Source: Paracoccaceae bacterium (lineage in GTDB: Bacteria > Pseudomonadota > Alphaproteobacteria > Rhodobacterales > Rhodobacteraceae). Taken from it: DNA of 63,746 nt. The position numbers were made by a program, and so were the translations under genes. This document shows, piece after piece, positions 1 through 63,746 of this stretch (positions are counted from its first letter, which is position 1; every line of letters begins with the position of its first letter). The stretch spans positions 1 to 63,746 of the forward strand of contig JAAEUI010000611.1 in NCBI GenBank assembly GCA_024227475.1. Direction: 5' to 3'. The notes under the pieces are model-generated. The model did not search any database, was not told the DNA's origin, and saw only the letters and a program-made list of their open reading frames with translations.

Positions 1-79
1 CTTGACTACGTGTATAATACGTGTACAGATTGATTTGGTCTCAGATATCCTTTTATTTACAATGACTTAATGGTAGTTG

Positions 80-167
80 TGGCGGAGAGACAGGGATTCG
101 AACCCTGGGAGGCTTGCACCTCAACGGTTTTCAAGACCGCCGCATTCGACCACTCTGCCACCTCTCC
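80..167 (-). tRNA. tRNA-Ser (anticodon TGA)
   Basis: Read on the minus strand, the sequence starts GGAGAGGTGGCAGAGTGG and ends in a pairing TCTCTCC, discriminator G and an encoded CCA. The anticodon loop is CTTGAAA (anticodon TGA, reads UCA). A long variable arm lies between the anticodon and T arms, as expected for a class II serine tRNA. The T loop GGTTCGAATCC is canonical. No clear terminator follows in the remaining 79 bases at the window edge. Confidence 0.97.
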
Positions 168-427
168 GGTCAGACCAAAAATGATGCGCCTGGCCCCTGT
201 CGACTAGGTAAAACCGGTCCGAACAAACTTCAAGCGATATTTTGAGCAAAACTCGGCTGGCCAGAGAATCACAGATAATTAACGGACTTCCCTAACACCG
301 CCATCTTGGTTATTGTGCAGCCAAACCGGCCACTACAGGGCGGAAAGACCGGAATGAAGCAGAGCAGAACAGGCGGCGTTTCCAGAAACAATCGGAAAAT
401 CCGCACTGGGGACAGGAGACGGGAATT

Positions 428-1315
428 ATGGGTATCGACTGGAGTTCGAGTGGCACCAGGCTAACGGTCAGGTCCGGGCTTTTTGCATTGCTAATGGCCG
501 GCGTGGCCAGTTGCGATGAAGAAGGGCTGCAGGGCCTGAACTTCGGTAAGAAAAATTCTTCAGAGGAAACAGTAGAATCTGCCCCGAAGGGCAATTCTAT
601 AAAACTTGTTGAACGCGATGTCGAAGCGCCTGAAGCCTTTGAAGTGAATACCAAAGCTCTGTGGGATGGCCGTCCTTCACTCGGAGGGGTCTGGGTCGCA
701 CATCCAGACAGTAAGCAACCCGAACGCGTGATCATCCGAAATGAAACAAACGGAAAATTTGTTATTGGGGCATTGTTCCGGCGCGAACGGGCAAATCCCG
801 GGCCACTGCTGCAATTGTCTTCCGACGCTGCCTCCGCACTTGGGGTTCTGGCCGGAACGCCAACGATGCTGAAAGTGACAGCTCTGCGCCGGGAAACCGT
901 GAATGTCGAAGAAAAAAAGCCAACACCGGAACCTGAAACGCCGGAAACGGTGGCAACAACCGAAATCGAACCGGTAAGCACGTCGGAACTGGAAAGTTCT
1001 GTCATCGCATCTGTCAAAAAGGCAGAGAAACAGAAAAAAGCAGCGGCGGCACCTGCCGCTCCGACTCCGCTGAAATCCAAATTAAAGAAACCTTATGTAC
1101 AAATCGGTTTTTTCAGTGTTGAATCGAATGCCTCTGACAATGTTGCCGCGATGAAGAAAAGTGGCATTCCTGCCAAAATGGTTAAGTCCTCAAGCAATGG
1201 CAAACCCTTCTGGCGTGTCATCGCTGGACCGGCCGGCAATTCAACAGAACAAAAGCAACTGCTGGCAAAGGTTAAGGCCAAGGGGTTTACTGACGCCTAT
1301 TTCGTCTCTGAATAG
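428..1315 (+). CDS. SPOR-domain lipoprotein
   Basis: A 295-residue exported protein. The N-terminus has a short basic stretch, a hydrophobic run and a lipobox-like V-A-S-C around residue 29, which suggests lipid anchoring. The middle is low-complexity, rich in Glu, Pro, Thr and Lys, typical of a periplasmic spacer. The last ~75 residues (from KKPYVQIGFFSVESNA) match the SPOR fold, which binds denuded glycan strands of septal peptidoglycan. A GGAGACGGG sequence lies just before the ATG. The next gene encodes a D,D-carboxypeptidase, so a shared role in cell-wall maturation at division is plausible. Rare lipoprotein A is an alternative, but no RlpA barrel domain is visible. Confidence 0.85.
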   Translation: MGIDWSSSGTRLTVRSGLFALLMAGVASCDEEGLQGLNFGKKNSSEETVESAPKGNSIKLVERDVEAPEAFEVNTKALWDGRPSLGGVWVAHPDSKQPERVIIRNETNGKFVIGALFRRERANPGPLLQLSSDAASALGVLAGTPTMLKVTALRRETVNVEEKKPTPEPETPETVATTEIEPVSTSELESSVIASVKKAEKQKKAAAAPAAPTPLKSKLKKPYVQIGFFSVESNASDNVAAMKKSGIPAKMVKSSSNGKPFWRVIAGPAGNSTEQKQLLAKVKAKGFTDAYFVSE

Positions 1316-1429
1316 GCGGTTGGTTGCCGCCAATTCGTTGCTGGGAGTTGGATTCCAGTCAGAGAATTTGCAAATGATTGCTTTCATGGACTTCGTCCGG
1401 TTAAATATCGGGCAGGCGAATAGGAGCGC

Positions 1430-2581
1430 ATGCTGGCAATGACAAAGCTGGGATTAATTACCACAATCTATCTGGCAATCAGCCTGCCTGCTGGTGCGTA
1501 TGAAACTATTGCACGCGCAGCGATGGTGTTTGATCAGACAAGCAATACGGTTTTGCTGACGAAGAACGAAACCATGCCTCTGCCGCCTGCCTCAATGTCT
1601 AAGCTGATGACCTTAAACATGCTGTTTGAGGCGCTGCAGGACGGAAGGATCACGCTTGACACCCAATTCACTGTCTCTGCAAAAGCCTCGAAAAAGGGTG
1701 GATCCAAAATGTTCCTGCGCGACGGAGAGCGGGTATCGGTAGAGAACCTCATCCGGGGAATTATCGTTCATTCAGGAAACGATGCCTGCATCGTGGTTGC
1801 GGAAAACCTCGCCGGTTCCGAAGCTGACTTTGCCAGAATCATGACCAGCCGGGCGCTGAAACTCGGTATGAAAAATTCCACTTTTGCAAATGCCACTGGA
1901 TGGCCCGACCCCAATCAGAGGATGAGTGCTGCCGATCTGGTGCTGCTGGCTAGCAGGATTATTACGGATTTCCCAGAATTTTACGGGTATTTTCAGGAAG
2001 AAAGCTTTATCTGGGCTGATATCACGCAGGAAAATCGCAATCCCCTTATTAAACTTGGACTTGGCGTTGACGGCCTGAAAACCGGTCACACAACGGAGGC
2101 AGGGTATGGATTGGTCGCATCGGCCAGGCAGGGCAACCGGCGGGTCATTCTGATGATTACCGGACTCGAAAGCGCCGATGCGCGCGCGCGCGAGGGCGAG
2201 CGGCTGATGAATTGGGCCTTCCGGCAATTTTCAGAAAAAACCCTCATCGAAGCGGAAAAAAAAATCGTAGAAGCTCCGATTTGGTTCGGCCAACGCGATA
2301 GTGTCGGGCTGGAAACCGCCAAAGACGTTGTGGCTCTGGTTCCCTATGAGAGCAAAGACGATGTGAAACTGAAAGTCACCTATGACAGCCCGTTGCAGGC
2401 GCCGATCAGCAAGGGGCAAGAGGTTGGCTTTCTGACAGTTGAAATTCCAGGGCTGAAACCCACCCGTTATCCGGTGGTCGCCAGTCAGAGCGTTGCTACC
2501 GGTGGACTTCTCAAGCGGTTGAAAATTTCGGTTCAGGTTTTAACCGGGTCAATTGGCGCCCCCGCAGAAGCGACGAAATAA
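1430..2581 (+). CDS. dacC: D-alanyl-D-alanine carboxypeptidase (PBP5/6 type)
   Basis: A 383-residue serine-type penicillin-binding protein that trims the terminal D-Ala from peptidoglycan stem peptides in the periplasm. The N-terminal hydrophobic segment ending near PAGAYE is a signal peptide. All three active-site motifs are present: S55-M-S-K58, S115-G-N117 and K216-T-G218. The C-terminal ~110 residues match the PBP5 beta-rich C-terminal domain. AGGAG lies only three bases before the first ATG; a second in-frame ATG is nine bases downstream, so the start may be either. The gene follows the SPOR lipoprotein and sits three bases before tmk. The exact symbol (dacA, dacC, dacF) is not certain. 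Confidence 0.93.
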   Translation: MLAMTKLGLITTIYLAISLPAGAYETIARAAMVFDQTSNTVLLTKNETMPLPPASMSKLMTLNMLFEALQDGRITLDTQFTVSAKASKKGGSKMFLRDGERVSVENLIRGIIVHSGNDACIVVAENLAGSEADFARIMTSRALKLGMKNSTFANATGWPDPNQRMSAADLVLLASRIITDFPEFYGYFQEESFIWADITQENRNPLIKLGLGVDGLKTGHTTEAGYGLVASARQGNRRVILMITGLESADARAREGERLMNWAFRQFSEKTLIEAEKKIVEAPIWFGQRDSVGLETAKDVVALVPYESKDDVKLKVTYDSPLQAPISKGQEVGFLTVEIPGLKPTRYPVVASQSVATGGLLKRLKISVQVLTGSIGAPAEATK

Positions 2582-2584
2582 GAT

Positions 2585-3208
2585 ATGGCTGGCAGGGGCC
2601 TATTTATTACGTTTGAGGGCATCGACGGTTCGGGAAAATCCATGCAGGCATACCTGCTGGCGCGAGGTCTTGACGACCTGGGCCACCCCTCCCTACTGAC
2701 GCGCGAACCTGGTGGATCAGACGGAGCCGAGGAAATACGCCGACTTTTGGTTGAGGGCGATCCCGGGCGCTGGTCGCCGGAGACGGAGATATTGCTGTTT
2801 ACCGCCGCGCGAAGGGATCATCTAGAACGCACTATCCGGCCTGCAATTAGTCGCGGTGAAATTGTGGTCAGCGACCGTTTTGCCGACAGTACCCGGGTCT
2901 ACCAAGGGGTAGCACGTGCCGATTTGCGTAACACCGTGGATCGGTTGCACGAACTAATGATCGGTCGGGAGCCGGATATCACCTTTATCATCGACATGGA
3001 CCCGGAAATCGCGCTGTCCCGGGGCCTGGCTAGAAATTCGGGTGAAGACCGGTTTGAAGATTTCGGTTTGCCTTTTCAACGCGCACTGCGACAAGGGTTT
3101 CTGGACCTGGCAGCCGAATTCCCAGATCGCTGCGTTGTCATTGACGGAAACGACACCCCGGCGCCGATTCATGCGCAGATAAGTGAACGGGTCGAGGACC
3201 TGTTGTGA
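2585..3208 (+). CDS. tmk: Thymidylate kinase
   Basis: A 207-residue kinase that phosphorylates dTMP to dTDP in the cytoplasm for DNA synthesis. The P-loop GIDGSGKS is at residues 12-19, the TREPGG substrate motif is near residue 38, and the SDRFADS (DRY/F-like) motif near residue 95. Length is normal for bacterial Tmk. The stop codon overlaps the GTG start of holB (GTGA), so the two are probably translationally coupled; tmk-holB-tatD is a frequent bacterial gene order. Confidence 0.96.
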   Translation: MAGRGLFITFEGIDGSGKSMQAYLLARGLDDLGHPSLLTREPGGSDGAEEIRRLLVEGDPGRWSPETEILLFTAARRDHLERTIRPAISRGEIVVSDRFADSTRVYQGVARADLRNTVDRLHELMIGREPDITFIIDMDPEIALSRGLARNSGEDRFEDFGLPFQRALRQGFLDLAAEFPDRCVVIDGNDTPAPIHAQISERVEDLL

Positions 3209-4332
3209 ACACCGAAATCAGTATTCCGGAATCCGACCGGGCGAAGGACGCGCCCCATCCTCGCGAAACCCTTTCGTTGCTTGGGCAATCACAGGCCGAA
3301 AACCGTTTTCTACAGGCGTTTGACTCGGGGCGGCTGCACCACGCCTGGATGATCTCCGGGCCGGTTGGCATTGGTAAAGCGACGCTGGCTTGGCGCATTG
3401 CCCGTTTTTTACTGTGCCAGGCGAATGAGGATATGGCCGGGTTGTTTGCGGGTGCACCCAATAACCCCAATACGCTGGATACCGATCCGAGCCATCCTGT
3501 GGTCCGGCGGACTCAATCGCTTGGCGAACCGCGGCTGTTCTTGTGCCGCATTCCCTGGGATGAAAAGGCCAAACGGCTGAAATCGGCGATTTCTGTGGAG
3601 GAAGTTCGCAAACTGAAGAGCTTTTTTAACCTGTCCGCAGCAGATGGGGGTTGGCGGGTTGCAATCATAGACGCAGCCGATCAACTTACCCGCTCAGCTG
3701 CTAATGCCTTGTTGAAGATCCTCGAAGAACCACCTGAAAAAGTTGTAATAATTCTCATCAGTCATCAGCCTTCGAAGCTCTTGCCAACCATCCGGTCCCG
3801 TTGCCGCGACCTACGCTGTTCAAAACTGTCGCAGTCAGATCAGATGACTGCGCTTCACCAGGCCGGATTTGAAGTAGGGGCAGAAGCCGACACGTTGTCG
3901 ATATTGTCGGATGGTTCAGTTGGCACAGCTATCCGACTGATAAATTCCGAAGGCGTCATATTGTACAAATCCCTTGTTTCTCTTGCAGCCACTGCACCAT
4001 CTCTTGACCGCGCAACTGCTTTGCCTCTGGCTGACAAATGCACCGGAAGAGACGCCGCCGCCCGATATGACGTTACTGTCCAGATGATTTCTTTGCTTCT
4101 GGCCCGGCTGGCAATATTTGGCGCTTTGCAGCCTCCGGTCTGGACCGAAGCAGCCCCAGGTGAAGCGTTGATGCTGGCAAAACTCGCTCCAAATGCAGCG
4201 TGCGGGCGAAAATGGGCGGATTTGGCTCAGTCACTCACTTTGCGCGTTTCCCATGCCCGCGCGGTAAATCTTGACCCATCCAGCGTGATCCTAGATATGT
4301 TGCTGAAACTGAACGAAACGGCGCGGAACTGA
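3205..4332 (+). CDS. holB: DNA polymerase III subunit delta'
   Basis: A 375-residue clamp-loader subunit. It starts with GTG overlapping the tmk stop. The Walker A-like GPVGIGKAT is at residues 52-60 and the family segment ALLKILEEPP is about residue 170. It belongs to the complex that loads the beta sliding clamp at the replication fork. Between the two motifs are Cys residues, but the full four-Cys zinc module of E. coli delta' is not obvious here, as is common in alphaproteobacteria. It sits between tmk and tatD. Confidence 0.94.
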   Translation: MNTEISIPESDRAKDAPHPRETLSLLGQSQAENRFLQAFDSGRLHHAWMISGPVGIGKATLAWRIARFLLCQANEDMAGLFAGAPNNPNTLDTDPSHPVVRRTQSLGEPRLFLCRIPWDEKAKRLKSAISVEEVRKLKSFFNLSAADGGWRVAIIDAADQLTRSAANALLKILEEPPEKVVIILISHQPSKLLPTIRSRCRDLRCSKLSQSDQMTALHQAGFEVGAEADTLSILSDGSVGTAIRLINSEGVILYKSLVSLAATAPSLDRATALPLADKCTGRDAAARYDVTVQMISLLLARLAIFGALQPPVWTEAAPGEALMLAKLAPNAACGRKWADLAQSLTLRVSHARAVNLDPSSVILDMLLKLNETARN

Positions 4333-4341
4333 CCGGCGCAG

Positions 4342-5160
4342 ATGAGTCCCGAAATGCCCGCAAAACCACAAATCACCGATAGTCATTGCCACCTCGATTT
4401 CCCGGATTTTGACGGTGAACTGCCCAGTATAGTCGCGCGTGCACAGGACGCGGGAGTGGCCCGCATGGTCACAATTTGCACCCGTTTGTGCAATGAACCC
4501 AGGGTTCGGCAAATTGCCGAGGCTTATGCTCCTGTTTTCTATGCCGCGGGCACGCATCCAATGAGTGCGGCGGAAGAACCGATGGCAACGATCGAGCAAC
4601 TGGTGGAAATCGCCCGCCATCCGAAAATGGTCGGGATCGGAGAAACCGGGCTGGATTATCATTACACCAGCGAGAGCAAGGAAGTTCAGCAGGAGAGTTT
4701 ACACATTCATATCGAAGCAGCCCGCCAGACCGGCCTGCCACTGATCATTCACGCCCGGGCAGCTGATGACGACATGGCTCGGATCCTAAAGGAAGAACAC
4801 CAATCGGGCGCTTACACCTGCGTCATGCACTGTTTTTCCAGTTCAGCAGAGCTGGGCCGGGCGGCTTTAGACTTGGGGTTTTACCTGTCGATGTCAGGCA
4901 TTGCGACCTTCAAAAACAGCCAAGAACTGCGGGAAGTATTTACAGCTGCGCCGCCAAATCGAGTGCTGGTGGAAACCGACGCACCCTATCTTGCGCCGGT
5001 TCCTTATCGCGGCAAGCGCAACGAGCCCGCCTATACCGCCAATACGGCACGGGTCGGAGCCGAGGTGTTTGGCATGGAATATGAGGAATTTGCCGCGCAA
5101 ACCACCGAGAATTTTGAACGGCTTTTTACCAAGGCCGCAAAATATGGGCTGGTCGCGTAA
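4342..5160 (+). CDS. tatD: TatD family metal-dependent deoxyribonuclease
   Basis: A 272-residue TIM-barrel metallohydrolase. The metal-binding DSHCHLDFPDFD is at the N-terminus, GIGETGLDYHY near residue 100, HARAADDD near residue 135, and the late ETDAPYLAP motif near residue 215. TatD-family enzymes are 3'-5' exonucleases linked to DNA repair and turnover. A second in-frame ATG four codons in is an alternative start. The TAA stop overlaps the next gene's ATG (TAATG), indicating coupling. Confidence 0.93.
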   Translation: MSPEMPAKPQITDSHCHLDFPDFDGELPSIVARAQDAGVARMVTICTRLCNEPRVRQIAEAYAPVFYAAGTHPMSAAEEPMATIEQLVEIARHPKMVGIGETGLDYHYTSESKEVQQESLHIHIEAARQTGLPLIIHARAADDDMARILKEEHQSGAYTCVMHCFSSSAELGRAALDLGFYLSMSGIATFKNSQELREVFTAAPPNRVLVETDAPYLAPVPYRGKRNEPAYTANTARVGAEVFGMEYEEFAAQTTENFERLFTKAAKYGLVA

Positions 5161-5957
5161 TGGCGCATCGTGTGTTTACCATATTGGGGTGTGGGTCTTC
5201 GGGCGGCGTGCCGCGTTTGGGCGGTCACTGGGGTGCGTGCGATCCCAACGAACCCAAAAACCGCCGTCAGCGCTGTTCGATGCTGGTGCAGCAATATGAT
5301 GACGGCGGTGTCACAAGCGTTCTGATCGACACTTCACCGGACCTGCGCAATCAGCTGCTGGGCGCGGAAATCGGCCATCTTGACGGAGTGGTTTACACCC
5401 ATGACCACGCTGACCACACCCATGGGCTCGACGATCTGCGCATGATCGTGTTCAACATGCGCAAGCGGGTACCGGTCTGGGCGGACGAGGCCACGCAGCG
5501 CACGCTCGTAAGCCGGTTTGGCTACGCTTTTGTGCAGCCGGAGGGCAGCCTTTATAAGCCAATCCTGGAAATGCAGGACATGCACGGCCCGGTTACCATT
5601 GGCGGTGATGGCGGCGAAATCACCTTTGAACCCTTCCCAGTCCAGCACGGAGGGATTATGGCAAATGGGTTCCGGATTGGTGGACTGGCCTATCTGCCCG
5701 ACGTTTCAGAGATGACCGAAAAAAGCTGGAAAGCTGTTGAGAACCTCGACTACTGGGTGTTGGATGCCTTACGACGTGACCCGCACCCAACCCATATCCA
5801 TCTCGACAAAGCGCTGGAGTGGATTGAGACGGTTCAGCCAAAACGGGCTGTATTAACAAATATGCACATAGATCTGGATTACCAGACGCTCAGCAATGAA
5901 ACCGCCAACCACATATCGGTCGCCTTTGACGGTATGCAAATTATGCTCGACCTCTGA
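5160..5957 (+). CDS. PhnP-like MBL-fold hydrolase
   Basis: A 265-residue metallo-beta-lactamase-fold protein. It begins with FTILGCGSSGGVPRLGG, typical of the PhnP/RNase Z-like branch, and has the zinc-binding HDHADHTHG motif near residue 80 and later His ligands (VQHGG, NMHIDLDY). PhnP itself is a cyclic phosphodiesterase of the C-P lyase pathway, but no phn genes are nearby. The tmk-holB-tatD-MBL order is recurrent in alphaproteobacteria, so a housekeeping phosphodiesterase role is more likely. The stop overlaps the AEC transporter start (TGATG). Confidence 0.88.
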   Translation: MAHRVFTILGCGSSGGVPRLGGHWGACDPNEPKNRRQRCSMLVQQYDDGGVTSVLIDTSPDLRNQLLGAEIGHLDGVVYTHDHADHTHGLDDLRMIVFNMRKRVPVWADEATQRTLVSRFGYAFVQPEGSLYKPILEMQDMHGPVTIGGDGGEITFEPFPVQHGGIMANGFRIGGLAYLPDVSEMTEKSWKAVENLDYWVLDALRRDPHPTHIHLDKALEWIETVQPKRAVLTNMHIDLDYQTLSNETANHISVAFDGMQIMLDL

Positions 5958-7027
5958 TGTTGAGTATTTTGCAAACTGTTTTGCCGGTCTTTCTGATTAT
6001 CGGGGCGGGATACTGCGCCGTAAGATTCAATCTCTTCGCAAAAGCTCACGCCGACGCGCTGATGAAGTTCACCCAGAATTTCGCGATCCCCTGCTTGTTA
6101 TTCCTGGCGATCGCCAGACTGGATCTGGAAACCGTTTTCCGGCCCCAAATACTGCTGTCCTTCTACACTGGTTCATTGACCTGTTTCATTCTTGGCACCA
6201 TCGGCGCAAGGATGATCTTCCACCGCCGCCCGGGCGAGGCCGTTGCAATCGGGTTTTGCGGGCTCTATGCCAACAGCGTCCTACTTGGCCTGCCGATCAT
6301 TGAACGCGCTTATGGAACTGCAGCGCAAGAACCGGTTTTTGCGATCATCGCGATCCATGCGCCGTTTTGCTATCTTCTGGGCATCACGACAATGGAATTT
6401 GCCCGCGCCGACGGCCGCAGATTGCCAGCAACGATACGGATTGTATCAAAGGCCATGTTCTCCAACGCGCTGATGATCGGACTGATGCTTGGGTTTCTTG
6501 CCAATCTGACAAATACCAGCCTCCCGGAAACCATCAACTCAGCCGTCGATATGTTGGCACGCGCTGCCCTGCCTGCTGCGCTTTTTGGGATGGGGGGTGT
6601 TCTGGTTCGTTACGGTCTGACAGGTAACATGGGCGAGGTTGCGATGATCGTGGTTGTCAAACTTGTCATCCACCCGATCATTGCTCTGATGATGGCGACC
6701 TTGGTGTTTGGCCTGAGCGATACTTTCACCCGCGCCGTAGTGGTTACGGCTGCCATGGCACCCGGCGTCAATACCTACGTTTTTGCCAATATGTACAACC
6801 GGGCCAAAGACACCGCTGCAGCCTCCGTCCTGATCGGGACAGCGCTTTCTATCGTGTCCGTTAGCCTGTGGATTGGCATTCTTGGTCAAAGCAACCCGCA
6901 ATCCAAGCAGATTAGCTTAAAGGTCATATATCTCACCAAACTTCCGATTCAGATACCGCATCAGCGGCGCTTCGCTTGGAGCGTGCCCTATCGTCTGTTT
7001 GATCACCGTCAGCGGTTCAAGCACTGA
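5957..7027 (+). CDS. AEC family transporter with unusual C-terminal extension
   Basis: A 356-residue inner-membrane permease of the auxin efflux carrier (AEC/YfdV-like) family, with about ten hydrophobic segments split by a polar central loop. Homologues move small carboxylates; the substrate here cannot be read. Family homology ends around residue 312 (LSIVSVSLWIGILG). The last ~40 residues run antisense through the end of the M32 carboxypeptidase gene, giving a 111-base convergent overlap, and look basic and non-native. The ancestral stop was probably lost and translation now continues to the next TGA. Confidence 0.85.
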   Translation: MLSILQTVLPVFLIIGAGYCAVRFNLFAKAHADALMKFTQNFAIPCLLFLAIARLDLETVFRPQILLSFYTGSLTCFILGTIGARMIFHRRPGEAVAIGFCGLYANSVLLGLPIIERAYGTAAQEPVFAIIAIHAPFCYLLGITTMEFARADGRRLPATIRIVSKAMFSNALMIGLMLGFLANLTNTSLPETINSAVDMLARAALPAALFGMGGVLVRYGLTGNMGEVAMIVVVKLVIHPIIALMMATLVFGLSDTFTRAVVVTAAMAPGVNTYVFANMYNRAKDTAAASVLIGTALSIVSVSLWIGILGQSNPQSKQISLKVIYLTKLPIQIPHQRRFAWSVPYRLFDHRQRFKH

Positions 7028-8404
7028 TCCGTGCTGATGAATGCGCTCACCCATCCAAGCCACCGCTTGTCCGGCATCTCCTCGATCCAGATTTTCCTGC
7101 AATTCAGGGATATCGTGCAACAGGCATTCATAAAGTTCTCCGGCGTAAATATTGCCAAGCGAATAGGTCGGGAAATATCCAAACAGACCGACTGACCAGT
7201 GAACGTCCTGCAACACACCATCTGCAGCGCTTTGAACCGGATAGCCAAAGTCCAGCAAAAACCGGTCGTTCCAGGCAGCCTCCAGATCTGCAACTTCCAG
7301 ATCGCCACCTATCAATGCCCGTTCCAAGTCGTACCGCAGCATGACGTGCAGGTTATACTGGACCTCGTCCGCCTCGGTGCGAATAAACCCGCGGCCCACA
7401 TTGTTGACGACCTGGTAAAAAACATCTTCGCTTGCAATGCCAAAGTCGCCAAACACCTCAAGCATCCGTCTGTAAAGGTAGCCGGTAAAGGCTCGGCTTC
7501 GGCCTAGTTGGTTTTCTGCAATCCGGCTCTGGGATTCGTGCACCCCCATGCTAGCGCCCCTTCCTGACGGGGTCAGACCGTGGCGCCGATCTACGGTCTG
7601 TTCATAAACCGCATGCCCAACCTCGTGAATCGTTGAGTAAAAACAGTTGAACGGGTCGGCTTCCGCCACACGGGTTGTAATCCGGACATCATTATAACTG
7701 CCCGAAGAAAACGGGTGCACCGAAAAATCAAGCCGTCCGCGTTCCCAGTCGTATCCAAAGGAGGAAGCCAGTTCACGGGCGATCAGCATCTGCTGGTCCT
7801 TTGAAAAGGAACCCTGCAGTTCGGGAAATTCCACCCCGCTGTCATTGATCCGCTGACGTAAACCAACCAACCCCTGGCGCAGCGCGCCAAACAAACGGTC
7901 AAGTTCGTCAGCCGTCATGCCCGGTTCGTAGGTGTCCAGCAAAGCATTGTACAAATTTCCGTCCTCGGACAGCGCTTGTGCCTCCTGCCGGCGAAGGTTC
8001 AGTACCTCTGCCAGGATACCCTTGAAATCCGCAAACCGGCCCGCAGCCCGGGCATCAGCCCAAACACCCTGAGCCTCAGACGTTATCCTCGCAAGTTCAA
8101 CAGCCAGATCTGCCGGGATTTTTGATTTCTTGTCATAACTCCAGCGGACCAAACGTAAGTTCCCAACTGCCGTCTGATCCATATCGTCCGCATGGATCTG
8201 CCCCAGCCAATCAGGGATCCGCGGATCGGTCTGGCGGGCGTGCAACACCGCTTCAAGTGCACTTGATTGCTCCGCCCGCTGAGCGGCTGCTCCGCGGGGC
8301 ATCTGGGTCTCCTGATCCCACCCCAGCAGGCCAGAGACCTGTTCAAGCGCAACAGTGCCACGCACATGGGCCATCAATTCATCGTAAGCACTGTTTGAGG
8401 TCAT
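6917..8404 (-). CDS. Carboxypeptidase Taq-type metallopeptidase (M32)
   Basis: A 495-residue zinc carboxypeptidase of family M32 (thermostable carboxypeptidase 1). The zinc motif HEVGH occurs in STIHEVGHAVYEQ about residue 265, followed by SRIAENQLGRS-type and IRTEADEVQYNLH motifs characteristic of the family. It removes C-terminal residues from peptides in the cytoplasm. Length is normal. It is followed upstream on the same strand by ctaA with only 12 bases between them. The C-terminal end overlaps the opposing AEC transporter gene. Confidence 0.95.
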   Translation of the reverse strand: MTSNSAYDELMAHVRGTVALEQVSGLLGWDQETQMPRGAAAQRAEQSSALEAVLHARQTDPRIPDWLGQIHADDMDQTAVGNLRLVRWSYDKKSKIPADLAVELARITSEAQGVWADARAAGRFADFKGILAEVLNLRRQEAQALSEDGNLYNALLDTYEPGMTADELDRLFGALRQGLVGLRQRINDSGVEFPELQGSFSKDQQMLIARELASSFGYDWERGRLDFSVHPFSSGSYNDVRITTRVAEADPFNCFYSTIHEVGHAVYEQTVDRRHGLTPSGRGASMGVHESQSRIAENQLGRSRAFTGYLYRRMLEVFGDFGIASEDVFYQVVNNVGRGFIRTEADEVQYNLHVMLRYDLERALIGGDLEVADLEAAWNDRFLLDFGYPVQSAADGVLQDVHWSVGLFGYFPTYSLGNIYAGELYECLLHDIPELQENLDRGDAGQAVAWMGERIHQHGSVLEPLTVIKQTIGHAPSEAPLMRYLNRKFGEIYDL

Positions 8405-8416
8405 TTGGTTTCCAGA

Positions 8417-9553
8417 CTATCGGATGCTTTGAGCCAAGGGGTAAAGTGCGAGAAACCGGCCACGTAATACGGCACAGATCACCATAATTGCCCCGATCTG
8501 ATGCAGGATCGCAGATTGCCAGGGCGCGGCATACAGCACGGTGACAATACCAAACACCATTTGAACAGCAATCAAGAGCACGGCCAGATCGAACACCCGG
8601 CGGGTTGTTATAACGGCCGAACTGCGGCTCACCCACCAGACAAAACCAGAAACCGCCAGAACCAGATACCCCACCATCCGGTGGTCAAACTGTACCAGCG
8701 CCGGGTTCTCAAAAAAGTTACTCCACAACGGGGTGTAATCAAAACTCTCAGACGGCAGAAACTCACCGTTCATCATTGGCCAGTCGATGTAGCCCCGACC
8801 TGCATCAATCCCTGCCACCAAGGCGCCCAGCAGGATCTGAACAAGGATAAGCCCGGTAAGAACGCTCGAAAGGCGCACCAGACCCGGCTCTTTGCTGCGC
8901 CGCGCCTGCATCAGTTCGATTTCCGATCTGTTGAGCTGCCAAAATAACCAGATGATTGTACCCAGGATAACAAAAGCCAGCCCCAAATGGATCGCCAAGC
9001 GATAGGACGCGACATCGATCATCCGCCCTGTCAGACCCGAGGACACCATCCACCAGCCCACCGCGCCCTGCAGACCACCCAGAATACCGATCCCCAACAG
9101 CCTTGGTGTCCAGCCCACCGGGATACGTTTGGTTACCAGGAAAAACCCAAATCCAACGGCCCAGACCAGCCCGATCAGGCGGCCCAGCTGGCGGTGGCCC
9201 CATTCCCACCAATAGATCGACTTGAACTCTGCAAGCGTCATGTTTTTGTTTTGCAACTGGTATTCCGGTATCTGCTGATATCGTTCGAATTCACCTTCCC
9301 AGGCCTCAGCACTCATTGGCGGCACAGCGCCTGTGACCGGCTTCCATTCTGTGATCGACAAGCCGCTGTCCGTCAGGCGGGTCAGCCCGCCGACAACAAT
9401 CATCATCGACACCAAAACAAACAAAGCCATCAACCACCGCGCAATGGCCCTGCGCGATCCGCGTTTGCCGCTGTCAATCACACCGCCTTTTGGAGTATCC
9501 GGCACGGGCTTGCCATCGCTGACGTCTTCAAAAATACTGCGGGGTTTGCTCAT
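8417..9553 (-). CDS. ctaA: Heme A synthase (COX15/CtaA)
   Basis: A 378-residue integral membrane protein with eight predicted hydrophobic spans. It converts heme O to heme A for aa3-type cytochrome oxidase. Conserved histidine sites appear in order: EWGHRQLGR, the IHLGLAF helix, FDHRMVGYL and LHQIGAI, matching the two four-helix bundles of the family. The long cytoplasmic N-terminus rich in charged residues is typical of alphaproteobacterial (type 2) members. No other oxidase genes are in the window. Confidence 0.95.
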   Translation of the reverse strand: MSKPRSIFEDVSDGKPVPDTPKGGVIDSGKRGSRRAIARWLMALFVLVSMMIVVGGLTRLTDSGLSITEWKPVTGAVPPMSAEAWEGEFERYQQIPEYQLQNKNMTLAEFKSIYWWEWGHRQLGRLIGLVWAVGFGFFLVTKRIPVGWTPRLLGIGILGGLQGAVGWWMVSSGLTGRMIDVASYRLAIHLGLAFVILGTIIWLFWQLNRSEIELMQARRSKEPGLVRLSSVLTGLILVQILLGALVAGIDAGRGYIDWPMMNGEFLPSESFDYTPLWSNFFENPALVQFDHRMVGYLVLAVSGFVWWVSRSSAVITTRRVFDLAVLLIAVQMVFGIVTVLYAAPWQSAILHQIGAIMVICAVLRGRFLALYPLAQSIR

Positions 9554-9612
9554 GGGAGGCTCCGGTAATTCCTCGGAAATCTAGGGGGTCTTTAAGGCGT
9601 GGACAAGCACTG

Positions 9613-10386
9613 TCAGCGGGTTTTCGGGTGTTTGTCGGACAAGGCGCGAACGATCCCGTGCATGGTGCGCACATCGGCCTGCGTAAGCGGCATCCGGCTG
9701 ATCATGTTGCGCAGATTTGTGATCATGCTTTCAGACTTGTCGTCAGGCCAGAAGAACCCGACCCGATCCAGCCGTTCCTCCATCTGCTCGGTCAGTTTCT
9801 GCACTTCCCGCCTGTCGGCAGCTTTTGTTCCTGCCAGGTCAAGAACCTCTGGCTCGAGCTCCGCGCCCTGCCTGCGCCACTCGTATGCTGTCAGCAGCAC
9901 ACATTGCGCCAGGTTAAGCGACGCAAAAGCCGGGTTCACCGGGACCGAAATAATCGCATTTGCCCTTGCGATGTCATCATTCTGCAACCCGGCACGCTCA
10001 GGCCCGAACAAAACACCAACCTTTTGGCCCTCCCCGATCATGGCGCGCGCCTGTTCCATGGCGCGTTCGGGCGTCACAACCGGCTTGGTCAGATCCCGAC
10101 TCCGGGCAGTTGTGGCAAATACATAATTTAGATCTGCGATGGCTTCGGTTGTAACTTCTGTCAGCATGACCTGATCCAGAACCCTTCCGGCTCCACTGGC
10201 CATCGCCACTGCTTTCTGGTTCGGCCAACCGTCGCGCGGGTTTACCAAACGCATGTGCTCCAGACCAAAATTCCACATCGCCCGAGCCGCCGCGCCGATG
10301 TTCTCGCCCATTTGCGGCTCAACAAGGATCATTGCAGGCTGCGGCCCGCCCCAGTCTGCCGCCTTGCCATGGTCGGTTCCCGACAT
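9613..10386 (-). CDS. trmJ: tRNA (cytidine/uridine-2'-O-)-methyltransferase TrmJ
   Basis: A 257-residue SPOUT-class RNA methylase that methylates position 32 of several tRNAs. The N-terminal half has ILVEPQMGENIGAAARAM, LVNPRDGWPN and VGVLFGPERAGL, all diagnostic motifs, and ISVPVNPAFASLNLAQ forms part of the AdoMet-binding knot. The ATG at 10386 is preceded by GGAGAG at good spacing; a TTG start five codons upstream is possible but would overlap that site. It stands alone between ctaA and the divergent TfoX-like gene. Confidence 0.93.
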   Translation of the reverse strand: MSGTDHGKAADWGGPQPAMILVEPQMGENIGAAARAMWNFGLEHMRLVNPRDGWPNQKAVAMASGAGRVLDQVMLTEVTTEAIADLNYVFATTARSRDLTKPVVTPERAMEQARAMIGEGQKVGVLFGPERAGLQNDDIARANAIISVPVNPAFASLNLAQCVLLTAYEWRRQGAELEPEVLDLAGTKAADRREVQKLTEQMEERLDRVGFFWPDDKSESMITNLRNMISRMPLTQADVRTMHGIVRALSDKHPKTR

Positions 10387-10454
10387 CTTTAAACTCTCCA
10401 AATTCAGCGTGCCGCGTGATACGCTGGGCGCGAACCAATATCAAGGAGCGGCTC

Positions 10455-10784
10455 ATGGCGTATGATGAAGGTCAGGCTCAGATTCTTCGGGATGCTCTGG
10501 CAGAAACCGACGGGATCATCGAGAAAAAAATGTTTGGCGGCCTTTGCTTCATGCTCAATGGCAACATGCTGTGTGGCGCGCACAAAGGCGGAGCAATGTT
10601 CCGTGTCGGCAAGGCAAATGAAGCAGAAGCTTTGGCCGTTGAAGGGGTGTCGCCACTGGCCTTCACGGGCAAGAAAATGGGCGGAATGTTGGAAGTTGAT
10701 GAGGCATTGCTTGTTGATGACCTGCGCCGTGGTCAGGTAATGGCACTGGCCATGGATTTTGTCGCCGCCTTGCCGGCCAAATAG
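10455..10784 (+). CDS. TfoX N-terminal domain protein
   Basis: A 110-residue protein matching the TfoX N-terminal domain, with the family's KKMFGGLCFMLNGNMLCG segment near the start. The start ATG is preceded by AAGGAG with six bases between. In gammaproteobacteria the full TfoX is a competence regulator, but this single-domain form is widespread in alphaproteobacteria and its role is unknown. It lies divergent to trmJ with a short shared promoter region and just upstream of the SMR transporter. Confidence 0.87.
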   Translation: MAYDEGQAQILRDALAETDGIIEKKMFGGLCFMLNGNMLCGAHKGGAMFRVGKANEAEALAVEGVSPLAFTGKKMGGMLEVDEALLVDDLRRGQVMALAMDFVAALPAK

Positions 10785-10874
10785 CGAAATTATAATCTGC
10801 ACCGGCGAATTTTCTTGTTTCTGTGGATCGGTTTGGGCAAGGATTTCTTTGACAATCAGCCCCAGAGGATCGTG

Positions 10875-11210
10875 ATGCCAAGCCACTATGTAGCCCTGAT
10901 TTTTGCTGTCGTTTTCGAGACCATTGGCACCACGGCGCTAAAGGCAACGGCCGAGTTCACCAAACCGCTGCCAATCGCGCTGATGGCCGTGTCATATCTG
11001 ATTTCATTCTATCTGATGGCCTTAACCATGCGGGTTATGCCCGTTGGGCTGGTCTATGCCTTGTGGTCCGGGTTAGGCATTGTTCTGATTACCGCTGCCG
11101 GATATGTGGTTTTCAACCAGAAACTTGATCTCGCCGCGCTGCTGGGCATGGCACTCATTGTCGCAGGAGTGATTGTTATCAATCTGTTTTCTGGTTCCAC
11201 CACCCATTAA
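10875..11210 (+). CDS. SMR family multidrug/guanidinium exporter
   Basis: A 111-residue protein with four transmembrane helices and the small multidrug resistance signature. The essential glutamate lies in the first helix (VVFETIGTTALK). AYALWSGLGIVL-type motif GLVYALWSGLG marks the third helix. Such proteins form antiparallel dimers that exchange protons for quaternary cations or guanidinium. The ATG at 10875 is chosen because AGAGGA precedes it and because the protein then begins at the usual place; an upstream in-frame ATG would add 20 uncharacteristic residues. Confidence 0.92.
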   Translation: MPSHYVALIFAVVFETIGTTALKATAEFTKPLPIALMAVSYLISFYLMALTMRVMPVGLVYALWSGLGIVLITAAGYVVFNQKLDLAALLGMALIVAGVIVINLFSGSTTH

Positions 11211-11253
11211 AACGTTTCAGGTTTGGCCGGAATCGCCAATCCAGAACGCCGCT

Positions 11254-11538
11254 CTAAGCCCCTTCAACGATCACCAGATCCCGGTTGGAATTGTTCAGCG
11301 CGATGGGCAGGATTTCCCGATACTCCGGTGAATTGTAAAACCGCCTTGCCGCATCCGAATCTGGAAACTCGATCACCACATGACGGTCGGGACCGGACCC
11401 TTCGATCTGCTCATAGGCCCCTGCTTTCACAAGAAATCTACCGCCAAATTTCTCAGCAAGAGCGACGGTTTGCCCGGCATATTCTTTGTAAGCCTCAAGG
11501 TTCGTCACTTCAATACGAGCAATAATATAAGCTACCAT
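11254..11538 (-). CDS. DUF1330 protein, second of a tandem pair
   Basis: A 94-residue protein of the DUF1330 family (dimeric alpha/beta ferredoxin-like barrel), with VIEFPDSDAARRFYNSPEYREILP matching the family core. Its function is unknown. It starts one base into the stop codon of the preceding DUF1330 gene, and both are exactly 94 residues with the same motif order, so they arose by tandem duplication and then diverged. Its TAG stop lies inside a TTAGAGC repeat end (11251-11257). Confidence 0.88.
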   Translation of the reverse strand: MVAYIIARIEVTNLEAYKEYAGQTVALAEKFGGRFLVKAGAYEQIEGSGPDRHVVIEFPDSDAARRFYNSPEYREILPIALNNSNRDLVIVEGA

Positions 11539-11822
11539 CAGACACCCTCAACAAACAGGTAATCACGCTTAGCAGCAGGCAACCCGTAGGATAGCGCTTC
11601 CTGGTATTCCGGGCTGTTGTAGAAAGTCTTGGCCGTTTCCATATCACGCCATTTGATGATTACATTGCGCGAACGCGATGCCCCTTCCATCACGGCCGTC
11701 TCGCCGCCGCGTGCCAGAAACTCACCGCCATATTTGGCAACCGCCGGTCCGGCAAGTTCCGCATATTTCGCGTAATTTTCTGCGTCCTGCACATCAATGT
11801 GTGCCATCGTGTAAACCGCCAT
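11538..11822 (-). CDS. DUF1330 protein, first of a tandem pair
   Basis: A 94-residue DUF1330 member, clearly related to its downstream neighbour: NVIIKWRDMETAKTFYNSPEY aligns with the other's VIEFPDSDAARRFYNSPEY. The ATG follows directly after the alaS TAA stop with no gap, so expression with alaS is likely. The biochemical role of this family is not established; a small dimeric binding protein or monooxygenase-like fold is the usual structural description. Confidence 0.88.
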   Translation of the reverse strand: MAVYTMAHIDVQDAENYAKYAELAGPAVAKYGGEFLARGGETAVMEGASRSRNVIIKWRDMETAKTFYNSPEYQEALSYGLPAAKRDYLFVEGV

Positions 11823-14477
11823 TTATCCCTCCAACAGTTTTCGGGCCGCCTCAAGCGCCCCTTTTGCATTTTCCGCACTTGGCCCGCCAGCCTGCGCCAT
11901 GTCCGCACGGCCACCGCCGCCTTTACCACCAAGTGCCTCTGCTGCAGCGCGCACCAGATCAACCGCGGAAACTTCTCCGGTCAGATCGTCTGTAACGCCC
12001 GCAGCCACCGCGGCCTTACCCCCGGCATCGGAAATCAGCACAATAACGCCTGATCCCAGCCGGGATTTTTGTTCGTCAATCAGCCCGCGCAGGTCCCTGG
12101 CAGGTACATCTTTCAGAATCTGGCCATGAAATGTGGTGCCGTTGACCATTTCAGCACCCGAACCTGCGCCCGATCCACCACCAAGGGCCGCCTGCCGGCG
12201 CAACTCCACGATTTCCGCGTGCAGCGCTTTTCGTTCATCCAGCAGTGCGCGAACCCGATCCGGCACATCCTCGGGCCGTGCTTTCATCGCGCCTGCAGCC
12301 TCTGCTAACCGGCTTTGCTGAACCGCCAGATGGTCAAAAGCCGCCTGCCCGGTCAGCGCCTCGATGCGACGCACCCCCGAAGACGACGCGTTTTCGCCAA
12401 GCAGCGCAAACATGCCGATGTCCCCGGTGCGCCGAACGTGGGTTCCGCCACAAAGTTCCAGCGAATAGGTCTGGCCATCGCCACCCTTGCCGCTGCCCTG
12501 TTGCATTCCCATCGAAACCACCCGTACCTCGTCGCCGTATTTCTCACCGAACAACGCCTGCGCTCCCATATCCCGCGCCTCATCCGGCGTCATGATCCGG
12601 GTTTCCACCGGCGAATTCTGGCGGATATAGCCGTTCACCTCGGTTTCCACCTGGCCAAGCTCATGCGCTGACATCGCCTTAGAGTGCGAGAAATCGAACC
12701 GCAGCCGGTCATCAGCATTCAACGAACCGCGCTGCGCCACGTGCTCGCCAAGATGCTGGCGAAGGGCCTCGTGCAGCAGATGGGTTGCCGAGTGGTTTGC
12801 CCGGATATCCGTGCGGCGGGAGTGGCCCACCGCAAGTTCCGCTGCGGAGCCCTCTGCGACTGTGCCACTTATCACCTCGCCGAAATGCACAAAGACTCCG
12901 GCCTTTTTCTTTACATCCGTGATGTCGACAGTGCCGCCGTCTGTTTTGAGTGCACCACTGTCACCAACCTGGCCGCCTGATTCCGCGTAAAACGGAGTTT
13001 GGTTCAGCACAATCTGAACCGCATCGCCCTTGCCAACGGCTTCAACTGTTTCACCGCCGGAAACCAGTGCCAGAATTTGCCCCTCCGCAACTTCCGTGTC
13101 GTACCCCAGAAACTCAGTCGATCCGTGCTGTTCTGCCAAATCAAACCAGACCGTTTCATCTGCGGCTTCGCCCGAACCCGCCCAGGCTGCCCGCGCCTTG
13201 GCTTTTTGCGCATCCATCGCAGCGTCAAATCCGTCGGTATCAACCTCCACGCCCTTCTCGCGCAGCGCATCCTGAGTCAGATCAAGCGGAAATCCGTAAG
13301 TGTCGTATAGTTTGAACGCTGTTTCACCGGGCAGGTTTGCTCCGTCACCAAGCTGCGCCAGTTCCTCGTCCAGCAGCCCAAGACCCCTATCCAGCGTGGT
13401 TTTGAAACGGGTTTCCTCAAGCAGCAATGTCTCTTGGATCATCGCCTGTGCCCGGCCCAGTTCCGGATAGGCCTGGCCCATCTGGCGCACCAGTTCTGGT
13501 ACCAGCCGGTGCATCAGCGGATCTTTCGCCCCCAACAGATGCGCATGGCGCATAGCCCGGCGCATGATCCGGCGCAGAACATACCCGCGCCCCTCGTTTG
13601 AGGGCAGCACGCCATCGGCAATCAGGAAGGAAGTAGAGCGCAGATGATCAGCAATCACACGGTGATGCACATTTTGGTCGCCATAGGGTTCAACACCGGT
13701 GCCGTGGGCCGACGCCTCAATCAGCGCCTTGAACAGATCAGTATCATAGTTGTCGTAGCTGCCCTGCATCAGTGCCGCGATGCGCTCAAGCCCCATACCG
13801 GTGTCGATCGATTGCATATCGAGCGCCACCATAGAGCCATCCTCGAACTGCTCATTCTGCATGAAAACGATGTTCCAGATTTCGATGAACCGGTCGCCAT
13901 CCTCTTCTGGTGTGCCGGGCGGACCACCCGGGATGTGGTCACCGTGATCGTAAAAGATCTCGGTGCACGGACCGCAGGGGCCAGTTGGACCCATCTGCCA
14001 GAAGTTGTCATGCGTGGCGATGCGGATGATACGGTCTTCGGGCACTCCAACCTTTTTCCAGATTTCAAAGGCTTCATCATCGGTGTGATAAACGGTGGCC
14101 AGCAGCCGCGATTTATCGACGCCGAATTCCTTGGTGATCAGGTCCCAGGCAAAAGGAATGGCCTCTTCCTTGAAATAATCCCCAAACGAGAAATTTCCCA
14201 GCATTTCAAAGAACGTATGGTGGCGTGCTGTGTATCCGACATTGTCCAGATCATTGTGTTTACCACCGGCGCGCACACATTTCTGCGCGGTCGTTGCACG
14301 TTTGTAATCGCGGGTCTCCTGCCCCAGAAATAGATTCTTGAACTGCACCATACCCGAATTCACGAACATCAGCGTCGGGTCATTGCGCGGCACCAAAGGT
14401 GAGCTGTCGACTACCGCGTGGCCGTTCTGGGCAAAAAAATCCAGAAAAGTGGTCCGAATGTCGTTGAGGCTGATCAT
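11823..14477 (-). CDS. alaS: Alanine--tRNA ligase
   Basis: An 884-residue class II synthetase that charges tRNA-Ala and edits Ser/Gly mischarging. Seen in order: the N-terminal aminoacylation domain with [20 protein letters not shown], the tRNA-recognition region, the editing domain with [12 protein letters not shown] and later [14 protein letters not shown] (zinc-binding Cys/His), a coiled-coil stretch, and a Gly-rich C-terminal DHHA1 domain (ADMAQAGG). Length is normal. Two DUF1330 genes follow without a gap. It lies downstream of recA with a recA terminator in between. Confidence 0.98.
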
Positions 14478-14557
14478 CTGCGTCGGTCCTGGGGCTTGGT
14501 CTTACGGGCTGAAAACGGGTTTACCGCCCAGTTTTCAGACTGTCCACAGGACAATTG

Positions 14558-14584
14558 AAAACGCCGGGCCAATCCCCGGCGTTT
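14558..14584 (-). terminator. Rho-independent terminator after recA
   Basis: A perfect 10-bp inverted repeat, AAACGCCGGG and CCCGGCGTTT, with a six-base loop. On the minus strand it is followed by TTTTC. It sits 87 bases after the recA stop and 81 bases before the alaS start, so it separates the two transcripts. The T-run is short, so efficiency is uncertain. Confidence 0.7.
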
Positions 14585-14670
14585 GCATATTGTCAAATCG
14601 TTTTCGCTTCAATGCTCCCCAAATACCCAGGTCAGGAACAAAAACACAAAGACGCTACAGGATACCGGGG

Positions 14671-15747
14671 TCAGGCCTCCAGCACCTCATCCCCTTCATC
14701 TGCCGGTGGTGGTGGCGCATCGAAATCGAGCCCGTGGGCGGCGCGGATTTTGTCCTCGATCTCATAAGCAATCGCCGGATTATCTTTCAGGAAGGTCTTG
14801 GCATTCTCCCGCCCCTGCCCGATCCGCTGATCGCCATAGGAAAACCAGGAGCCGGATTTTTCAACAATTCCGGCCTTGACGCCGAGATCTATCAACTCAC
14901 CGCGCTTGGAAATACCTTCGCCATACATGATGTCGAACTCCACTTGTTTGAACGGCGGGGCCACCTTGTTTTTGACCACTTTGACCCGCGTGGCGTTGCC
15001 CACAATCTCATCCCGATCCTTGATCGATCCGATCCGGCGGATATCAAGCCGCACCGAGGCGTAGAATTTCAGCGCATTACCACCCGATGTCGTTTCTGGT
15101 GAGCCAAACATCACGCCGATTTTCATCCGGATCTGGTTGATGAAAATCACCGTGCAGCCGGATTTTGAGATCGAACCCGTCAGTTTTCGCATGGCTTGTG
15201 ACATCAACCGTGCCTGTGCACCAACCTGATGATCACCCATATCACCCTCAAGCTCCGCCCGGGGCGTCAGCGCGGCCACAGAATCCACCACGACCATGGA
15301 CACAGCGCCAGAACGCACCAGCGTATCGGTTATTTCCAGCGCCTGTTCACCGGCATCGGGCTGGGAAATCAGCAACTCGTCCAGATTAACGCCAAGCTTT
15401 TTGGCATAGGTCGGGTCAAGTGCATGTTCCGCGTCCACAAATGCGCAAACCCCGCCCTTTTTTTGTTCCTCTGCAATGGCATGCAGGGCCAGTGTGGTTT
15501 TGCCTGAGCTTTCCGGCCCGTAAATCTCAACAATCCGGCCCTTGGGTAAACCTCCTATACCAAGGGCAATATCAAGACCGATCGACCCGGTTGAGGTCGA
15601 ATCAATATCCATAACGGCATTGTCCTGCCCCAGCTTCATGATCGAGCCTTTGCCAAACTGCCGTTCGATCTGACCCAAAGCCGATTCCAGTGCCTTTTGT
15701 TTGTCCATTGCGCGTCTTTCGTCCAGATTAAGCAAGCTTGTCGCCAT
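14671..15747 (-). CDS. recA: Recombinase RecA
   Basis: A 358-residue RecA: ATP-dependent strand exchange, LexA co-protease and SOS activator. The Walker A motif GPESSGKTT, the VVDSVAAL Walker B strand and the IFINQIR segment of loop L2 are all present. The C-terminus is acidic (DEGDEVLEA). The start [12 protein letters not shown] is chosen since AAGGAC precedes it and the family begins here; an upstream in-frame ATG would add 29 residues of unlike sequence. An SOS box lies about 80 bases upstream, and a terminator follows. Confidence 0.98.
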
Positions 15748-15828
15748 TGTTTTAGTCCTTATTTCATATCGCACGCGTCGCGGCAATCTCTGCTGATGTT
15801 CGCCTCTTGTTCTCATTTCACTGTATGA

Positions 15829-15843
15829 GATCAAAAAGAGAAC
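15829..15843 (-). promoter_or_regulatory. LexA (SOS) box upstream of recA
   Basis: On the minus strand the sequence is GTTC, seven bases, GATC, located 82 bases before the recA start. Alphaproteobacterial LexA recognises a direct repeat GTTC-N7-GTTC; the second half here differs at one base. A GTTC-N7-GATC variant is, as far as I recall, known from Rhodobacter SOS genes. Position upstream of recA supports the call. Confidence 0.78.
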
Positions 15844-15942
15844 ATTTCAAGTAAAATTTTCAATTCCACAATTTCGCATGAAGGTTTATGATTGGTAAAA
15901 GAGTCACTTAAAAAGTGAACTATCTGAGGTGTGCGTGCGGGT

Positions 15943-16539
15943 ATGTTGATTTTTCTCAAGCAGAAGTTGGTGTTTTTTGCGACGCCTAAAACTGCCTCAA
16001 CATCCATTGAAATGGCTCTTGGCATGCGTTGCGATATCCGTATTTCAAAATCACCAAACGCAAAGCACACACCTTACCGCAAGTATCAACGCCTGCTTGA
16101 ACCTTTTGTCATGACCCTGACCGGCGATGCACCTGAAACCGTTGCGGCAATGCGAGAACCGGTTAGCTGGCTTGGAAGCTGGTACCGCTACCGCAGCAGG
16201 GACGAGATAAAGGGCACAGAAAAAGGCACAGCCGGCCTCAGTTTTAATCAATTTGTCGAAGCCTACCTATCTGACGATCAGCCGGAATTTGCCCGCGTCG
16301 GTTCGCAAGCCCGCTTTCTCTGCAACAGGGAGGGGGATTTGGGGATCAGTCATTTATTCCGATATGAAGAAATTGACACGTTGGTTGGATTCTTACAGCG
16401 CAGGCTCGGCTTACAGTTTAAAATTGGCCAAATGAACACCTCCCCGCTTGCAGATATCCAGCTCAGCCCAGAACTTCGGCGCGAGCTTGGTGATGCTTAT
16501 CGGCAGGATTTTGAACTTTACAAGAGCTTGTCACCGTAA
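15943..16539 (+). CDS. Small sulfotransferase-like protein
   Basis: A protein of about 198 residues with an N-terminal VFFATPKTASTSIE segment that matches the 5'-phosphosulfate (PAPS) binding loop of sulfotransferases (PKTxSTS variant). AMREPVSWLGSWYRYR resembles the 3'-phosphate-binding RDP/S region, and LSFNQFVEAYL and the RYEEIDTLVGFL stretch are common in bacterial glycan-type sulfotransferases. A GTG four codons upstream is an alternative start, but it lies directly on the GAGGT. Divergent from recA. The acceptor is unknown; surface polysaccharide or a small molecule are possible. Confidence 0.75.
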   Translation: MLIFLKQKLVFFATPKTASTSIEMALGMRCDIRISKSPNAKHTPYRKYQRLLEPFVMTLTGDAPETVAAMREPVSWLGSWYRYRSRDEIKGTEKGTAGLSFNQFVEAYLSDDQPEFARVGSQARFLCNREGDLGISHLFRYEEIDTLVGFLQRRLGLQFKIGQMNTSPLADIQLSPELRRELGDAYRQDFELYKSLSP

Positions 16540-16630
16540 AGCGTTCTACATTTACCTGAGGCAAACTAATATGAAAACCGCCGGCCTATGTAACTGATAA
16601 CGTGGAAGTTTCGAGTTTGCATCGGCGTAC

Positions 16631-16691
16631 CTAGAGCGTTTCACGATTTATTGGAATCGCCAATGAATCGTGAAAAGCAGAATTGCTCTAA
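16631..16691. repeat. TTAGAGC-family short hairpin repeat
   Basis: A 61-bp element that begins CTAGAGCG and ends GCTCTAA, enclosing a 16-bp stem (TTTCACGATTTATTGG with its partner, one wobble) and a five-base loop. The same hairpin recurs at 46650-46690 in inverse orientation. The stop codon TAG of cckA lies inside its right end. Confidence 0.85.
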
Positions 16692-18487
16692 CTGGACGAC
16701 AGGTCGCGAACCTTATCGATCAGCTGCAGCAGCGAAAATGGCTTAGGCAGAAACGCAGCATTGGCGATATCCGCGTGATCCTTTGCGACCTTTTCTTCAG
16801 CGTATCCTGAGACAAAAATTACTTTGGTTTCCGGCCGGTCTTCTAATGCCATCCGCACCCAGGTTGGCCCATCCATCCCCGGCATGACCACATCTGAAAC
16901 GATGATATCAACATGCACGGTCTTATCAATCAGCTTATTGAGCGCGAGTTCTGCTGAAGCGGCCTCAAGCACTTCAATTCCGTGGAGCTTCATCGCCCGA
17001 GACGCAAAAGCCCGCACCGGCGTCTCATCCTCGACCAGCATGACCGTCAACCCGTCCAACCGCTTCGAACGCGACGCCTCAACTTTAACGATTTCTTTAC
17101 GGGGCTGTGCATTGGCAGATTGCGCTGGCAACAGAATTGTAAAAGATGATCCCTTTTCGAATTCGCTGCTTGCAAAGATGAACCCGCCGGTTTGCTTGAT
17201 GATGCCATAAGCCATCGACAACCCCAGCCCAGTACCCTCGCCAACTGGCTTTGAGGTGAAAAAAGGTTCAAATATTTTGGACAAACGGTCCTGGCGAATA
17301 CCGCATCCGTTATCCGTCACTTTGATACAGACGTACTCACCAACGGGAACGGTAGCCTTGTCAAAAACCGTATCTTCCTTGCAGTCATACAGGCTGCTTA
17401 TTATCGTTACTTCGCCACCATCGGGCATCGCGTCACGCGCATTGACGACCAAATTCATGATCACCTGCTCCAGCTGCCGACCATCCACAAACACACACGG
17501 CAGGTGCTTTCCAAATTCAGTTTGCAACCGCACTTTCTCGCCCAGCAGGCGGTTCAGCAGATGCGTCAGATCCGACAGTGTGTCATTAACCTTCCGAATG
17601 CTTGGGCGCAGGTTTTGTTTGCGTGAAAAAGCCAGCAGTTGCCCAACCAGAGCCGCTGCCCTGTTGGCATTCTGGCTGATCTGGACCAGATCGCCATAGT
17701 CAGGATCGCCCTGGTCATGACGCAAAAGTAACAAGTCGCAATACCCTGAAATTGCAGTTAAAAGATTGTTGAAATCATGGGCAACGCCGCCTGCCAACTG
17801 TCCGATCGCCTGCATTTTCTGGCTTTGGACGAACTGAGCCTCAAGAGATTTCAGCTCTGTTGCATCACTCAAGGTTGCAATCAAGGTACCAGGCGGTCCA
17901 ACCGGCGAATCCATCAGTGAAACCTGTAAAACAAAATCCCGGGTGCCGCGTTTTGCCTGAACCATCTCAGGCTTGGGTTTGTTCGGCTTAGCCCGCGCCG
18001 CTGAAAGCCAAGTATCAACGGTCTGCCCTAAACCCTCAACAAGATCTTCAAATCGGGGAGATTCACCGGCGTTTATTCCCAAAAAGCCGCGGGCCGGGCT
18101 GTTTGCCTGATCAACAAGGCCGGAAGTGTTTATCCGAACCAATGCGATGGGAAGATTGTCGAATTGCTTCTTAATCGAGGCTGCCACACGGTCTTCCGTA
18201 AGTTCCGAGATTGTCGGGATAGGTGTTTTCACCGACGTGTTGCCTATCACCCCGGTATCAGTTTCACTTTGATTCCGGCCCATTCCTTCTCTGACGACCA
18301 AAGGCTCGGCAAAACAGGCTGTGACGACAAAGCCTGCCAGAAGCGCACAGCAGCCAGCCAACAAATACCAGCCAGACAGCCGCGACAACAGGCCGAGAGC
18401 AACAACCAGAAAACCTGCAAAGGCAGCCGGAAAAAACAAATCAGATAGTTTTGTGTTCCCCATTTCGCCCCAAGGTAATTCTGTCAT
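16688..18487 (-). CDS. cckA: CckA-type hybrid histidine kinase
   Basis: A 599-residue membrane-bound sensor kinase. Two hydrophobic segments lie at residues ~17-60, then a PAS-like domain (~105-210), a HisKA dimerisation domain with phospho-acceptor H237 (GGVAHDFNNLLT), an HATPase domain with N349, DNGCGI and GTGLGLSMAYGI, and a receiver domain with phospho-acceptor D532 (VSDVVMPGMDG). GQLAGGVAHDFNNLL plus a receiver is the CckA signature; CckA feeds phosphate through ChpT to the master regulator CtrA. It seems shorter than Caulobacter CckA, with a reduced sensory region. The stop codon is part of a TTAGAGC repeat, and another repeat end abuts the start. Confidence 0.88.
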   Translation of the reverse strand: MTELPWGEMGNTKLSDLFFPAAFAGFLVVALGLLSRLSGWYLLAGCCALLAGFVVTACFAEPLVVREGMGRNQSETDTGVIGNTSVKTPIPTISELTEDRVAASIKKQFDNLPIALVRINTSGLVDQANSPARGFLGINAGESPRFEDLVEGLGQTVDTWLSAARAKPNKPKPEMVQAKRGTRDFVLQVSLMDSPVGPPGTLIATLSDATELKSLEAQFVQSQKMQAIGQLAGGVAHDFNNLLTAISGYCDLLLLRHDQGDPDYGDLVQISQNANRAAALVGQLLAFSRKQNLRPSIRKVNDTLSDLTHLLNRLLGEKVRLQTEFGKHLPCVFVDGRQLEQVIMNLVVNARDAMPDGGEVTIISSLYDCKEDTVFDKATVPVGEYVCIKVTDNGCGIRQDRLSKIFEPFFTSKPVGEGTGLGLSMAYGIIKQTGGFIFASSEFEKGSSFTILLPAQSANAQPRKEIVKVEASRSKRLDGLTVMLVEDETPVRAFASRAMKLHGIEVLEAASAELALNKLIDKTVHVDIIVSDVVMPGMDGPTWVRMALEDRPETKVIFVSGYAEEKVAKDHADIANAAFLPKPFSLLQLIDKVRDLSSS

Positions 18488-18737
18488 CTAGAGCATTTCT
18501 GGTTTTTGTTTGATTAACAAACTTAATCAGAAACGAAACTATATCAACGGTTTAAGACTACAATTCGCCTTCAAACTACTTTAGTTTTGCGGCACAACGC
18601 TCGCCGCAATTTCACGCATTCTTAATCAGGGAAATTGTGAAAAGGCTAACAGTCCAATAGCCAGCACTCGGCATTCTTTACTCAATTGGTTAAGAATACC
18701 CAAAAACACCATGCTTTTCAACTTAAGGTTGCTCTAA
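18488..18737. repeat. AT-rich degenerate TTAGAGC-bounded interval
   Basis: The whole cckA-rsmB intergenic region opens with TCTAGAGCATTTC next to the cckA start and closes with GCTCTAA containing the rsmB stop. These ends match the long copies' TTAGAGCATTTCC and GCTCTAA. The inside is AT-rich, with a GTTTG-ATTAA-CAAAC hairpin at the left, and aligns only poorly with the 117-bp form. It may be two decayed elements. It must also hold the cckA promoter. Confidence 0.55.
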
Positions 18738-19912
18738 ATCCTTTTTAGTACCGCCAAGAAGAAACCATCGCCCGGGTCTTGAAGGGAATACCGTTTTTGC
18801 ATCGTCGGCGCCCAACTTGTCCTGCCCTTCAGAAAGCCCGCTATTTGATCTTCATTCTCGCAGGTCAATACCGAACAGGTGACATACGCCAAATATCCTG
18901 TTTCATTTACCAGATTCTCCGCCGTTTCAAGAAGGCGTTTTTGGGTCTGGCAAAGCTCTGCCAACGACGCGGAACTCAGCTTCCACTTACCCTCTGGATT
19001 ACGTCTCCAGGCACCGGACCCTGAGCAGGGAACATCAATTAAAACAAAATCATACAGCCTGTTCTTTACGTCTTGAGCGTCGGATTCCAATTTGACACTG
19101 GCACCCGCCCGCTGCGCCCGTTCACGCAGTTGCTCCAGTCGTGCCGCACTGATGTCATGGGCAAAGATTTCCGCCTCAGGTGCAAGCGCGGCCATAGCCA
19201 GGGTTTTGCCACCGCCGCCCGCACATAAATCCAGGACAATTCGCGCGTCATCCAATGGCAGGTCAGCAATCACAGCCTGTGAGGCAGCGTCCTGAAGCTC
19301 AACCAGGCCTTTTTTGTAGGCTTCAGAGCCAGAAACCCGGCGGGGGTTTTGCATTACCCTCAGGGCAGTTGGCGAATTATCCACCTGCTGTGTCACAACC
19401 CCGGCATCGCACAACTGCTTTTGGGCAGTCGGCAGGTCCCCTTTGATAAGATTGACCCTCAAATCAACCGGCGCCCGGGATTTTAGTGCTTTGATTGCAT
19501 TTTCGAAGGTGTCCTTCAAGGAATTTCGAAACGGTTCTAAAAGCCAATCTGGCAAGTTAGCAATTACGGCGTCAGGCGTCGGAGGTGTTGGTGTTTCCAG
19601 CGCCGTCAACTCAACTGCACTCATTGAATAAGGAGCATATCCTTTACCGGAAAATATTTCTTTTAATTCAACGCCCTGATCTAAACAATGGCCGATTGCC
19701 AGAGCGCGACCGCCCTGCCCGCCCGCAGACCACTGATAGGACCGCAGGTTTCGCAAACAGTCAAAAGTGATGTCTCTTACCGCCGCGCGATCTTTTGACC
19801 CCGCATAACGGTTGCGCCGGGCCCAGTTTGACAGGATCTTTTCAACTGGACCACCAGCCAGAAACGCGTCTAACACAGTTATGGCAGCAGCATATCGGGC
19901 AGCGGGCGTCAT
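18734..19912 (-). CDS. RsmB/NOP2-family rRNA m5C methyltransferase
   Basis: A 392-residue SAM-dependent RNA methylase. The N-terminus is NusB-like (SNWARRNRYAGSKDRAAVRDITFDCLR), the catalytic Rossmann domain has VLDLCAGGGGKTLAMA near residue 215, and the two catalytic positions are IDVPCSGSGAWRRNPEGKW and YVTCSVLTCEN. It probably methylates a cytosine in 16S rRNA, though the exact site is not readable. It ends only six bases before guaB's far end. Its TAG stop lies in a TTAGAGC repeat end. Confidence 0.93.
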   Translation of the reverse strand: MTPAARYAAAITVLDAFLAGGPVEKILSNWARRNRYAGSKDRAAVRDITFDCLRNLRSYQWSAGGQGGRALAIGHCLDQGVELKEIFSGKGYAPYSMSAVELTALETPTPPTPDAVIANLPDWLLEPFRNSLKDTFENAIKALKSRAPVDLRVNLIKGDLPTAQKQLCDAGVVTQQVDNSPTALRVMQNPRRVSGSEAYKKGLVELQDAASQAVIADLPLDDARIVLDLCAGGGGKTLAMAALAPEAEIFAHDISAARLEQLRERAQRAGASVKLESDAQDVKNRLYDFVLIDVPCSGSGAWRRNPEGKWKLSSASLAELCQTQKRLLETAENLVNETGYLAYVTCSVLTCENEDQIAGFLKGRTSWAPTMQKRYSLQDPGDGFFLAVLKRI

Positions 19913-19918
19913 ACCGGA

Positions 19919-21674
<1,756 letters not shown>

Positions 21675-22637
21675 ATGGGCACACACGGATATGAGGGCGG
21701 TCGACTTGATTTGCCCTTCGTCGGCATCGCCACATTTGCCAAAAAGCCCTATGTGGAGGATTGGAATGCCATCTCCGCAGATGTGGCAGTCATCGGGGCG
21801 CCGTTTGATTTTGGCGTTCAGTATCGCTCTGGTGCACGCTTTGGGCCGCGCGCGATACGCGAGGCTTCGACGCTGTTTTCCTTTGGCCACGCAGGTGCTT
21901 ATGACCACGAAGACGATGCGACGTATCTCGGAGCGGATGTGCGGATTGTCGATATGGGCGACGCTGATATCGTTCACACCGATACAAACCAGTCACACGC
22001 CAATATTGAGTTTGCCGTTCGCAAAGCACTGGCCGCCGGTGCCCTCCCTGTCACAATTGGTGGTGATCACTCGGTAAATATTCCCTGCATAAACGCCTTT
22101 GATGATCACGGAGACTTCCACATCCTGCAAATCGACGCCCATCTTGATTTCGTCGATGAACGCCACGGAGTACGTTTCGGTCATGGCAACCCAATGCGGC
22201 GCGCGGCTGAAAAGCCTTACGTGACTGGCCTGTCGCAGTATGGCATCCGCAACGTGTCTTCGACTGCAAAAGAGGGCTATGACGATGCGCGTAAGATGGG
22301 CTCAGACATCCTGTCTGTCCGTCAAATCCGTAAAATCGGCTCTGTTGCCGCAGCCAAGCGTATTCCGCCGGAGGCAAAGGTTTATGTCACGATCGACATT
22401 GACGCCTTCTGCCCCTCAATCGCACCTGGTACAGGCACGCCATCACACGGTGGCTTTCTCTATTACGAGGTTCTGGAGTTGCTACAGCAGGTGGCTCAGG
22501 ACCACGAGGTTATCGGAATTGATCTCGTCGAGGTTGCCCCGGACTATGACCCAACCGGCGGCACTTCTGTTCTGGCGGCGCAACTGCTGTTGAACTTCCT
22601 TGGGTTCATTTTTCATGCGCGTTCCGCCCAGGAATAA
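21675..22637 (+). CDS. Agmatinase-family ureohydrolase
   Basis: A 320-residue manganese enzyme of the arginase/agmatinase family, which splits urea from a guanidino compound. The metal-binding motifs are GGDHSVNIP, QIDAHLDFVDE and TIDIDAFCPSIAPGTGTPS. The start is ATG at 21675 with CCGGAGG four bases upstream. Agmatine is the default substrate, but the family also includes guanidinobutyrase, guanidinopropionase and others, which cannot be told apart by eye. The aminotransferase three bases downstream suggests further catabolism of the amine product or a linked amino acid. Confidence 0.9.
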   Translation: MGTHGYEGGRLDLPFVGIATFAKKPYVEDWNAISADVAVIGAPFDFGVQYRSGARFGPRAIREASTLFSFGHAGAYDHEDDATYLGADVRIVDMGDADIVHTDTNQSHANIEFAVRKALAAGALPVTIGGDHSVNIPCINAFDDHGDFHILQIDAHLDFVDERHGVRFGHGNPMRRAAEKPYVTGLSQYGIRNVSSTAKEGYDDARKMGSDILSVRQIRKIGSVAAAKRIPPEAKVYVTIDIDAFCPSIAPGTGTPSHGGFLYYEVLELLQQVAQDHEVIGIDLVEVAPDYDPTGGTSVLAAQLLLNFLGFIFHARSAQE

Positions 22638-22640
22638 ACC

Positions 22641-23552
22641 ATGACCGATCTCTCCAACGGTGCCGCCTGGATGGAAGGCAAAATCATCCCCATTTCGGAG
22701 GCAAAAATCGGTGTCACGGACTGGGGACTGACGCGCTCTGACATAACGTATGACGTGGTCCACGTCTGGGAGGGTTCCTTTTTTCGCCTTCCCGACTACC
22801 TTGACAGGTTCGAATCCTCAATTACCAAGCTCCGGCTTGATATTCCGCAATCCCGTCAGGAAATAACCGACATTCTGCATGACATGGTGGCAACCTCCGG
22901 ACTGCGCTCGGCTTATGTTTCCATGGTGGCCAGCCGTGGCACCCCAATAGTACCCGGTACCCGCGATCCCCGCGCCTGCAAAAACCACTTTTTCGCCTGG
23001 GTTGTTCCGTTTGTCCGGGTCATCCCACAAGACGTGGCAGAACGGGGAGCGCATATCCAACTTGCGACCGCATCCAGACGCATTTCGCCAAGCAGCGTTG
23101 ATCCGACAGTCAAGAATTATCATTGGGGTGATATGACACGGGCGCTGTTTGACGCGCTTGACTCCGGCTTTGACTCCACGGCGCTGCTCGATGAAAACGG
23201 CCACATCACCGAGGGCCCGGGCTTTAATATTTTCGCAGTTATCGATGGAGTTGTTGTAACCCCGAAATCCGGAGTGCTGGAGGGGATCACCCGCAAAACT
23301 GTTCTCGAGATATCTGCTGAACTGGGCCTTCCCTGCGCCACCAGAGGCATTTCGGCGCAGGAGTTTCTCAATGCTGAGGAGGTTTTTACCGCGACAACTG
23401 CTGGCGGACCGGTGGCTGTGACGCGTGTGAACAACCGGATCCTCGGCAACGATGCCCCGGGAAACACAACGCACCAAGTGATCGAAGCTTATTGGGACTG
23501 GCACAAACGGCCAGAGCTTACCCAACCAATCAACTATCGGAGTTTTGTATGA
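22641..23552 (+). CDS. Class IV aminotransferase (branched-chain/D-amino acid type)
   Basis: A 303-residue PLP enzyme of fold type IV. The PLP lysine is K158 in VDPTVKNYHWGDMTRAL, and the C-terminal EEVFTATTAGGPVAVTRV loop is the family's substrate/phosphate site. Substrate choice between branched-chain amino acids, D-alanine or 4-amino-4-deoxychorismate is not certain; the N-terminal GLTRSDITYDVVHVWEGSFFRL leans to the BCAT-like group. It is tightly linked to the upstream agmatinase, so a role with guanidino or amine-derived amino acids is possible. Confidence 0.87.
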   Translation: MTDLSNGAAWMEGKIIPISEAKIGVTDWGLTRSDITYDVVHVWEGSFFRLPDYLDRFESSITKLRLDIPQSRQEITDILHDMVATSGLRSAYVSMVASRGTPIVPGTRDPRACKNHFFAWVVPFVRVIPQDVAERGAHIQLATASRRISPSSVDPTVKNYHWGDMTRALFDALDSGFDSTALLDENGHITEGPGFNIFAVIDGVVVTPKSGVLEGITRKTVLEISAELGLPCATRGISAQEFLNAEEVFTATTAGGPVAVTRVNNRILGNDAPGNTTHQVIEAYWDWHKRPELTQPINYRSFV

Positions 23553-23683
23553 CAGGCACGCTGGCCCTAGTTGACCAATTGGGTGCTGAACGCGGGGGCG
23601 ATGAAGTGTTTGTCATAACCAAGCCCACCCAACGACTTTTAAAAACACACCCTATGGCATTGAATATGTAGCAAGATTATCAG

Positions 23684-24097
23684 ATGACGCCTCATGAAAT
23701 AATAAAACAGTTGAATCTCCAAGCCCATCCTGAAGGCGGCTGGTTCACCGAAACCTGGCGCGATGGTTCGCTGCCCCGCGCCACTGGCACTGCTATTTAT
23801 TTCCTGCTTGAGAAGGACCAGACGAGCCACTGGCACAAGGTTGATGCGACCGAAATCTGGCACTGGTACGCCGGGCACCCGATGGAACTGCGTATTCACG
23901 AAAATGGCGCCACGCGGACAGAGTTGCTCGGGCCAGACCTTTGCACTGGGCAAAGGCCTCAGGTGATTGTGCCAACCCACGCATGGCAGTCCTCGGTTCC
24001 GATAGGTGGGTGGGTGCTTGTTGGCTGTACCGTCAGCCCCGGCTTCGAGTTCTCCGGCTTCAAGCTGGCACCTCCTGATTGGAAGCCGATGGGATAG
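23684..24097 (+). CDS. Cupin family protein (DUF985)
   Basis: A 137-residue single-domain cupin. The family motifs HPEGGWFTETWR, AIYFLLEKDQTSHWHKVDATEIWHWYAG and the late GWVLVGCTVSPGFEF place it in DUF985. Members may be epimerases or metal-dependent enzymes; the function is unknown. Two His in SHWHKVDATEIWHWY could bind metal. It follows the aminotransferase after a 131-base gap, and is followed by repeat copy A. Confidence 0.9.
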   Translation: MTPHEIIKQLNLQAHPEGGWFTETWRDGSLPRATGTAIYFLLEKDQTSHWHKVDATEIWHWYAGHPMELRIHENGATRTELLGPDLCTGQRPQVIVPTHAWQSSVPIGGWVLVGCTVSPGFEFSGFKLAPPDWKPMG

Positions 24098-24156
24098 TCA
24101 GAGATCACAAGGGGTTGTTTTGAAAACGTGAATCAAGAATACCAAACAGGAGCACC

Positions 24157-24273
24157 TTAGAGCGTATCTCGTCTAATTGGATTCACAAAGGAATCGAGAT
24201 ACGCAACAACGTCAGATACTTAACCCGGCATTTCCAATTCAATCTGAAACCGATTAAATTGGAAATGCTCTAA
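24157..24273 (+). repeat. TTAGAGC repeat, long copy A (117 bp)
   Basis: Bounded by TTAGAGCG and GCTCTAA. Two hairpins: a left 10-bp stem GCGTATCTCG/CGAGATACGC and a right 12-bp stem GCATTTCCAATT/AATTGGAAATGC, joined by AACAACGTCAGATACTTAAC. Nearly identical copies are at 28657-28773 (inverted) and 46517-46633. It fills the convergent gap between the cupin gene and rlmE. Confidence 0.95.
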
Positions 24274-24301
24274 CCGCTTGGTTCGAGCTCCCTTTTGTCG
24301 G

Positions 24302-25009
24302 TTAACCCCGAAATCCGGTGGCCACGACAAATTTCTCCGAACTGTCAGACCGGCTCGCTGGTGGCTTCACATTCGCCACTTTCGTGAATTTCTGCTTGAG
24401 AACGCGTTGCAGATCGCCCTCTGCACCACCGGCCAGAACCTTGGCGACAAATGTGCCGCCTTCGTCCAGCACATCAAAGGCGAAATAGGCCGCTGCCTCG
24501 CACAGCGCCATGATGCGCAAGTGATCGGTTTGCTTGTGCCCGGAGGACGCGGCGGCCATGTCCGACATCACTACATCGGCCTTCCCGCCAAGCCAGCCCT
24601 TGACCTTCACATCTGCTTCGTCTTCCAGAAAATCGAGCACGTGCAGCTCTGCGCCCGGTATCGGATCAATTTCCTGTAAATCAATCCCAAGAACTGTCCC
24701 AACGCGCTTCCCCGGTTTATCATCAAGCGCGTTTACCCGCTTCACCGCGATCTGACACCACCCACCCGGGGCGCAACCCAGATCAACAACCCTGGCACCC
24801 GGCACAAGAAAACGAAATTTATCGTCCAGTTCCAGTATCTTGTAGGCCGCACGTCCACGATAACCGTCTTTCTGGGCCATTTGTACATAGGGATCGTTCA
24901 GCTGCCGCTCCAGCCAGCGGGTTGATGACAATCGCCGCCCCTTGGCGCTTTTGACCCGCACGCGCAAATCGCGCTGCCCGCGCCCGGAAGATTTCTTCTC
25001 GTTTGGCAT
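24302..25009 (-). CDS. rlmE: 23S rRNA (uridine-2'-O-)-methyltransferase RlmE/FtsJ
   Basis: A 235-residue FtsJ-family methylase acting on U2552 of 23S rRNA in the late 50S subunit. Motif I is [15 protein letters not shown], the catalytic aspartate is in VVMSDMAA, and the second catalytic lysine in GGTFVAKVL. The start has the usual basic N-terminus. The gene begins one base after the ppx stop, so both form an operon. Confidence 0.96.
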
Positions 25010-25010
25010 A

Positions 25011-26135
25011 TCAGCTCGGCCTTACTTCCCACACGCCAGCCGCGGACATCTGGCTGTACAACAGCCCTTCGCGCAGGCCCCGATCTGCCACGGTCAGCTG
25101 CCCGGACGGCCAAACCCGCAGGATTGCCTGCAGGATTGCCGCACCCGACATGATCAACTCGTGCCGATCCGATCCGATGCACGGGGCATTTCGCCGACCC
25201 TCCGGCCCAATTGACAGATAACGTTTCACCACCGTGTCAATTTCCTGCTTGCACATGGAAATTCCATCCACCTTGCACCGCTCATACCGCGAAAGACCCA
25301 AATGCGAAGCGGCAACAGTTGTCACGGTTCCCGAAGTCCCGATGATCTGGAATCGGCTGCACAGGCCTTCGCGCGAAAACACAGGTGGCAGGAACTCGTC
25401 GATCTGTTCCTCAAAAAAGCACGACATAAGGGCGAATTTTGCGCAATCTTCCTCAACATCGGCAAACATGTCCTTTAACGTCGCAACACCCATCGGCACG
25501 GATTTCCAGTCGACCACTTTGGCAGCATTCGTTTTCAGCGCCGCGTCAAGTTTCTTATCACACAGCTCCAGCCGGACCATCGCCTGCGCCCGCTCCTGTG
25601 CTGAAACCTCACTCAGGTCCAGCCACACAAGTTCAGTCGAACCGCCGCCAATATCAACGATCAGTAACTGATCCACCGCATCACCCAAATGCGGCGCACA
25701 ACTAACCACTGCCAGCCGCGCCTCTTCTGAAGGTTCAATGATTTCCAGATCTAGCCCAGTCTCACGCTTCACCAGATTGACGAAGCTCTGGCCGTTTTCG
25801 GCCCGCCGGCAGGCCTCTGTCGCCACAAGCCGCGAATGTTGAACCCCATGTTGCTTTAACTTTTTACCACAGACCCGCAGCGCCCCGAGTGTGCGCTTGA
25901 TAGCTGAAGGCGCAAGCGTACCAAACTTCTCCAGCCCGGCTCCCAGATGCACCGGTTTTGAAAACGCATCGATAACCTGGAATTCCTGCCCGTCCGGGCG
26001 CGCAATCAGCATCCGGCACGAATTTGTGCCCAGATCAAGCGCCGCAAACAGTGGGACGCTGCCGTTATGAGGCCGCGTTACCCGATTTTTTCCGCTCCGG
26101 CCCGCATGGGACCGGCTACTTTTGTTGGCTCGCAT
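25011..26135 (-). CDS. ppx: Exopolyphosphatase / pppGpp phosphohydrolase
   Basis: A 374-residue ASKHA-fold phosphatase of the Ppx/GppA family that degrades polyphosphate or pppGpp. Phosphate-binding motifs appear as [41 protein letters not shown] and ISGAA-like MSGAAILQ. It is shorter than E. coli Ppx, lacking the C-terminal HD-like domain, as is common in alphaproteobacteria. Followed by rlmE. Which of the two substrates dominates cannot be judged here. Confidence 0.93.
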
Positions 26136-26312
26136 AAGCTTGCACCAAATTCCGTTACCCCAAAAGTAGTCCTGACCGGTAAATTATTCAAGAAAGTTGT
26201 GCCCGAAGGCGCCATAGTGTTTTTGTGTCGCATATATTCCGAGCCAAGTCGAAAATGAGCCGCTGCTTTCTGGTGGAAACACGTAGAAAAGCCCAGCAAG
26301 AGGATTCTGAAC

Positions 26313-26621
26313 ATGCCTGATGTCACTGTAGTTTACTGGCGCGATATTCCTGCTCAGGTCATCGTCGGCAAAGGTCGCCGCGGTGCTAAGGTGCCGTTGC
26401 CAGTGCGGTTCGAACAAGCGATTGACCGCTGCGCGATGAAAACTGGCGCTCGGGACACTGAATCTTATCTTGCAGAATGGCGTAAAGCAGAGCCCTATAG
26501 TGTTGACGGCGAACAGATGGACATCGCACAACAGGAAGCGGCAAAGCTTGACGCTGATTATAACGCAACCCGGATCAGAGACCTGATTGATAATGATGGT
26601 TGGTCCACCAAAAAGGGCTAA
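26313..26621 (+). CDS. Virulence-factor family protein (PF13769)
   Basis: A 102-residue protein. It begins MPDVTVVYWRDIPAQVIVGKGRRGAK and contains RFEQAIDRCAMK, matching a small alphaproteobacterial family named only as 'virulence factor'. No function is known. In related genomes it accompanies MetF-like and corrinoid methyltransferase genes, as it does here, so a one-carbon link is more likely than virulence. GAGGA lies just upstream of the ATG. The stop is 25 bases before the MetF-like start. Confidence 0.8.
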   Translation: MPDVTVVYWRDIPAQVIVGKGRRGAKVPLPVRFEQAIDRCAMKTGARDTESYLAEWRKAEPYSVDGEQMDIAQQEAAKLDADYNATRIRDLIDNDGWSTKKG

Positions 26622-26646
26622 GGCCCTCTTACAAAGGTTATTGCCG

Positions 26647-27573
26647 ATGGCACTGCTGAAATTTGCGCGCAAGTCCCAGGAGGTTGCGCCGGTATCGCCG
26701 AATTTGGAAGCTTTTCTAAAGGGTTACTCGATTGAGGTTATGCCCCGGACCGCTGCCAAGATCGAAGATTTCCGTGATCTTCTGCCAAGTGGGACCCGGG
26801 TTTACGTCGCCCATATCGAAGGCACTCCGATCGAAGAGATGGTCGACACGGCCAAACGTCTGGCTGGTGAAGGATACGACGTGATGCCCCATTTTCCGGC
26901 ACGCATCATCAAGGATAAAGCAACGCTTGGTGACTGGATCGCCCGCTATCAGGGCGAGGCGGACGTCAATCAGGCGCTGCTGCTGGCCGGTGGCGTGGAC
27001 AAACCGCATGGCGATTTCCACTGCTCCATGCAACTGCTGGAAACCGGCCTGTTTGACAAGGCGGGTTTCACCCATCTGCACACTGCTGGTCACCCGGAAG
27101 TCAACACCGACATCGACCCGGACGGCAGCCGTAAGAATGTGAATGCAGCCCTCAGTTGGAAGCAGGAATTCTCCAAACGAACTGATGCTCAAATGGCACT
27201 GGCAACCCAATTCTGCTTTGAAAGCAAGCCGGTGATCGAATGGGCAAACAGCCTCGCTGAAATGGGCGTCGACATCCCGGTCCATATTGGCATAGCCGGC
27301 CCGGCCAAACTGCAGACCATGATCAAATTCGCAATCGCCTGTGGCGTCGGCCCGTCTTTGCGTGTACTCCAGCGCCGGGCGAAAGACGTCACAAAACTGT
27401 TGCTGCCGTTTGAGCCCACCGACATCCTGTCCGAACTGGCGGACCACAAAGCCGCCAACCCGGACTTCAACATTGGCCAGGTGCATTTTTTCCCGCTCGG
27501 CGGCATCAAAACCAACGCCACCTGGGCAATCAACAACGGCGGCGCCTCCGGCGTTCCGGCATCACAAGAATAA
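26647..27573 (+). CDS. Methylenetetrahydrofolate reductase-like protein
   Basis: A 308-residue MetF-family (flavin-dependent TIM-barrel) protein, inferred from motifs such as VYVAHIEGTPIEEMVDTAKRL, LLLAGGVDKPHGDF, HTAGHPEVNTDID and VHIGIAGPAKLQTMIKFA. MetF interconverts methyl-THF and methylene-THF. It starts at an ATG in frame with an earlier ATG that would add 20 poor residues. Its neighbour is a methyl-THF:corrinoid methyltransferase, so this enzyme probably runs in the oxidative direction, moving methyl groups from demethylation into the C1 pool. It differs from biosynthetic MetF in sequence and context. Confidence 0.87.
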   Translation: MALLKFARKSQEVAPVSPNLEAFLKGYSIEVMPRTAAKIEDFRDLLPSGTRVYVAHIEGTPIEEMVDTAKRLAGEGYDVMPHFPARIIKDKATLGDWIARYQGEADVNQALLLAGGVDKPHGDFHCSMQLLETGLFDKAGFTHLHTAGHPEVNTDIDPDGSRKNVNAALSWKQEFSKRTDAQMALATQFCFESKPVIEWANSLAEMGVDIPVHIGIAGPAKLQTMIKFAIACGVGPSLRVLQRRAKDVTKLLLPFEPTDILSELADHKAANPDFNIGQVHFFPLGGIKTNATWAINNGGASGVPASQE

Positions 27574-27585
27574 AGGCCCGCAGGC

Positions 27586-28650
27586 ATGACACAAACAGTT
27601 GTCGAATCCAAAACCAAAACCGCCATCATCGGCTTTGACCAGCCGTTCTGTGTGATCGGCGAGCGGATCAACCCAACCGGGCGCAGGAAACTGGCTGCCG
27701 AACTGGAAGCCGGTGACTTTTCGACCGTTGAAAAGGACGCCGTCGCGCAGGCTGCCGCCGGTGCTACAATTCTCGATATCAACGCAGGCGTTGTCTATAA
27801 TTCCAACCCCAATCCCAACGAGACCGAGCCACCGCTGATGCGCAAGGTTGTCGAACTGGTTCAGGGGTTGGTGGATATGCCTTTGTGCATCGACAGTTCG
27901 GTTTCCGGCGCGCTGCAGGCAGGTCTCGAAGCCGCCGAAGGCCGCCCGCTGCTGAACTCGGTCACCGGAGAAGAAGAAAAGCTGGAAATGGTGCTGCCGC
28001 TGGTCAAAAAATACAACGTCCCGGTAGTCGCTATTTCCAACGACGACACCGGCATTTCCGAAGACCCGGACGTGCGTTTTGAGGTCGCCAAGAAAATCGT
28101 CCAGCGCGCCGCCGATTTCGGCATCCCAGCCAACGACATCGTGGTTGACCCGCTGGTCATGCCGGTCGGTGCGATGGCAACCGCTGGCCTTCAGGTGTTC
28201 GCTCTGGTGCGGCGTCTGCGCGAAGAACTGGGCGTGAACACCACTTGCGGAGCGTCCAACATTTCTTTCGGCCTGCCCAATCGCCACGGCATCAACAACG
28301 CGTTTTTGCCCATGGCGATGGCTGCTGGTATGACCTCGGCGATCATGAACCCCGTCGCCCTGCCCATTGGGCCAAAGAAACTCGACGAAAAAAGAGCCGA
28401 GCTCGCCGCCGCCGGAATCATCGTTCCTGACGATATCGACCCGGAAGTTCTGGCCAACATCACCGGCATGGGCTCGACCCAGCCCCGCGCAGGCAAGGAA
28501 ATGGAAGCCATTCGCGCTGCCAACTTCCTGACCAACAACGACCCGCACGGGGCGAACTGGATACAGTTTAACAAGCCACCGGTCAAAGCAGGTGAGGCCG
28601 AGGCCGGCGCCCGAGGACGCCGCGCTGGCGGGCGCCGGCGGCGGGCGTAA
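27586..28650 (+). CDS. Methyltetrahydrofolate:corrinoid methyltransferase (MtgA-like)
   Basis: A 354-residue pterin-binding TIM-barrel protein related to dihydropteroate synthase and to MetH/AcsE methyltransferase domains. Evidence is the FCVIGERINPTGRRKLAAEL start, ATILDINAGVVYN, DSSVSGALQAGL and PLVMPVGA motifs. It transfers methyl groups between a methyl-corrinoid and THF. A corrinoid protein and a methyl-donor enzyme (MttB/MtgB type) would be needed and neither is in the window. The C-terminus ends in a basic GRRAGGRRRRA tail, beyond the catalytic domain. Thirteen bases after the MetF-like gene, so the two are co-transcribed. Confidence 0.86.
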   Translation: MTQTVVESKTKTAIIGFDQPFCVIGERINPTGRRKLAAELEAGDFSTVEKDAVAQAAAGATILDINAGVVYNSNPNPNETEPPLMRKVVELVQGLVDMPLCIDSSVSGALQAGLEAAEGRPLLNSVTGEEEKLEMVLPLVKKYNVPVVAISNDDTGISEDPDVRFEVAKKIVQRAADFGIPANDIVVDPLVMPVGAMATAGLQVFALVRRLREELGVNTTCGASNISFGLPNRHGINNAFLPMAMAAGMTSAIMNPVALPIGPKKLDEKRAELAAAGIIVPDDIDPEVLANITGMGSTQPRAGKEMEAIRAANFLTNNDPHGANWIQFNKPPVKAGEAEAGARGRRAGGRRRRA

Positions 28651-28656
28651 TATTCG

Positions 28657-28773
28657 TTAGAGCGTTTCCAATTTAATCGGTTTCAGATTGAATTGGAAAC
28701 GCCGGGTTAAGTATCTGATGTTGTTGCATATCTCGATTCCCTTGTGAATCCAGTTAGACGAGATACGCTCTAA
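28657..28773 (-). repeat. TTAGAGC repeat, long copy B (117 bp, inverted)
   Basis: Reverse complement of copy A, same length, about 6% different. In the right stem the A-T pair next to the base is replaced by G-C on both arms (GCGTTTCCAATT/AATTGGAAACGC), a compensatory change. One arm of the left stem has a G-U variation. It lies directly after the methyltransferase stop. Confidence 0.95.
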
Positions 28774-28787
28774 GGTGCAGCGACTTG

Positions 28788-28820
28788 AAACGCTCCGATG
28801 AAAGCTGGAGCGTTTTTTTT
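28788..28820 (+). terminator. Rho-independent terminator
   Basis: Stem AAACGCTCC / GGAGCGTTT with a ten-base loop followed by eight T. It ends the virulence-factor/MetF/MtgA transcript after repeat copy B. Confidence 0.85.
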
Positions 28821-28850
28821 AGGCCGGTTTGAGCCCAAAGTGACCAAACC

Positions 28851-28875
28851 AAAACAAAACAAAACAAAACAAAAC
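28851..28875. repeat. (AAAAC)5 tandem repeat
   Basis: Five exact AAAAC units directly after the terminator. Such short pentanucleotide arrays may change length by slippage. No gene is entered by it; the nearest is the orphan gene whose 3' end is 21 bases away. Confidence 0.9.
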
Positions 28876-28895
28876 ACTTCGAAAATTGGCTAGAG

Positions 28896-29270
28896 CTAAT
28901 GTTTTAGTACAATGGAGGCTACCGCTTCGTAGGCTTTGGAAACTGGCATTGAGAAGACGCTCGCTTTCCCTTGGTCAAATGCCATGCGCCACTTGGAGTA
29001 ACCCTTCTCAAAGTCCGGTCCTAGAGCCACGTTGTCCTTTGCCAGTTTTAAGCCACTTGTATGAAATGCGCTTTCAAAAATAGGGATGTGATCGACTTTA
29101 GGCCATCCAGCATTTTTGGCTTCCGGATGAGGAACAATACATAGAGATACAATTTGAGATTCCTCATCAACCTCAGAAAAGAAGTCCAATTTCCCAACAA
29201 TGCACATGAGTGGCGGTGCAGAACCAACCGCACTGCAAACCCAAGCTTGGCCCAATTTCAAAGAATCCAT
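28896..29270 (-). CDS. Hypothetical protein (orphan)
   Basis: A 124-residue protein that I do not recognise. It is lower in GC than the neighbours and lacks signal peptide or transmembrane segments. Residues such as LGQAWVCSAVGSAPPLMCIVGKLDFF and CIVPHPEAKNAGWPKVDHIPIFESAF suggest a compact globular fold, perhaps with three Cys. It sits between repeat copy B, the AAAAC array and the cytochrome P460 gene, and splits the corrinoid module. The composition and position are consistent with acquired DNA. A small secreted or immunity-like protein is possible but nothing proves it. Confidence 0.6.
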   Translation of the reverse strand: MDSLKLGQAWVCSAVGSAPPLMCIVGKLDFFSEVDEESQIVSLCIVPHPEAKNAGWPKVDHIPIFESAFHTSGLKLAKDNVALGPDFEKGYSKWRMAFDQGKASVFSMPVSKAYEAVASIVLKH

Positions 29271-29344
29271 CGTTTTAGTTTCGGTATTTATTATTCTTCA
29301 GTCAACGGCAGCTTTGTCCCCGCTCAGCCGACATTTACTTCCAT

Positions 29345-29372
29345 AAAAAAACGGCCCCCGAAGAGGCCGCTT
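29345..29372 (-). terminator. Rho-independent terminator after cytochrome P460
   Basis: On the minus strand, GCGGCC, a loop rich in C/T/G, GGCCGT and then six T. It follows the cytochrome P460 gene stop by about 20 bases. Confidence 0.8.
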
Positions 29373-29393
29373 TCCTGCACCCATGCTACTCAA

Positions 29394-29942
29394 CTACTTG
29401 ATATGATCCGCCGTGAACAGGTAATCATCCCCATCCGCGCTTGAATGGCAGGCGATGCAACCCTTGTCGGCACCCTTGGCCACGCGGCCAGCCAGTTGCA
29501 TCCCTTTGGGGTTCTTGTCGAGCGATCCGTCCGGCAGGTATTTCGCCCAGAACCAGTTGGCATTGTCGTCGTCGTATCCAGCTTCACGTTTGAACATGAC
29601 GGTGATAGCACCGAGGTGCTTGTCGGGGTCCATCAACACGGCCCCGGCTTCCACGCCTTCCGGCCCATAGTTGCGTTTCACCACCAGCGCCCCGTTATGG
29701 CCGCCGATCGTCATGTCAGTATAAAATGTCTCAAGCATCAGCCCGTGCGGTGCCAAACCTTCATAAGGTGTCGAGCGGATCATTCCGTCGCCAACCAGCT
29801 TCGCCTCGCCCATGGCAGCCCACAATTGCGCTGCATAAGCGACCGAATCGTCATCGCCAAATGGCGGCATGTCCTGCGCCGAAGCCGCAGTGCCTAAAAT
29901 CATGGCAACAGACGCCGTGCATCCCAGTAAAGTTGTTCTCAT
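29394..29942 (-). CDS. Cytochrome P460-family protein
   Basis: A 182-residue periplasmic heme protein. The signal peptide (MRTTLLGCTASVAMILGTAASA) starts at an ATG preceded by GAGGAGG; an upstream in-frame start would add 33 residues and is unlikely. The heme-binding motif CIACH is at residues 162-166 near the C-terminus, and the KGCIACHSSADGDDYLFT ending is the family pattern. P460-type cytochromes include hydroxylamine oxidising enzymes, but many members are of unknown function; the cross-linking lysine that makes a P460 heme cannot be confirmed by eye. Divergent from the cytochrome c gene. Confidence 0.85.
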   Translation of the reverse strand: MRTTLLGCTASVAMILGTAASAQDMPPFGDDDSVAYAAQLWAAMGEAKLVGDGMIRSTPYEGLAPHGLMLETFYTDMTIGGHNGALVVKRNYGPEGVEAGAVLMDPDKHLGAITVMFKREAGYDDDNANWFWAKYLPDGSLDKNPKGMQLAGRVAKGADKGCIACHSSADGDDYLFTADHIK

Positions 29943-30246
29943 GGTTCCCTCCTCGATATGATCGGTTATGAAAACCGGTCTTTTGATGATGATATTCCGG
30001 CAGCTTGCCACAAGCGCGTAACGCGTGAGTTCAATTCCCACTCAACTTGTTGTGATTAAGCCATTTTTTCCGAACTCCGAATCGCAGAATCGGGCTAAAA
30101 CACAATCCAATCAATAGGTTGTACCGGACATTTCGTTCAATCTGTTTCGGGGTAACCGAAAAGTGCTTGAATGGTTTGATAAGGTGACTGGACAACACTC
30201 CGGTGTTGCCCTGAAGATTGACTTAGTTCGCAATCAGGGGAACGGA

Positions 30247-30987
30247 ATGACACGTAGCATAACAACCGCGATCTTCACCTTTCTGGCAAGTATTTGCATT
30301 GCTTTTCCCGCCGTGGCACAGGATGCAGAGGCCGGGGAGAAAGTTTTCAAGAAATGCAAATCCTGCCACAAAATCGGAGAGGGCGCCACCAACGGCCCCG
30401 GCCCTGTGCTGAACAATGTCATCGGGCGCGCTGCTGGAACCTATGAGGATTTCAAATACGGTAAGGGAATGCTTGCGGCATCCGAGAAGGGCCTGGTCTG
30501 GACCGAAGAACTGATCGAGGCCTATATCACCGACCCCAAAAAATACCTGCGCGCGTTTACCGGCAACAAAAAAGCCAAGGCCAAGATGGTATTTAAGTTG
30601 AAAAATCCGCAACAACGCCTTGATGTTATTGCCTATCTGAAAACCTTCTCAGCGACAGAAGAAATGCAAGAGGAGAAAATGACCCGCACATCCGTCATGG
30701 TTCCAACGGACATTCCCCAAAACGCCGTCTGCGTCCAGAATGCCTCTGATCACACCCATTTCTTTGCCGCCGAAGCTGCAGAAGGCAGCCGGGTGACAAA
30801 GGAACTGGCCTCAGGCGAATCCCTTTGCACCGCCGCAATGGAGGCCCCGATGAAAGGCACCGTCAGCGTCTTTGAGCACGCGGATGAATTCGAAGGCTGT
30901 ACCCGCATCGTACAATCGGGCATGGTGGAGCAAATGAGGAAATATGCCGAGTTTGACCGCTGCCTGTGGAGCTCGAACGACGGCTGA
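30247..30987 (+). CDS. Cytochrome c with extra C-terminal domain
   Basis: A 246-residue exported protein. A signal peptide (to about PAVAQ) precedes a class I cytochrome c domain with CKSCH at residues 37-41 and a probable axial M114 in AKAKMVFKL. Residues ~138-246 form a second domain rich in Cys (CVQNAS, SLCTAAM, EGCTRIV, DRCLW) that I do not recognise; no second heme motif is visible. A disulfide-bonded lid or binding module is possible. The ATG at 30247 is chosen over an earlier in-frame start because the signal peptide begins there. It is followed by a membrane protein gene. Confidence 0.84.
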   Translation: MTRSITTAIFTFLASICIAFPAVAQDAEAGEKVFKKCKSCHKIGEGATNGPGPVLNNVIGRAAGTYEDFKYGKGMLAASEKGLVWTEELIEAYITDPKKYLRAFTGNKKAKAKMVFKLKNPQQRLDVIAYLKTFSATEEMQEEKMTRTSVMVPTDIPQNAVCVQNASDHTHFFAAEAAEGSRVTKELASGESLCTAAMEAPMKGTVSVFEHADEFEGCTRIVQSGMVEQMRKYAEFDRCLWSSNDG

Positions 30988-31016
30988 TTTCACAACCTGC
31001 CGCCAAAGGACCTTCC

Positions 31017-31712
31017 GTGGAGCCCAATCCCGCAGATACTCCACGCTCGTTTGCCAAAACCGCAGTGCGTATTGCCGTTATCGTTGCCTTTGCGTTTGTC
31101 ATCTATCAATTGCTGAACTGGCTCAACCTGCAGATCGAAACACAGGGCTCCCGGACATCCAAGTTCATGTTCACCAGCCTGATCCTGCTGATCCTTCTCG
31201 TCTACGCCGTGCTGATCGCCATTCCGTTCGTTCCTGGTATCGAAATTGGACTCAGCCTGATGCTGCTTCAGGGCCCTGAAATCGCGCCTCTGGTCTATGT
31301 CTTTACGGTTCTGGGTCTGTCGCTTTCCTATCTGGCAGGCCGCTTTCTCCCCTACTCCTACGTCAAAAGGGTCCTTTCCGAATTGGGTTTGCAGCGGGCG
31401 AGTCGGTTGATTGACAGGATTCAGCCATTATCGACCCGTCAACGGTTAGATATTTTGCAACAAAAACTACCCCGCTTCATCGCCCCGGTCTTTGTGCAAT
31501 GGCGCTATGTTGTACTCGGTCTGTCGCTCAGCGTACCGGGAAATGCAGTTGTCGGCGGCGGCGGCGGCATTTGCCTGCTGGCCGGACTTACCCGCCTATT
31601 CACACCCGGTTGGGCCCTGCTGACTCTGGCGATATCCGTTGCTCCGTTCCCGCTGCTTGTCTACTTCATGTGGGACGACGTGGCACTGAAACTGGGCAAT
31701 CTGGCGGGTTAA
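31017..31712 (+). CDS. VTT/TVP38-like membrane protein
   Basis: A 231-residue protein with five or six hydrophobic helices. PFVPGIEIGLSLMLL with SYLAGRFLPYSYVKRVL matches the TVP38/TMEM64 (VTT/DedA-like) core, including two re-entrant loops. GTG at 31017 is chosen because AAGGA lies six bases before it; a GTG at 30966 would overlap the cytochrome gene by 22 bases. Members of this family may transport lipids or ions; no specific role can be read. It sits between the cytochrome c and the corrinoid activator gene. Confidence 0.75.
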   Translation: MEPNPADTPRSFAKTAVRIAVIVAFAFVIYQLLNWLNLQIETQGSRTSKFMFTSLILLILLVYAVLIAIPFVPGIEIGLSLMLLQGPEIAPLVYVFTVLGLSLSYLAGRFLPYSYVKRVLSELGLQRASRLIDRIQPLSTRQRLDILQQKLPRFIAPVFVQWRYVVLGLSLSVPGNAVVGGGGGICLLAGLTRLFTPGWALLTLAISVAPFPLLVYFMWDDVALKLGNLAG

Positions 31713-31799
31713 CAATGAAATTTGCCGCTTACCGGCTTCCCATCCCGCCTATCAACAGTATTCTGCCCACCGAACTGCGGTGAACAGGCAAACCACAAT

Positions 31800-33854
31800 A
31801 TGAACGATCAAGACAACCCACTGGTCATTTTCACCCCCTCAGGCAAGCGCGGACGCTTTGCGTCTGGCACACCCATCCTGACCGCCGCCCGGCAGCTTGG
31901 TGTTGATCTTGACAGCGTCTGCGGCGGGCGCGGCATCTGTTCTAAATGCCAGATCACCCCGTCCTACGGCGAATTCCCCAAACACGGCGTAACGGTAGGT
32001 GATGACGCGCTCAGCCAATGGAACGCGGTCGAGGAACGTTACAAATCCAAACGCGGAATGATCAACGGCCGCCGCCTTGGCTGTCAGGCCCAGGTGCAGG
32101 GCGATATCGTCATCGACGTGCCACCCGAATCCCAGGTCCACAAACAGGTCGTGCGCAAACGCGCCGAGGCGCGAGACATCGTAATGAGCCCGTCGGTTCA
32201 CCTCTATTATATCGAAGTTCAAGAGCCCGACATGCATGAACCCTCCGGTGATCTGGAGCGGTTGATTGATGCACTGCAAAGCCAATGGCAGCTGGAAAAT
32301 GTCCGCGCTGACTTGCATATCCTGCAGTCAGTGCAGCCAATGCTTCGCAAGGGAGAATGGAAGGTCACTTGTGCGCTGCATCAGGGGGATGATGCCAATC
32401 CGCCAAGCATCATGCACATCTGGCCTGGCTACTATGATGGCACCGTGTACGGACTTGCGGTCGACCTCGGCTCCACTACCATTGCAGCCCATCTGTGCGA
32501 TCTGCAAACCGGCGATGTCGTCGCCTCCTCTGGCATCATGAACCCGCAAATCCGCTTTGGCGAAGACCTGATGAGCCGGGTCAGCTACTCCATGATGAAC
32601 CCCGGCGGTGCCGATGAGATGACCACCGCCGTGCGCGACAGCATGAATGCGCTGTTTGTTCAGGTGGCCGCCGAAGCGGAAATCGACAGGGCCCTGATCG
32701 TAGACGCAGTTTTTGTCTGCAATCCGGTCATGCATCACCTGTTTCTGGGCATTGATCCGTTTGAACTCGGTCAGGCCCCGTTTGCGCTGGCAACGTCAAA
32801 TTCGCTAGCCTTGAGGGCTGTTGACCTCGACCTCAACCTCCACCGCGCCGCGCGGGTCTATATCCTGCCCTGTATCGCCGGCCACGTCGGAGCCGACGCC
32901 GCAGCGGTTGCGTTGTCAGAATCCCCCAACACCTCCGAAGACCTCGTACTGGTGGTTGACGTCGGCACCAACGCCGAAATTCTGCTTGGCAACAAGGAAC
33001 GGGTGCTGGCCTGTTCCTCGCCCACCGGACCGGCCTTTGAGGGCGCGCAAATCTCCTCTGGTCAGCGCGCCGCACCCGGCGCAATAGAACGTGTGGAAAT
33101 CGACCCGGTTACCAAGGAACCACGTTTCAGGGTCATTGGCTCAGACCTGTGGTCTGATCAGGATGGCTTTGCCCAGTCCATCCTCTCCAGCGGCATCACC
33201 GGCATCTGTGGTTCGGGCATCATCGAAATGGTCGCTGAAATGCGCATCGCTGGCATTGTCGACGGCCCCGGCCTGATCGGCTCGCCGGACCAGACCGGCA
33301 CTGATCGCTGTTTTCTTGATGGCCGCACCCATTCCTATCTGGTCTGGGATGGCACCGCCGAGGGCGGCCCGTGCATAACCGTCACCAACCACGACATCCG
33401 CGAGATCCAGATGGCCAAAGCGGCGCTTTATTCCGGCGCCCGGCTGCTGATGGACAAGTTTGGCGTTGAATCCGTTGATCGCATTGTTCTGGCCGGCGCA
33501 TTTGGTGCCCACATCAGCCCAAAACACGCTATGGTTCTGGGTATGATCCCTGATTGTCGGCTCGAAAAAGTCACCTCCGCTGGCAACGCCGCGGGAACCG
33601 GTGCCCGCATCGCCCTGCTCAACATCGAGGCCCGCGCCGACATCGAACGCATAGTTTGCGAAATCCACAAGATCGAAACCGCAATCGAACCGCGGTTTCA
33701 GGAGCATTTTGTTAATGCCTCGAACATCCCGAACAGCGTAGAACCGTTTCCAATATTGGCTGAAGTCGTGACTTTGCCGGATGTGAACTTTAACACGGCA
33801 GGTGAAAACGGAGCTGAAACTAGCGGGCGCAGACGCAGGCGGCGGGGTCAGTAG
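31800..33854 (+). CDS. Corrinoid activation protein, ferredoxin-ASKHA (RACE/DUF4445)
   Basis: A 684-residue protein with an N-terminal [2Fe-2S] ferredoxin domain (C41, C47, C50, C95) and a large ASKHA-type ATP-binding domain (AVDLGSTTIAAHLCDLQTGDVV, GSGIIEMVAEM, DVGTNAEILL and FGAHISPKHA). This is the RACE (RamA-like/DUF4445) pattern: ATP-dependent reductive activation of Co(II) corrinoid to Co(I) so that methyl transfer can resume. The C-terminus ends in GRRRRRRGQ, similar to the basic tail of the MtgA-like methyltransferase. A corrinoid partner is not in the window, so it must be encoded elsewhere. Confidence 0.9.
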   Translation: MNDQDNPLVIFTPSGKRGRFASGTPILTAARQLGVDLDSVCGGRGICSKCQITPSYGEFPKHGVTVGDDALSQWNAVEERYKSKRGMINGRRLGCQAQVQGDIVIDVPPESQVHKQVVRKRAEARDIVMSPSVHLYYIEVQEPDMHEPSGDLERLIDALQSQWQLENVRADLHILQSVQPMLRKGEWKVTCALHQGDDANPPSIMHIWPGYYDGTVYGLAVDLGSTTIAAHLCDLQTGDVVASSGIMNPQIRFGEDLMSRVSYSMMNPGGADEMTTAVRDSMNALFVQVAAEAEIDRALIVDAVFVCNPVMHHLFLGIDPFELGQAPFALATSNSLALRAVDLDLNLHRAARVYILPCIAGHVGADAAAVALSESPNTSEDLVLVVDVGTNAEILLGNKERVLACSSPTGPAFEGAQISSGQRAAPGAIERVEIDPVTKEPRFRVIGSDLWSDQDGFAQSILSSGITGICGSGIIEMVAEMRIAGIVDGPGLIGSPDQTGTDRCFLDGRTHSYLVWDGTAEGGPCITVTNHDIREIQMAKAALYSGARLLMDKFGVESVDRIVLAGAFGAHISPKHAMVLGMIPDCRLEKVTSAGNAAGTGARIALLNIEARADIERIVCEIHKIETAIEPRFQEHFVNASNIPNSVEPFPILAEVVTLPDVNFNTAGENGAETSGRRRRRRGQ

Positions 33855-33872
33855 ACAATCGGTGAAACACGG

Positions 33873-33901
33873 TTGACCCCCCCGCCCCGTCAAATTAGGT
33901 A
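33873..33901 (+). promoter_or_regulatory. Sigma-70 type promoter for tRNA-Gly
   Basis: TTGACC, a 17-base spacer and TAGGTA. The tRNA begins 10 bases after the -10 hexamer, consistent with direct initiation just at or before the mature 5' end. Confidence 0.7.
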
Positions 33902-33911
33902 AAGCCTAAGC

Positions 33912-33985
33912 GCGGGTATGGTGAAAAGGTATCACGCGAGCTTCCCAAGCTTAAGTTACGGGTTCAATTCCCGTTACCCGCTCCA
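33912..33985 (+). tRNA. tRNA-Gly (anticodon CCC)
   Basis: A 74-nt tRNA including an encoded CCA. Acceptor GCGGGTA pairs with TACCCGC; the anticodon loop is TTCCCAA (anticodon CCC) and the T loop GGTTCAATTCC is standard. The anticodon stem (CGAGC/GCTTA) has a wobble pair and a C-A mismatch at its base. A perfect-looking promoter lies directly upstream. The DUF2235 gene follows 68 bases downstream. Confidence 0.96.
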
Positions 33986-34052
33986 AACATTCTTGATAAT
34001 CACCAGCAAAAGCGTATCCTGAAGCGGTCAATTACGCAGTCGGACGTGCATT

Positions 34053-35234
34053 ATGTCAAAGAATATTATTATCTGCCTGGATGGTACCGGAAACAAAATC
34101 GCCAAAAACCGAAGCAGCGTCTCGAAAATCTTCACGCTGCTGTCAGAAGACTGCAAGTTTTACGACACCGGGATCGGCACCGATGCCAACTTCAATGACT
34201 GGGAAAAAAGACGGGCCAAGATCAAAAGTTGGTGGCAACTGGCCGCCGGAACCGGGCTCGAAGAAAAAATCCTGACACCTTACGAATTCCTGTGTCGCAA
34301 CTACGAAAAGGATGACCGGATTTTCATTTTCGGCTTCAGTCGCGGTGCCTATACCGCCCGCGCTTTGGCGGGATTCGTTCACAATTTTGGTTTGCTTGAT
34401 GTCAACAACCTGCATCTAGCAAACAAGGCTCTGGTAGCCTATCAATCAATTACCCGTTCCAAGAAAGAAAAAGAGTTCAAATTCAAGGAAATGCAGCTGT
34501 TTGAGAAAACCCTGGATACGTATCGGCCGCCTATCGAATTTCTTGGACTGTTTGATACGGTAAATTCGGTCATGAGACCAAGTTTTTCGGGGTTATTTGA
34601 CATTTCGATCCTGTCATTGCGCGATACTGCTGAAAATTTCAGCGTGAAACGCGTTCGCCACGCGCTCGCGATAGACGAAAAAAGAAGATTCTTTCGGCCA
34701 GCCCTTTGGACAGGAACAATTTTTAAGCAAAGTATCTATAAGTCAGCCGATCCGACCAAAGATTCATACGACCCTGACAACCTGATCGAACAAGACGTCC
34801 GCCAGATGTGGTTTGCCGGGTATCACGCCGATATCGGCGGCAGCTCCGGTGAGGACGACAACCCGCTGTGCAAGCTGTCCCTCCAGTGGATGATCGACCA
34901 AAGCCCCAAGGAGTTGGGTTGGAAAAAGCAATCAGTAGACAGAAAAGTCCGGGGTAAGCTTCACAAAGGGGACACCTACAGCATTCCAAATTCCGCTGCT
35001 GACATCGAGAATTCCATGTCCAGATGGTGGAAATGGGCCGAAAGACTACCATTGCCGAAGGCAAAATGGACATCGTCCGAACCGCGAAGGTCATTCCTTG
35101 GGCTGGTCATGCCACCAATCCACCAGCCGCGCCACATGCCCACCGAACATGAACTGCATCCCAGCGTGCTGGAAAGGCGCGACAAAATTGGATACAAGCC
35201 GCCCAATCTTGAGGACTACCTGAAACGTCAATAG
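34053..35234 (+). CDS. DUF2235 alpha/beta hydrolase-like protein
   Basis: A 393-residue protein of the DUF2235 family (related to T6SS phospholipase effectors such as Tle1). It begins IIICLDGTGNKIAKN and has the nucleophile elbow FGFSRGAYTARALAGF (G-x-S-x-G) near residue 100, and GLFDTV plus WFAGYHADIGGSS motifs for later catalytic acid/base residues. No T6SS genes are nearby, so a role as a secreted effector is unproven; an intracellular or phage-defence related lipase is also possible. It follows tRNA-Gly, a common integration site, and stands alone facing pgi. Confidence 0.86.
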   Translation: MSKNIIICLDGTGNKIAKNRSSVSKIFTLLSEDCKFYDTGIGTDANFNDWEKRRAKIKSWWQLAAGTGLEEKILTPYEFLCRNYEKDDRIFIFGFSRGAYTARALAGFVHNFGLLDVNNLHLANKALVAYQSITRSKKEKEFKFKEMQLFEKTLDTYRPPIEFLGLFDTVNSVMRPSFSGLFDISILSLRDTAENFSVKRVRHALAIDEKRRFFRPALWTGTIFKQSIYKSADPTKDSYDPDNLIEQDVRQMWFAGYHADIGGSSGEDDNPLCKLSLQWMIDQSPKELGWKKQSVDRKVRGKLHKGDTYSIPNSAADIENSMSRWWKWAERLPLPKAKWTSSEPRRSFLGLVMPPIHQPRHMPTEHELHPSVLERRDKIGYKPPNLEDYLKRQ

Positions 35235-35240
35235 GCGTAG

Positions 35241-36848
35241 CTATCTGAACTCCGCCAACAGCCCCATCGTGGAACCATCATGCGGCTGGTCTGCTTCAGC
35301 CCCCTCGACCATCGGCAGCAGATTGTTCGCCAGCACCTTGCCCAGTTCCACGCCCCACTGGTCAAAGCTGTTGATGCCCCAGATCACGCCTTCAACAAAC
35401 ACCCGGTGCTCATAAAGCGCGATGATTTTACCCAGCGTTCCGGGCGTCAACTGATCATACACAATCGTGACGCTGGGTCGGTCACCGCTGAACACCCTAT
35501 GCGCCGCCTGACGTTCCAGTTCTTCGCCTGTCAGGCCATTGGCTGCCATCATTTCGCGGGCCTTACTCAGCGACCGCCCCACCATCAGCGCCTCGGACTG
35601 GGCCAGACAATTGGCCACCAGCATCCGGTGCTGATGTACCAGCTCTGGCTCGTGGCCGCGCCTTGCTATCAGAAATTCGCAAGGCACGACGCGTGTCCCC
35701 TGGTGGATCAACTGGTAAAACGCATGCTGCCCGTTGGTGCCCGGTTCACCCCAGACCACCGGGCCGCTGTGGCGAGGCACGGCATCGCCTCCCATCGTTA
35801 CGCCCTTGCCGTTGCTCTCCATATCCAGTTGCTGCAAATAGGCCGGAAGCCGCGCCAGACGCTGATCATAGGGTAAAACTGCGCGCGTATCATACCCACA
35901 GATATTGGAATGCCAGATCCCGACAAGCGCCATCAATACCGGCAGGTTCTCCCTCAGAGGTGCTGTGCAAAAATGTCTGTCCATCTCCTCAGCACCCGCC
36001 AGAAACTCTGTAAACCCGTCCTGTCCGATCGCCAGCATCAGGCTCAGGCCAATCGGCCCCCAGACCGAGTAGCGCCCCCCAACCCAATCCTCAAAGCCAA
36101 ATACGCGCTCAGGTGCCACTCCGAATTCCGTGGTTTTTTCCAACGCGGTGGACAAGGCCACAAGATGCGCTGAACTGCCGGGCGCGGGGACCGATGCCTC
36201 CAGCCACGCTTTGGCGGTCGCCGCGTTGGTCAGTGTCTCGGAAGTTGTGAAGGTCTTGGAAGCGATGATCAGCAACGTCGTTTCCGGGTTCAGCCCGGCC
36301 AGCGTATCGGCAATATCAGCACCGTCTATGTTGGACACGAAATGTGTTCGCGGCCCGTCGTGATAGGGTGACAGTGCCATTCCAGCCATCACTGGCCCCA
36401 GATCAGAGCCGCCAATTCCAATGTTCACGACATCGCTGAACTGCTGTCCTGTTGCCCCAACAATATCGCCATTGCGCACATCGTCAGAAAAACGCCCGAG
36501 CCGAGCCAGGGTTTCCTTTACGCCAGGCATAACGTCATGACCTTCCACCAGAACCGGGGCTCCCGACAGGTTTCGCAGAGCCGTATGCAGCACCGCCCTG
36601 CCCTCGGTTTCGTTGATTCTTTCTCCGGCGGACATGGCGTTACGGCGTTTTTCGACGCCGGCTTCATCAGCCAGTTCAATTAGTGTGTTCAGGATTTCGT
36701 CCGTCAGTGCGGTCTTTGAGTAATCCAGCAGAAAATCACCGCAGCGGGTCGAAAAGCCCTCAAACCTTTGCCCGTCATTGTTAAACAGATCTGTCAAACT
36801 GGTTTTGTTTTGCGCCTGTAAAGCGGTCAGTTTATCCCAAGAATTCAA
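35241..36848 (-). CDS. pgi: Glucose-6-phosphate isomerase (TTG start)
   Basis: A 535-residue SIS-domain isomerase of glycolysis and gluconeogenesis. Motifs include [39 protein letters not shown] and [21 protein letters not shown] (catalytic Lys/His region). I place the start at a TTG ([10 protein letters not shown] follows) because AGGAG is seven bases upstream and the family starts here; any ATG earlier would add 38 residues that run into the pgl remnant. Convergent with the DUF2235 gene. Confidence 0.93.
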
Positions 36849-36858
36849 TCCGTTACTC

Positions 36859-37053
36859 CTAGTCCCTGCAATGGCCCCAAGCTGTCGCGTCCGCATCCAA
36901 CACGACACGCACCGGTTCGTTTCGCGAACCGTCTTTATCCACCGCTGCAAGACAGGTCGCAAGCTTTTCTTTCCCAGCGATCAGCTTGTGCGCCCCCCTG
37001 CCTGCTAATTGTCTGAGCGTCGCCAGCTGGTTACGCGGTTCTTTTATTAAGTT
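36859..37053 (-). pseudogene. pgl: Remnant of 6-phosphogluconolactonase (C-terminal end only)
   Basis: Between zwf and pgi there are only 287 bases. On the minus strand, a 64-codon open stretch without a start (upstream TGA at 37056) ends in a TAG. It encodes EPRNQLATLRQL...[11 protein letters not shown]...[15 protein letters not shown], which aligns with the C-terminal pattern of Pgl (EPR-L-L, H-I-x-G-x-K, PV-x-VL-x-A-x-x-W). Everything N-terminal, about 160 residues, is missing. zwf-pgl-pgi is the expected order, so pgl has been removed by deletion. An alternative is a chance match in intergenic DNA, but the strand, position, motif order and spacing agree. Confidence 0.65.
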
Positions 37054-37135
37054 TCAGCACGCATCACCGTTAGCCCCGTCGCGGCGTCGCAGGCCTTCTC
37101 AACAAACGACGCCCTGCAACTGTCAACCAGTCCAC

Positions 37136-38590
37136 TCACGGCTTGATTTCCCGCCAGCGCCGCCCGTCCCGATGCAGCAGCATCAGCGAATCCTCCGGCC
37201 CAGACCCCAAAGGATCATAAGGCAGCGGCCTGACCCCGGATTCCGTCCATCCCGCAATGATAGGGTCCACCCAATCCCAGGCCGCCTCGACCTCATCACC
37301 CCTCATAAACAGTGTCTGATCGCCCCGGATTACGTCCATGATCAGCCGTTCATAGGCATCCGGCAAATAGGCAATCTTGTCCCCCAGAGCTTCGGCAAAC
37401 GTCATATCCAGCGGCACCTCGGTCAGCCGCATCCCCCCAGGCCCTGGTTCCTTTATTGTTACCCGCAGCGTGATCCCTTCATCTGGTTGCAGCCGGATCA
37501 CCAGAACGTTTCCCCGCCTGTCAAACTCTCCCTCGAATATCGAATGCGGCGGGTCCTTGAACACAACTGCAATTTCAGACATCCGGCCGCGCAACCGCTT
37601 CCCGGTCCGCAGGTAAAATGGTGTACCTGCCCACCGCCAGTTTGCCACATTCACCTTGAGGGCCACAAAACTCTCGGTCCGGCTTTGCGGATCGCCGCTG
37701 TGGTCCAGATAACTGGCCTCTCCATCATCCCCCAGGTATTGCCCCCGCACGACATTCAACGTGGAAACAGGTTCCAGCGCCTTGATAACTTTAAGTTTTT
37801 CGTCCCGAACCGAGTCCGCGCCATATTTCGACGGCGGCTCCATCGCGGTCAGACACAACAGTTGCATCAGGTGATTCTGCACCATATCCCGCATTGCACC
37901 GGACTTGTTGTAATAGGCCCCGCGCCCGTCAACGCCAATGCTCTCAGCCACGGTAATCTGGACATGATCCACGTGCTGGGCATTCCACAGCGGCTCAAAC
38001 AGGGCATTACCAAAACGGATCGCCATCAGGTTCTGCACCGTCTCCTTGCCCAGATAATGGTCAATCCGGTAAATCTGATGCTCATCAAAGCAGTTTTTCA
38101 GTTCCGCGTTCAGGGCAACCGCACTTGCCTTATCCCGGCCAAACGGTTTTTCCACAACAATGCGGCTATCATCCGTGGTCAGCCCAAACTTTGTCAGTTT
38201 CCTTGCGATCTCTCCGAACAGCGATGGCCCAACCGAAAAGTAAAACGCAGAAACGACGCCCTCGCGCAGCCGGCCTTTCAGCTTCTTCCATCCTGAATCC
38301 TCAAATATATCAAGATGTTCAAAGGCAAGGCTTGCCAGAAACCGCTCTATCCCGCTCTCGTCACATTGTGAATCTTTCACATGTTCGGTGATCGCGTCCC
38401 GGGCAAACTGCCTAAACCCTGCATCATCCAGATCACTTCGCGCCGCCGCAATGATCCGCGCATCCGCTGGCATCTGCCCTGCGCACATCCGTCGAAACAG
38501 GCCGGGCAGGATTTTACGCCGCGCCAAATCCCCTGTGCCGCCGAAAATGACCAGATCAAATGTTTTTACCGGTATTGTCTGAGCTACCAT
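37136..38590 (-). CDS. zwf: Glucose-6-phosphate 1-dehydrogenase
   Basis: A 484-residue enzyme giving 6-phosphogluconolactone and NAD(P)H, the entry to the pentose phosphate or Entner-Doudoroff routes. The nucleotide-binding GGTGDLARRK is at residues ~15-24, and the substrate site RIDHYLGKE is present (catalytic His/Asp), as is VVEKPFGRD. Length is normal. The downstream pgl has been lost, see the remnant at 36859. Confidence 0.97.
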   Translation of the reverse strand: MVAQTIPVKTFDLVIFGGTGDLARRKILPGLFRRMCAGQMPADARIIAAARSDLDDAGFRQFARDAITEHVKDSQCDESGIERFLASLAFEHLDIFEDSGWKKLKGRLREGVVSAFYFSVGPSLFGEIARKLTKFGLTTDDSRIVVEKPFGRDKASAVALNAELKNCFDEHQIYRIDHYLGKETVQNLMAIRFGNALFEPLWNAQHVDHVQITVAESIGVDGRGAYYNKSGAMRDMVQNHLMQLLCLTAMEPPSKYGADSVRDEKLKVIKALEPVSTLNVVRGQYLGDDGEASYLDHSGDPQSRTESFVALKVNVANWRWAGTPFYLRTGKRLRGRMSEIAVVFKDPPHSIFEGEFDRRGNVLVIRLQPDEGITLRVTIKEPGPGGMRLTEVPLDMTFAEALGDKIAYLPDAYERLIMDVIRGDQTLFMRGDEVEAAWDWVDPIIAGWTESGVRPLPYDPLGSGPEDSLMLLHRDGRRWREIKP

Positions 38591-38723
38591 TTCAAGCCGT
38601 CGATTTCCGCTTTATTGCCAATCCTCGAAATTCAGTCACATTCCCGTGGGAAATACAAGCTTGCCTTTGATTTGAAGGGGCTAACACTGTAGCGATAAAG
38701 ACGGGACACACGCAGGCAGACTG

Positions 38724-39686
38724 ATGAACAAGCACAATATTGCCCTAGGCAATCCCGCCGGACTCGGCAAATTCGAACACCCGGATATCACCGCAAAAGG
38801 CGACGAACGCGCTTCTGTTTGCATGAACGGCGCAAGCACGCTTTGGTTCAACACCGGAACATTATGCAACATCGAATGCGTGAATTGTTATATCAAGAGT
38901 TCGCCGAGCAATGACCGGCTGGTCTATATCACGGCTACCGAGATTGAACCTTACCTTGATCAGATCACCGAACGGGGCTGGCCGACCACGGAAATCGCCT
39001 TTACCGGTGGCGAGCCCTTCATGAACCCCGAAATGATCGACATGACGCGCTTGAGTCTGGAGCGCGGCTACAGCGTACTGATCCTGACCAATGCCATGCT
39101 GCCCATGATGCGAAAACGCGTTCGCGAGGGGCTTTTCGAATTAAACGCCCTATACCGCGACAAGCTAACTCTGCGGGTTTCGGTGGATCACTTTCAGCCC
39201 GCGTTCCACGATCAGGAACGCGGAGCCGGATCCTTCGCGGTGACACTTTTAGGAATGCAATGGCTGCGCGATAACGATTTCAAAATGGCGGTCGCCGGGC
39301 GCACACTCTGGGGCAACTCTGAAGCCGACAGTCGCGCCGGTTTCGCTGCCTTTTTTAGCGATCATGATTTTGACATCGACGCTCATGATCCAGCCGCCAC
39401 GGTTCTGTTTCCTGAAATGGATGAAACTGCTGAAGTTCCTGAAATAACAACCGCTTGCTGGGATATCTTAAACAAGTCTCCACAGGATGTAATGTGCGCG
39501 TCTTCACGCATGGTGGTTAAACGTCTTGGCGCTGACTGCCCCACCGTGCTGGCTTGCACCCTTCTGGCCTATGACTCCCAGTTTGAGCTGGGACGCACGT
39601 TGGCTGCGGCAGAGAAACCGGTCAAACTGAACCATCCTCATTGCGCAAAATTCTGCGTTCTTGGCGGCGCCAGTTGCACGGCGTAA
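38724..39686 (+). CDS. Radical SAM protein with Cys-rich C-terminus
   Basis: A 320-residue radical SAM enzyme. The [4Fe-4S] motif is C48-x3-C52-x2-C55 (CNIECVNCY) and the GGE motif appears in AFTGGEPFMNP. The C-terminus contains additional Cys (CASSRMVVKRLGADCPTVLAC and HPHCAKFCVLGGASC), which may hold one or two auxiliary clusters as in SPASM/twitch proteins. The substrate is unknown; the family is common in alphaproteobacteria as an uncharacterised single-gene locus. It overlaps the following transporter gene. Confidence 0.88.
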   Translation: MNKHNIALGNPAGLGKFEHPDITAKGDERASVCMNGASTLWFNTGTLCNIECVNCYIKSSPSNDRLVYITATEIEPYLDQITERGWPTTEIAFTGGEPFMNPEMIDMTRLSLERGYSVLILTNAMLPMMRKRVREGLFELNALYRDKLTLRVSVDHFQPAFHDQERGAGSFAVTLLGMQWLRDNDFKMAVAGRTLWGNSEADSRAGFAAFFSDHDFDIDAHDPAATVLFPEMDETAEVPEITTACWDILNKSPQDVMCASSRMVVKRLGADCPTVLACTLLAYDSQFELGRTLAAAEKPVKLNHPHCAKFCVLGGASCTA

Positions 39687-40564
39687 ACCGACCGGCACTG
39701 GCCTGGGTCGCACTTGCTCTGACGATTCTGATCTGGTCTGGCTACATGGTAATTGCCCGGGCTATGGTGATCACGGCGCTCGGTCCGGTCGAGGTTGGCC
39801 TCTTGCGGTTTGTCCCGGCGACCTTGCTGTTCGCTCCGGTCCTGATCCGCAATGGCCCAATCCCACGAGGGTCAAGCCCGAGTGACGTTGCCCTTATCGC
39901 CATACCAGGTGGCTTTCTGTTTATCATCTGTCTTGCCGGAGGCATGAAATACGCGCCCGTCGCTGACGCTGTTATTTTTGCCCCCTCGATGCTGCCATTT
40001 TATGTAGCCTGCCTCGCATTCTTCTTTCTCGGTGAGACGCTTTCTGGCAAACGAATAATTGGCCTGGCTCTGATAATTGGGGGTGCCGCAGCCGTTGGGT
40101 GATCGGAGGTGCTGGCCAATGCAACCAGCGGTGCCTGGCGAGGGCATATCCTGTTCACCATGGCGTCAATGTTCTGGGCTATCTACACAGTGCGTTACCG
40201 GTTTTCGGCAATTGGCCCGGTCAACGCCGCCGCGATGATCTGTTTCTGGAGCACGCTGGCGTTGCTGTTGACGTCCCTGTTCACCGGACTCGATTTTTCC
40301 CGCCTGAGCACACAAGAACTGCTGATCCAGGTTGTTCTTCAGGGCGTCCTGACCGGGTTTTTATCCACCTTAACATACGTTTACGCAATTAGAGAACTCG
40401 GCGCGACGCGACCGGCCACTTGGGCAGCTCTGGTCCCAGTTCTCGCAATCCTCGGCGGTTGGGTGTACCTGGGTGAAACCCTGACAGCCTTTAAGTGGCT
40501 TGCCGTCGCAGTTGTGTCTATCGGAGTTGCCCTTGCATCCGGTCTGCGACTTCGCACGCTTTAG
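39674..40564 (+). pseudogene. EamA/DMT transporter interrupted by an in-frame TGA
   Basis: Two halves of a DMT-family transporter (about 10 helices, two EamA repeats) in the same reading frame. The first ends at a TGA (40100-40102) after GLALIIGGAAAVG, and the sequence continues SEVLANATSGAWRGHILF in frame, with the second EamA repeat running to 40564. A single base change (for example TGG or CGA to TGA) explains the break; no frame shift is needed. The 5' start is unclear: TTG at 39674 or 39641, both overlapping the radical SAM gene. The product may be lost, split into two chains, or made by readthrough. Confidence 0.8.
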
Positions 40565-40578
40565 CTTCCTTCAAGGCT

Positions 40579-41691
40579 CTAGCGTCCTGCAAGACCGTCG
40601 CTCAGAACCCCTCGCACGACATCCAGATCGACATCGCGGGTCACAAATGCTTCGCCAAGATCCCGCGCCATGATGAAGGCAATCACCCCGTCGCTCACCT
40701 TTTTGTCCTGTCCCATCAGGGCGATCAGGCCATCAGCATCCGGTAAATCGCCCGGAACATCCGACAGATCACATTTCATGCCCATCGCCTTGAAATGCGC
40801 CCGCACCCTGCTGGGGGCCTCCTGCGAACACAGCCCCAGCCGCTGCGATGTCTCAAACGCCAGCGCGGTGCCAATCGAAACGCCCTCGCCATGCAGCAAC
40901 CGGTCGGAATACCCTGTCGCCGCCTCCAGGGCATGACCAAACGTATGCCCGAGGTTTAACAGGGCCCGGTCGCCCCGCTCATGTTCATCCCGCGCCACAA
41001 TTGCGGCCTTCATTTCGCAGGAACGGCGCACCAAACAGATGCGCTTTTCAACATCCCCTAAAGCCGCATCCGCCGCGTTTTCTTCCAGCCATTCGAAAAA
41101 CGCCGCATCCCCCAACAATCCATATTTGGCGACTTCCGCATAACCGGCCAGAAAATCGCGCCGGGTCAGCGTTCCCAGCACCGAAATATCAGCCAACACC
41201 AACTGCGGCTGATGGAACGCGCCCACCAAATTCTTGCCGTGCGGAGAATTGATCCCGGTTTTGCCGCCAACCGAACTGTCGACCTGGGCCAGCAGCGTCG
41301 TTGGCACTTGTACAAACCGAATTCCACGGCGCAAAATCGCCGCTGCAAACCCTGCCAGATCACCAATCACCCCACCGCCAAAAGCAATCAGGACATCGTC
41401 ACGCTCAATTTTCTCTGACAGCAGCCACTCAACTGATCGCTGAATGTTTTCCCATGATTTGGTCGCTTCTCCGGCGGGCAGAGCGAGGGAGACACTTTCG
41501 ATATCTGCGGCCGTCAATCCCGCCCGTAACGCATCCAGATGCTGCGCCGCCACAGTTTCATCGGTGATAACTGCAACCTTGCGCCGTCTGAGAATAGGTA
41601 AAACAAGTTCACCGGCCTGCGCCAGCAAATCAGGTGCGATCTCTATCCGGTATGACCGCTCTCCGAGATCAACCGATACATGCTGCCTCAT
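40579..41691 (-). CDS. aroB: 3-dehydroquinate synthase
   Basis: A 370-residue NAD- and metal-dependent enzyme of the shikimate pathway that makes 3-dehydroquinate from DAHP. Motifs seen are FGGGVIGDLAGFAAAILRRGI, PTTLLAQVDSSVGGKTGIN, and NLGHTFGHALEAATGYSDRLLHGEGV (metal-binding His). It overlaps the aroK stop by four bases, so aroK-aroB form an operon. Its TAG stop is followed by AGC, matching the end of a repeat element. Confidence 0.96.
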   Translation of the reverse strand: MRQHVSVDLGERSYRIEIAPDLLAQAGELVLPILRRRKVAVITDETVAAQHLDALRAGLTAADIESVSLALPAGEATKSWENIQRSVEWLLSEKIERDDVLIAFGGGVIGDLAGFAAAILRRGIRFVQVPTTLLAQVDSSVGGKTGINSPHGKNLVGAFHQPQLVLADISVLGTLTRRDFLAGYAEVAKYGLLGDAAFFEWLEENAADAALGDVEKRICLVRRSCEMKAAIVARDEHERGDRALLNLGHTFGHALEAATGYSDRLLHGEGVSIGTALAFETSQRLGLCSQEAPSRVRAHFKAMGMKCDLSDVPGDLPDADGLIALMGQDKKVSDGVIAFIMARDLGEAFVTRDVDLDVVRGVLSDGLAGR

Positions 41692-42299
41692 CGCTCGTCC
41701 TCTTTCTTAACGCCGCTTTGTGGTTCATTCAGCAAGGCAGAAACGACCTTTCCGGCCATGCGATCCAACGACAATCCAGGTTCCGCATCCACCGCTATCT
41801 TGGCCTTGGCATAGACCGGGTTGCGCGCGTGATACAAGTCCGCAAGTGTCTGATAGGGATTCTCGGTGCGCAGCAAGGGCCGCGTATCCTTGTGCTTAAC
41901 CCGGTTCCATAACAGGTCCAGATCAGCCCTGAGCCACAGGGCCACGCCGTATTTGCTGATCAGTTTGCGGTTTTCATCCGACATATAGGCTCCGCCACCG
42001 GTCGACAAAATACAGGGATCACCCTGCAACAGCCGCTCCAGAACCTGTGTTTCCTTGCTGCGAAAAAACGCTTCTCCGTCACGCTCGAAAATCTCGGCAA
42101 CCGACATATTCGCCGCTTTCACGATTTCCTGGTCGGAATCAAGAAACGGCACGCCAAGTTTTTGCGCAACCAGCGTGCCAACAGCGGTTTTCCCGGCCCC
42201 CATAAGCCCAACAACCACAATGGTTTTGTTCAGTTGGTACGTCACCTGGCCCACTTTCAATCGGCAGCATCGCATTGCGGCATTCCGCCGAACACCCAC
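41688..42299 (-). CDS. aroK: Shikimate kinase
   Basis: A 203-residue kinase with the P-loop GLMGAGKTAVG, DSDQEI substrate motif, and STGGGAYM plus R-x-x-x-Y region for the lid. It phosphorylates shikimate at O3. The first ~15 residues (MGVRRNAAMRCCRL) are unlike the family, and a later start near KVGQVTYQLNKTIVVVG is equally possible; the coordinates take the longest plausible form. It overlaps aroB by four bases. Confidence 0.94.
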   Translation of the reverse strand: MGVRRNAAMRCCRLKVGQVTYQLNKTIVVVGLMGAGKTAVGTLVAQKLGVPFLDSDQEIVKAANMSVAEIFERDGEAFFRSKETQVLERLLQGDPCILSTGGGAYMSDENRKLISKYGVALWLRADLDLLWNRVKHKDTRPLLRTENPYQTLADLYHARNPVYAKAKIAVDAEPGLSLDRMAGKVVSALLNEPQSGVKKEDER

Positions 42300-42394
42300 A
42301 ACATAGGATTACCATTTTTTGAAATGGGTGATATCATTGATCAATCACAAGGCAAGCCCTGAGAAGCAAATAACAGAGCAGTTGGACCGCTGAT

Positions 42395-42529
42395 ATGGGT
42401 AAACTCATAAAATACTTGTTTTTTCTGCTGATATTCAGTTCCGCTGGCTTGCTGGGTTATTCTTATCTGGGAGACATTTCAGCCCCCCAGACGGAAGTGA
42501 CAATCACGGTCGAACCTCATGTTTCGTAA
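42395..42529 (+). CDS. Small single-pass membrane protein
   Basis: A 44-residue open frame. It begins MGKLIKYLFFLLIFSSAGLLGYSYL, one clear transmembrane segment with a short basic N-terminus, then a polar periplasmic tail DISAPQTEVTITVEPH. The last 11 bases overlap the start of the following exported protein, which indicates coupling. It is divergent from aroK. The function is unknown; the size and position recall small, conserved Rhodobacterales proteins. Confidence 0.72.
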   Translation: MGKLIKYLFFLLIFSSAGLLGYSYLGDISAPQTEVTITVEPHVS

Positions 42530-44060
42530 CGCGGCCCCGGTAATTCTGGTGCTTGGCCTGCTTGCAGGCGCAACGTCTGGTGACGAACTGGCATCACCCA
42601 GTCAATGGCTCTCAGACTCGATCGCACCGGGCAGCGTCATTCAATCAGGAAAAAACCCGAGGCTCTCCAAAACCCGTGGGCTGGCAACGGAAATAATTTC
42701 GATCACCCCACTTGATGATGTCAAACTGGATGCAGTTGGGGTCCTACCCGCTGTCGTTGCCGGCCTTCCGGCGCAATTCTGGGGCGACAGCCCGTCCTCA
42801 ACACTCAGCCGTTTGTTGCGACAGCACAATGATTTGGCGCTACCCGAAATCGTCAACCTGACCCACCGTGTTCTTCTGGCCGAACTTGATGTGCCCATCG
42901 GCCACAGCCAGGATGGTGACATGCTGTTGGCCCGGCTGGATCACTTGTTGGCCGCCGGAGCATTGGATCAGGCTGAAGCCTTGCTCAAGCGTTCCGGCAC
43001 TCCCAACGCAGATCTGTTTCGCCGCTGGTTTGACGTCGGATTGCTAACTGAGCGCGCGCAGCAGGCCTGTGCCACCATGCTTGGCGATCCCGGTTTGACG
43101 CCAGCCTTGCAGGCCCGCATTTTCTGCCTTGCCAGATCCGGTGATTGGGGGGCTGCTGCACTCACCCTGACAACAGCAACGACGTTAGATCAAATCAACC
43201 AGGAAGATAGCGCACTTCTGAGCAGGTTTCTGGATCCCGAACTGTTTGACGGGGAGCCCGACTTGCCAGCACCAACACACCTGACGCCGCTGGTTTTCGC
43301 CATGCGAGAGGCCCTGGCAATGCCACGCAGTGGAAAATCCCTGCCGCTGGCGTTTTTACACGGCGATCTGCGGGGATTCTCTGGGTGGCGCGACCGTCTG
43401 AGCGCTTCCGAAAGGCTGGTTCGCGCACAGGCGGTTCCGGCGTTTGTTTTGCTGGACGTGTACACCGAAGCCAAACCCTCCGCCTCAGGTGGGATTTGGG
43501 ATCGGGTTCAATCCATTCAAACACTCATTTCAGCCCTGGAAGCAGGAGACAACCCCGCGATTTCAAAGGCAATGGTTGCGGCCTATGCCGAAATGGCCAA
43601 GGTAAACCTTGAATTTGCTCTCGCGGACCTCCTTTTGCCACAGATCGAGGTTGTTCCTCTGACCGAGGAAGCAACGACTGTGCGGTTCCATCTGTCCCTG
43701 TTACACAAAAATGCCGCCGAACTCGCCCCTCGTTTTGCAGGCGAGTCTCAGCAAGACAGGTTTCTGGTCGCTGTTATTCGCGGTGACTTGGCAAACATAG
43801 TTGCAGAAAATGATCTCCAGTCCGCCATCCGTGATGCGTTTCTTGGAACACCGGTTGATACTCAGTTGCTGCGCGATGCCAAACGCGGCAGATCCGGCGA
43901 AGCCATATTGAAATCCTTCGCCCAACTCTATGCCTCTGGCAGTTCGGACCCAGTCGCCGTTGAAACCGTACTATCTGTTCTGTTACAGGCTGGACTGATA
44001 AATGAAGCCCGGAGGATCGCGGTTGAACTGGTCGTTCTGGATCGCCGGGCTGCCATATGA
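42519..44060 (+). CDS. Conserved exported protein between aroK and xerD
   Basis: A 513-residue protein of no recognised domain. An N-terminal hydrophobic stretch (PVILVLGLLAGATSG) is a signal peptide or anchor. The rest is mainly alpha-helical with repeated leucine-rich helical pairs (LLAAGALDQAEALLKR, ARIFCLARSGDWGAAALTL), suggesting TPR- or Sel1-like helical repeats. The gene overlaps the small membrane protein at its start and xerD by four bases at its end, so it belongs to that operon. A role as a periplasmic scaffold is possible, but nothing visible proves it. Confidence 0.75.
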   Translation: MFRNAAPVILVLGLLAGATSGDELASPSQWLSDSIAPGSVIQSGKNPRLSKTRGLATEIISITPLDDVKLDAVGVLPAVVAGLPAQFWGDSPSSTLSRLLRQHNDLALPEIVNLTHRVLLAELDVPIGHSQDGDMLLARLDHLLAAGALDQAEALLKRSGTPNADLFRRWFDVGLLTERAQQACATMLGDPGLTPALQARIFCLARSGDWGAAALTLTTATTLDQINQEDSALLSRFLDPELFDGEPDLPAPTHLTPLVFAMREALAMPRSGKSLPLAFLHGDLRGFSGWRDRLSASERLVRAQAVPAFVLLDVYTEAKPSASGGIWDRVQSIQTLISALEAGDNPAISKAMVAAYAEMAKVNLEFALADLLLPQIEVVPLTEEATTVRFHLSLLHKNAAELAPRFAGESQQDRFLVAVIRGDLANIVAENDLQSAIRDAFLGTPVDTQLLRDAKRGRSGEAILKSFAQLYASGSSDPVAVETVLSVLLQAGLINEARRIAVELVVLDRRAAI

Positions 44061-44980
44061 CAGAGAATTGGATCGAGCCATTCCTGGAAGCGATGTTCGC
44101 CGAGCAGGACGCTTCTGAAAACACGTTAAAGTCTTACAGCGCAGATCTGGTGGCCTTCAAAGCGTACCTTGGAACGCTGAATATCCGGTTTTCCTCTGCC
44201 ACTCGCGCAGATGTTGAGTCGTTTCTTGTATCACTGGAGACCAAGGGCCTCGCTGAAAGCACAAGAGCGCGGCGCCTTTCGGCAATTCGCCAACTTTACC
44301 GTTTTGCATTTGAGGAAGGCTGGCGACAGGACAATCCGGCTGCGCAAATCCGTGGACCCAGAAAAAAGCGCCATTTGCCCAAAACCCTATCCGAGGACGA
44401 GGTTGACCGGCTTCTGGTCGCCGCCACACAAACCGGGCGCACAGAACACGACAGGCTGCGCAATTCCTGTCTGATGCAGGTTCTTTATGCAACCGGTATG
44501 CGGGTCAGCGAACTGGTGTCCTTGCCGACAGCCGCTGTTCGCGGCAATCCCGATATGCTTTTGATCCGGGGCAAGGGTGATAAAGAGCGCATGGTTCCCC
44601 TGTCCCCACCTGCCAAAATGGCAATCGCGGCCTGGCTTCGGGCCTGGGACGCAGAACAGGAACTCGCCCGGAAAAATGGAAAAGAGCCGTCCCGCTTCCT
44701 GTTTCCGTCCGGCAGTAAATTGGGGCATCTGACCCGCATTCGGTTTTACACACTGGTCAAGGAAATCGCAGTCATAGCCGCAGTCAGCCCGGATACTGTA
44801 ACACCCCACACCCTGCGTCACGCCTTTGCAACCCATTTGCTTGCCGGGGGCGCTGACCTGCGTGTCATCCAGATGCTGCTGGGCCACGCTGATGTCGCGA
44901 CGACCGAGATTTACACTCACGTTCTGGACGAACGGCTTAAGGAATTGGTAATGACCCATCATCCGCTGGCAGAAAAGTGA
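44057..44980 (+). CDS. xerD: Site-specific tyrosine recombinase XerD
   Basis: A 307-residue tyrosine recombinase. The N-terminal core-binding SAM-like domain (residues 1-90) has SENTLKSYSADLVAF; the catalytic domain contains an Arg in ATGMRVSELVSL, a Lys in RGKGDKERMVPL, HTLRHAFATHLLAGGADLRVIQMLLGH (His/Arg/His) and YTHV (nucleophile Tyr). With XerC it resolves chromosome dimers at dif. No dif site is visible next to it. Confidence 0.95.
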   Translation: MTENWIEPFLEAMFAEQDASENTLKSYSADLVAFKAYLGTLNIRFSSATRADVESFLVSLETKGLAESTRARRLSAIRQLYRFAFEEGWRQDNPAAQIRGPRKKRHLPKTLSEDEVDRLLVAATQTGRTEHDRLRNSCLMQVLYATGMRVSELVSLPTAAVRGNPDMLLIRGKGDKERMVPLSPPAKMAIAAWLRAWDAEQELARKNGKEPSRFLFPSGSKLGHLTRIRFYTLVKEIAVIAAVSPDTVTPHTLRHAFATHLLAGGADLRVIQMLLGHADVATTEIYTHVLDERLKELVMTHHPLAEK

Positions 44981-45153
44981 ATTTGCCGAGGGATTGATTT
45001 CGCACAAGACGCCGAACTAGTCTGTTGTTAACAAACTAAAAATACTCCGCTTTCGGAACCCTTCATCTACTGAGAAATTCCACAGCACCCTTGCGACCAC
45101 CGCCTAAATTCAGCATAACTGTCTCTTGAAGTTTTGACGCAAGGAAAGCACAA

Positions 45154-46470
45154 ATGGAAAGCGCCGCTGGCGGAGTCCTCAGTTTTGATCTGGATTTCTG
45201 GCTTACGACCATCGCAATCATCATCCTGTTGTTTATCTCGGGATTCTTCTCCGGCTCGGAAACGGCCCTGACCGCCGCCAGCCGCGGAAAGCTGCATTCG
45301 CTGGCGGACAAAGGATCGATGGCTGCAAAACGGGCCCTTCGGCTGACTGAAGACAGCGAACGGATGATTGGGGCTTTGCTGCTTGGCAACAACCTCGTCA
45401 ATATCCTGGCCGCATCGCTTGCCACCAGCCTGATGCTGCGCCTGTTTGGTGAAAATGGTGTGGCGCTTGCTACGCTTCTGATGACCTTTCTGGTTCTGGT
45501 CTTTGCCGAGGTCCTGCCGAAAACCTATGCAATCCTGCGATCTGAACAGGCTGCCCAGCTTGTGGCTCTGCCGGTTACAATCGCAGTTTGGGCGCTGTCT
45601 CCATTTGTTGGCGCGGTACAACTGATTGTCCGCGGTATTCTGTTCCTTGTCGGCGTTCGCAGCACAACAGAAGATGGTGCTTTTGCTGCTCAGGCAGAAA
45701 TTGCAGGTGCCATTGCCCTTGGCCACGTCGAAGGCAATTTCGAAAAAGACCACCGGGACCGCCTGCTCGGCGCACTTGATCTCAAAGACCGCGAGGTCGA
45801 AGAAATCATGCTGCATCGCTCCGACATCGAAATGATCGACGCAGATGAAAGGCCCGAAGACATCATCACCCGCTGCCTGGCTTCGCCCTACACCCGGATG
45901 CCGGTCTATCAGAATGATCCGGAAAACATCGTCGGTGTGATTCACGCAAAAGACCTTTTGCGGTCCGTTGATAAACTGATCCGCTCCAGCAAAGACGGTA
46001 CCCGGAATCTAAGCAAGTTCAGGATTCTTGACGTTACCATGAAACCGTATTTCGTACCGGAAACCACAACGCTGGATGACCAGTTGCGCGAATTTCTGCG
46101 CCGCCGCACGCATTTTGCGCTGGTGGTCGATGAATATGGCGATTTGCAGGGATTGATCACACTTGAAGACATTATCGAGGAAATCATCGGCGAAATCGCG
46201 GATGAACATGACGTGGAAGAAGACAGTGAAATGACGATGGACGCTTTTGGCAACTACGTCATTGACGGCGGCATGACCATCCGGGACCTCAACCGCGCAC
46301 TGGACTGGTCACTTCCGGACGACGAAGCCAACACAGTTGCAGGTCTGGTCATCCACGAGGCGCAGATGATTCCGGTGCCCGGTCAGGTGTTCAGCTTTCA
46401 CGGCTTCCGGTTTGAAATAACGGAGCGAGACCAGAACAAGGTCAAGTTCCTTAAAATTCGTCCGATTTAG
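45154..46470 (+). CDS. HlyC/CorC family transporter
   Basis: A 438-residue membrane protein with an N-terminal DUF21 (CNNM) transmembrane domain (ILLFISGFFSGSETALTAAS), two CBS domains (residues ~205-335) and a C-terminal CorC/HlyC domain (DEYGDLQGLITLEDIIEEIIGEI). Homologues act in Mg2+/Co2+ efflux. RBS AAGGAAAG precedes the start. Its TAG stop is created by a TTAGAGC repeat end (46467). Confidence 0.93.
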   Translation: MESAAGGVLSFDLDFWLTTIAIIILLFISGFFSGSETALTAASRGKLHSLADKGSMAAKRALRLTEDSERMIGALLLGNNLVNILAASLATSLMLRLFGENGVALATLLMTFLVLVFAEVLPKTYAILRSEQAAQLVALPVTIAVWALSPFVGAVQLIVRGILFLVGVRSTTEDGAFAAQAEIAGAIALGHVEGNFEKDHRDRLLGALDLKDREVEEIMLHRSDIEMIDADERPEDIITRCLASPYTRMPVYQNDPENIVGVIHAKDLLRSVDKLIRSSKDGTRNLSKFRILDVTMKPYFVPETTTLDDQLREFLRRRTHFALVVDEYGDLQGLITLEDIIEEIIGEIADEHDVEEDSEMTMDAFGNYVIDGGMTIRDLNRALDWSLPDDEANTVAGLVIHEAQMIPVPGQVFSFHGFRFEITERDQNKVKFLKIRPI

Positions 46471-46516
46471 AGCGTTTCACGTTTAATCTGATCCAGAATG
46501 AACTTGAAGCGCCGGT
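46467..46516. repeat. TTAGAGC-family fragment, left of copy C
   Basis: Starts TTAGAGCGTTTCACG and stops at the beginning of copy C. It shares the first 15 bases with the 61-bp hairpin repeat at 16631 and then TTTAATCTGATCCAGAATG, resembling the long copies' TTTAATCGGTTTCAGATTG. It contains the stop codon of the CorC gene. Confidence 0.7.
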
Positions 46517-46633
46517 CTAGAGCGTATCTCGTCTAATTGGATTAACATAGGAATCGAGATACGCAACAACGTCAGATACTTAACCCGGCATTTCCAATTC
46601 AATCTGAAACCGATCAAATTGGAAATGCTCTAA
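46517..46633 (+). repeat. TTAGAGC repeat, long copy C (117 bp)
   Basis: Same orientation and length as copy A, with only a few substitutions (ATTAACATAGG for ATTCACAAAGG and one base in the right loop). Both hairpins are intact. It is sandwiched by two shorter relatives. Confidence 0.95.
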
Positions 46634-46696
46634 GCATCTGGTGTCACTGCTTTTCACGATTCATTGGTGATTCCAATAAATCGCGAAAAGCTTTAG
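46634..46696 (-). repeat. TTAGAGC-family hairpin fragment, right of copy C
   Basis: A 41-base hairpin at 46650-46690 matching the 61-bp element at 16631 in reverse (CTTTTCGCGATTTATTGG on the minus strand). Its end, TTTAGCGCC on the plus strand, gives the herA stop codon TAA. Confidence 0.75.
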
Positions 46697-48249
46697 CGCC
46701 CCTTGAACAACCCGCCCAAAACGCCCCGCACCAGTTGCTTACCCGCACGCGTACCAAGCTGACGGACGAATGATTTTGCAAAGGCTGTACCAATCCCGTC
46801 ACTGCGGGAGGAGCGGCGGCCGGTGGTTTTGCGGCTGATACTCCCGTCATAGCGCCTGGCTTTCTGATGTTCGCGGGCCTCCTTCTCTGCCGTCTCTTCG
46901 CGCGCTTCCAGCTCCTCTGCCCTTTGTGCCTCTGCGGCAGCGTCCTCGGCGCGTTTGGCCAGCCGTTCAAATGCGCTGTCGCGATCAACGGCTGCTTCAT
47001 AAAGACCAGCTACCGGGGATTGTGCGATCACCGCTTTGCGTTCTTCCGGGCTCAGCGGTCCCAACTGAGATGACGGCGGGCGGATCAGGGTGCGTTCGAC
47101 AACCGATGGCATCCCCTTCTTTTCCAGCGTCGAGACAAGGGCTTCGCCGACGCCAACTTCCTTGATCGCATCCGCTGTATCAAAACGTGGGTTTTCGCGG
47201 AAAGTATCGGCTGCAAGCTTCAACGCCTTCTGATCCCTTGGCGTAAAGGCCCGCAGCGCGTGCTGGATACGGTTGCCAAGCTGGCCCAGAATATCCTCCG
47301 GCACATCGGCCGGGTTCTGCGAAACAAAATAGACACCAACCCCTTTGGAACGAATCAGCCGGGCCACCTGCTCGACCTTGTCGACCAGCGCCTTTGGCGC
47401 GTCGTCAAACAGCAAATGCGCCTCGTCAAAGAAGAACACCAGTTTGGGTTTGTCAGGATCGCCAACTTCGGGCAGCATCTCGAACAGTTCGGACAGCATC
47501 CAAAGCAGGAACGTGGCATAAAGCCGGGGCGACTGCATCAGCTTGTCCGCGGCCAGAATATTGATCCGCCCCTGCCCACCGGGCGTCGTTGCAATCATAT
47601 CCGTCAGTTCCAGGGCCGGTTCGCCGAAGAAAGCTTCCGCGCCCTGGTTTTCCAGCACCAGCAAGCGACGTTGAATTGCTCCGATGGATGTCGTGGCCAC
47701 AGACCCGTATTCAAGCGAAACTTCTTTGTTATTCTTCCCAAGCCAGATCAACATCGCGCGCAGGTCTTTAAGATCAAGTAGCGGTAAGCCCTGTTCATCA
47801 GCCACGCGGAAGGCAATGTTCATCACACCTTCCTGCGCTTCCGTCAGTTCCATCAGCCGCGACAAAAGCAAGGGGCCCATTTCGGAAACTGTTGTGCGCA
47901 CCGGATGGCCCTGCTCGCCAAACAAGTCCCAAAAGGTGACGGGGAAAGCTTCATAGCCATAAGTATCGAACCTGATGGTCCCTGCGCGTTTCGTGAAAGC
48001 ATCGTGCAGTTTGAAGTCCGGCGACCCGGCTTTGGCAAGCCCTGACAGGTCGCCCTTGACGTCAGAAAGGAAGACCGGAACGCCATTGGTCGAAAAACTC
48101 TCTGCCAGGATTTGCAAAGTTACGGTTTTACCGGTTCCGGTGGCGCCCGCGATCATCCCGTGTCGATTGGCGTATTTCAGGATCAGCGATTGTGCTTCGC
48201 TGTAATCGGCCCCTCCACCGCCAACAAAAATCCGATCCACTGTGTCCAT
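46693..48249 (-). CDS. HerA-like ATPase (DUF853)
   Basis: A 518-residue P-loop ATPase of the HerA/DUF853 family. Walker A is ATGTGKTVTL near residue 40, and Walker B in KLVFFFDEAHLLFDD. Basic C-terminal coiled coil (EELEAREETAEKEAREHQKARR) is typical. Such proteins are thought to be DNA-translocating helicases, but the single-domain YjgR-type form has no known role. Its stop codon is in a TTAGAGC-family repeat end. Confidence 0.9.
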   Translation of the reverse strand: MDTVDRIFVGGGGADYSEAQSLILKYANRHGMIAGATGTGKTVTLQILAESFSTNGVPVFLSDVKGDLSGLAKAGSPDFKLHDAFTKRAGTIRFDTYGYEAFPVTFWDLFGEQGHPVRTTVSEMGPLLLSRLMELTEAQEGVMNIAFRVADEQGLPLLDLKDLRAMLIWLGKNNKEVSLEYGSVATTSIGAIQRRLLVLENQGAEAFFGEPALELTDMIATTPGGQGRINILAADKLMQSPRLYATFLLWMLSELFEMLPEVGDPDKPKLVFFFDEAHLLFDDAPKALVDKVEQVARLIRSKGVGVYFVSQNPADVPEDILGQLGNRIQHALRAFTPRDQKALKLAADTFRENPRFDTADAIKEVGVGEALVSTLEKKGMPSVVERTLIRPPSSQLGPLSPEERKAVIAQSPVAGLYEAAVDRDSAFERLAKRAEDAAAEAQRAEELEAREETAEKEAREHQKARRYDGSISRKTTGRRSSRSDGIGTAFAKSFVRQLGTRAGKQLVRGVLGGLFKGR

Positions 48250-48411
48250 TGCTTGCCCCTATATCTGCGTGGTAACAGAATAACGGAAAACAAACCGGAT
48301 ACCATGGCCAAAGAAGCATTAACTTTTGGCCAAAATATCCCCTTAAGCTGTTAATATCGCACTGGAAAAATATTGTGATCCGAATCCCATCCATTTTTAT
48401 CACGCTACCTG

Positions 48412-48440
48412 TTGACGGTTGAAATATTCTGACATAGTTT
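48412..48440 (+). promoter_or_regulatory. Predicted sigma-70 promoter for candidate sRNA
   Basis: TTGACG, 17 bases, TAGTTT. A perfect 12-bp palindrome TTGTGCGCACAA (48439-48450) overlaps the expected start site and may be an operator or an artefact of GC-rich symmetry. Confidence 0.5.
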
Positions 48441-48446
48441 GTGCGC

Positions 48447-48529
48447 ACAATTGATCGGCTAGTCCGATGGGGAGAACTGCGGGAAGCAGACAGAAGGGCG
48501 CACAGGAAACTGTGCGCTCTTTGTTTTTT
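48447..48529 (+). ncRNA. Candidate small RNA of about 83 nt
   Basis: Three consecutive hairpins: ATCGG/CCGAT (48454-48468), CTGC/GCAG (48477-48489) and an 11-bp terminator stem with a GAAA loop (GCGCACAG/CTGTGCGC, 48498-48517) followed by a T-rich tail TCTTTGTTTTTT. A promoter is correctly placed upstream. The single-stranded linkers GATGGGGAGAA and ACAGAAG are purine-rich and could pair with targets. It could also be a transcription attenuator in the ialB leader. No known RNA family is recognised. Confidence 0.6.
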
Positions 48530-48597
48530 CAACTTTCCGGGGCAGTTTGCCGCTGATCACCAAATTTCCAACTGACAAATGCAAAAAGAGAGATTAT

Positions 48598-48615
48598 GAA
48601 TTGCGCGCGCAATTC
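48598..48615. promoter_or_regulatory. Perfect 18-bp palindrome upstream of ialB
   Basis: GAATTGCGCGCGCAATTC, uninterrupted, 9 bases before the ialB start codon. It could be an operator site or an RNA hairpin that hides the ribosome site. Purpose is unknown. Confidence 0.4.
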
Positions 48616-48624
48616 AAGAAAGAA

Positions 48625-49293
48625 ATGAGCCCTTTTATGAAACGAGTAATACTTTCCCTGTCAGTCGCCGCTCTCTGTGCCTTTGCACCGATGTCGCAGG
48701 CGCAGGAAACTCCAACAGTAAAGCCAACGACTGAGGACACCACTACTCAGGAGACGGGCACTCAGGAGACAACTGAAACAACAACCGAGGCCAATACCCA
48801 GGACGAGGCTTTTCCGGTGGCTGAGGAGAATGACGAACCAAAAGTCGGTGACCTCTACGTTCAGGACGAACATGGAGACTGGGAGGTCCGGTGTATCAGA
48901 GGCGAAGGCGACGCAGCAGAAGCCTGCCGCATTTACCAACTACTTCTGGACACCGATGGCGCGCGGGTTGCTGAAATCAACATCCAACCCCTGCCCAAGG
49001 GCGGCAAAGCCGTTGCCGGCGTGGATTTCGCAACACCGCTGGGAACTTTATTGACTGCGAAAGTCGTCATGCGGGTCGATTCCGGGAAAGCGACGAGCTA
49101 TCAATACAACTGGTGTGACCAATATGGTTGTTTCTCACGTTTTGGTTTCACAGCTGCCGAAATCGCCGCTTTGAAAAAAGGAGCGGCGGCAACGGTTACC
49201 ATCAGATCGGTTTCTCTGCCGGAAGAGCCGATTAACCTCAAAGTATCGCTCACCGGGTTCACAGCGGCCTGGAGGGCGGTCAGCGGCGGATGA
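48625..49293 (+). CDS. Invasion-associated locus B (IalB) family protein
   Basis: A 223-residue exported protein. A signal peptide (KRVILSLSVAALCAFAPMSQAQ) is followed by a Thr/Glu-rich low-complexity linker (residues ~30-70) and the IalB domain (HGDWEVRCIRGEGDAAEACRIYQLLLD ... WCDQYGCFSRFGF). IalB-like proteins are periplasmic, with unknown biochemical roles. Alternative in-frame start four codons later (ATGAAACG). A strong terminator follows. Confidence 0.85.
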   Translation: MSPFMKRVILSLSVAALCAFAPMSQAQETPTVKPTTEDTTTQETGTQETTETTTEANTQDEAFPVAEENDEPKVGDLYVQDEHGDWEVRCIRGEGDAAEACRIYQLLLDTDGARVAEINIQPLPKGGKAVAGVDFATPLGTLLTAKVVMRVDSGKATSYQYNWCDQYGCFSRFGFTAAEIAALKKGAAATVTIRSVSLPEEPINLKVSLTGFTAAWRAVSGG

Positions 49294-49319
49294 CAAAAAT
49301 CTAAACGGAAAAACAAAAT

Positions 49320-49344
49320 CCGGCCTCTGCGCCGGGTTTTTTTT
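49320..49344 (+). terminator. Rho-independent terminator after ialB
   Basis: CCGGC, six-base loop, GCCGGG and eight T. It lies 27 bases after the ialB stop in the convergent gap with the ketoacyl synthase gene. Confidence 0.85.
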
Positions 49345-49383
49345 GAGTCTGGCCAAACACCCAAGGTTTAACCGGCTTGAAGG

Positions 49384-50598
49384 TCAAAAAGACCGGATCG
49401 CCAGAACCGCGTTTAGACCCCCGAATGCAAACGCATTGCTGATGGCCGCCTCAACTTTTTGCTGGCGAGCCAAATTTGGAACAACGTCCAGATTGCAGGC
49501 TGGATCGGGTGTTTCGTAATTGATTGTCGGGGCTATCACCCCATCACGAACAGCTGCAATACACGCCAGAAGTTCGACCGCTCCGGTGCCACCGATCAGG
49601 TGGCCATGCATGGATTTCGTTGAAGAGATCATAACGCTGTTGGCGGCATCACCAAAGGCTTCGCGCACGGCAGCGCATTCAGTTTTGTCATTAGCGGTTG
49701 TTCCGGTGCCATGGGCGTTGATATAGCCAACGTCTTGCGGGTTCAGCCCCGCATCACGCAAAGCCCCGCCAATGGCCCGCGCCGCGCCGTTCTGGCTGGG
49801 CATGACGATGTCTGATGCGTCTGAAGTCATGGCAAAGCCAACGACTTCAGCCAGAATATCGGCTCCGCGGGCGCGGGCGTGGTCAAGGTCCTCAAAAACG
49901 AACACCGCAGCGCCCTCGCCCTGAACCATGCCGTTCCGGCTGGCGCAAAACGGGCGGCAACCATCTTTGGACATCACCCGCAGCCCTTCCCATGCCTTGA
50001 TGCCACCAAAACACAACATACTTTCACTTCCACCAGTCAGCATGACACGAGACTGGCCAGACCGGATCATACAGAAGGCCTGCCCCATCGCATGGTTCGA
50101 CGACGCGCAGGCTGTGGCAACCGTGTAGCTAGGGCCTTGAAGGTTGTACGCCATGGATACATGCGAGGCCGCAGCATTATTCATCAGCCGGGGCACAACA
50201 AACGGATGCACCCGGTTTTTACCCGCCTCATAAACACTGCGGTAGTTTTCGTCCTGCGTCTGCAACCCTCCGCCTGCAGTCCCCAGGATCACCCCCGCCT
50301 CAAGTGCCATCGCCTCATCCAGTTCCAGCCCGGACTGCGCCATGGCCTCCTGAGCGGCCACCAACGCAAATTGAGTAAACCGATCATAAAGCCCGATCTG
50401 GCTGCGGTTGAAATTGTCTTCCGGATTGAAATCATGCACCTGTCCACCAATGCGGATGTTCAGGCGCCCGACATCTTCGAATTTGAGATCGGATATTCCG
50501 CATTTTCCGGCAGCCATGGCGGCAATTGTCTGCTTTGCAGTGCCACCCAAAGCATTGATCGAGCCCTGCCCGGTGATAACCACGCGGCGACCGGTCAC
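49384..50598 (-). CDS. Beta-ketoacyl-ACP synthase (FabF/KAS II type)
   Basis: A 404-residue condensing enzyme that extends acyl chains with malonyl-ACP. The active site consists of C164 in VATACASSNHA, H296 in NAHGTGT and H333 in TKSMHGHLIGG. The gene overlaps closely with a private acyl carrier protein upstream (ACP stop at 50600) and lies in an operon with an LpxD, so it is a specialised paralog rather than the housekeeping fabF. The product is probably an acyl group for the cell envelope. Confidence 0.92.
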   Translation of the reverse strand: MTGRRVVITGQGSINALGGTAKQTIAAMAAGKCGISDLKFEDVGRLNIRIGGQVHDFNPEDNFNRSQIGLYDRFTQFALVAAQEAMAQSGLELDEAMALEAGVILGTAGGGLQTQDENYRSVYEAGKNRVHPFVVPRLMNNAAASHVSMAYNLQGPSYTVATACASSNHAMGQAFCMIRSGQSRVMLTGGSESMLCFGGIKAWEGLRVMSKDGCRPFCASRNGMVQGEGAAVFVFEDLDHARARGADILAEVVGFAMTSDASDIVMPSQNGAARAIGGALRDAGLNPQDVGYINAHGTGTTANDKTECAAVREAFGDAANSVMISSTKSMHGHLIGGTGAVELLACIAAVRDGVIAPTINYETPDPACNLDVVPNLARQQKVEAAISNAFAFGGLNAVLAIRSF

Positions 50599-50599
50599 A

Positions 50600-50860
50600 T
50601 CAGGCCTCTGGTGTTGTTAGCAAGGTTTCCACCGCTGCTGCGATGGATTTGACCGATGTGATGTCGAAATCCGATGCCTGTGGATCATTCGCATTGAACG
50701 GCACGTGAATGTCAAAGGTCTCCTCAATCGTAAAAATAACCTCGACCAGCCCCATACTGTCTATCCCAAGCGCCTCCAGCGTTGACTCCCCGGAAACATC
50801 TTCAGGGCTTAACAAGGCCTGTTCGGCCAAGATTGCAGTGATCTTTTCAACTACTGACAT
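50600..50860 (-). CDS. Acyl carrier protein (specialised)
   Basis: An 86-residue ACP. The phosphopantetheine site is S35 in LGIDSMGLVEVIF, and the rest matches the four-helix ACP fold with acidic helix II. It has an unusual longer loop (HVPFNANDPQASDF) between helix II and III, as in AcpXL-like proteins. One base separates it from the ketoacyl synthase start, so translation is coupled. Confidence 0.9.
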   Translation of the reverse strand: MSVVEKITAILAEQALLSPEDVSGESTLEALGIDSMGLVEVIFTIEETFDIHVPFNANDPQASDFDITSVKSIAAAVETLLTTPEA

Positions 50861-50896
50861 GCCGCGCTTTGTTCTTCTGATTGTGCAGGCTGTGCA

Positions 50897-51991
50897 TTAC
50901 CCATTTTCACCACGCTTGGAAATAGCCTTTTCAAGTTTCGCAACTTTTGCAACAAGACGCGGCAACCGCCTAAGCGCCTTATAGCTGGCGACGTTCAGGT
51001 CCATTTTCATTGCCGGACTGCCCATCACAATATTGCCCGACGGTACGTGGCTCGAAATTCCCGATTTCCCGGCGGCGACAACGTCTGAGCCAATGGTCAG
51101 ATGGTCAGCAACACCAACCTGCCCACCCAAAACGACCCGGTCGCCGATTTTTGAACTGCCGCCAATCCCCACCTGGCCGCACAACAGACAGTGCTTCCCG
51201 ACGTTTACGTTGTGTCCGACATGCACAAGATTATCAAGTTTGGTTCCGTCGCCAATGGTCGTATTGACAATGGTGCCCCGATCCAAAGTTGAGTTCGCGC
51301 CGATTTCGACCCGATCTCCGATGATCACAGAACCCAGCGAGTTTATCCGGGCAAATCCTTCGGTTTTGCTGGCCTGGGTTATTTTTCCCGTTGCCCTGGC
51401 CTCTTCTACGGCACCGGGTTTTGGGGTGACATAGGCAAAGCCATCAACCCCGATGGCGGCCCCAAACTGGGCGATGAAGTCATCTCCGATCTGAACCCGA
51501 GCACCTATCCGCACCCCCGAATACAGCAGTGCGTTATCTCCAATAACAGCGTCCTCAGCAATAGTGCAGTGGGACAGAATGCGCACGTTATCTCCGATTT
51601 TTGCGCGCGCACCGATGACGACAAAGGGCCCGACCGAGGCGTTTTCACCGATTTGTGCGGTGGGATCTATGACCGCTGTTGCGTCGATACCCCGGGCTAT
51701 TTCCGGTGGTTTCTCAAACATATGGGAAACACCGGAAAGAACGTAGCGCGAGCGCGGCGCGAAAATGACAGCCTGCAACCCAAGCGATTGCCAATCTGCG
51801 CCCTGCCAAAGGACCGCGGCGTTCGCCCCACCCGCAGCAAGTGCATCAGCATAGCTTTGGTCCATGGCCAGAGCCAGAACCCCCCCCTGCGCAGCCTGCG
51901 GTTCGGCAACACCGGTAACTTCCAACGTCAGATCACCCGCTGCATCGGCACCCAGCTGCCGGGCGATTTCACCGATGGTTATTCGCGTCAT
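50897..51991 (-). CDS. lpxD: LpxD-type N-acyltransferase
   Basis: A 364-residue hexapeptide-repeat left-handed beta helix acyltransferase that adds 3-hydroxyacyl chains to UDP-GlcN derivatives in lipid A synthesis. The N-terminal uridine-binding domain (residues 1-100), and repeats such as IGENASVGPFVVIGARAKIGDNV with catalytic His in NLVHVGHNVNVGKH, are seen. It uses acyl-ACP as the donor, which fits the ACP gene 36 bases downstream. Whether this is the only lpxD in the genome or a second specialised copy cannot be told. Confidence 0.92.
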   Translation of the reverse strand: MTRITIGEIARQLGADAAGDLTLEVTGVAEPQAAQGGVLALAMDQSYADALAAGGANAAVLWQGADWQSLGLQAVIFAPRSRYVLSGVSHMFEKPPEIARGIDATAVIDPTAQIGENASVGPFVVIGARAKIGDNVRILSHCTIAEDAVIGDNALLYSGVRIGARVQIGDDFIAQFGAAIGVDGFAYVTPKPGAVEEARATGKITQASKTEGFARINSLGSVIIGDRVEIGANSTLDRGTIVNTTIGDGTKLDNLVHVGHNVNVGKHCLLCGQVGIGGSSKIGDRVVLGGQVGVADHLTIGSDVVAAGKSGISSHVPSGNIVMGSPAMKMDLNVASYKALRRLPRLVAKVAKLEKAISKRGENG

Positions 51992-52011
51992 AACGATCCC
52001 CTAAATTGAAA

Positions 52012-52034
52012 CGGGCGCCCGTCCGGACGCCCGC
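52012..52034 (-). terminator. Possible terminator after the L,D-transpeptidase gene
   Basis: On the minus strand CGGGCG, an eight-base loop, CGCCCG and TTTC. The T-run is short, so it is a weak call. Confidence 0.45.
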
Positions 52035-52055
52035 CATGCCTTACGGAATTCTTGT

Positions 52056-53672
52056 TTATCCCTGAACGGCCTGTAACACCACCCCGGCCTTGCTCAGGGC
52101 GTTAAAGACTTTCTTGTCCCGGCCGTAAAAGTCGCGACGGTAGTTAACCCGACCACCTTTGCCGAAGAATGCTGTCCGATAAGACAAATAAACCGGCACG
52201 GGTTTTTCCAAATTCACGAATTGCTCGCGTCTGGTATCTAGCCAGGCCTGAAACGCGCCTGCCGGGTTTGATGTTTGCCTTTCCAGCAGCTTGTGCGCGA
52301 AATCCACCGGTCGCTGGACACGGATACAGCCGTGGCTGAACGTCCGCACTTCCTTTTTGAACAGGCTCTTGGAGGGTGTGTCGTGCAGATAGATGTTGAA
52401 TTTGTTGGGGAACATAAACTTGACGATCCCCAGGGCATTGGCCCGGCTTGGTGGCTGCTTGATCGAATAAGGAAAGTTCTTGGCCGTATACTGCGAGAAG
52501 TCAATCTCAGCCGGGTTAACCGACCGCCCGCTGGTCGATATCATCCGCAACCCGCGACGTGCCAGCGCCTGCGGGTTTTTCTTGAGCATCGGCAGGTATT
52601 CCTTTCCGGCAATTGAACGGGGAACATGCCAGGTTGGGTTGATGACCATATGAGTCATCTCATCGTTGAACTCTGGCGTGATCCGATCATGCTTCACCGC
52701 TCCGATGACAACGTCCGATTTGAACGATTCCTTGCCGTTGTCATACATTGAAAACGAAAAGTCGGCCTGGTTCACAAAGATATGCCGCTTGCCACGCGCA
52801 AAATTCAGCCAGCGCTCACGTTCAAGATTGACGATCACCTGCTGCAGGCGATGCTTGGCGGACACGTTCATCATTTTGATAGTGCCCGGGCCGGCAACGC
52901 CGTCAGGGCGCATGCCGTGTTCAAACTGGAACAACTTAACTGCCTTGACCAGCCCATCGTCAAATGCCGGGCTGTTGCCCAGACGACCGTATCCAAGACG
53001 GTTGAGGCGCTTGCGCATTGTCACCACGTTCTTGCTGGAACTACCGGGCTTGAGGGTCGCCACCGGAATGGCTGCTCCAAAGTCGCCGCTGCCAACAATT
53101 TTTTCTAAACGTTTCTTCTCCGCCAGGAGTCGTTTGTACTCCGGGTTTTTTGGCGCCAGGGAATTCATGAACCCCCTGCCCGAGCTTTTTGAAACTGCCG
53201 CCAGCAGCGCCTTGTCTGCCCGTCGCGGGTTGCTGATCGACATGTTTCTGTCAATCCTGCTTGGCTCAACAATTCCAGAACTCAGGTCATGCGCGTAGGC
53301 CAGAAATGCCCAGGTGGCGAATACTTCTGTTGCACCGGCGTTCTGGCCACGCTTTGCCACGCTCAGAGCCTTTTTCAGCTCTGCTACTTTATACCGCTTG
53401 GTCGGCAGCCCGTGCTGCCCCGAGGCGGACAATGCCGAAATCAGCGCTTTCGCACGGCCATTGTTTTTTGATCCCACCCAAACGGGTTTGTAAGACCGGG
53501 ACGCATAGAACGATTTGACTTCCGCAGTCAGGCTCTGGTCTGCGACAATTGAATTTTGAATAACAGCAGCGGACACCGTTTTGGCTGATGCCGGATCGCC
53601 GGCCCCCAAAAAAATGGCTGCTACCCCTACGGCCATTACGGCCCTGATCAACATCTTGCTATAAAAAATCAT
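52056..53672 (-). CDS. L,D-transpeptidase (YcbB family)
   Basis: A 538-residue periplasmic enzyme making 3-3 peptidoglycan cross-links. A signal peptide is followed by a helical region, a peptidoglycan-binding segment (NVVTMRKRLNRLGYG ... FQFEHGMRPDGVAGPGT), then the YkuD catalytic domain with H447-G-C449 in TFSHGCIRVQ. The catalytic Cys is present. It is divergent from the DUF882 protein. Family members include YcbB/LdtD. Confidence 0.93.
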   Translation of the reverse strand: MIFYSKMLIRAVMAVGVAAIFLGAGDPASAKTVSAAVIQNSIVADQSLTAEVKSFYASRSYKPVWVGSKNNGRAKALISALSASGQHGLPTKRYKVAELKKALSVAKRGQNAGATEVFATWAFLAYAHDLSSGIVEPSRIDRNMSISNPRRADKALLAAVSKSSGRGFMNSLAPKNPEYKRLLAEKKRLEKIVGSGDFGAAIPVATLKPGSSSKNVVTMRKRLNRLGYGRLGNSPAFDDGLVKAVKLFQFEHGMRPDGVAGPGTIKMMNVSAKHRLQQVIVNLERERWLNFARGKRHIFVNQADFSFSMYDNGKESFKSDVVIGAVKHDRITPEFNDEMTHMVINPTWHVPRSIAGKEYLPMLKKNPQALARRGLRMISTSGRSVNPAEIDFSQYTAKNFPYSIKQPPSRANALGIVKFMFPNKFNIYLHDTPSKSLFKKEVRTFSHGCIRVQRPVDFAHKLLERQTSNPAGAFQAWLDTRREQFVNLEKPVPVYLSYRTAFFGKGGRVNYRRDFYGRDKKVFNALSKAGVVLQAVQG

Positions 53673-54006
53673 TGTGCCCTCTTTACCGCTCAGACCCCGC
53701 TTGGAATCGATTGCGAGGATAATCGCAAAGTATTTTATTTAGTCCAATCAATTTTTCGGCAAAATTTTGCCTAAACTAGGGTTTAGTTGCTGTGTTAGGC
53801 GAGAACAAAGCGAGATCAGTCACACTTACAACACGAATCGGCTAATGCGGTGCGAAATAAGCAAAAAAACGCTCAAGCAACGTTAGCACAAAGATGAAAC
53901 TTGGCTGAAGAATCGGTTTGTGGCATAAGGTCCCCGGAAATACCAACCGGGACACGAACAAAGAGCCGCAACAATCGCGGTCACAAGGAACGAGACAGGT
54001 AAGAAT
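53673..54006. other. Intergenic region between ldt and DUF882 genes
   Basis: A 334-base AT-rich divergent region that must hold both promoters. An imperfect inverted repeat CTAAAC-TAGG-GTTTAG is at 53772-53787. I see no coding region or repeat family member. The two flanking genes both act on the cell wall, so shared control is possible. Confidence 0.5.
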
Positions 54007-54576
54007 ATGATCAATACGAGCGGGAAGACGACTCGGCGTGCCGTGCTGGGTGCATTTGCGGGCATAGCAATGATACCGGCGTCTCCAGTTTACTCCGGCG
54101 TATTTGGTTACAACAAAGGTGCAGGCAATATCCGGCGCGTTGCTCTGCGAAGTGGCCGCACCGGTGAATCCATCGACACGATCTATTGGATTGAAGGGAA
54201 ATACATCAGGCCTGCCCTCGAAGAGATCAACTATTTCATGCGCGACTGGCGCGAAAATGCCGTCACCACAATGGATCGCCGCAATATCGACCTGATCGCC
54301 GCCGCACACAACCTTCTGGATACTGACGAGCCGTTCCACATGCTGTCGGGTTATCGCACACAACGCACCAATAACCTGCTGCGCTCACGCTCGCGCCGGG
54401 TTGCCAAGAAATCCTATCATGTGAAAGCCATGGCTGCTGATCTGCGGCTGGGCTCACGCTCGGTCGGGCAAATCGCGCAGGCCGGGCTGGCTTGCCGTTC
54501 AGGCGGCGTTGGAAAATACTACCGTTCCAATTTCGTACATCTGGATTGCGGCCCGATCAGAACCTGGGTGAGTTGA
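54007..54576 (+). CDS. DUF882 (YcbK-like) peptidase
   Basis: A 189-residue exported protein of the DUF882/peptidase M15 family, seen from LLDTDEPFHMLSGYRTQRTN, SYHVKAMAADLRL and NFVHLDCGPIRTW, which hold the zinc ligands. The N-terminus (TTRRAVLGAFAGIAMIPASPVYS) is a Tat-type signal with twin Arg. It is likely to cut peptidoglycan peptides. A strong terminator follows. Divergent from the L,D-transpeptidase gene, which is a functional neighbour. Confidence 0.9.
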   Translation: MINTSGKTTRRAVLGAFAGIAMIPASPVYSGVFGYNKGAGNIRRVALRSGRTGESIDTIYWIEGKYIRPALEEINYFMRDWRENAVTTMDRRNIDLIAAAHNLLDTDEPFHMLSGYRTQRTNNLLRSRSRRVAKKSYHVKAMAADLRLGSRSVGQIAQAGLACRSGGVGKYYRSNFVHLDCGPIRTWVS

Positions 54577-54600
54577 TCCCACATCAGCGAAGACACTGAA

Positions 54601-54626
54601 ACCCGCCCGACTGAGGCGGGTTTTTT
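54601..54626 (+). terminator. Rho-independent terminator after DUF882
   Basis: ACCCGCC, CGACTGA loop, GGCGGGT and six T, 24 bases after the stop codon. Confidence 0.88.
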
Positions 54627-54842
54627 GATGGCGTTCATAAATCTGGTACGTTTGCTCCGAGCCCTATTTGGACATAGCCAACCCGGCGGAGGATGGCTGG
54701 TTGGCGCAAACCTTGCTATCCATCGAAAGATGCGATGCGCCGCCTCTACATTCAGGGTCAATTCGCGGCTACAGGCCAAGCCAAATGTGGTCGCTTGCGG
54801 GAGGGGCCCAAGTGTGAAATTCTGGTTTAGAGGCCGAAACAC

Positions 54843-55916
54843 ATGTATGCAAACAAATATAGCCAGTACATTGTTACCGCCGAAAAGGACACACCGCGCA
54901 TTCTGGCGGCGACGCCGGAGATGGCACAGGCCCTGGTCAATTTCACGATACTGCGCCCGCGCTTTGTGCCGGCTGATGTCCGCATGACGGAATCCAGCGT
55001 CCGGCTTGAATCTCCGCCCGATGAAACCGACACCGTCGAGCGCGGGCAGAGGCCGCCGGACTGGACAAGCGCCAACACTTGCTCCTACCTGTCGCGCTTT
55101 GAAGGTGATGGCCGCAGCTTCCGCCTAAAGCAATTTTTCTACGACTGGGCGCCGCCTGCCTGCGACCACCCGCCCCTTTGGAACAGCAAGGTCCGGGCTG
55201 TCCCTTCGGTCCCGCCCTTCGTCTGCTGGATCGGGACCGATTTCTTGGACCGTGCCGGAGCGACGTCGCGCATCAACCGGACCTCCGTCGAAATGTCCGT
55301 CACCAATGGTAGCTTCACAGACGAAGAGATCGCCTGCATCTTCAGCGGCCTGGATACGGCGTGTCCGCAATACGCCAGGATGCTGGACGACGTCTGTTCG
55401 GCGCAACTGAATTACTGGTCCCGACACGATCTGCCTATCGTGGATGTGCCCTATGGTCTGTTCCAAATCCGCCGCAGCGATCACGCCGAGCGCTGCAAAT
55501 GGTTGCCCGGCGCAGTCCACCTGTCTGGTTTTGCACAGCCGCGTATTCACGAGAAATTCGGGTTTGTCCTCGATTCCACAGGTATTTTCGGAAATGAGAA
55601 TACGCGTGAATTGGAGTTGGTCTTTGCCGCACCGCCCGCCAAAGGGCGCGAGGTCCGCATGATCATTCAGCGCTCTGATCGGGGACGCATAGCGTGGCCA
55701 CCCAAGCCAAGCACACACCCCGCAGCCGGGGAAGCGGTGGAAATCGACGGCAACGAGGTCCACCTCCGCTTCATTGATGTGGGCGTCGGTCCGTTTGCCG
55801 CTGTGTTCAAGGCAGCGGGCATGCGGGTAATGGTGCTCACCTCTTCGGCCTATGGCCAAGACCGGGCCTGGTTCCATGATCTTCTATCGACACTCATTTG
55901 GACCAGCGACACATGA
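54843..55916 (+). CDS. Hypothetical protein (357 aa), possibly acquired
   Basis: A 357-residue protein I do not recognise. It has no signal peptide or membrane segment. It has many Cys and Trp (FLDRAG, IACIFSGLDTACPQYARMLDDVCSAQ) and two conserved-looking parts, residues 90-130 and 230-330, the latter probably beta-rich (HEKFGFVLDSTGIFGNENTRELELVF). It stands alone between two terminators with no operon partners. A surface or phage-related protein, or a lineage-specific orphan, are possible. Confidence 0.65.
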   Translation: MYANKYSQYIVTAEKDTPRILAATPEMAQALVNFTILRPRFVPADVRMTESSVRLESPPDETDTVERGQRPPDWTSANTCSYLSRFEGDGRSFRLKQFFYDWAPPACDHPPLWNSKVRAVPSVPPFVCWIGTDFLDRAGATSRINRTSVEMSVTNGSFTDEEIACIFSGLDTACPQYARMLDDVCSAQLNYWSRHDLPIVDVPYGLFQIRRSDHAERCKWLPGAVHLSGFAQPRIHEKFGFVLDSTGIFGNENTRELELVFAAPPAKGREVRMIIQRSDRGRIAWPPKPSTHPAAGEAVEIDGNEVHLRFIDVGVGPFAAVFKAAGMRVMVLTSSAYGQDRAWFHDLLSTLIWTSDT

Positions 55917-56009
55917 GGCATTGACCACAGTCGACTTCTCCAGCCGCGTCGCCATCGGCAATTTATCGGTGCGAAACCCCGGAGCAAAACCTCCGCCCAC
56001 CCAAGGGGT

Positions 56010-56034
56010 GCAGTCCAAGCCGAGGACTGCTTTT
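56010..56034 (+). terminator. Terminator-like hairpin after the 357-aa gene
   Basis: Perfect 7-bp stem GCAGTCC/GGACTGC with a seven-base loop followed by TTTT. It is 94 bases after the stop. Confidence 0.5.
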
Positions 56035-56149
56035 GCCCCCGAACAGCGGGCCAAGCCACCGAGAGGGCACCAACTTATAATTAACCAATAGTTCACCGTG
56101 AATTCGGTCTGCCAGCGTATCTATTTGGCCGAAATAACCTGCAAGCTGC

Positions 56150-57424
56150 TCAGCCTCGAACCGTTCCGTCGCCCTCGACAATATATTTAAAGCTGGTCAG
56201 CTGAGCCGCGCCAACCGGGCCGCGGGCGTGCATCTTGCCCGTCGCGATGCCGATTTCGGCACCCATGCCAAATTCGCCACCATCGGCAAACTGGGTGGAG
56301 GCATTGCGCATGAGAATGGCGCTGTCGACTTTCTGGAAGAAAGTGGCGGCAGTGACGTCATCTTCGGTCATGATGCAATCAGTGTGGCTGGAACTGTAGC
56401 TGTGAATGTGATCGATGGCCCCTTCCACACCGTCAACAATCCGTGCCGCAATGATCATGTCGAGGTACTCGCAACCCCAGTCATTGTCCTGTGCCGCAAT
56501 CACGCCGGGGACTTCCTGCAAGGTTGCGTCGCCACGAACTTCCACCCCAGCCTGTAACAGATCGTCAATGAATGGTGCGCCATGGGCATCATAGAAGGCC
56601 TGGTCGATCAGCAGGCATTCAGCCGCCCCACAAATCCCGGTGCGTCGGGTTTTTGCATCCATTACCACTGCACGGGTCTTTTCCAAATCGGCAGATGTAT
56701 CGACATAAATGTGGCAGATACCTTCCAGATGGGCAAAAACTGGTACACGCGCATCGGATTGCACCCGTCCGACGAGACCCTTGCCGCCACGGGGCACAAT
56801 CACGTCTATGTATTGTGTCATGGTCAGCATTTCTCCAACAGCTGCGCGATCGCGCGTAGGTACCAATTGAATCGCAGTTTCCGGTAATCCGGCTGATTTC
56901 AGGCCTTCGACCAGGCACTCCCGGATCAGGCCGGAAGAATGAAAACTCTCAGACCCGCCACGCAGGATCGCCGCGTTTCCCGCCTTCAGGCACAGCGCTC
57001 CTGCATCGGCGGTTACATTCGGGCGGCTTTCATAAATCACACCGATAACGCCCAGCGGGGTGCGGACGCGTTTAATGTGGAGACCGGAGGGTTGATCCCA
57101 CTCGGCAAGAACCGCGCCCACCGGATCATCCTGCCCCGCAACTGCACGCAAGCCGTCAACCATGCCCTGAATGCGGGATTCATCCAGCATCAGCCGGTCC
57201 ATCATTGCCGGCGACAGGTCTTTGGCGCGGCCAAATTCAAGGTCTTTTTTGTTTGCAGCAATAATATCTGCCCGCCGGGCCCAGACTTCTTTGCCAGCAG
57301 CCTGCAACGCGGCCTCTTTGGCAGCCGCCGGGGCAAAGGCCAGTTCCGCGGCCGCTGCCTTGGCATTGCAGCCGATATCGGCCATGACCGCCTGAATATC
57401 CATCTTGTCCGATCCGTCCATCAC
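56150..57424 (-). CDS. proA: Gamma-glutamyl phosphate reductase
   Basis: A 424-residue NADPH-dependent enzyme, second in proline synthesis. The catalytic Cys is in [15 protein letters not shown] and [24 protein letters not shown] is the family's nucleotide region. It starts inside the stop of proB (four bases overlapping), so proB-proA are coupled. A later ATG seven codons in is an alternative start. Confidence 0.97.
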
Positions 57425-58536
57425 ATCACCATATCATCCCGGTGTATCAGCGCGGTGCGCCCGGGATATCCCAGCACCGCCTCGATTTCGGAGCTTTGCC
57501 GCCCCGCGATTGCCCGCGTTTCCTCAGCACTGTAACCTGCCAGGCCTTTTGCCAGTTCGGCGCCATCGGGTCCCAAAATAGCAACGGGATCACCGCGTTG
57601 AAAGCCCCCTTGTGCACCAACCACCCCGGCAGAAAGCAGCGACTTACCTTTTTGCAGCGCTTTAACGGCACCAGCGTCAATCAAAATACCGCCCCGGGTT
57701 TTCATGCCCGATATCCACTGTTTGCGGGCGGCCTGGGGGTTCACTTTTGAAACAAACCAGGTGCAGTTACCGCCCTTGGCCAGCGCAGCAAGCGGATTGA
57801 GTTGATCTCCCAGCGTGATCGCCATGGCACATCCGGCCTGCATCGCGGTTTTGGCAGCCATGATTTTTGTTTTCATCCCGCCGCTGGCGAGTGAGGTTCC
57901 CGCCCCGCCTGCCATTGCTTCTATCTGCGGGGTAATTTCCGAAATCGTATCGTAACGCTCAGCGGATTGGTCAATTTTGGGATTGCCGGTGTAAAACCCA
58001 TCCACGTCTGACAACAACACCAAAACATCCGCGCCGGCCATCGAGGCCGCCTGCGCGGCCAGTCGGTCATTGTCGCCATAGCGGATTTCATCGGTGGCCA
58101 CGGTGTCGTTTTCATTCACAATCGGAACCACGCCATAGCCAAGCAGAGTGTTCAGGGTCGCGCGCGAGTTGAGATATCGACGTCGGTTGGCACTGTCTTC
58201 CAGCGTCAGCAGTACCTGCGCGGTACTTATGTCATGGGGCGCGAGGATTTCCTCATAGGCCCGGGCCAGTTGTATCTGACCAACCGCGGCGGCGGCCTGG
58301 GATTGTTCCAGCGACAACACCCCTTCGCCAAGTTTCAGGACGCGACGCCCCAGCGCGATGGAGCCCGAAGAGACCACCAGCACATCTTTGCCTTTGGTCT
58401 TTTGCTCGGCAATGTCTGCCGCCAGGGAGCGCAGCCAGTCAAGCCGTAGCGCACCAATGGCGGCGTCCACCAAAAGGGCCGAGCCGATCTTAACAACGAT
58501 CCGGCGGGCTGTGTTCAGAGGGTTCAGGGCTGCCAT
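57421..58536 (-). CDS. proB: Glutamate 5-kinase
   Basis: A 371-residue kinase, first step of proline synthesis. The kinase domain carries [35 protein letters not shown] and the later GTGGMxTK-like [12 protein letters not shown] segment; the C-terminal ~80 residues form the PUA domain ([19 protein letters not shown]). It overlaps obgE by 13 bases upstream and proA by four bases downstream, giving an obgE-proB-proA operon. Confidence 0.97.
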
Positions 58537-59567
58537 GCCCCCTCCTCTTCTGCCTTGGCGGCTTTTTCCACTGCGCCGTCGCGGCGCTGGATTTCCGCAC
58601 GGACAGCACGCAGAACTCCGGTAATTCCGCTGCGTGAAACACCGGAGAGTCTGAGCACCTCGCCACCGCTGACCTCGACCAGTTCATTGTGCTTCTGCGC
58701 CAGTTCGATTTCATCGAGCGCATCAATCTTGTTGATCGCTGTTATCCGTGGCCGCTGCGCCAGATCGCCGCCGTATTTTTCCAACTCGGTAATTATGGTG
58801 TGATAGTCGGCAACAACGTCCTCTGATGTGCCATCCACCAGATGCAACAGAACCGCGCAACGTTCGACGTGGCCGAGAAACCGGTCACCAAGCCCAATAC
58901 CCTCGTGCGCGCCCGCTATCAGGCCCGGAATATCCGCCATTACGAATTCTGCACCATCAACCCCAACAACCCCGAGATTGGGGTGCAGGGTCGTAAAAGG
59001 GTAGTCGGCAATTTTTGGGCGTGCATTGGAGGTTGCCGCCAGAAAGGTGGATTTGCCCGCATTGGGCAACCCCAGCAGCCCGGCGTCAGCAATCAGTTTC
59101 AAGCGCAACCAGACCGTGCGTTCCACCTCTGGCTGGCCAGAGTTCGCGCGGCGCGGGGCCTGATTGGTGGAGGATTTAAAATGCAGGTTGCCAAAGCCAC
59201 CGTTGCCTCCAGCCGCCAATAAAACCCGCTGGCCGACCTCTGTCAGGTCGGCAATAACGGTTTCTTCGTCTTCTTCAAGGATTTCAGTGCCGACCGGCAC
59301 CTTCAGCACAATATCATCACCGCCAATACCCGACCTCGCCTTGCCCATGCCCGGACGCCCGTTCTTGGCAAAGAAATGCTGCTGGTAGCGAAAATCAATC
59401 AGCGTGTTCAGACCTTCAACCGCTTCAGCCCAGACGTCACCGCCCTTGCCGCCACTGCCACCGTCCGGCCCGCCGTATTCCACATGCGCTTCGCGGCGGA
59501 ACGAGACACAGCCATTCCCGCCAGCGCCGGAGCGCAGTTGAACTTTAGCAAGATCAAGGAATTTCAT
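58524..59567 (-). CDS. obgE: GTPase ObgE/CgtA
   Basis: A 347-residue GTPase for 50S ribosome assembly and stress control. The N-terminal glycine-rich Obg fold ([23 protein letters not shown]) is complete, and G motifs are [11 protein letters not shown] (G1), [12 protein letters not shown] (G3), NKIDALD (G4). The C-terminal OCT domain is absent, as usual in alphaproteobacteria. Its place after rplU-rpmA, with two other genes between, is close to the common order. Confidence 0.97.
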
Positions 59568-59639
59568 CGGGCTGGGCTTTCCTGTTGGTCCGATCGCAAC
59601 CGATAGAGCAAGTTCAGCGCCGGGTCCAGAAGGCCGGCA

Positions 59640-60182
59640 TTAATCCTTCAGGCGATTGACGTAGTCCCAGGTATCGACCATTGCTTTTCGAGCCACTGAA
59701 TAGGTTTCACTTTCACCAATCAGCTCAAATCCGGCATTGGTGACCACTTTGGCCGAAGCCGGATTGTCCTGAAACACACTTGCAACCATCGAAATGCTGT
59801 TGAGCGGATTGGCCGCAACCAACGCATTGACTGCCTCAGACGCCAGCCCGGAGTTCCAGAACTGAGGTGCGATCCAATAGGCCACTTCGCACTGATAATC
59901 GGTGATGTGGATCAGCGTGATCAGCCCCAACAACTCCCGTTCACCTGCCGCACTGCCGTCAATTGCCCAAACGTCTTGTTGGCGATCCGCGGCTGTGACG
60001 CGCTCAAGATAGGCTTCGGTGGCGCCCGGAGGAAGCGGATAAGGGAATGTGGCTGTCATCCGCGCCACCCGTTCATCCCCGGCATACAGTTCGATCAGCC
60101 CCAGGTCCGACCTGCGGATCGGGCGCAGATGGAACCTTTTGGTTTCAATAAGTATCTGCCCGGTGACATGTTCCTGTTTCAT
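59640..60182 (-). CDS. GNAT family N-acetyltransferase
   Basis: A 180-residue acetyltransferase of the RimJ/RimL type. TKRFHLRPIRRSDL starts the fold; IAPQFWNSGLASEAVNALV is the acetyl-CoA pyrophosphate-binding loop, and SVFQDNPASAKVVTNAGFE is the later conserved segment. The ATG overlaps the lysE stop (ATGA), so the upstream in-frame start that would add 51 residues is rejected. Substrate unknown. Confidence 0.92.
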   Translation of the reverse strand: MKQEHVTGQILIETKRFHLRPIRRSDLGLIELYAGDERVARMTATFPYPLPPGATEAYLERVTAADRQQDVWAIDGSAAGERELLGLITLIHITDYQCEVAYWIAPQFWNSGLASEAVNALVAANPLNSISMVASVFQDNPASAKVVTNAGFELIGESETYSVARKAMVDTWDYVNRLKD

Positions 60183-60784
60183 GTCTGTTCTCCCAAAATC
60201 AAAACAAATAGAACGCTCAGTACCGTCAACCCGGCGAGCGACAACATCAGCGCGCGTTCCTGGGGCTTGCCTGCGACAACCGACGCCAGCTTTTCCCCAC
60301 CCCAACACCACATGGGGTGCAGGACAAGCTGACACAAGAACAAGGTTAATGCGATCCAGATGGTCGCAGTGAGTGCCGGGGTGCCTGGTTCAACAAACCC
60401 GGTAAAACCGGCGGTAATCATGCCCCAGGCCTTGGGGTTAAGGGGGTGGACAACCAGACCGGCAGAAAACCCCGGAGCGCGTGCTCCTGCAATACCCGGA
60501 TTCAATGAAGAATTTGCAACCCGCCAGGCCAGCCAGATGATATAGGCCGCGCTGGCCCATTTCAGAGCGGCAAACAGGGTCGGCATCTGTTGCGCCAGCA
60601 TCAAAAGACCAAACCCCATCGGCCAGATAATCAGTTGCTTGCCAAGGGCGACTCCCACCACAAAGGGCAACGCCCTTCGCAGGCCGTATCGCGCACCCGT
60701 GGCCAGCAACGCCATATTGGCGGGGCCCGGTGTGCCGACTTGTGATGCGGCAAACACTGCGAATGAGGCGATAGCTACGCTCAT
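60179..60784 (-). CDS. LysE family translocator
   Basis: A 201-residue membrane protein with six hydrophobic segments. The GTPGPANMALLATGARYG motif in the first loop is the LysE/RhtB signature. It exports amino acids or their derivatives; the substrate is unknown. Overlaps the GNAT gene by four bases. It is separated from rpmA by a terminator. Confidence 0.92.
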   Translation of the reverse strand: MSVAIASFAVFAASQVGTPGPANMALLATGARYGLRRALPFVVGVALGKQLIIWPMGFGLLMLAQQMPTLFAALKWASAAYIIWLAWRVANSSLNPGIAGARAPGFSAGLVVHPLNPKAWGMITAGFTGFVEPGTPALTATIWIALTLFLCQLVLHPMWCWGGEKLASVVAGKPQERALMLSLAGLTVLSVLFVLILGEQT

Positions 60785-60805
60785 TGTGTTTTAGTCCCTG
60801 AAACG

Positions 60806-60834
60806 AAAAAGGGCCGGTTTTTCAACCGACCCTT
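60806..60834 (-). terminator. Rho-independent terminator after rpmA
   Basis: On the minus strand AAGGGTCGGTT, GAAA, AACCGGCCCTT followed by T residues. It ends the rplU-rpmA transcript just before lysE. Confidence 0.85.
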
Positions 60835-60865
60835 CAAAATTTTTACATTCCGATTTTGGTTCGGT

Positions 60866-61135
60866 CTATTCCGCGGCCTCTGTCACTGGGAGTACGGAAA
60901 TAAAGGTGCGCCCTTTGAGGCCCTTGTGGAACTTCACATTGCCTTCGACGGTTGCAAAAATGGTGTGATCCTTGCCCATACCTACACCCTCACCCGGCCA
61001 CCATTTGGTGCCGCGCTGGCGGGTGATGATATTGCCTGGGATAACCAACTCGCCACCGAATTTTTTGACGCCAAGACGACGTCCTGCGGAGTCACGACCG
61101 TTGCGGGATGAGCCGCCTGCTTTTTTATGTGCCAT
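60866..61135 (-). CDS. rpmA: 50S ribosomal protein L27
   Basis: An 89-residue ribosomal protein. It begins [28 protein letters not shown], which is diagnostic, and carries the [23 protein letters not shown] segment. L27 lies near the peptidyl transferase centre. Eleven bases after rplU in the same operon. Confidence 0.98.
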
Positions 61136-61146
61136 AGTCTCTCTCC

Positions 61147-61821
61147 TTAGCCTTTAGCCAGTTCTTTGGCCTGTTCGACCCAGCCTTCACGCTCGATCCG
61201 GCCTTTGAACGACAGTTTTTCGTCCATGGCCGCAATATCGTCAGCGTTCCAGCCAGCGATTTGCGCGAAGGAAGTCACGCCAGCCTCAAGCAATTTCTTC
61301 TCAAGCGCCGGACCAACACCGGACAGTGCCTTCAGATTGTCAGCAGCAGCTTCTGCCTTGGCAGCTTTCTTCGGTTCTGCTTCTTTCTTGGGCGCAGCCT
61401 CTTTCTTGGGCGCGGCGGCCTTTTTAGGAGCAGCCTTTTTCGCAGCAGGTTCGGCAGCAGCCGGCCCAGAGCCGCCAACAGCGGCAGCAACACCGGACTT
61501 ACCAGCACCGGATGCCAGAATGTCCGTCACACGCAGGATCGTCAGGTGCTGACGATGGCCCTTTTTGCGCTGCGAGGAGTGCTTGCGGCGACGTTTGACA
61601 TAGTTGATAACTTTCGGGCCCTTGCCCTGTTCCAGAATTTCGGCCTGTACGCCGGCATCCGCAACAATCGGGGTCCCAACGGTAACCTTGTCACCGCCAA
61701 GCATCAGAATCTCGTTGAATTGTACGGTCTGCCCTGCTTCACCGGCCAGTTTCTCGACCTTCAGAACATCACCGCTGGCAACTTTATACTGCTTGCCCCC
61801 AGTTTTCAGAACTGCAAACAT
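61147..61821 (-). CDS. rplU: 50S ribosomal protein L21 with C-terminal HhH extension
   Basis: A 224-residue protein, twice the normal length. Residues 1-~105 are L21 ([36 protein letters not shown]). Then comes a long Ala/Lys/Pro linker ([21 protein letters not shown]) and a ~60-residue domain ([29 protein letters not shown]) that matches a helix-hairpin-helix DNA/RNA-binding fold. Such fusions are known in Rhodobacterales; the purpose of the tail is not established. Confidence 0.97.
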
Positions 61822-61954
61822 GCGTTCGCTTCCTTGGTTAACCGCGTCTTGTGGCCCCGTTTCCGGCGTTTGTCAGGTGAACCTGCCTCAGACAGCGCGC
61901 CCTGCTAAGGGCTGCATTAAAAACACCCGGCAACTGTTTAGCTCCGAGTGGGCG

Positions 61955-61984
61955 GTATGTCTTCTATTGCCGATCTAATGTCAA
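61955..61984 (-). promoter_or_regulatory. Possible promoter for rplU-rpmA
   Basis: On the minus strand a perfect -35 box TTGACA (61979-61984). The -10 at the right distance (GACATA) is poor. It leaves a leader of roughly 120 bases before rplU that could hold a control element. Confidence 0.35.
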
Positions 61985-61999
61985 CCCCTTTACGCGGCT

Positions 62000-63746
62000 T
62001 CAATCGGTATATGCCGCCTGCCAAAGTGTATCATCAAGCCCGTCAAAAAGCGTGGAAAGGTACGGTGCGTAATTTCTCCAGGACTGAACAGATGACTTGT
62101 AAATCTTCTTGCGCACTTGATTGACACTGGCTGTGCGCACTGAGCGCTTGGTTTTATGAAAATCCAGAACCTGATCTTCCCAAGGCACGCCGACATATTC
62201 CAGCAGTTTTCGGCTTTCATTTTCCTGATCTGCCACCAACGCCTCGTATTTGCAGTGATAGACTACACCCGGGAACAGATCGTCCCACATGTTCATCATA
62301 CGCTTATAGTTGTTTGCAAAACGCGCCAGTTCCGCCTGGTCATAAGCATATTGATGGGCGTAGGTGGCAAAGAAATTCTTGTAAATCGAAAAACAATTGT
62401 CGCGCGGATCTCTGACCAGATTGACAAATTTTGCGTTAGGAAAGGCCAGGTGGAGTAGGCCGATATTGAAAAAATTGCCTGGCATCTTGTCGATCACCCG
62501 GCTCTCTCGCTCATAGCGCACCATCAGAGCTGCAAGGTACTTCTGAACAAAAGTCTCCATGTCCTTACGTCCAGCACTGGCCCCGAGTTTGTAGATTTTT
62601 TCTCCATAGCTCGTGGCGGCGACCAACTCCCCGGCACCATAAACCTGACTATGGGACGACAGGATTTGCTCGACCAGTGACGTACCAGAGCGCATCATAC
62701 CTAAAACGAAGACTGGCACAGTCGAACTATCTGCGAAGTCAGCAAGAGGGGCTAAGGAACCCGATTTGAACAGCCGGGTGATCTTTTCGAACTTCTGGTC
62801 GTCCGTTTCTGGCGGCGGTGGCAACACTGAACGGTAAGAGCGATTTGCGAGGTCATAGTTTTTATATGCCTCCTCATGGTTTCCCCGGCGCTCCAAAACA
62901 GTTCCAAGTCCAAAGCCTAGATGCACTCTTTCCATTTCCGGCAAGTCGTCCTGAGCCGCCAATTTTTTCATCCGCTCAACTTGCAAATCCAATTCGTCGC
63001 CCGAAAGTAAATCCAGGCTCAGGCGCAGAGCCTCAGCATTGTTCGGTTCCGCTTTCAGGACCTTTCCAAACGCCTCACGAGACTCATCAAACTGGCCAAA
63101 CTCATTGAGCTGTATTGCGTAACGCAGCAGAGCTTCTGTGTTTTCTGGCGACAATTCCAGAGAACGCTTAATCCAATTGAGCGAGTCGTCAGACCTCCCT
63201 GCTTCGTAGAACGCACCACTGAGGTTGGACATGACCACAGGGTCATCCCCCAAATATTTCAGCGCCGCCTCATAATCAGAAATGGCATCTGACATCAAAT
63301 CCAGGTTCTTTTTCAATGTCGCGCGACTGTTCAGTGCGTTACCGTATCCCGGCTCAATTTCTATTGCCCGATCGTAGTGGCGCATAGCTTCGGTTGGTCG
63401 CTCTAACGCTACCAGTGCCAGGCCAAGATTGTGATGTGCCGCAGCATACTTCGGGTTCTTGTCGATGCATTTTCTCAAATACGGCTCAGCGTCCTTATAT
63501 CTCTCCAACTGAACCAGAAAAGCACCGAGGTTCAGCAATGGTTCCAGGAAATCAGGGTTGAGCTTGATCGCCCATTGGTAAGATTTGATTGCCTCTTGGT
63601 TTTTTGCCAAATTCGACTGGGCCAGGCCCAGAACATTGAACAGAAACGGTTCGGTTCCAAATATTTTGGTCATCTCGAGTGTGGTTTTCTCGAGCTCTTC
63701 AAACCTTCCCCCATTTAAAAGACTGACCAGAATATTGGCATCGGCC
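62000..63746 (-). CDS. TPR-repeat sulfotransferase (N-terminus outside window)
   Basis: At least 581 residues, and open to the window edge. The N-terminal two thirds hold tandem TPR units (for example NPKYAAAHHNLGLALVAL and SPENTEALLRYAIQL). The C-terminal third is a sulfotransferase domain with the PAPS loop FVLGMMRSGTSLVEQILSSH and the 3'-phosphate region LVRDPRDNCFSIYKNFF. It is like proteins that sulfate peptides or polysaccharides. The acceptor is unknown. It is the second sulfotransferase in the window. An internal ATG at 63673 is a less likely start because TPR sequence continues upstream of it. Confidence 0.9.
   Translation of the reverse strand, partial: ADANILVSLLNGGRFEELEKTTLEMTKIFGTEPFLFNVLGLAQSNLAKNQEAIKSYQWAIKLNPDFLEPLLNLGAFLVQLERYKDAEPYLRKCIDKNPKYAAAHHNLGLALVALERPTEAMRHYDRAIEIEPGYGNALNSRATLKKNLDLMSDAISDYEAALKYLGDDPVVMSNLSGAFYEAGRSDDSLNWIKRSLELSPENTEALLRYAIQLNEFGQFDESREAFGKVLKAEPNNAEALRLSLDLLSGDELDLQVERMKKLAAQDDLPEMERVHLGFGLGTVLERRGNHEEAYKNYDLANRSYRSVLPPPPETDDQKFEKITRLFKSGSLAPLADFADSSTVPVFVLGMMRSGTSLVEQILSSHSQVYGAGELVAATSYGEKIYKLGASAGRKDMETFVQKYLAALMVRYERESRVIDKMPGNFFNIGLLHLAFPNAKFVNLVRDPRDNCFSIYKNFFATYAHQYAYDQAELARFANNYKRMMNMWDDLFPGVVYHCKYEALVADQENESRKLLEYVGVPWEDQVLDFHKTKRSVRTASVNQVRKKIYKSSVQSWRNYAPYLSTLFDGLDDTLWQAAYTD

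Follow-up and report, generated by a model that had tools for sequence, protein, structure and literature searches.

Short TA-flanked repeats with IS630-like ends coincide with gene stop codons in a Paracoccaceae genome

When a repeated element ends exactly at the stop codon of a gene, it is natural to ask whether the element brings the stop with it, seeks it out, or comes to lie on it through its way of insertion. This question is raised by contig JAAEUI010000611.1 of the Paracoccaceae bacterium assembly GCA_024227475.1, a stretch of 63,746 nucleotides, hereafter the window, which is one contig of a 4.23-Mb genome in 657 contigs and 79% complete. The window contains 10 copies of the heptamer TTAGAGC where 3.4 ± 2.05 would be expected, and a count of 10 is reached in one of 100 shuffles. 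An earlier note on this DNA counted at least seven elements or fragments with TTAGAGC ends and proposed that they supply stop codons to the adjacent genes, either by insertion at gene ends with the element rebuilding the stop or by selection for landing precisely there.

The full repeat measures 115-117 bp and is built of an arm, a linker and a second arm, with sharp ends of the form TA-GAGC...GCTC-TA. The heptamer should properly be read as N-TA-GAGC, in which a C or T, being part of the target, precedes the TA. Several subfamilies have this architecture in common together with a similar linker, and one-arm derivatives of about 50-60 bp are also present in the genome, the examples in the window spanning 49 bp upward. 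The repeats are very probably MITEs with two arms and about 115 bp, plus their one-arm derivatives. The copies in the window and the stops lying in their ends are given in Table 1, and the gene families of these stop-site genes are backed by profile matches. The short element at 11208-11256 has no match to the arm model, which was trained on 12 arms, and is counted in by its repeat match to the element at 16632 (family D3) and its TA ends.

Table 1. Repeat elements, and stop codons at their ends, by position in the window
Feature	Position	Strand	Remark
Full two-arm element	24158..24272	+	GANTC-bearing arm spans 24158-24204 and the second arm 24228-24272, joined by the linker; coordinates include the flanking TA; GANTC at 24180 and 24191
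Full two-arm element, opposite orientation	28658..28772	-	repeat match and arm model; TA 10 bases beyond the stop of the upstream gene, counted from the first stop base
Older two-arm element	46468..46695	.	at the TA common to the convergent corC/herA stops; interrupted by the younger copy
Younger full element	46518..46632	+	in the older element's linker at CTAA; TA duplicated
One-arm element	16632..16690	+	right TA shared with the cckA stop
Short diverged one-arm element	11208..11256	+	between convergent genes; both stops in the element ends
corC stop TAG	46468..46470	+	target TA plus first element base
herA stop TAA	46693..46695	-	target TA plus first element base
cckA stop TAG	16688..16690	-	in element end
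DUF1330 gene stop TAG	11254..11256	-	in element end
SMR-family gene stop TAA	11208..11210	+	in element end

Two full elements, a nested pair and two one-arm elements are thereby retained as family members. The heptamers at rsmB (18734), at aroB (40579) and at 63400 were rejected as family members, since no arm was found there by the arm model up to E = 1, and are read as chance. Accordingly, the stops formerly placed in elements stand for the DUF1330 gene (11254), cckA (16688), the CorC gene (46470) and herA (46693), and are given up for rsmB and aroB.

A whole-genome search for the repeat, of the kind the earlier note had proposed, yields many copies: a single copy used as the query gave 40 matches in its own genome, the best 30 of which were examined, some being partial. 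With the arm model at least 107 arm matches were obtained in this genome (best 150 of 1656 candidates scored). Among the other 32 genomes of the same genus, three (G010, G012 and G018) gave a single match each, whereas 29 gave no match, the best 150 candidates being scored per genome. At the level of the class, 9 of 385 genomes matched, own genome counted, under stricter filters with the best 16 candidates per genome, and one of 80 named Rhodobacteraceae cckA loci did so, with two overlapping hits. A 20-base core was not found in the genome-contig and viral-contig collections (near records possibly left out), two elements had no match among plasmids, and Rfam at gathering thresholds returned two tRNAs and nothing else.

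The way of insertion can be read from the nested pair. When the inner copy is deleted and one TA is kept, the older element becomes 115 bp long and is identical to the copy L194 at 102 of 115 positions without a gap; this reconstruction implies that the TA was duplicated and that the original site was CTAA. The nested insertion and the element-free corC/herA relatives described below show that the TA is the duplicated target. Both ends are intact in 36 elements, and joining the flanks of these gives an empty site that reads YTAR in 35 (Y in 36 of 36, R in 35 of 36), against a background of 22.2% among the 1109 non-coding TA sites of the same loci. Of 118 ends, 107 start with a purine as the first base of the element (96 G and 11 A), and so do 27 of 28 ends of 14 named insertion sequences (IS). 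YTAR reads TAR, a stop codon, on both strands; because of this, and because the element starts with a purine, a stop hit by insertion is rebuilt as TAG or TAA.

Elements that could mobilize such repeats reside in the same genome, where searches with PF13358 and with transposases gave 13 IS630-family transposase matches, several of them at contig starts. In the other 32 same-genus genomes there was one good transposase match (G004), with weak ones in G011 and G014, and this co-occurrence of transposase and repeat speaks for a link between the two. The transposase of one resident element, ISd (L326), matches NF033545 and DDE_3 (PF13358) and hence belongs to the IS630 family. The ends of ISd and of two further resident elements, ISa (L341-L343) and ISb (L336-L340), start like the repeat arms. 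Comparing right ends only for the latter two, that of ISa, TAGAGCATTTCCGGTTTACTTTGGACCA, resembles arm L030, TAGAGCATTTCCGGTTTAAGTTGAACCA, and that of ISb, TAAAGCGTTTCCACATTACGTTGACACA, is similar to the L206 subfamily, TATAGCGTTTCCACATTAACTTGAGACA; in one copy of ISb the second base group is variant. The repeats share their ends with resident IS630-family elements, and on this likeness they would be moved in trans by an IS630 transposase. A preference of IS630 for CTAG targets is named in the title of an earlier study cited in PMC2170065. As for the family in general, the ISY100 transposase is described as inserting at TA and duplicating it in vitro (PMC2170065, in the portion cited).

How often the stops coincide with the elements was then counted over the genome, where 118 intact ends were available; 8 ends without a called neighbour were dropped, and the other 110 comprise 71 facing a gene 3' end and 39 facing a 5' end. 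With genes called by an in-house codon-usage script, the TA of the stop is the TA of the element in 24 of the 71 3'-facing ends, spread over 20 elements (21 TAG, 3 TAA), two of these 24 stops being weak (L223, a 96-bp ORF; L235, score 5.1) and the ends of the abutting elements L208, L210 and L213 counting as non-independent. Any other distance from stop to element is seen at most twice among the 71. The sampled element ends lie between genes or exactly at stops, apart from L231, where a called gene continues into the element and the end reaches 16 bases into it. The tally of copy-to-stop distances suggested earlier thus reveals a genome-wide bias to stops, and the claim of insertion at gene ends with the element rebuilding the stop is supported as well.

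Whether the rebuilt stop is foreign to the gene was answered with relatives. The C-terminus of HerA lies within one residue of its relatives in all 24 loci with a readable end, and the length of CorC is identical in 19 of 22 relatives, the other three being 1-2 residues longer. The two genes are convergent in all 22 relatives in which they share a locus, and in 9 of these 22 their stops overlap on a single TA with the element absent; the joined site of the window reads ATTTAGCGCCCCTTGAAC and that of relative L172 reads ATTTAGCGCCCTTTAAAC. At another locus, L010, the left protein was compared with 27 relatives, of which 16 equal it in length and 11 are two residues shorter; the joined site there also forms overlapping convergent stops, the right-hand gene adjoining in just one relative. 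For the two proteins at 11208-11256, of the SMR family and DUF1330, the profile match extends through the C-terminal end. The last residues of CckA are variable, and agreement is to within about ten residues. CckA has 80 named relatives in the sample kept, with 52-60% identity and almost throughout with the label Rhodobacteraceae or Rhodobacterales. A search with the gene at L021 returned distant paralogues only, the best at 34%, and is uninformative on its C-terminus.

Where compared, then, the element takes over the stop without altering the protein. The earlier suggestion that the repeat supplies foreign stops does not survive this comparison: the ends of HerA and CorC are native, and at the empty orthologous sites, which the earlier note had wished to see compared, the two stops already lie on one TA in 9 of 22 relatives. 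Repeat-free orthologues with the same C-termini speak against a supply of stop codons, and leave intact the observation that the element lands at them.

An alternative to a plain target rule is that the element actively seeks gene ends or stops beyond its DNA target, for example through coupling to translation or to transcription termination. Four of the 36 elements, without a gene on one side, were dropped for the interval test, which gives 32 insertions. Stops are 12 of the 88 available non-coding YTAR sites in the window and 51 of 418 in a larger sample drawn partly from element-bearing loci, and 12 of the 32 insertions are in excess of both (p = 6e-4 and p = 2e-4, respectively). Likewise, convergent intervals received 14 of the 32 insertions against 26-28% of the sites (p = 0.02-0.04). 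Such figures would favour active seeking; however, inside the very intervals that were hit, a random choice among YTAR sites would place 11.1 of the 32 insertions at stops, and 12 are observed (p = 0.38), and on this comparison we rejected stop-seeking beyond YTAR. The excess resides in the choice of interval, not in the site within the interval, and selection against hits near promoters would be enough to explain it. The same excess between convergent genes is also published for BOX, RUP, SPRITE and IS elements of pneumococcus (PMC3049150, in the passages cited). We therefore regard active seeking as improbable, and no such seeking is required for the landing at stops.

Another alternative, that the repeats are regulatory or terminator hairpins of the host, similar to REP sequences and kept at gene ends for their function rather than being mobile DNA, finds some favour in their folding, which gives strong hairpins on 4 of 4 strands (one element on both strands and two others on one strand; z from -5.75 to -6.85), as well as in the excess between convergent genes and in compensatory changes of the arm stem, although the latter could equally result from inverted-repeat ends by themselves. 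This is opposed by the TA duplication, the nested insertion, the YTAR target and the IS630-like ends, and by the search of the same genus, in which 29 of 32 genomes have no match and three have one each (best 150 candidates per genome), so that a host function of this kind seems very improbable. That the coincidences of TTAGAGC with stops are due to chance or to a common heptamer holds, on our reading, for rsmB, aroB and 63400, where no arm was found; for the listed elements it is refuted, as these heptamers terminate elements of 49-117 bp that are present in many copies genome-wide, with YTAR at 35 of 36 sites, and as a general account it has almost nothing left to recommend it.

A further link between the repeats and the IS630 family is the site GANTC. 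In alphaproteobacteria GANTC is the methylation site of CcrM, and its methylation is tied to the cell cycle. The window contains 124 GANTC against 246 ± 13.5 expected, i.e. half the expected number, of which 10 fall within elements (566 bp together) and 114 within the remaining 63,180 bp. The arm loop contains GANTC in 47 of 50 full elements, in one arm in 43 and in both in 4, with 3 having none. It lies at exactly 23-27 from the TA in 57 of 118 arms (the middle base being T in 28, A in 24, C in 4 and G in 1), and 24 of these arms have a second GANTC at position 34. Palindromes with GANTC in the loop are also seen in other members of the class (G070, G127, G231 and G408).

The ends of IS630 elements were collected from 18 named alphaproteobacterial plasmid loci and the own L326, 19 in total, and paired blind to GANTC. 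A left-right pair was accepted in 15 of 19; L345, L349, L352 and L356, with scores of 14-16, were dropped, the lowest accepted being L347 with 17.5. These 15 resolved elements are 1045-1057 bp long, and their empty sites read YTAR in 15 of 15. GANTC occupies positions 23-27 of the left end in 15 of 15, ISRm2011-2 (L360) of Sinorhizobium meliloti among them, with a second GANTC at 30-36 in 12 of 15, and the right end has it at 23-27 in 0 of 15; two elements have GANTC at position 3 of both ends. Since both lie at 23-27, the GANTC of the repeats corresponds to the site of the IS630 left end. With GANTC masked, log-odds scores could not assign the arms to the left or right end of the IS, "left" being scored for 14 of the 57 arms with GANTC and for 16 of the 61 without it, so that the test for a resemblance of GANTC arms to IS left ends outside GANTC was negative. 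Five non-alphaproteobacterial IS630 loci serve as a weak control, their ends being mostly unpaired (best 21 of 28 paired, L368); the pairs shown have no GANTC at 23. No obvious CcrM was found in the 79%-complete genome, where PF01555 matches only a 591-aa ORF. What is new here is the GANTC fixed at 23-27 of the IS630 left end and in the same place of the repeat arms; in the cited portions of the open-licence literature (including PMC10969869, PMC3049150, PMC2170065 and PMC11578231), neither GANTC in IS630 ends nor stop rebuilding through YTAR is reported.

Taken together, the repeats are very probably non-autonomous MITE relatives of the resident IS630-family (Tc1/mariner-type) IS, with a YTAR target, rebuilding of the stop and a filter of selection. 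The transposase would recognize ends starting with TA-RAGC, the ends actually observed, and a second conserved block at about positions 15-23. It would insert at the TA of YTAR and duplicate the TA, as the nested copy displays. An insertion in the stop of a gene would give TA plus G or TA plus A, which is again a stop and would leave the protein unchanged, and overlapping convergent stops would have both genes rebuilt at once, which is seen at corC/herA and has support at two further pairs, that of L010 and that at 11208-11256. Selection would remove most intragenic insertions and leave the intergenic ones and those at stops, especially between convergent genes. One arm retains GANTC at the position of the IS630 left end, plausibly because CcrM methylation would regulate mobility.

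A simple chemical reason is thus offered for harmless landing on stops: either strand of the target reads as a stop, which the element end then restores. Dam sites are known to tie the transposition and transposase expression of IS10 and IS50 to the passage of the replication fork. By analogy, and with the chances for and against about equal in our estimation, alphaproteobacterial IS630 elements may have a CcrM switch, in which the GANTC of the left end ties transposition or transposase expression to fork passage; repeats of the CIR type (Caulobacter CcrM-associated intergenic repeats) would be their MITEs, their long-noted GANTC would serve the control of transposition instead of host regulation, and YTAR together with purine-first ends would make the family harmless, with stops as safe harbours, most of all where convergent genes share one TA. 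The question of the methylation site is made testable, as the GANTC of the repeat sits where the parent IS630 has it, and if methylation does gate movement, an alphaproteobacterial counterpart of the Dam-controlled transposons would be at hand.

Among known systems, the CIR repeats, reportedly described by Chen and Shapiro in 2003, come close. By its architecture the repeat may be filed as CIR-like: both have about 110 bp, two long inverted-repeat arms with a linker, TA termini and, in one of the arms, a terminal loop with GANTC. CIR are described as intergenic, and the sampled ends of the repeat lie between genes or at stops apart from L231. In the cited account, CIR are absent inside genes, their mobility is unexplained and their target duplication is marked unknown (PMC2229807); in contrast, the repeat here has a TA duplication, a YTAR target, an IS630 partner and copies touching gene stops, so that a likely mobilizer, a target and a target duplication are now supplied for a repeat of the CIR type. 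RUP of Streptococcus pneumoniae, a 107-bp MITE, is similar in its TA target, in the likeness of its ends to a resident IS630 element and in its enrichment between convergent genes (PMC2229807, PMC3049150), and differs in that a second arm-and-linker design, GANTC and stop rebuilding are not mentioned for it in the passages cited. The earlier note knew of no described repeat with the stop-codon property; BOX of S. pneumoniae is already in print as encoding the stop of 36 genes, with no strong sign that these are truncated (PMC3049150). BOX thus shares with the present repeat the encoding of gene stops and the enrichment between convergent genes, whereas it is modular (boxA/boxC), has ISSpn2 as its proposed partner, and is given no target rule for its stop effect in the cited part of that work. 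The IS630 elements themselves duplicate TA (ISY100, PMC2170065, as cited) and have TAGAGC ends and YTAR sites (ISRm2011-2), and they differ as autonomous elements of 1045-1057 bp with a transposase from the repeats, which are 115 bp or less (115-117 bp in the full-element measurement) and code for none.

GANTC, the CcrM methylation site, is depleted two-fold over the whole window (124 sites against 246 +/- 13.5 expected) and is, in contrast, enriched within the repeat elements. A weak arm match beside cckA may perhaps be a decayed copy of such an element.

Weak match to the element arm
Feature	Position	Context	Support
Weak arm match	18489-18536	adjoins cckA start	E = 0.03, arm model

The only PF01555 match in the own genome is an ORF of 591 aa (L363, contig C216), in which the N6_N4 methyltransferase domain is split.

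GANTC also occurs in alphaproteobacterial IS630 elements, taken from named plasmids (L345-L362) and from the own genome (L326): all 15 resolved elements carry GANTC at position 23-27 of the left end, counted from the TA end, with a further GANTC at 30-36 in most, and none of their right ends has one at 23-27. Several own-genome contigs start within IS630 copies (L336-L342), and therefore the assembly is probably broken by IS630 and its copy number underestimated. Short palindromes with a GANTC loop and GCTCTA-like ends also occur in other alphaproteobacterial families, at L306 (genome G070), L308 (G231), L309 (G127) and L312 (G408).
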